A stretch of DNA of 15,061 bases, taken from NCBI GenBank assembly GCA_947490035.1, contig CANLGS010000025.1:1-15061 (forward strand), read 5' to 3'. A program made the position numbers and the translations under genes. How positions within the stretch are numbered: the stretch's first letter is position 1; the number at the start of each line of letters is the position of its first letter. This document shows, piece after piece, positions 1 through 15,061 of the stretch. This DNA comes from Gemmataceae bacterium (lineage in GTDB: Bacteria > Planctomycetota > Planctomycetia > Gemmatales > Gemmataceae). A model generated the notes under the pieces. The model saw only the letters and a list, made by a program, of their open reading frames with translations. It was not told the DNA's origin and did not search any database.

Positions 1-42
1 CACGTCTGTTCCTTCAACTCCACATCAATTCGGAGCCTCGTC

Positions 43-432
43 ATGTTCTGGGTCGTACTCGTTGTGCGTGTTCTGGTGGGTTTACCGTTCTTCGCACTCG
101 GCCTCATCCACTTCCTCCCGGTTCAAATGCCGGCCCCGACGGACTTGCCAGAGCGCGCGATGACGTTCGCGGGCGCCCTCGGCGCCTCCGGCTACATGAA
201 CGTGGTGAAGGCACTGGAACTGGTCGGCGGTGCGCTCGTGCTCTCCGGCCGGCTCGTGCCGCTCGGGTTGGTGCTACTCGGACCGGTCGTGGTGAACATC
301 GCGCTCTGGGATCTGCTCTTGATCGGTAAGCCCGGGCCTGGTGTTGTGTTCGTGTTCCTGTGCGCCTTGCTGATCTGGGCGTACCGGTCGCACTTCGCGC
401 CGGTGTTCGCCGTGAAGCCGAAGATCGGCTAA
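43..432 (+). CDS. DoxX-like small integral membrane protein
   Basis: This 129-residue, very hydrophobic protein has about four membrane segments: roughly residues 2-25, 52-68, 70-94 and 98-113. The first segment contains a Gly-Leu-Ile-His-Phe stretch, and the second starts with a Lys-Ala-Leu-Glu-Leu-Val-Gly-Gly motif. Both are typical of DoxX/DoxD-like proteins, which are usually 120-150 residues, so the length fits. Family members sit in the cytoplasmic membrane; some act with oxidoreductases, but for most no reaction is known and none can be assigned here. The ATG at 43 is preceded by GGAG at 32-35, seven bases upstream. The next gene starts 10 bases after the stop on the same strand, so the two may be co-transcribed. 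The family call rests on hydrophobicity pattern and short motifs only. Confidence 0.72.
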   Translation: MFWVVLVVRVLVGLPFFALGLIHFLPVQMPAPTDLPERAMTFAGALGASGYMNVVKALELVGGALVLSGRLVPLGLVLLGPVVVNIALWDLLLIGKPGPGVVFVFLCALLIWAYRSHFAPVFAVKPKIG

Positions 433-442
433 TCTGGACGGC

Positions 443-2494
443 ATGTTCCTTCTCATCGCTCTCGCGCTTTCCGCCGCGCCCGCTCACACGCCGCTCGCGT
501 CGTGCGCGTGGGTGCGGGCCGAGAACGACGGGGCCGGGGCCGGGTTCGTCGTCGACGCCGAGAAGCGGTTGCTCGTCACCTGTCGGCACGTCGTCGCGGA
601 CCGCAAGAAGGTCGATACCTTCCTCCCCTGGCACCGCGACGGCGAACTCGTCACCGACCGGCGCGAATACCTCCGCAACCGCGCCGCGCTCCGCGAACGC
701 GGGTTGCTCGTCACCGGCACCGTACTGAAGATTAGCGACGAACTCGACCTCGCGCTGCTCGAACTCGATTCACTTCCGCGCGGCACGAAGGCGGTCACCT
801 TCTCCGCGCGAGTGCCGCAACCGGGCGATGCGCTTCGCATCATCGGGCACCGGCTCGACCTCGACACCGTGTGGAACGTGACTGTCGGCCCGCTGCGCGC
901 GTCGGGCAAACTCGCGGACGGCTACTTCTGGCGCGGTAAGAAACTCGCCCTCGACGCGCACACGCTCGTCGCGCAATTCCCCACCGAAGAGGGCGACTCC
1001 GGCGGCCCGGTGTTCGACGCGCGCGGCGAGGTGGTGGGCATGGACTGCGCGCTGCGCCGGAACTGCCCGCTCGCGGCCGTCGTCATTTCCGCGAGCGACG
1101 TGCGCCGCTTCGCAAGCGTCTCCGACGTTCCCGCGAAGAAGGCCGAACCCGCTCCGATTGCCGACGCCCTCATCCGCGCGACGGTGTGGGTGAAGCCGAC
1201 CGCGACCGACGTTCACATCGCGGGCGTGCTGATCGAAAACGACCTGATACTCACAAGCGCGCGCGGCCTGACCACCGCGGACCGCGTGGGCGTCGCGCTG
1301 CCGCTGCGTGCCGGCGACCGGTGGGTGAGCGAGCGCGGCGCCTACCGCGACCCGCTCGCGCTGCACCTCCGCGCCGCGTGGCGCAGTGGCACGGTTCTCG
1401 CGCGCGACACCACACGCGATCTCGCGCTCATCAAACTCGATGCGGGTTCCGACGAGATGAAACCGCTCGCGCTCGCGGACGGCGTGCCGAACGCAGGCGA
1501 CGCCTTGCACGCGATGAGTCACCCCGGCGGGTTGGAGTTCGCGTGGGTCTACGCGAACGGCTCCGTCCGGCAGCGCGGCAAGGTCGCGCTCGACGTGGGT
1601 GAGAAGGCGCCGCTGGTCGCGGCGCTCGTGTGTCAACTTCCCGCACAGGCCGGTTCGCCCGGCGGACCGCTGGTGAACGCGAAGGGCGAACTGGTCGGCG
1701 TGCTGGCGTCGCGCGAAGGCGCGCAGTTGGTGGGCTATGCCGCGACGACCGGCGAGATTCGCACGTTCTTGGACGTGGCACTTCGCGACCGCCCGGCGCG
1801 CACGCTCGCGGGTCTGGTCGCGCGCGTCGAAGCAATCCCCCGGCAGCAGGCGGTTCTGCTCGCCCGCGCGCTGGCGAAGCGCGCCGAAGAACGCCGCGCC
1901 GCGGGCCGGTTCGCGGAGGCGAAGCGAGACTGTGACAACGCGCTGTCACTCGACCCCGGTTGTGCGGCCGCGCGCCTGTGCCGGGCGCTCATGTCTGAGC
2001 CAGACTTGGCGCTCGCGGAACTCGACGCGGCCGTGGAGAAGGCGCCATTCCACCGCGACGCGCTCGTGCTGCGGGCGTCGCTCGCGACCGCCACGAAGGA
2101 CTACCGCAAGGCGCGCGGCGACGCGGAGCGCGTTCTCGATGTTCACCCCGCGGACGCGGGCGCGCGCGAGTGGCTGGCCCGCGCGCTGCTCGGTCTCGGC
2201 GACGAGGCGAAGGCCGCTACCGCACTCGGCGATTTGGTGCGCACTGACGCACAACGAATGAAAACCGCCGCGGGCGTGATGCTGTCGCACGCCGACGCGC
2301 TGGAACAAAAGTTCCCTGGTGCGCCCGGCATCGCCGCGGGCTGGCTCGTGAAGGCGCTCACCGCGACCGAGAAAGGCGCACGCGACCCGAAGACGAAGGC
2401 CGCGGTCGCGGAGGTGCTGAAGGCCGCCGGCGCCGCGAAGGACAACGCGGAACGCCTGAAGGTGCTGCACGCCGGGGTGCGAGCGCTGAGGTAG
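443..2494 (+). CDS. Secreted double trypsin-like serine protease with C-terminal TPR region
   Basis: The 683-residue product starts with a short hydrophobic signal-like stretch (residues 2-13), so it is probably exported. The first trypsin-fold domain (about 20-225) keeps a full S1-type triad: His49 in TCRHVVAD, Asp102 in ELDLALLELD and Ser186 in GDSGGPV. A second related domain (about 240-445) has the same fold signatures, but Arg274 replaces the His (TSARGL) and Pro406 replaces the Ser (GSPGGPL); only Asp326 remains. It is therefore probably a non-catalytic binding domain. Residues from about 470 to the end are helical with TPR-like repeats (for example around 484-515 and 550-600), suggesting protein-protein contact. 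The start at 443 has only a weak GGA ribosome site, but the signal sequence begins there. The TAG stop lies inside the GTAG of a palindromic repeat. The substrate is unknown. Confidence 0.82.
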   Translation: MFLLIALALSAAPAHTPLASCAWVRAENDGAGAGFVVDAEKRLLVTCRHVVADRKKVDTFLPWHRDGELVTDRREYLRNRAALRERGLLVTGTVLKISDELDLALLELDSLPRGTKAVTFSARVPQPGDALRIIGHRLDLDTVWNVTVGPLRASGKLADGYFWRGKKLALDAHTLVAQFPTEEGDSGGPVFDARGEVVGMDCALRRNCPLAAVVISASDVRRFASVSDVPAKKAEPAPIADALIRATVWVKPTATDVHIAGVLIENDLILTSARGLTTADRVGVALPLRAGDRWVSERGAYRDPLALHLRAAWRSGTVLARDTTRDLALIKLDAGSDEMKPLALADGVPNAGDALHAMSHPGGLEFAWVYANGSVRQRGKVALDVGEKAPLVAALVCQLPAQAGSPGGPLVNAKGELVGVLASREGAQLVGYAATTGEIRTFLDVALRDRPARTLAGLVARVEAIPRQQAVLLARALAKRAEERRAAGRFAEAKRDCDNALSLDPGCAAARLCRALMSEPDLALAELDAAVEKAPFHRDALVLRASLATATKDYRKARGDAERVLDVHPADAGAREWLARALLGLGDEAKAATALGDLVRTDAQRMKTAAGVMLSHADALEQKFPGAPGIAAGWLVKALTATEKGARDPKTKAAVAEVLKAAGAAKDNAERLKVLHAGVRALR

Positions 2495-2583
2495 GTGCCG
2501 GTTGCCGAGCGGCACGGGATAGCCCGACTGGAAGCGAGACGGTCCGTCCCGGAACGATGCAACTTGCGAAGCCGTGTTCTGAA
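2491..2583 (+). repeat. Degenerate REP-like repeat unit, copy 1
   Basis: The first 36 bases (2491-2526) match 2584-2619 with a single difference (G/C at the 11th position). The rest also resembles the second unit, ending in the shared GCGAAGCCGTG, so the two are divergent tandem copies offset by 93 bases. It begins with GTAG followed by an imperfect hairpin with arms GTGCCG and CGGCAC. The GTAG overlaps the TAG stop codon of the protease gene. Confidence 0.8.
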
Positions 2584-2691
2584 GTAGGTGCCGCTTGCCG
2601 AGCGGCACGGGATAGCCCGCGAGTGAGCGATACGGACACGCCCGAAGTGATAGAACGTGCGAAGCCGTGCCGCCCGGCAAGCGGCACCTAC
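2584..2691. repeat. Inverted REP pair (REPIN-like element), 108 bp
   Basis: Bases 2584-2610 and 2665-2691 are inverted copies over 27 bases with one mismatch. Each end is itself a hairpin preceded at its outer edge by GTAG. On the left, arms GTGCCGCT and AGCGGCAC enclose TGCCG. On the right, read from the other strand, arms GTGCCGC and GCGGCAC enclose a seven-base loop. Outward GTAG heads on paired hairpins are the known layout of REP doublets (REPINs) recognised by RAYT transposases in gammaproteobacteria. No transposase gene is seen here. The element ends only 14 bases before the next gene's ATG, so its right arm lies in that gene's leader. Confidence 0.8.
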
Positions 2692-2704
2692 CCGGAGTGG
2701 CGGC

Positions 2705-3835
2705 ATGTCGCAATCGTTCGACGTGATCGTGCTGGGCGTGGGCGGCATGGGTTCCGCCGCGTGCTTCGAGCTGGCACGCCGGGGCCGGCGCGTGCTGGGG
2801 CTGGAGCAGTTCCCGCTGGTTCACGCGCGCGGCAGTTCGCACGGGCACACGCGCATCATCCGCACCGCCTACGCCGAAGGCCCGGCTTACGTGCCGCTCG
2901 CACAGCGCGCGTTCGCGCGGTGGTACGAACTCGAACAACTCACGGGGAGGCACCTGCTCACCGACTGCCTCTGTCTGAACGTCGGGCCGCCGGGCAGCGA
3001 ACACGTCGAGGGCGTGCGCGCGTCTGTGATCGCACACCAACTCGCGGCCGAAGAACTCACCGGCGACGAGATCAACCGCCGCTTCCCCGCGTTCAACTTC
3101 CCGGCCGATTACAGCGGCGTCCTCGAGCAAGCCGCCGGCTTCCTGTACGTGGAAGAGTGCGTTCGCGCGCACATTGACAGTGCGGTGTCACTGGGCGCCG
3201 AGATTCACGCGGAGGAACCCGTTCGCGGGTGGAAGTTGGTTGGCGACGGCGTGGAAGTGACTACCGACAAGGGCACCTATCGCGCGGCGAAGCTGGTCGT
3301 CGCGGCGGGCGCGTGGGCGACGAAGTTGCTCGCGGACATCGGCGTTCCGCTCCGCGTCATGCGGCAGGTGCTGCTGTGGTTCGGCGCGGGAACGAAACCG
3401 GAGTTGTTCCGACGCGACAACTTCCCCATCTTCATCGCGGACGTGCCGGGGATGCCGTTCTACGGGCTGCCCGCAATCGACGCGTTCGGCGCGAAGGTGG
3501 CACGCCACTACGGCGCGCCGGAACTCCCCGACCCGACCGGCGTGGCGTGGGAAGTGACCGGCGACGATGTCCGCGCGATGCGCGACAACTTCGCCGGGCT
3601 GTTGCCGGGGTTGGGCGAGTTCACGAAGGGTCAAGTGTGCATGTACACGGTCACGCCTGACCATCACTTCGTGATCGACATTCACCCGGCGTTCCCGCAG
3701 GTGAGTGTCGCGTGCGGGTTCTCCGGGCACGGGTTCAAGTTCGCGTCCACCGTGGGCGAAATCCTTGCCGACCTCGCGGAGAAGGGATCGACGCGGCACG
3801 ACATCGCGCTGTTCTCGGCGCGCCGAACCTTCTGA
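2705..3835 (+). CDS. FAD-dependent oxidoreductase, monomeric sarcosine oxidase / N-methyl amino acid oxidase type
   Basis: The 376-residue product matches the usual size of monomeric sarcosine oxidase and N-methyltryptophan oxidase. It opens with a Rossmann beta strand and a GVGGMG dinucleotide-binding motif (11-16). It carries SSHGHTRIIR (44-53), the segment holding the active-site His and Arg of the family. Lys264 in GAKVARHYG sits where the oxygen-activating lysine is expected. Cys312 in CMYTVTPDHHFVID is at the covalent FAD attachment site, and GFSGHGFKFAS (338-348) is the C-terminal signature. Family members oxidise N-methyl amino acids to formaldehyde, the free amine and hydrogen peroxide in the cytoplasm; the substrate here cannot be read. 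The ATG at 2705 is chosen because GGAG (2694-2697) lies seven bases upstream and the FAD motif begins there; an in-frame start at 2657 would lie inside a repeat. It is convergent with the next gene. Confidence 0.88.
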   Translation: MSQSFDVIVLGVGGMGSAACFELARRGRRVLGLEQFPLVHARGSSHGHTRIIRTAYAEGPAYVPLAQRAFARWYELEQLTGRHLLTDCLCLNVGPPGSEHVEGVRASVIAHQLAAEELTGDEINRRFPAFNFPADYSGVLEQAAGFLYVEECVRAHIDSAVSLGAEIHAEEPVRGWKLVGDGVEVTTDKGTYRAAKLVVAAGAWATKLLADIGVPLRVMRQVLLWFGAGTKPELFRRDNFPIFIADVPGMPFYGLPAIDAFGAKVARHYGAPELPDPTGVAWEVTGDDVRAMRDNFAGLLPGLGEFTKGQVCMYTVTPDHHFVIDIHPAFPQVSVACGFSGHGFKFASTVGEILADLAEKGSTRHDIALFSARRTF

Positions 3836-3886
3836 CCGCCGGTTCTGTCCGTGGAGCGCGGTCGCCTCGCCCGCACCACAATAAGA

Positions 3887-3913
3887 CCGGTCACGGAGTG
3901 ACCGGACCACATT
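3887..3913 (-). repeat. REP-like hairpin with GGA loop and ACCACATT tail
   Basis: A perfect 8-bp stem (CCGGTCAC at 3887-3894 and GTGACCGG at 3898-3905) encloses GGA and is followed by ACCACATT. Read on the minus strand it is AATGTGGT plus a TCC-loop hairpin, the same plan as the ends of the element at 6851-6928 but with a different stem. It sits between the convergent stop codons at 3835 and 3921. It might block read-through in both directions, but no T tract follows it. Confidence 0.7.
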
Positions 3914-3920
3914 GAGCCAA

Positions 3921-5021
3921 TCACATCGCCGCAAGCGGGTGCTTGCGGTTCTTCAGCGGCAAATCGACTGGCCGCTCCAGCCGGTGCGACTCGTACACCG
4001 CCATGATCATTTCCAGAGCCGCGCGGCCGTCGCTGATGCCGTCGAGCGGCGCGCGGTCCTTCTCCATCGCCTCGATCAGGTCGTTCACGATCAGGATGTT
4101 GCCGTTGTCGAGTTCCTTCGCGTTCAGCGTCTCCGGCTTGCCCAGCCCCGCGGACGTGATCTCCTGCCACGGCGCCTTCTTCGCGCCGAACATGCCACTC
4201 GGGTCTTCGCACAACAGCGCGACGGGAAGAATGCCGTAGCCGAGGTGGATGGTGCCCTTCGTGCCGCGCACTTCGAGCCAGTAGCGCGTACTCGCGCCGT
4301 CCTTCGCGACGTGCGTCACGTAACTGCCGACCGCGATTCCGGCGAAGCCGTAGGTCGCGTGAATGTGGTCGCCCACGATCGGCCCGATCTGTTCGCCGCC
4401 CTGCCGCACATCTCCCGCGACCGCCTTGCGCCCACCTTGTTGGATGCGTGCGAAGCACCACTTGGCGTCGCCCGCGATGTGGCGCATGAGGTCGAACGTG
4501 TGCGTGCCGAGGACCATGAGGTCTTCGCCGCCGCCGCGCTTGTCCTCCTTGCCGTGCCCGCGAAGCTCCATCACGTCGCCGATCTTCCCGTCCTTAATCA
4601 ACTCCTTCACCACCTTCAGGCGCGGGCTGTACGCGGTCTGGTGCGCGATCGCGCATTTGACGTGGTGCTTCTCGCACGCGGCCACCATCTCGTCCGCCTG
4701 CTGAAGCGTCTGGCTGACCGGCTTCTCCAGGAAGATCGACGCGCCGTGTTCGGCGCACGCGAGGACCATGTCGCGGTGGCAGTCCGGCTGGCGGTCCGCG
4801 ACGCTCACGATCTGCGGCTTCTCTTTCTCCAGCATTTGCTTGTAGTCGGCGTAGGCGTTCTTCGCGCCGAGGCGCTTCGCGGCGGCGGCGCGGCCGGTTT
4901 CGTTCTCGTCGGCGACCGCGACGATTTCCGCCTTGTCGCACTTCAACCAGACGGTGTCGAGGCCGTGGCCGTAGGCGCCTTTGCCGGTCCGACCGATCAC
5001 CGCGACGCGATACTTGGGCAT
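3921..5021 (-). CDS. Gfo/Idh/MocA family NAD(P)-dependent oxidoreductase
   Basis: The 366-residue protein has an N-terminal Rossmann domain starting YRVAVIGRTGKGAYGHG, with acidic residues after the second strand (VAVADENE, 35-42) where NAD(P) ribose is held. The family signature EKP lies at 99-101, with Lys100 as the conserved catalytic and cofactor-contacting residue. The C-terminal alpha/beta domain carries LGTHTFDLMRH (171-181), the usual Asp/His active-site segment. Members oxidise or reduce sugar and inositol-like substrates; planctomycetes have many copies and the substrate here is unknown. The ATG at 5021 has AGGAG on the minus strand (5030-5034) eight bases upstream, which settles the start; an in-frame extension to 5546 would overlap the divergent gene. 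It is divergent from the 5127 gene with about 105 bases between. Confidence 0.88.
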   Translation of the reverse strand: MPKYRVAVIGRTGKGAYGHGLDTVWLKCDKAEIVAVADENETGRAAAAKRLGAKNAYADYKQMLEKEKPQIVSVADRQPDCHRDMVLACAEHGASIFLEKPVSQTLQQADEMVAACEKHHVKCAIAHQTAYSPRLKVVKELIKDGKIGDVMELRGHGKEDKRGGGEDLMVLGTHTFDLMRHIAGDAKWCFARIQQGGRKAVAGDVRQGGEQIGPIVGDHIHATYGFAGIAVGSYVTHVAKDGASTRYWLEVRGTKGTIHLGYGILPVALLCEDPSGMFGAKKAPWQEITSAGLGKPETLNAKELDNGNILIVNDLIEAMEKDRAPLDGISDGRAALEMIMAVYESHRLERPVDLPLKNRKHPLAAM

Positions 5022-5126
5022 GTGTCTGGCTCCTGAGAGGTTGTTCGCGCCTGATTCTCTTCCTTCGCGCTGTGGTTCGCAACCGTCTGCGTGGAGTATC
5101 ATGAAGACAACTACGAGGGCGCGGCG

Positions 5127-5456
5127 ATGTACGGTCGGAACTACAACTTCGCGTGGATGCTGCTGTGGCTGGCGGTGGTCGTGTTCATGTTGGTGCGCGA
5201 GTTCGTGCTGCCGGCGCGGATGCGCGACCAGATCGGCGGGCCGAACGGCGGGCTGGCGGTGGTGGTGGCGCTGGCGCTGGCGCTTTACAACTTCACGCGG
5301 TGGTGGGCCATGCGTGCCGCCTACGACCCGACGCGCGGGGTCCGCGTCAACCCGCTGGCCGAGGCGCGCTACGACCCGGACAACCCGCCGCTGCCGGTCG
5401 TGCCGAACCCGGAACTCGACTTCACTAAGCCCAATCCTGACAAGCCAGCCGAGTAG
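5127..5456 (+). CDS. Small membrane protein of unknown function
   Basis: The 109-residue product has two likely membrane segments (about 8-25 and 42-60) followed by a polar, proline-rich tail that ends DKPAE. I do not recognise the family. The ATG at 5127 is preferred because GAGGG (5115-5119) lies seven bases upstream and the hydrophobic part begins soon after; a GTG at 5091 would add 12 mostly polar residues (MEYHEDNYEGAA) with no ribosome site. It is divergent from the Gfo/Idh/MocA gene. A weak TATCAT at 5097-5102 could be a -10 box, but I see no convincing -35. The TAG stop lies in a GTAG that begins a hairpin-forming sequence. Confidence 0.6.
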   Translation: MYGRNYNFAWMLLWLAVVVFMLVREFVLPARMRDQIGGPNGGLAVVVALALALYNFTRWWAMRAAYDPTRGVRVNPLAEARYDPDNPPLPVVPNPELDFTKPNPDKPAE

Positions 5457-5501
5457 GGACGCAAGCGTCTTGAGAAACACGGCCCCTGCGGGTCCGACGC
5501 T
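5453..5501. repeat. Possible REP-like sequence after the small membrane protein gene
   Basis: A GTAG overlapping the stop codon is followed by a short perfect hairpin (GACGC, AA, GCGTC; 5458-5469). The end of that hairpin (AGCGTC) is repeated in inverted form as GACGCT at 5496-5501. The GTAG-plus-hairpin layout resembles the stronger repeats elsewhere in the window, but no second copy of this exact sequence is present, so the call is tentative. Confidence 0.4.
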
Positions 5502-5536
5502 AAACATCGCTGGCTGTGCGCGAATGGAATGGGGAT

Positions 5537-6400
5537 ATGGGCACAATCACGTTTGACCCTGCGAAGCGCGACTACCTCCTGGCGGTGCTGCGCGACCTCG
5601 GCGGCGCGGCGGTCGCGTTCAGCGGCGGCATCGACAGCACCGTCGTCGCGAAGGCCGCGTTCCTCGCGCTCGGGAATCGCGCCGTCGCCGTCACCGCCGA
5701 CAGCGCGAGCGTGGCCCGCACCGAACTCGATGACGCGCGTCGGCTCGCCGCGCTCATCGGCATCAGGCACGTCGTTGTCCGCACCGACGAGTTCAGCAAC
5801 CCGGCGTACCTCAAGAACGACGGCGCACGCTGCTACCACTGCAAGACGGAACTGTACACCACGGTCGAACGCCTGCTGCCGGAACTTGGGGTGCCATTCA
5901 TGGTGAGCGGCGCGAACCTCGACGACCTGGGCGACTACCGGCCGGGGCTGGTCGCGGCGGCGGAACACGCGGTGCGGCACCCGCTCCAAGAGGCCGGGTT
6001 CACGAAGGCGGACGTTCGCGCGCTCGCGCTCCACTGGGAACTTCCCACCTGGGACAAGCCGGCGGCGCCGTGCCTGTCGAGCCGCATGGCGCCGGGCGTC
6101 GCGGTCACGCCGGAGCGCACCAAGCGCGTCGAGGACGCGGAAGCGTTCCTGCGCACGCTCGGTCTGCGCGAGTGCCGCGTGCGCTACCACGACGGCGACC
6201 TGGCTCGCGTCGAGGTGCCGCTGGGCGACGTGGCGCGGCTCGCGTGCGACCCGGTGCGAAGCGAACTCGCGCGCGTGCTGCACGCGCTGGGGTTCAAGTT
6301 CGTGACGCTCGACCTCGACGGCTTCCGCAGCGGCAGCCTGAACGAACTCGTGCCGCTCGAGTTGAAGGTGCAATTCAAGACAAAGAGAGAAACACAATAA
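5537..6400 (+). CDS. larE: LarE-type ATP-dependent sacrificial sulfur transferase
   Basis: The 287-residue protein is a PP-loop ATP pyrophosphatase: AFSGGIDST (27-35) binds ATP and activates the substrate by AMP transfer. Further signatures are RCYHCKTELY (98-107), SGANLDDLGDYRPG (124-137) and PAAPCLSSR (175-183). Cys179 is at the position of the sacrificial cysteine that donates sulfur in Lactobacillus plantarum LarE. LarE makes thiocarboxylates on pyridinium-dicarboxylate mononucleotide for the nickel-pincer cofactor of lactate racemase and related enzymes. The length matches the family (about 270-290). LarB, LarC and LarA genes are absent from the window, so this copy is an orphan here and the exact acceptor is not proven. 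The start at 5537 is chosen because the domain begins directly after; an in-frame GTG at 5516 is possible. The ribosome site is weak. Confidence 0.87.
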   Translation: MGTITFDPAKRDYLLAVLRDLGGAAVAFSGGIDSTVVAKAAFLALGNRAVAVTADSASVARTELDDARRLAALIGIRHVVVRTDEFSNPAYLKNDGARCYHCKTELYTTVERLLPELGVPFMVSGANLDDLGDYRPGLVAAAEHAVRHPLQEAGFTKADVRALALHWELPTWDKPAAPCLSSRMAPGVAVTPERTKRVEDAEAFLRTLGLRECRVRYHDGDLARVEVPLGDVARLACDPVRSELARVLHALGFKFVTLDLDGFRSGSLNELVPLELKVQFKTKRETQ

Positions 6401-6544
6401 GGCACAAAGGCAGAAGAAGAAGAGCCGCAGATGACGCAGAGGGACGCAGATTAAAGCCAAGCAGAAGAGTTCTTCAACACAGTCCTGTCTTCTGTCTTGA
6501 TCTGCGTTCTTCTGCGTTATCTGCGGCTCTTCTGCCTTTGTGCC
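6401..6544. repeat. 144-bp imperfect inverted repeat of the CGCAGAT type
   Basis: Left arm 6401-6453 and right arm 6498-6544 are inverted copies: both outer ends read GGCACAAAGGCAGAAGA, followed by GAGCCGCAGAT, ACGCAGA and ACGCAGAT on the respective strands. The left arm carries a few extra bases. The arms consist of a short phased motif (CGCAGAT about every 10 bases), and the sequence is clearly lower in GC than its surroundings. It begins at the base after the larE stop codon. It could fold as a long hairpin in the transcript. Similar CGCAGAT-type repeats are common in planctomycete and environmental genomes, as I recall; that is not checked here. Confidence 0.8.
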
Positions 6545-6580
6545 GATCGTGCTTCTCCAGAATCATTCCGAGGTGCCAAC

Positions 6581-6841
6581 GTGACTCCACTACCCGCCGC
6601 GACCGCGCTCGACCAGTTCTTCCTCGACGCCCGCAGTAAGCTGCTGGAGGCGGCGGCCATCTTCGACCGCGTCGCGCGCGGCGACGGCTCCGAGACTGCT
6701 ACCGCCGACCCGCGCTTCGTGAAGTTGCGGAAGGCCGCCGAGGTGCTGCTGTCCGACGCGCCGAACCGGGCCGAGTTGCTACAGCAACTCTTCTCGCTCC
6801 CCTACGACGCGGGCTGGAAGCGCCCCGCGCCGCGGGTCTGA
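6581..6841 (+). CDS. Small conserved hypothetical protein
   Basis: This 86-residue protein is predicted to be soluble and mostly helical, with no membrane segment or signal peptide. The pattern FLDARSKLLEAAAIFDRV, a central DPRFVKLRKAAEVLL and a C-terminal QQLFSLPYDAGW resembles small planctomycete proteins of unknown function that I recall only in outline. The start is the GTG at 6581: GAGG (6570-6573) lies seven bases upstream, and an upstream ATG at 6497 would place the N-terminus inside the inverted repeat. The stop codon falls in a 17-bp sequence that is repeated 100 bases downstream, on the far side of a palindromic element. No function is proposed. Confidence 0.62.
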   Translation: MTPLPAATALDQFFLDARSKLLEAAAIFDRVARGDGSETATADPRFVKLRKAAEVLLSDAPNRAELLQQLFSLPYDAGWKRPAPRV

Positions 6842-6950
6842 CTTCGCCGCAATGTGGTCCGCCGCTCCGCGGCGGTCTTTGTTTTTGCATCACCAGAAGA
6901 CGACCGCCGCGGAGCGGCGGACCACATTCCGGTGGGTCTGACTTCTCCGC
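6834..6950. repeat. 17-bp direct repeat flanking the palindromic element
   Basis: GGGTCTGACTTC followed by G or T and CCGC occurs at 6834-6850 and again at 6934-6950, exactly 100 bases apart with one mismatch. The two copies bracket the inverted repeat at 6851-6928. The left copy includes the TGA stop of the small gene. It looks like a target duplication or a slippage duplication. Confidence 0.7.
6851..6928. repeat. Perfect 27-bp inverted repeat (REPIN-like element), 78 bp
   Basis: Bases 6851-6877 and 6902-6928 are exact reverse complements, separated by 24 bases that include a short T-rich run. Each arm begins at its outer edge with AATGTGGT and contains a 7-bp hairpin, CCGCCGC and GCGGCGG around a TCC loop. 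The outward-facing head plus TCC-loop hairpin is the same plan as the single hairpin at 3887-3913. It starts 10 bases after the upstream stop codon, so it may also act as a transcript end signal. Confidence 0.85.
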
Positions 6951-7084
6951 GTGTAGCGGTTGTCTTGGCGCGCGGGCGCGATTTTCCCGCGTGCGGGGTT
7001 CCGCCGCGCGGCGTTCGCGCTTACCATGTCCAGCACCGGTCGTCGTCGATTACCTCATTTCCTGCGTCGCGGGAGTTCGTTGCC

Positions 7085-8560
7085 ATGCCGATCACGTTGG
7101 GTTGCCCGTCGTGCGGGAAGCGGTTCCGGGCGCGGGACGAGTCCGCGGGTAAGAAGGTGAAGTGCCCGTACTGCCAGGCGGCGGTGCCGGTGCCCTCGGC
7201 CGAAGAGTCGGCCACGGCCGGCGCGCCGACGGCCCCGCTGCCGCCGCCTCCGCCGCCGTTCAACCCGCCGGCGCACTCCGGCCCGCCGCCGCGCCCGGCG
7301 TCGCCGCCTCCGGCGCCCGTGGTCGCGTCGCCCGACGACTGGGGCGCGCTGCCCGGTCCGACCGCGCCGGTGCCGACATCTTCCCCGCAGCCGTCCGCCG
7401 CGCCGCCGCCCGAACCCTCGCCGGAAATGGAACCCGAACCGAACCCGTTCCCGGCCGCGACTCCGCGCGACCGCGGCCGCGGCGACAAGCCGCGCCCGAA
7501 GCCGGCCAAGCCCGAAGCGAAGAAGAAGAAGGACGAGCCGACGCCCGAAGAGGTGCTGGCGAACAAGTGGGCGGCGGTGCGGCGCGGGCTGTTCTGGGTG
7601 CAGTTCTCGCTGCTGTTCTTCGCGCTGCTCGGGTTCGTCGGGTTCGGCAAGGCGGTGTACACGAAGTCCGTCGGCCCGCTGCCCAAGGGCGAAGGCTGGA
7701 TTCAGATCGACGGGTACATCAACAGCGCCGACGTGAACTCGATCCCGCTGTCGAAGACGGACGAGATCAACCTGCTCGTGTACGCGCTGCCGGTCCTGAT
7801 GGGCGGGTTCCTGCTGACCATCGGCCGGCTGTTCAGCGGTCGCGGCCCGCGGAACAGCGGCACGCGGGGGTTGATCTTCCTCAGCGGGGTGCTCACGCTG
7901 GTCGCGTTCGTCGCGCTGGCGGCGTCGGTCGTGTGCGAGAAGGTGGGGTTCGAGGAGGGCCAGTGGGCAACGCTGACGGTGCTGATCGCCGCGCCGTTGG
8001 CGGAGTTCTGGTTCCTCACCGGTCTGACCGCGAGCGGGCTGGCCCTGAATCGCCCGGGCGTCGCGCGGGCAGTTGGGTTCGTGGGTTTTGTGGGGTTCGT
8101 GGGTATCGTGATCGCCGCCCTCGTGCTGATCCCCGCGCTGGAGAAGGTAGCCTGGAACCAGTACGTGGTGCAGACCGGGCGCCCGAAGGAGAAGGAAACG
8201 CCCCCGCCGCCTCCGGTGCCGAAGGCTCCTCAGCCGGAACCGAAGAATCCGCCGAAGAATCCGCCGAAGAATCCGCCGCCCGCTCTTCCGAAGGATCCGC
8301 AACCACCCATCCCCGTAAAGGAAGTGGACCCGGCTCTGGTCGAATGGCGGATGTACGAGCAGGCCGCGCTGATGCTCGGCTGGCTGATCCTGATCGCCTC
8401 GTACTCGCGCGCGGTGCGCGGCGTGCGCGGCGCGGCCCTCGAGTTCATCCAGACGGTGGAAGACAAGGACGACGAGAAGGGTGACGGGAAGAACGCCCGG
8501 ACGGACGAAGAAAAGAGCGAAGGTAAGAAAGACGGGAAGAGGAACGGGACGGGCGCATGA
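7085..8560 (+). CDS. Zinc-ribbon, proline-rich, multi-pass membrane protein
   Basis: The 491-residue protein starts with a zinc ribbon: Cys7 and Cys10 (CPSC), then Cys27 and Cys30 (CPYC). This N-terminal type is very common in Gemmataceae. A long Pro/Ala/Glu-rich linker (about 38-150) with a basic lysine patch (145-149) follows. About six membrane segments come next (roughly 168-190, 228-248, 262-283, 296-320, 328-352 and 424-442). Between the last two lies another proline-rich stretch with PKNPPKNPPKNPP, encoded by tandem 12-base repeats near 8242-8277. The tail is highly charged (D/E/K/G-rich). The start at 7085 has GGGAG (7071-7075) upstream and places the zinc ribbon at the N-terminus, as usual. 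The stop overlaps the next start (ATGA), so translation is probably coupled. The function is unknown. Confidence 0.8.
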   Translation: MPITLGCPSCGKRFRARDESAGKKVKCPYCQAAVPVPSAEESATAGAPTAPLPPPPPPFNPPAHSGPPPRPASPPPAPVVASPDDWGALPGPTAPVPTSSPQPSAAPPPEPSPEMEPEPNPFPAATPRDRGRGDKPRPKPAKPEAKKKKDEPTPEEVLANKWAAVRRGLFWVQFSLLFFALLGFVGFGKAVYTKSVGPLPKGEGWIQIDGYINSADVNSIPLSKTDEINLLVYALPVLMGGFLLTIGRLFSGRGPRNSGTRGLIFLSGVLTLVAFVALAASVVCEKVGFEEGQWATLTVLIAAPLAEFWFLTGLTASGLALNRPGVARAVGFVGFVGFVGIVIAALVLIPALEKVAWNQYVVQTGRPKEKETPPPPPVPKAPQPEPKNPPKNPPKNPPPALPKDPQPPIPVKEVDPALVEWRMYEQAALMLGWLILIASYSRAVRGVRGAALEFIQTVEDKDDEKGDGKNARTDEEKSEGKKDGKRNGTGA

Positions 8561-8877
8561 CGGTCGCTGCTTGTCGGGGCTGCGGCCGGGTCATCGCGGT
8601 CAAGGCCGGTTCGTCGGCCGCGTGCCCGAACTGCGGGTGGTCGAGTGACGCCCCGCGCGCGACCAAACCGTTCCTGCCCGATCTCCGCGACGGGTTGGCG
8701 CTGGCTCGCGGAGCCAACGGTCTCTCCGTTCTTCTTTCGCTTGGGTTGCTCGGCGTTCAGGTCTTTGTCGTTTCCGTTCCCGGCCCGGATGCCGCACGGT
8801 ACGGTCTGCCGCTCGCCATCGTTTTGGGAATCGGGCTTCTGATCGCGTTGATTGGGCACTTGGCGGGGCAGTTCTAA
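8557..8877 (+). CDS. Zinc-ribbon membrane protein, N-terminal part of a gene cut by an in-frame TAA
   Basis: As it stands this encodes 106 residues: a zinc ribbon (Cys6, Cys9, Cys23, Cys26), a short linker and two membrane segments (about 55-73 and 83-103). It overlaps the upstream gene by four bases (ATGA), indicating an operon. The reading frame stays open after the TAA at 8875-8877 and continues with three more hydrophobic segments to 9267. Residues around the stop (IGHLAGQF, stop, CAVAPASHGATF) align with an uninterrupted stretch of the upstream paralogue (IGRLFSGRGPRNSGTRGLIF). I therefore read it as the first part of a roughly 236-codon gene. It may still make a short protein. Function unknown. 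Confidence 0.7.
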   Translation: MTVAACRGCGRVIAVKAGSSAACPNCGWSSDAPRATKPFLPDLRDGLALARGANGLSVLLSLGLLGVQVFVVSVPGPDAARYGLPLAIVLGIGLLIALIGHLAGQF

Positions 8878-9267
8878 TGTGCGGTCGCACCGGCATCGCA
8901 CGGCGCCACGTTCGCGATGGGGTCCGCGATGTGTACCGCGTTCGCGGGTCTGCTGTTCGCGTGCATGGCGCTGTCGGGTCAGTTGGGCACTGCGGTCATC
9001 GTAGCGAGCGCGCTGTTTCTGTTGGCCGTGGTGCTGTGGGTGCTGTTCTTTTGCCGGCTGGCCGTGGGTCTGGGCGACCCTAAATTTCGCGGCGCGACAC
9101 GGGCATTCGTCGCGGGCTGTGGGCTGTCGTTCTTGGTCGTCGTCGTGATGATGGCCCGTGTGACGACTGCGGATCTCGCTCGCGATCCTTCCGAAGCGAT
9201 TATCTGGCAACTGAGAGCCGGCGCGCCGGCAATGTCGTGTTTGGCGTTGGTTACCACTTCTTTCTGA
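8878..9267 (+). pseudogene. C-terminal continuation of the zinc-ribbon membrane protein after the nonsense codon
   Basis: The same frame as the preceding gene is open from directly after its TAA to the TGA at 9265-9267. It holds about three membrane segments, followed by a soluble tail with a final hydrophobic patch. The first in-frame ATG is at 8917, but no ribosome site precedes it, and 13 plausible codons between stop and ATG would be left out. Its segment FFCRLAVGLGDPKFRGATRAFV resembles FWFLTGLTASGLALNRPGVARAVGFV-type sequence in the upstream paralogue only in spacing of Leu, Pro and Arg-Ala residues. A separate gene starting at 8917 is the alternative, but I consider it less likely. Confidence 0.62.
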
Positions 9268-9350
9268 ACATCGCCGTGCGCGCCGCCTCCACCCGCTTAG
9301 CGCAGACAGCGGTCTGAACCGCGGAACACACAACCGACATGCGTTCGGAA

Positions 9351-9575
9351 TCACGCTTTCACGGGCAGCAACACGAGCGGGTCTTCGCGCACTTCGATTT
9401 CGGAGGGTCCAGGTCGGAGGTTGAGACGGAGGCGGTAGATTTGCGATCCGCCCGGTCCGAGTGGACCGCGCAACTCGATCACCCGCCCGCGCAACTTGGA
9501 ATAGCGGATCCTGACCCGGTCACCCAGTTTGAAGACGAGGGCCGGCTTCGCTTCACTCTCTTGCTGCTCTGCCAC
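9351..9575 (-). CDS. Small basic protein of unknown function with KOW-like core
   Basis: From the GTG at 9575 this encodes 74 residues. The core reads FKLGDRVRIRYSKLRGRVIELRGP, a pattern of alternating basic and hydrophobic residues with Gly that resembles a KOW or SH3-like small beta barrel, as found in some RNA- and ribosome-associated proteins. The tail LRLNLRPGPSEIEVREDPLVLLP is beta-rich. The GTG is preferred because a strong GGAGG lies eight bases upstream (minus strand, 9584-9588). An ATG at 9623 would add 16 residues but has no ribosome site and lies in a palindrome. It is divergent from the DUF2293 gene. The family is not certain and no partner can be named. Confidence 0.6.
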   Translation of the reverse strand: MAEQQESEAKPALVFKLGDRVRIRYSKLRGRVIELRGPLGPGGSQIYRLRLNLRPGPSEIEVREDPLVLLPVKA

Positions 9576-9620
9576 GGTTTTGGCCTCCAAGTCACGGAAC
9601 CCACGGCGCACGACGCAACT

Positions 9621-9634
9621 CATCGTATACGATG
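9621..9634. promoter_or_regulatory. Perfect 14-bp palindrome, possible operator
   Basis: CATCGTATACGATG reads the same on both strands. It lies in the 129-base gap between the divergent starts at 9575 and 9705, where a dimeric regulator could control both genes. It is more AT-rich than its neighbours. No matched -10 or -35 boxes are clear. That it is an operator is inference from position and symmetry. Confidence 0.4.
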
Positions 9635-9704
9635 CCGTCGAAACTTGTGGAGGCGCGGCGTCTGGCGCTTCACGCGAGCGAGTCGAACCGCCGATACTAC
9701 CTGA

Positions 9705-10400
9705 ATGAAACCGAACACCGACAGCACGACGTTCGCGCCCGGGCCGACGCCGAACACGGTTCGCGCGCCGGACGGCGCCGTTCGCACCATCCCCGACGGT
9801 TGGGTGAACGTGCCGCCCGGCGATGCGGCCCTCACGCGCCGCGTCCGCGCTGCCGGCGAGAGTTGGTCGGTCGCGGAGAATCGCGGGCGCAAGTTGTTCT
9901 CGCGCGGCGTGTGGGCGCCGGCCGACACCGTCGCGCGGGTGAAGGCGGAACTCGAAGTGGAACGCTCCACCGAGAGTTACGCCCGCAAGCGCGCGGCCGA
10001 CACCGGGCGGCGCGAGAAGGCGCAGACCGAGTACGTCGAAGAGTTCTGGCTGGCGGTGCGCACGTTCCTGAACTTCCACGCGAACCACGCCGAACTCGCC
10101 GACCGGCTCGCGCGCGTCGTCGCCGATCACGCGACGCCCGTCGGCAGCGGCACGGTCGCTCGCACCAAGCGCATCCCGGTCGAAGACCGCGCCGAAGCCG
10201 CGGTCATCGCGTGGCTGCGGCACCAGACTACCGGTTACGATTCCATGACCATCGCGCGGGTGAAGGGCAAGCGGCGCGAGGTGCGGCGGATGCTCGCGCG
10301 CCGCTCGCAGGAGTTGCTCGGGCGCTACCGCAGCGGCGACACGCCCGCCGAGGGCTGTCCACTTCAGAAGGCGCTGGCGCCTCTGGCGAAGGCGGTTTAG
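9705..10400 (+). CDS. DUF2293 domain-containing protein
   Basis: The 231-residue soluble protein ends in a DUF2293 region (about 158-215). Its signature is PVEDRAEAAVIAWLRHQTTG, then YDSMTI and KGKRREVRRMLARRSQELL, rich in conserved Arg and Lys. The N-terminal part has GWVNVPPGDAALTRRVRAAG (32-51) and GRKLFSRGVWAP (61-72). The middle is a helical basic region with HATPVGSGTVARTKRIP (142-158). Such two-part proteins occur in many bacteria. The biochemical role of the family is not established, though the basic, arginine-rich C-terminus suggests nucleic acid contact (inference). The ATG at 9705 has no clear ribosome site; it is the first start after the divergent region and leaves the conserved N-terminus intact. 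It is convergent with the zinc-ribbon gene 36 bases on. Confidence 0.82.
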   Translation: MKPNTDSTTFAPGPTPNTVRAPDGAVRTIPDGWVNVPPGDAALTRRVRAAGESWSVAENRGRKLFSRGVWAPADTVARVKAELEVERSTESYARKRAADTGRREKAQTEYVEEFWLAVRTFLNFHANHAELADRLARVVADHATPVGSGTVARTKRIPVEDRAEAAVIAWLRHQTTGYDSMTIARVKGKRREVRRMLARRSQELLGRYRSGDTPAEGCPLQKALAPLAKAV

Positions 10401-10436
10401 CGTTGGACCCGGAGGGCCAAAGGTTGCCGCGAGCGG

Positions 10437-10643
10437 TCACGCGGGAATGGCGGCGACGGCCGTCGCGCGGACCGCCCAGCCGGTCGCGGTCGCGCTGACC
10501 TTGCCGTGTTCGCCGAACACGCTCACGGTCGCGTGGCAGCGCGGGCACGCGCACTGGTACTGCGCGCAGTCGGACCCGCGCTCCGCTTCGACCTTGAACG
10601 GCCGGTTGCAGTTCTGGCACTTCGCGTCGAACAGGATGAACAT
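10437..10643 (-). CDS. Small zinc-ribbon protein
   Basis: This 68-residue protein has Cys9 and Cys12 (CQNC), then Cys33 and Cys36 (CPRC), spaced as in a single zinc ribbon, plus two extra cysteines (26 and 31). The tail is short and Ala/Val-rich (about 50-68), too short for a sure membrane segment. The start at 10643 is well supported by GGAGG on the minus strand (10651-10655), seven bases upstream; an in-frame extension would run through the repeat cluster. It resembles the zinc-ribbon N-terminal domains of larger planctomycete proteins, such as the one at 7085, but stands alone. The function is unknown; zinc binding is inferred from the cysteine spacing. Confidence 0.7.
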   Translation of the reverse strand: MFILFDAKCQNCNRPFKVEAERGSDCAQYQCACPRCHATVSVFGEHGKVSATATGWAVRATAVAAIPA

Positions 10644-10686
10644 TGTGGACCCTCCGTGGAACGGGCGAGGTTGTTGGTTTGAGTGA

Positions 10687-10832
10687 GTAGTCCTCACGCT
10701 CCGCGTGAGGTTCGGGTCAGGTGCCTTTGCCGTCACACCGTGATCGCACCTCACGCGGAGCGTGAGGACTACTCTCCCTGAAGACCCTCACGCGGAGCGT
10801 GAGGACTACTCTCCCTGAAGAACTACTCTCCC
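10687..10832. repeat. REPIN-like pair with tandemly duplicated right end
   Basis: Bases 10687-10710 and 10749-10772 are exact 24-base inverted copies, and 10786-10809 is a further identical copy of the right arm. Each contains an 8-bp hairpin (CCTCACGC and GCGTGAGG around GGA) with GTAGT at its outer 5' edge. The right arm and its trailing bases form a 37-base tandem unit (10749-10785, 10786-10822). A truncated third piece, ACTACTCTCCC, follows directly. It lies between a minus-strand start (10643) and a minus-strand stop (10836), so it may also end transcription of the downstream-strand gene. Confidence 0.88.
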
Positions 10833-10835
10833 CGC

Positions 10836-11419
10836 TTAGACTGTCTTCCGGCGGAAGCGGCGGAACAGGCCGACCAGCGGCGGCCCCAACCCGGCCAGCA
10901 CGAGCGTCGCCGGTTCGGGCACGCCCGGCGGCGGGGCCGTGACCGTGGTCGGAACCATCACCTCGGTCACGTTCGTGTCGTACCGCCGTCCGCGGACCGG
11001 GCGTTGCGCCCGACGAAGAGGCTCTGCTCGCCGGTCCCGAACTGCGACGAGGCCCAGAAGTTCCCCAGCCCGAGCTGGCCCGTGGGGATGGTCGGGCCGT
11101 TGTACGTCCAGATCAGGTTCGGGGCGGTGGGGTCGTCGAAGATGGTCACGTTGGCCGGCAGCGGGCTGACCGCGGGCGTCGAGAGGGTCCAGCCTTCGGG
11201 CGAGGCGCCGGACCCGGCGAGGAGGCCGTTGAAGTTGTAGATGCCGAAGTAGTCGCCGGCCTGGAGCTTCATGTCGCTGGGCAGGACGATGGCGTAAGTC
11301 CAGCGGAAGTTCCCGCCCTCCGGGGTGACGGTCACCGTGGTCGGGACGAGGCCCGCGTAGGCGGGGGTGGTGGCGAGTGCGGCCACGAGTACGAGGGCGA
11401 CCCGGCGGGTGCGGAACAT
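10836..11419 (-). pseudogene. PEP-CTERM secreted protein with a one-base frameshift
   Basis: The frame from the ATG at 11419 encodes a clear signal peptide (basic start, hydrophobic core, TPAYA cleavage region). A beta-rich domain without cysteines follows (GGNFRWTYAIVLPSDMKL; NLIWTYNGPTIPTGQLGLGN). It then runs into a stop at 10967. The neighbouring frame, open to 10836, carries VPEPATLVLAGLGPPLVGLF and RRFRRK, a textbook PEP-CTERM anchor (Pro-Glu-Pro, membrane segment, basic tail). The two halves join if one base is restored near 10981-10990, giving about 194 residues. PEP-CTERM proteins are exported and processed by an exosortase; the domain's own role is unknown. Either the gene is decayed or the sequence has a one-base error. 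There is only a weak purine-rich ribosome site before the start. Confidence 0.82.
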
Positions 11420-11800
11420 GGGGGTCTCTTTTGGTGCAAGGGCGGGCGAAGGCCGCGGCGGGGGTCGGCGCGAACCGGGGAATCGTGTCAACCACAAACC
11501 CGCCCGCGGCGCGACGATAATTTGGGAATGGTGTAACCGATGTGGCAACGAGCGGGTATGATGGCCGTGGGCGGAACTTCCGCCCGACAGGAACAGGTGA
11601 CAATTCCGCCGCGAACTCGATTTGTCTGCTCTTGGTTCCCTTCTGAGCTAACCCTCACAACCCCAAGACCGCCAAACCGCCGCCGCAAAGAAACCGCTCG
11701 CCCCTCTGGGCGGGCCGGGTCGCCCGCTCTTGACGGTACGCGGCACTCCGCCGCGTGCCCTTCTGCTTCCGGGCCGAATGGCCCAGTAAGGTGCGCGATC
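11420..11800. other. Intergenic region and leader upstream of the RRM gene, with two hairpins
   Basis: I see no convincing gene in these 381 bases. A 17-base palindrome lies at 11569-11585 (GGGCGGAA, C, TTCCGCCC). A second hairpin lies at 11738-11756 (ACGCGGC and GCCGCGT around ACTCC), with a CTCC loop like the other REP-type hairpins. The part after about 11590 may be the untranslated leader of the RRM gene. The region also holds the promoters for both divergent neighbours, though no clear -10 and -35 pair stands out. Confidence 0.5.
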
Positions 11801-12124
11801 GTGGGCAAGAAGTTGTACGTCGGGAACTTGGGGTACGGTGTGACGGACGATCAGCTGCGGACGATGTTCGCCCCCTACGGGAGCGTCCAGACCGCTCAGG
11901 TCATCACGGACCGGGATACCGGCCGGTCGAAGGGCTTCGGCTTCGTCGAGATGAACTCCGACCAGGAAGCTCAGGCGGCGATCGCCGGCATGAACGGCCA
12001 GATGGCCGACGGCCGCGCGCTGACCGTGAACGAGGCCAAGCCGAAGGAAGCCCGTCCGGGCGGCGGCGGTGGTGGCGGCGGCTACGGCGGCGGCGGTGGC
12101 CGCAGCGGTGGCGGCCGCTACTAA
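11801..12124 (+). CDS. Glycine-rich RRM RNA-binding protein
   Basis: The 107-residue protein is a single RNA recognition motif followed by a glycine-rich tail. RNP2 is KLYVGNL (4-10) and RNP1 is KGFGFVEM (44-51), with aromatic residues at the RNA-stacking positions (Tyr6, Phe46, Phe48). The domain runs to about residue 81. The tail (about 86-107) is nearly all Gly with Tyr, Arg and Ser, as in cyanobacterial Rbp proteins and plant glycine-rich RNA-binding proteins. It is expected to bind single-stranded RNA in the cytoplasm. Some bacterial relatives are cold-induced, but that is not shown here. The start is the GTG at 11801, with AAGGTG (11788-11793) seven bases upstream and the domain starting at once; an in-frame ATG at 11540 would add a non-conserved, arginine-rich segment. 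A strong hairpin follows the stop. Confidence 0.92.
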   Translation: MGKKLYVGNLGYGVTDDQLRTMFAPYGSVQTAQVITDRDTGRSKGFGFVEMNSDQEAQAAIAGMNGQMADGRALTVNEAKPKEARPGGGGGGGGYGGGGGRSGGGRY

Positions 12125-12140
12125 CCCCGGCGCGTGTTGA

Positions 12141-12170
12141 GGGCGGAACGCGGAAGGCCACGTTCCGCCC
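12141..12170 (+). terminator. Hairpin after the RRM gene, probable terminator
   Basis: A perfect 10-bp stem (GGGCGGAACG at 12141-12150 and CGTTCCGCCC at 12161-12170) with a 10-base loop lies 16 bases after the stop at 12124. The sequence after it (GTGTTGTGTG) is only moderately T-rich, so it is not a classic intrinsic terminator. The stem resembles GGGCGGAA of the palindrome at 11569-11585, so it may also be a repeat. Confidence 0.5.
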
Positions 12171-12196
12171 GTGTTGTGTGACAGTCGCCCGCGCGG

Positions 12197-12421
12197 TCAC
12201 TTGACCGCGACGGTCCCTTGCCCGGCGAAGGAATAGGTTTTGCCGTTGACCGCGTAGCTGAACACCACGGCTCCGTTCGGCACGGTGGTCGAGAGCGTCA
12301 CGTCGTACATGCCCGCGAGCTTCCCCGTCAGCGTCAGTTTCCCTCCGGCGGTGCTGCCCTTGGTGACGGTGACTCAGAACGCGAACCGGTTCGCGGTGCC
12401 GGGTCGCGAGGTCGTGTCGTC
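12197..12421 (-). pseudogene. Remnant of a gene with an in-frame TGA
   Basis: The minus frame from 12373 to the TGA at 12197-12199 reads as good protein. It includes GGKLTLTGKLAGMYDVTLST, then VPNGAVVFSYAVNGKTYSF and GQGTVAVK, with high G/C at third positions. Upstream, the same frame has a TGA at 12374-12376, beyond which about 15 more plausible codons continue (ending RPGTANRFAF) before the pattern fades near 12421. There is no good start in the open part. It therefore looks like the C-terminal, beta-rich end of a secreted or cell-surface type protein that has lost its 5' part. The upstream edge runs toward the HtrA promoter. The family is not recognised. Confidence 0.45.
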
Positions 12422-12537
12422 CCCCGTCGTAGGAGAGGTGCGCGGGAAACCGACGTGTGACCGGCGCGGCAAAGATTTTGCAAAGTGGCAGCGAAGGTGA
12501 CGCTCTGCCGTTGTGCGAAGTGAAGACCAATCGCCTC

Positions 12538-12546
12538 TGCTATAAT
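12538..12546 (+). promoter_or_regulatory. Extended -10 promoter of the HtrA-type protease gene
   Basis: TGCTATAAT is a perfect extended -10 (TG, one base, TATAAT) for the housekeeping sigma factor. It lies 33 bases before the ATG at 12580, in a local AT-rich dip in otherwise GC-rich DNA. There is no good -35 at the usual distance, which fits the extended -10 type. Transcription would start near 12553, giving a leader of about 27 bases with GGAG at 12568-12571. Confidence 0.62.
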
Positions 12547-12579
12547 CACTTCAAGTTACCGCACCCCGGAGCCACACCA

Positions 12580-13980
12580 ATGAAGCGCCTGCCGCTCGCC
12601 ATCGGGTTCCTCGCAATCGGTCTGTTCGGCGGGATGTACGCCACGCAGCTTTCCAGCCAACCCGCGGTGCCGGCGCTCAACCCGCCGCTGACGGGGCGCG
12701 AGTGGCAGTCGGTCGCGCCCGTCGTGAAGCGCGTCATGCCCGGCGTGGTGTGCATCGAAGGCAAGGGCCGCGCGAAGCGCGTCGCGGGCGAGGACACCGA
12801 CCCCGGCTTCGGCTCCGGCATCCTCATCGACCCAAACGGCGTCATCCTCACGTGCAACCACGTCGTCGCCGACCTCGACTCGGTCGAAGTCACCCTCAAC
12901 GACGGTCGCAAGTTCACCACCTCCGACATCCGCCTCGACCCGAAGACCGACCTCGCGCTCGTGAAGATCGAATCGAAAGACCCGCTGCCGGTCGTCGAGT
13001 TCGGCGACAGCGACGCGATGGAAGTGGGCGACCGCGTCCTCGCGATCGGCGCGCCCTTCGGCCTCACCGGGTCCGTGTCGAGCGGCATCGTGAGCGCGAA
13101 GAGCCGCAACAACTTGAAGCTGAACACGTCCGAAGACTTCCTCCAGACGGACGCCGCGATGAACCCCGGCAACAGCGGCGGGCCGCTCGTGAACATGGAC
13201 GGTCTGGTGGTCGGCCTCACGTCCGCGATCAAGACCCGCTCCGGCGGGTTCCAGGGCGTCGGCCTCGCGGTGTCGAGCAACCTCGCGAAGAAGACCGGCG
13301 CCGACCTGCTCAAGAACGGCGGCGCCCGCCGCCCGAGCTTCGGCGTCGCGGTGCGCGACCTCGACGAGGAGAGCGCGCGGAAGGCCGGCGCGAAGACGAC
13401 GAGCGGCGTGGTCGTCATGCGCGTGTTCGAGGAGTCGCCCGCGGCGAAAGCCGGCGTCACCGTCGGCGACGTGATTACGAAGATCAACGGCGAAGCGATC
13501 AAGGACACGCGCGACGTGCAGCGGATCACCGCCGCGCTGCCAGTGGGCCAAGTTGTTGACGTGCTGCTTTGGCGCGACGGCAAGTTCTACGTCGGCAAGG
13601 TGAAGGTGGAAGAGGAGCGCCGGGTGCTGAAACCCGACGCGGCGGCACCGGCGCCCCCGGCCCCAATGCCGCTGCCGGGCGGCGTGACCGCCGACATGGT
13701 CGGCCTTTCGCTGACCGACCTCACCGCCGAATCGGTCAAGAAAAACGGCTGGCCGGCGGGTCTGAAGGGCGCGGTGATTACCGACGTGAAGAAGAACAGC
13801 CTGGCGGAGAAGTCGGGCCTCGCGCGCGGGCTGATTGTGATGAAGGTGGACAAGACCGCGATCACCTCGGCCGCGACCTTCGACCAGGCGCTGCAAGCGG
13901 CGAACACCGAGAAAGGCGCGCTGTTGCACGTGCTTCGCGCAAACGGCGACGTGGACTTCGTCGTCTTGAAGTTGAAGTGA
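12580..13980 (+). CDS. HtrA/Deg-family periplasmic serine protease with two PDZ domains
   Basis: The 466-residue protein starts with a signal sequence or N-terminal anchor (about 4-22). The trypsin-fold domain (about 42-245) has the full triad: His94 in TCNHVVAD, Asp124 in KTDLALVKI and Ser199 in NPGNSGGPLVN. PDZ 1 (about 253-345) includes VVVMRVFEESPAAKAGVTVG; a Pro/Ala linker (352-368) leads to a second PDZ-like domain (370-466) with a Lys-rich SLAEKSGLARG loop. This is the DegP/DegQ/DegS architecture: ATP-independent cleavage of misfolded proteins in the cell envelope. The ATG at 12580 has GGAG eight bases upstream, and an extended -10 promoter lies at 12538-12546. It appears to be a single-gene unit, ended by a large inverted repeat seven bases after the stop. 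The degP/degQ/degS subtype cannot be decided, so no symbol is given. Confidence 0.94.
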   Translation: MKRLPLAIGFLAIGLFGGMYATQLSSQPAVPALNPPLTGREWQSVAPVVKRVMPGVVCIEGKGRAKRVAGEDTDPGFGSGILIDPNGVILTCNHVVADLDSVEVTLNDGRKFTTSDIRLDPKTDLALVKIESKDPLPVVEFGDSDAMEVGDRVLAIGAPFGLTGSVSSGIVSAKSRNNLKLNTSEDFLQTDAAMNPGNSGGPLVNMDGLVVGLTSAIKTRSGGFQGVGLAVSSNLAKKTGADLLKNGGARRPSFGVAVRDLDEESARKAGAKTTSGVVVMRVFEESPAAKAGVTVGDVITKINGEAIKDTRDVQRITAALPVGQVVDVLLWRDGKFYVGKVKVEEERRVLKPDAAAPAPPAPMPLPGGVTADMVGLSLTDLTAESVKKNGWPAGLKGAVITDVKKNSLAEKSGLARGLIVMKVDKTAITSAATFDQALQAANTEKGALLHVLRANGDVDFVVLKLK

Positions 13981-13987
13981 CGGGTTT

Positions 13988-14132
13988 GGTCTTGTCCCTC
14001 TCCCCTTGCGGGAGAGGGTGGCGAGGCTTTGCGAGACGGGTGAGGGGTGAGCGACTCGGCGCGTGGAGCTTTACCCCTCACCCGTCGGCGAAGCGCCGAC
14101 ACCCTCTCCCGCAAGGGGAGAGGGACAAGACC
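13988..14132. repeat. 145-bp inverted repeat of CCCTCTCCC type
   Basis: Left arm 13988-14048 and right arm 14073-14132 are inverted copies, identical over the outer 33 bases and over the inner ACGGGTGAGGGGT, with mismatches between. Each arm holds a 9-bp hairpin (CCCTCTCCC and GGGAGAGGG). The whole can fold into a very stable structure with a 24-base loop. It begins seven bases after the HtrA stop and ends 31 bases before the next start. Repeats with this CCCTCTCCC/GGGAGAGGG core are, to my knowledge, found in many unrelated bacteria. It may end the HtrA transcript. Confidence 0.85.
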
Positions 14133-14163
14133 GAGCAGTCTCCATCCCACCAGAGACCCAACG

Positions 14164-14634
14164 ATGATCCCGTTGCCCACAATCGATGTGCTGGACGCGG
14201 TCACGATCCCCATTGCGTGCCCGGTGTCGTGGGACGCGATGCACGGCGACGACCGCACGCGGTTCTGCGACCAGTGCAGCCAGAACGTCCACGACGTGAG
14301 CGAACTCACCCGCGCCGAAGCGGTGCAACTCCTCACCGACGGCGACAAACTGCCCTGCCTCCGCATCTACCGCCGCCAAGACGGGCGCGTGATGACCGCC
14401 GACTGCACTACCAGGCGCGACCGCCTTTGGAAGTGGCTACACCGCCGCTCGAAGTGGGCCGCGGCGGTCTTCGCGCTGGTGTTCTTCGCAAGTTGCGACC
14501 GCCCGAAGGACTGCATTGCCGGCGGAATCGAACCTCCACCCCCCGCGCAAACCGCCGTGGAACAGGTCACCGAAAAGGCGGCACACAGCGTCGTCGCAGC
14601 GGTTGCGGCCGAAGGTCGCCGGGCCGCGCGCTGA
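14164..14634 (+). CDS. Cysteine-containing conserved domain protein with one membrane segment
   Basis: The 156-residue protein begins with a compact domain: CPVSWDAMHGDDRTRFCDQC (19-38), then NVHDVSELTRAEAVQLL (41-57) and LRIYRRQDGRVMTADC (66-81). The cysteines at 19, 35, 38, 65 and 81 could bind metal or form disulfides. This Cys-Pro-x-x-Trp-x-x-Met-x-Gly-Asp plus Cys-x-x-Cys plus RxDGxVxTxDC pattern recurs at the N-terminus of many planctomycete and myxobacterial proteins, as I recall, without a known function. A basic stretch (85-97) and one membrane segment (about 98-111) follow. The remaining tail is short and Pro/Ala-rich. The start at 14164 is chosen because the conserved domain begins just after it; the ribosome site is weak. 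In-frame upstream sequence would run through the inverted repeat. Confidence 0.72.
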   Translation: MIPLPTIDVLDAVTIPIACPVSWDAMHGDDRTRFCDQCSQNVHDVSELTRAEAVQLLTDGDKLPCLRIYRRQDGRVMTADCTTRRDRLWKWLHRRSKWAAAVFALVFFASCDRPKDCIAGGIEPPPPAQTAVEQVTEKAAHSVVAAVAAEGRRAAR

Positions 14635-14959
14635 CACCGTTCTCAACGCTCGCACCGGAACCGCCGGGGCTACTTTCAACTGAAGCTGTGAAGGATGCGG
14701 CTGGCCACCTGTGTGCCCGCCGCGTCGAACCTTACCTGTCCGGCACGGCAAAATCACCCGCGGCGTAACGCCGCAGTTGACGCTAACTCCGACCGACGGC
14801 CCCGGTGCGAGCGAAAGTCAGCATACTGCGAGATCGCACAGGCGCACAGGGCGGAAGCCCTGTGTACCAACCACCCGTGCGTCTACCCGCCATGTTCGCC
14901 TCGCGTATCATATCATCTGCCTATCCTTCGCATCTTCTCACCCCCTTCAGGCACTCACC
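14635..14959. other. Intergenic region with two hairpins
   Basis: I see no gene in these 325 bases. A 15-base hairpin lies at 14760-14774 (GCGGCGT, A, ACGCCGC). A second, longer one lies at 14845-14864 (described separately). A TATCAT pair at 14906-14916 in an AT-richer stretch might hold the -10 box of the gene at 14960, without a convincing -35. Confidence 0.5.
14845..14868 (-). repeat. REP-like hairpin with TTCC loop
   Basis: A perfect 8-bp stem (CACAGGGC and GCCCTGTG) encloses GGAA and is followed by TACC. Read on the minus strand it is GGTA, then the hairpin with TTCC in the loop. The plan (short head, GC-rich stem, loop containing TCC) matches the hairpins at 3887, 6851 and 10687, though the stem sequence differs. 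Confidence 0.6.
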
Positions 14960-15061
14960 ATGAGATGCACGCTCCGGCTCGTACTGCTCGCGGCGGTGGG
15001 GCTGTTCGCCCCCGCCCGCGCCAATGCGGACCCCGACGCGACCGACACGCGGTTGCTCACC
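14960..15061 (+). CDS. N-terminus of a secreted protein, cut by the window edge
   Basis: Thirty-four codons are visible. The first 23 or so form a signal peptide: basic start (MRCTLR), hydrophobic core (LVLLAAVGLFAP) and an ARANA cleavage region. The mature part begins near ADPDATDTRLLT. The start DTRLL after the signal peptide is reminiscent of planctomycete tricorn-like or TolB-propeller peptidases, but the visible part is far too short to assign a family. There is no strong ribosome site before the ATG. Confidence 0.6.
   Translation, partial: MRCTLRLVLLAAVGLFAPARANADPDATDTRLLT

Follow-up and report, generated by a model that had tools for sequence, protein, structure and literature searches.

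Families of REP/REPIN-like hairpins in a Gemmataceae genome and the Y1 transposase genes that accompany them

The window, by which we mean the whole stretch of 15,061 nucleotides analyzed, contains several types of short hairpin. Three are of the GTGCCGC type: an imperfect copy at 2491–2515 (plus strand) and an outward-facing inverted pair, whose left arm (GTAG followed by GTGCCGCT / AGCGGCAC) occupies 2584–2608 on the plus strand and whose right arm occupies 2667–2691 on the minus strand. In the imperfect copy GTGCCG and CGGCAC form six perfect pairs followed by a G-G mismatch, and the TAG stop of the open reading frame at 443–2494 sits inside its GTAG head. Hairpins headed by AATGTGGT with a TCC loop are found as a single copy at 3887–3913 (minus strand, stem CCGGTCAC) and as a candidate REPIN, with arms at 6851–6875 (plus) and 6904–6928 (minus) that share the stem CCGCCGC. 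A second candidate REPIN, GTAGT-headed with stem CCTCACGC, has its left arm at 10687–10710 (plus, loop TCC) and its right arm at 10749–10772 (minus); an extra copy at 10786–10809 (minus) with the same stem is a direct repeat of the latter. The last feature, at 14845–14864 (plus), is a CACAGGGC-GGAA-GCCCTGTG hairpin with a degenerate head, from a family that flanks the Y1 transposase gene C261.

A scan of the window for a GT[AG]G head on a perfect stem recovered copies at 2584(+), 2691(-), 3910(-), 6854(+), 6925(-), 10687(+), 10772(-) and 10809(-), where a first-pass annotation had placed hairpins. These eight copies carry an unpaired GTAG or GTGG head on a short palindrome, as REPs do, and have the perfect 7–8 bp stem that had been described for the whole set; the copy at 2491, with six perfect pairs, does not. 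The GGTA head and TCC loop first given to the 14845 hairpin are both on the strand opposite the head of its family, other copies of which carry a GTAG head on the GGAA-loop strand. Bare stem-loops in the window exceed chance modestly, with 10 of at least 8 bp and 23 of at least 7 bp compared with 4.2 ± 2.2 and 14.2 ± 4.1 in 30 second-order Markov sequences, and the hairpin count by itself was dropped as proof because it is too weak to decide. Perfect copies number nine in the window; simple arithmetic gives about 3.4 per 15 kb for the same families in a 60-contig sample of the genome.

Across the whole of the organism's own draft genome (4.67 Mb, 68% complete) the repetition is well beyond chance. 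Patterns for the families occur at 37 to 175 places versus 0 to 8 in controls: AATGTGGTCCG at 37 (control 1), TGTRGT..TCC..TCTT at 175 (control 8; about one in ten listed rows is a site matched twice), GTAGGTGCCGCTTGCCGAGCGGCAC of the GTGCCGC family with at most two mismatches at 147 (control 0), and CACAGGGC-N4-GCCCTGTG at 43 (control 0). A covariance model of head, stem and TCC gave 156 matches at E <= 0.01 (150 of 3,819 first-look candidates scored, without a shuffled control). The hairpins are therefore not unique, but are present in dozens to well over 100 copies. The planctomycete host suggested from the window alone also fits, as the same-genus genome G004 shares match coordinates with SXID01000168.1, a Planctomycetia MAG.

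Placement and pairing were counted in the 60-contig sample. Of its 198 copies, 173 fall outside the predicted genes, although these cover 82.8% of the sequence; high copy number and a mainly intergenic position are both characteristic of REPs. Convergent gaps are enriched for the repeats (50/145 placed copies, 88/515 of gaps) and divergent gaps are avoided (7/145 and 71/515, respectively). Among 91 same-family neighbors within 150 bp, 70 are inverted with heads outward, 15 are direct and 6 have heads inward, which bears out the outward pairs noticed initially. The exception to this REP-like arrangement is the CACAGGGC family, all three of whose pairs face inward. Outward pairs have spacers specific to their family; in the GTGCCGC family 15 of 16 are separated by 58–59 bp.

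We identified at least eight HuH-tyrosine transposase genes in the draft. The NCBIfam RAYT model NF047646 (curated cut-off 80 bits) is matched above cut-off on contigs C109, C112, C120 and C614, below it on C581 and C34, and weakly on C150. PF01797 has five matches in this genome, among them C261 and a different gene, C51; single searches with it overlooked the known Y1 genes C112, C120 and C109. Four Y1 genes, C581, C112, C120 and C261, are each bracketed by one hairpin type, compared with 0 of 15,296 random windows, and in the first three cases each gene's repeat flanks what appears to be its cognate RAYT. Longer GTAG-headed repeats lie on each side of C109. The C581 protein scores 57.8–58.8 bits against NF047646, and because this is under the cut-off we call it RAYT-like. 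It has the HuH and catalytic tyrosine (Y-x-x-N-P) motifs as HAHV and YIARNP, and the N-terminal part of this protein type exceeds the coverage of the model. A fold model of the type, made from a G004 protein 67% identical, has as its best solved match 4er8, TnpA-REP bound to a REP hairpin (E 5e-5, TM 0.42/0.54). By sequence the C581 protein has no match in the PDB, and the C112 protein has a marginal match to 4er8 (E 0.08). Neither of the outcomes named beforehand as telling against a REP origin, hairpins unique in the genome or a lack of RAYT-like Y1 genes, was encountered.

The window's families differ in the transposase genes found beside them. The 14845 family lies on both sides of C261, an IS200-like Y1 gene. 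The 10687 family is one compensated pair away from the hairpins of another bracketed gene in this genome, and at each of two loci (L214 and L229) its stem and the one-pair variant occur together at one gene. The GTGGT families (3887 and 6851) have no transposase gene of their own alongside in the 68%-complete draft, and are linked to one by plan alone, in G007. The IS200-like Y1 gene L071 of G003 was left uncounted as a CCGCCGC partner, with one hairpin on one side. Of the 100 places listed for G044 (393 in all), 58 and 24 belong to its two most frequent head-stem types, and these are the types flanking its two strongest transposase matches.

Around the orthologues of one transposase from Planctomycetota and Verrucomicrobiota, the head GT[AG]G and the loop TCC persist while the stems change in compensated pairs. 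The covariation score is 0.704; shuffles give 0.164 and slid structures no more than 0.089. The first impression that stems differ while pairing is kept is well supported. A plain TCC hairpin within 500 bp is missing at 10 of 36 orthologue loci. Sites picked in our sample by head and loop alone have a bimodal distribution of pairing: full pairing is seen in 52 of the 69 sites that form five or more of 7 pairs, and in 35 of the 49 that form five or more of 8.

We consider it possible, though somewhat less than probable, that a single clade of transposases in Planctomycetota and Verrucomicrobiota recognizes its hairpin solely through the GT[AG]G head, the TCC loop and the paired state, such that stems wander by compensated changes, new families form around one transposase gene and one enzyme can serve several of them simultaneously. 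A strict version in which the stem does not matter is weakened by three observations. Identity between stems grows with that between proteins (Spearman 0.34 over 190 pairs, which are not independent), head and stem associate in G044 (58/1/1/40), and heads-out TCC pairs in our sample include 0 with mixed stems and 23 with the same stem. This last count lowers the probability of the reading as a whole. An apparent mixed-stem pair, on contig C225, was ruled out by a third copy lying between. If the reading is true, it would be the natural counterpart of in vitro selection experiments on REP recognition.

The hairpins belong to genome-wide repeat families, and their interpretation as REPs and REPINs largely holds. 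They are very likely non-autonomous single-stranded DNA repeats that HuH-tyrosine (Y1) transposases disseminate and maintain. They are probably mobile, and some lie next to the genes of the enzymes that probably move them. The enzymes would be of the RAYT/TnpA-REP kind, with one IS200-like Y1 enzyme for the 14845 family. Exposure of a strand, as in replication, may let the palindrome fold; the transposase would then recognize the hairpin by its GT[AG]G head, its loop (TCC or TTCC) and its paired stem, cut next to it, and join copies into new, mostly intergenic sites. We propose that stems drift by compensated changes because pairing outweighs stem sequence, and that this drift may give rise to new families. 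Acceptance of several stems by one enzyme, binding, cutting, joining and present-day movement are all inferred.

Whether the 14845 family belongs within this system is evenly balanced against the alternative that CACAGGGC hairpins are MITEs belonging to an IS200-like enzyme and form a system separate from RAYTs and REPs. Judged by its protein, C261 is not a classical RAYT: it carries a Y-x-x-x-Q motif (YINNQ), scores 50.8 of 55 bits against NF033573 (IS200/IS605) and 17.5 bits against the RAYT model, and has sequence matches to the structures of ISDra2 and IS608. The inward-facing CACAGGGC pairs also have spacers of 81–89 bp (three pairs) with a second hairpin inside. Against a MITE origin stand the copy number of the family, its GTAG-type head, and a C261 gene that lacks IS-like spread: leaving aside the different C51 gene, no other of the five PF01797 matches in this genome is of its type. 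The Y...Q motif and high-copy flanking hairpins (43 places) of C261 agree with class 3 TnpA-Y1 proteins, which, in the portion of Quentin et al. 2018 (PMC6006769) available, are principally found in Planctomycetes, Acidobacteria and Proteobacteria. However, the class 3 foot there is a 5' tetranucleotide CnGA, whereas the C261 family has a GTAG-type head on the GGAA-loop strand, a comparison by description, and because of this head we have not filed the family as class 3. The same portion assigns GT[AG]G feet, as found here, to some TnpA-Y1 subclasses.

It is unlikely that an agent other than a Y1 transposase moves the GTGCCGC family (2491–2691). The family has 67 to 147 copies in four genomes of the genus, and no Y1 gene detected by PF01797 or NF047646 in the carriers G001, G003 and G011 has GTAGGTGCCGC hairpins on both sides; stray single motifs near L078, whose genome lacks the family, and within L202 are not two-sided either. 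However, its GTAG head, mostly heads-out pairs and 58–59 bp spacer are REPIN-like, and a partner gene may have been missed as C112, C120 and C109 were by PF01797. We find it more doubtful still that the hairpins are relics, REP populations with dead or lost transposases that only decay. This would account for G008 (98% complete), where 48 CACAGGGC places occur and neither model finds a Y1 match, for the G044 transposase adjoining GTGGT-CCTCACGC, which is apparently frame-shifted, and for the two window families for which no transposase of their own was found, but not for the large share of fully paired sites or for the open frames of C581, C112, C120 and C109, which retain their catalytic motifs. 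G041:C670, considered as a broken gene, has one open frame. Finally, the preference for convergent over divergent gaps would suit RNA elements (terminators or mRNA-stabilizing stems) propagated through selection or gene conversion, with incidental transposases, but this is very improbable given that eleven family consensuses have no clear T run after the hairpin, that a terminator needs neither a head upstream of its stem nor outward pairing, that the same hairpin brackets transposase genes, that G-U pairs fill only 4 of 216 cells of the covariation set, and that an Rfam search of the window matched no family.

The preferred reading, as REPs and REPINs, places the hairpins among known elements. 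REPINs, reportedly described by Bertels and Rainey in 2011 in Pseudomonas fluorescens, are said to be outward inverted REP pairs with characteristic spacing, linked to RAYTs. Outward spaced pairs are common to both, with many families and several transposases here. The GTAG palindromic repeats and REPtrons of Di Nocera et al. 2013 (PMC3733652), as far as the accessible text describes them, likewise have a GTAG or GTGG head, a 6–9 bp stem and a short loop, and form outward dimers in intergenic regions, in convergent and unidirectional gaps. The same text already reports several families in one planctomycete, R. baltica, with many tyrosine transposases, compensated stem variants and mixed-stem dimers; we compared these with the window families at the level of their descriptions. 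We did not find in that text a plan in which a TCC loop goes with a named clade of transposases spanning Planctomycetota and Verrucomicrobiota. In the available part of Corneloup et al. 2021 (PMC8266576), the Group 3 REPtron of Stenotrophomonas maltophilia has a GTAG head, an 8-bp perfect stem and a 3-nt loop; loop and head matter, and mismatches do more harm than swapped stems. Its loop is GCT rather than TCC, and its evidence is in vitro whereas ours is natural covariation. The guide rule given there pairs a GTAG head with a CT or CA site and GTGG with CC or CA. Among 44 distinct flanks of the GTGG-CACAGACA family, 28 have a CT that begins three bases ahead of the head, which may run against the simple rule. 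No paper was found with "REPIN" and "gemmata" together as whole words, and none of six planctomycete or verrucomicrobial terms occurs in PMC2817692. The kind of element is already known; what is new is the lineage and its natural covariation series.

These observations contribute a 68%-complete planctomycete draft in which at least eight Y1 genes can be counted, together with a near-complete relative that has repeats and no detected transposase. In the literature accessible to us, in vitro work has explained how RAYT-type enzymes recognize perfect-palindrome REPs in just a few systems. The variety of stems is a useful natural experiment, and the roughly twenty natural transposase/hairpin pairs, with head and loop kept and the stem covarying, are a ready substrate set with which to distinguish reading of the pairing from reading of the sequence, and to study the splitting of REP families.

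Bare stem-loops of at least 8 bp are not far from chance in the window, given how G+C-rich this DNA is (10 compared with 4.2 +/- 2.2 expected); as families, the hairpins are far from chance. Contig C25 (15,061 bp), which the window covers in full, belongs to a draft genome of 4.67 Mb in 754 contigs that is 68% complete. The first-pass annotation placed the hairpins correctly and rightly guessed a planctomycete host, apart from two details that we amended: the copy at 2491 has just six perfect pairs, and the head of the copy at 14845 lies on the strand opposite to that first stated and is degenerate here. When counted across the genome, as that annotation had proposed, the hairpins form repeated families and are not unique. 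The genome contains 37 copies of AATGTGGTCCG (1 in the control), 147 of GTGCCGC (0), 43 of CACAGGGC (0), and 175 of TGTRGT-stem-TCC-stem-TCTT (8), about a tenth of the listed matches to the last being counted twice. Expressed as a covariance model, the TCC plan (a GT[AG]G head, a paired stem and a TCC loop) has 156 matches in the genome. The 60 largest contigs (877,471 bp), used as a sample, hold 21 hairpin cores present at least three times, with 241 copies in total.

Two GTGCCGC units (80% alike) stand in tandem at 2486–2669, the first without its right arm, and the ORF at 443–2494 takes its stop codon from the GTAG head at 2491. At 13988–14132, CCCTCTCCC-CTTGC-GGGAGAGGG hairpins, absent from the first-pass list, form a long inverted repeat whose 23-base core has 17 exact copies in the sample. 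A 44-nt inverted repeat (GAGCCGCAGATGACGCAGA...) lies at 6411–6540; the 19-mer GAGCCGCAGATGACGCAGA occurs 22 times in the sample.

Among 91 same-family neighbours within 150 bp in the sample, 70 are inverted pairs with heads outward, the REPIN layout, 15 are direct and 6 have heads inward. Spacers are family-specific: of 16 GTGCCGC pairs with heads outward, 15 have a spacer of 58–59 bp, and for CACAGACA it is about 19 bp. Genes were predicted with a simple codon-usage caller and cover 82.8% of the sample; of 198 copies from eleven families, 173 fall outside them. Copies in gaps lie between co-directional (88), convergent (50) or divergent (7) genes. As the outer flanks are unconserved in most families, save a few bases adjoining the head or stem, the pattern fits dispersal and not large duplications. 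Often a second kind of REP, TTGTGG-CACAGACA-TTCC, closely follows a AATGTGGT REP in direct orientation (L008, L013, L028, L029, L032, L033); the transposase of this second kind is a different gene, that on contig C112. The published guide rule suggests CC or CA for a GTGG head, whereas in the CACAGACA family 28 of the sample's 44 distinct flanks have CT, beginning three bases before the head.

Five Y1 transposase genes were identified in the draft with PF01797; a protein search added those on C112 and C120, and the RAYT model NF047646 added C109 and a weak match at C150. Four genes, named by contig, are bracketed on both sides by a hairpin: C581 by GTAGT-CATCACGC-TCC, C112 by GTGG-CACAGACA-TTCC, C120 by GTGG-CACAGGCT-TCC and C261 by CACAGGGC-GGAA. 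A longer GTAGGGTGGGTCGA... repeat lies on either side of C109, related hairpins flank C34, and C51 lies between copies of a repeat with a 5-bp hairpin found in the sample at this gene only. C614 begins at a contig edge with one side visible. Of 15,296 random, overlapping windows of 650 bp, none had matching hairpin cores on its two sides. Against the RAYT cut-off of 80 bits, C112 (94.8), C614 (94.7) and C120 (88) score above, and C581 (58.8) and C34 (43.4) below; C261 is best fitted by an IS200 model (50.8 of 55 bits). A fold model of the C581-type protein from the same-genus relative G004 (67% identical, 23 sequences, mean pLDDT 85.1) has as its best solved match 4er8, TnpA-REP bound to a REP hairpin (E 5e-5, TM 0.42/0.54), followed by IS200/IS605 transposases.

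The window's families differ in whether such a transposase lies beside them. C261 is a direct partner for the 14845 family, since CACAGGGC-GGAA lies on both sides of that gene. The 10687 family has a near partner in C581, their stems differing by one base pair, and both stem types occur at one gene in L229 and L214. For the GTGGT families (3887, 6851) there is only a same-plan partner, in relative G007, and for GTGCCGC (2491–2691) no flanking transposase was found among the Y1 genes detected. Another Y1 type is associated with GGCGAA- or GGCGAG-edged hairpins at L291, L303 and L292, on both sides in the first two; similar GGCGAACCCCG hairpins occur nine times in the sample.

A search with an alignment of C581-type proteins yielded 36 loci from titled genomes, most of them Planctomycetota and a few Verrucomicrobiota. 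Our 36 orthologues comprise 34 of these, the distant L246 and L247 being left out, with L194 and L196 added; the set includes a few that are nearly identical or represent one locus reached twice. A TCC hairpin lies within 500 bp of 26 of the 36, on both sides in 22, and 87 of the 102 such hairpins carry a GT[AG]G head. Five others (L215, L218, L226, L228, L230) have a variant loop still containing TCC; neither form was seen at the remaining five. So that pairing played no part in the selection, a further set of sites was drawn from 32 loci using nothing but head and loop. Of its 111 sites, scored with 8-bp arms, 69 pair at all eight positions, 9 at seven and 33 at no more than three. The reversed-sequence control gave just 7 sites with at most four pairs. 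In our own genome, sites picked in this way are likewise bimodal for pairing. In 27 distinct stems taken from the 32-locus set with at least seven pairs (18 perfect, 9 with one mismatch), pairing of 97.7% is high by choice; two-sided changes, which are unaffected by that choice, occur at 7 of 8 pairs. The covariation score is 0.704, compared with 0.164 for shuffles and at most 0.089 for slid structures.

At least two perfect stems surround one transposase at 11 of 22 loci, although L222 and L224 resemble each other and are perhaps not independent. There are outward pairs with mixed stems, for example on C112 (CCGCCAC with CCGCCGC) and in genome G042 (CGACTCCC with CCGCTCTC); among TCC families in our sample there are none, compared with 23 same-stem pairs. 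Stem identity increases with protein identity (Spearman 0.34). Among the 100 places listed, out of 393, in genome G044, the commonest types are GTAGC-CCTCTCGC (58) and GTGGT-CCTCACGC (24), with 14 more as GTAGT-CCTCACGC, and the two commonest flank its two strongest transposase matches. On these results, we take the probable main signals to be head, loop and pairing; stem sequence would be a slower signal that is partly matched. In G044 (C392; L241, L326), GTGGT-CCTCACGC lies beside a transposase that is apparently frame-shifted, with matches in two frames and stops within the matched stretch; the family is abundant there despite this.

Counts of the TCTT-tailed TCC pattern clearly exceed the control in our genome, do so mildly in relatives G007 (45 versus 13), G003 (59 versus 31) and G001 (36 versus 19), and stay close to it in most of the 31 genomes compared. 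Within the genus, 15 of 19 genomes carry CACAGGGC; of 12 genomes outside it, none does. GTGCCGC is patchy: beside our 147, there are 134 in G003, 81 in G001, 67 in G011, a few in two more and none in 13 of the 19. The 98% complete relative G008 has 48 CACAGGGC places; neither PF01797 nor NF047646 has a match in its whole genome, so these are repeats without a detected transposase.

PMC3733652 reports GTAG repeats in Planctomycetes; in R. baltica it describes several families alongside many tyrosine transposases, and in O. terrae GTGG heads. Compensated stem variants and mixed dimers are reported there as well. Class 3 Y1 genes are placed principally in Planctomycetes, Acidobacteria and Proteobacteria by PMC6006769, and PMC8266576 describes perfect-palindrome REPs for which, in vitro, loop and head outweigh stem sequence. 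The kind of element is thus already known. The value here lies in the natural covariation series and in the number of putatively mobile systems within one genus.
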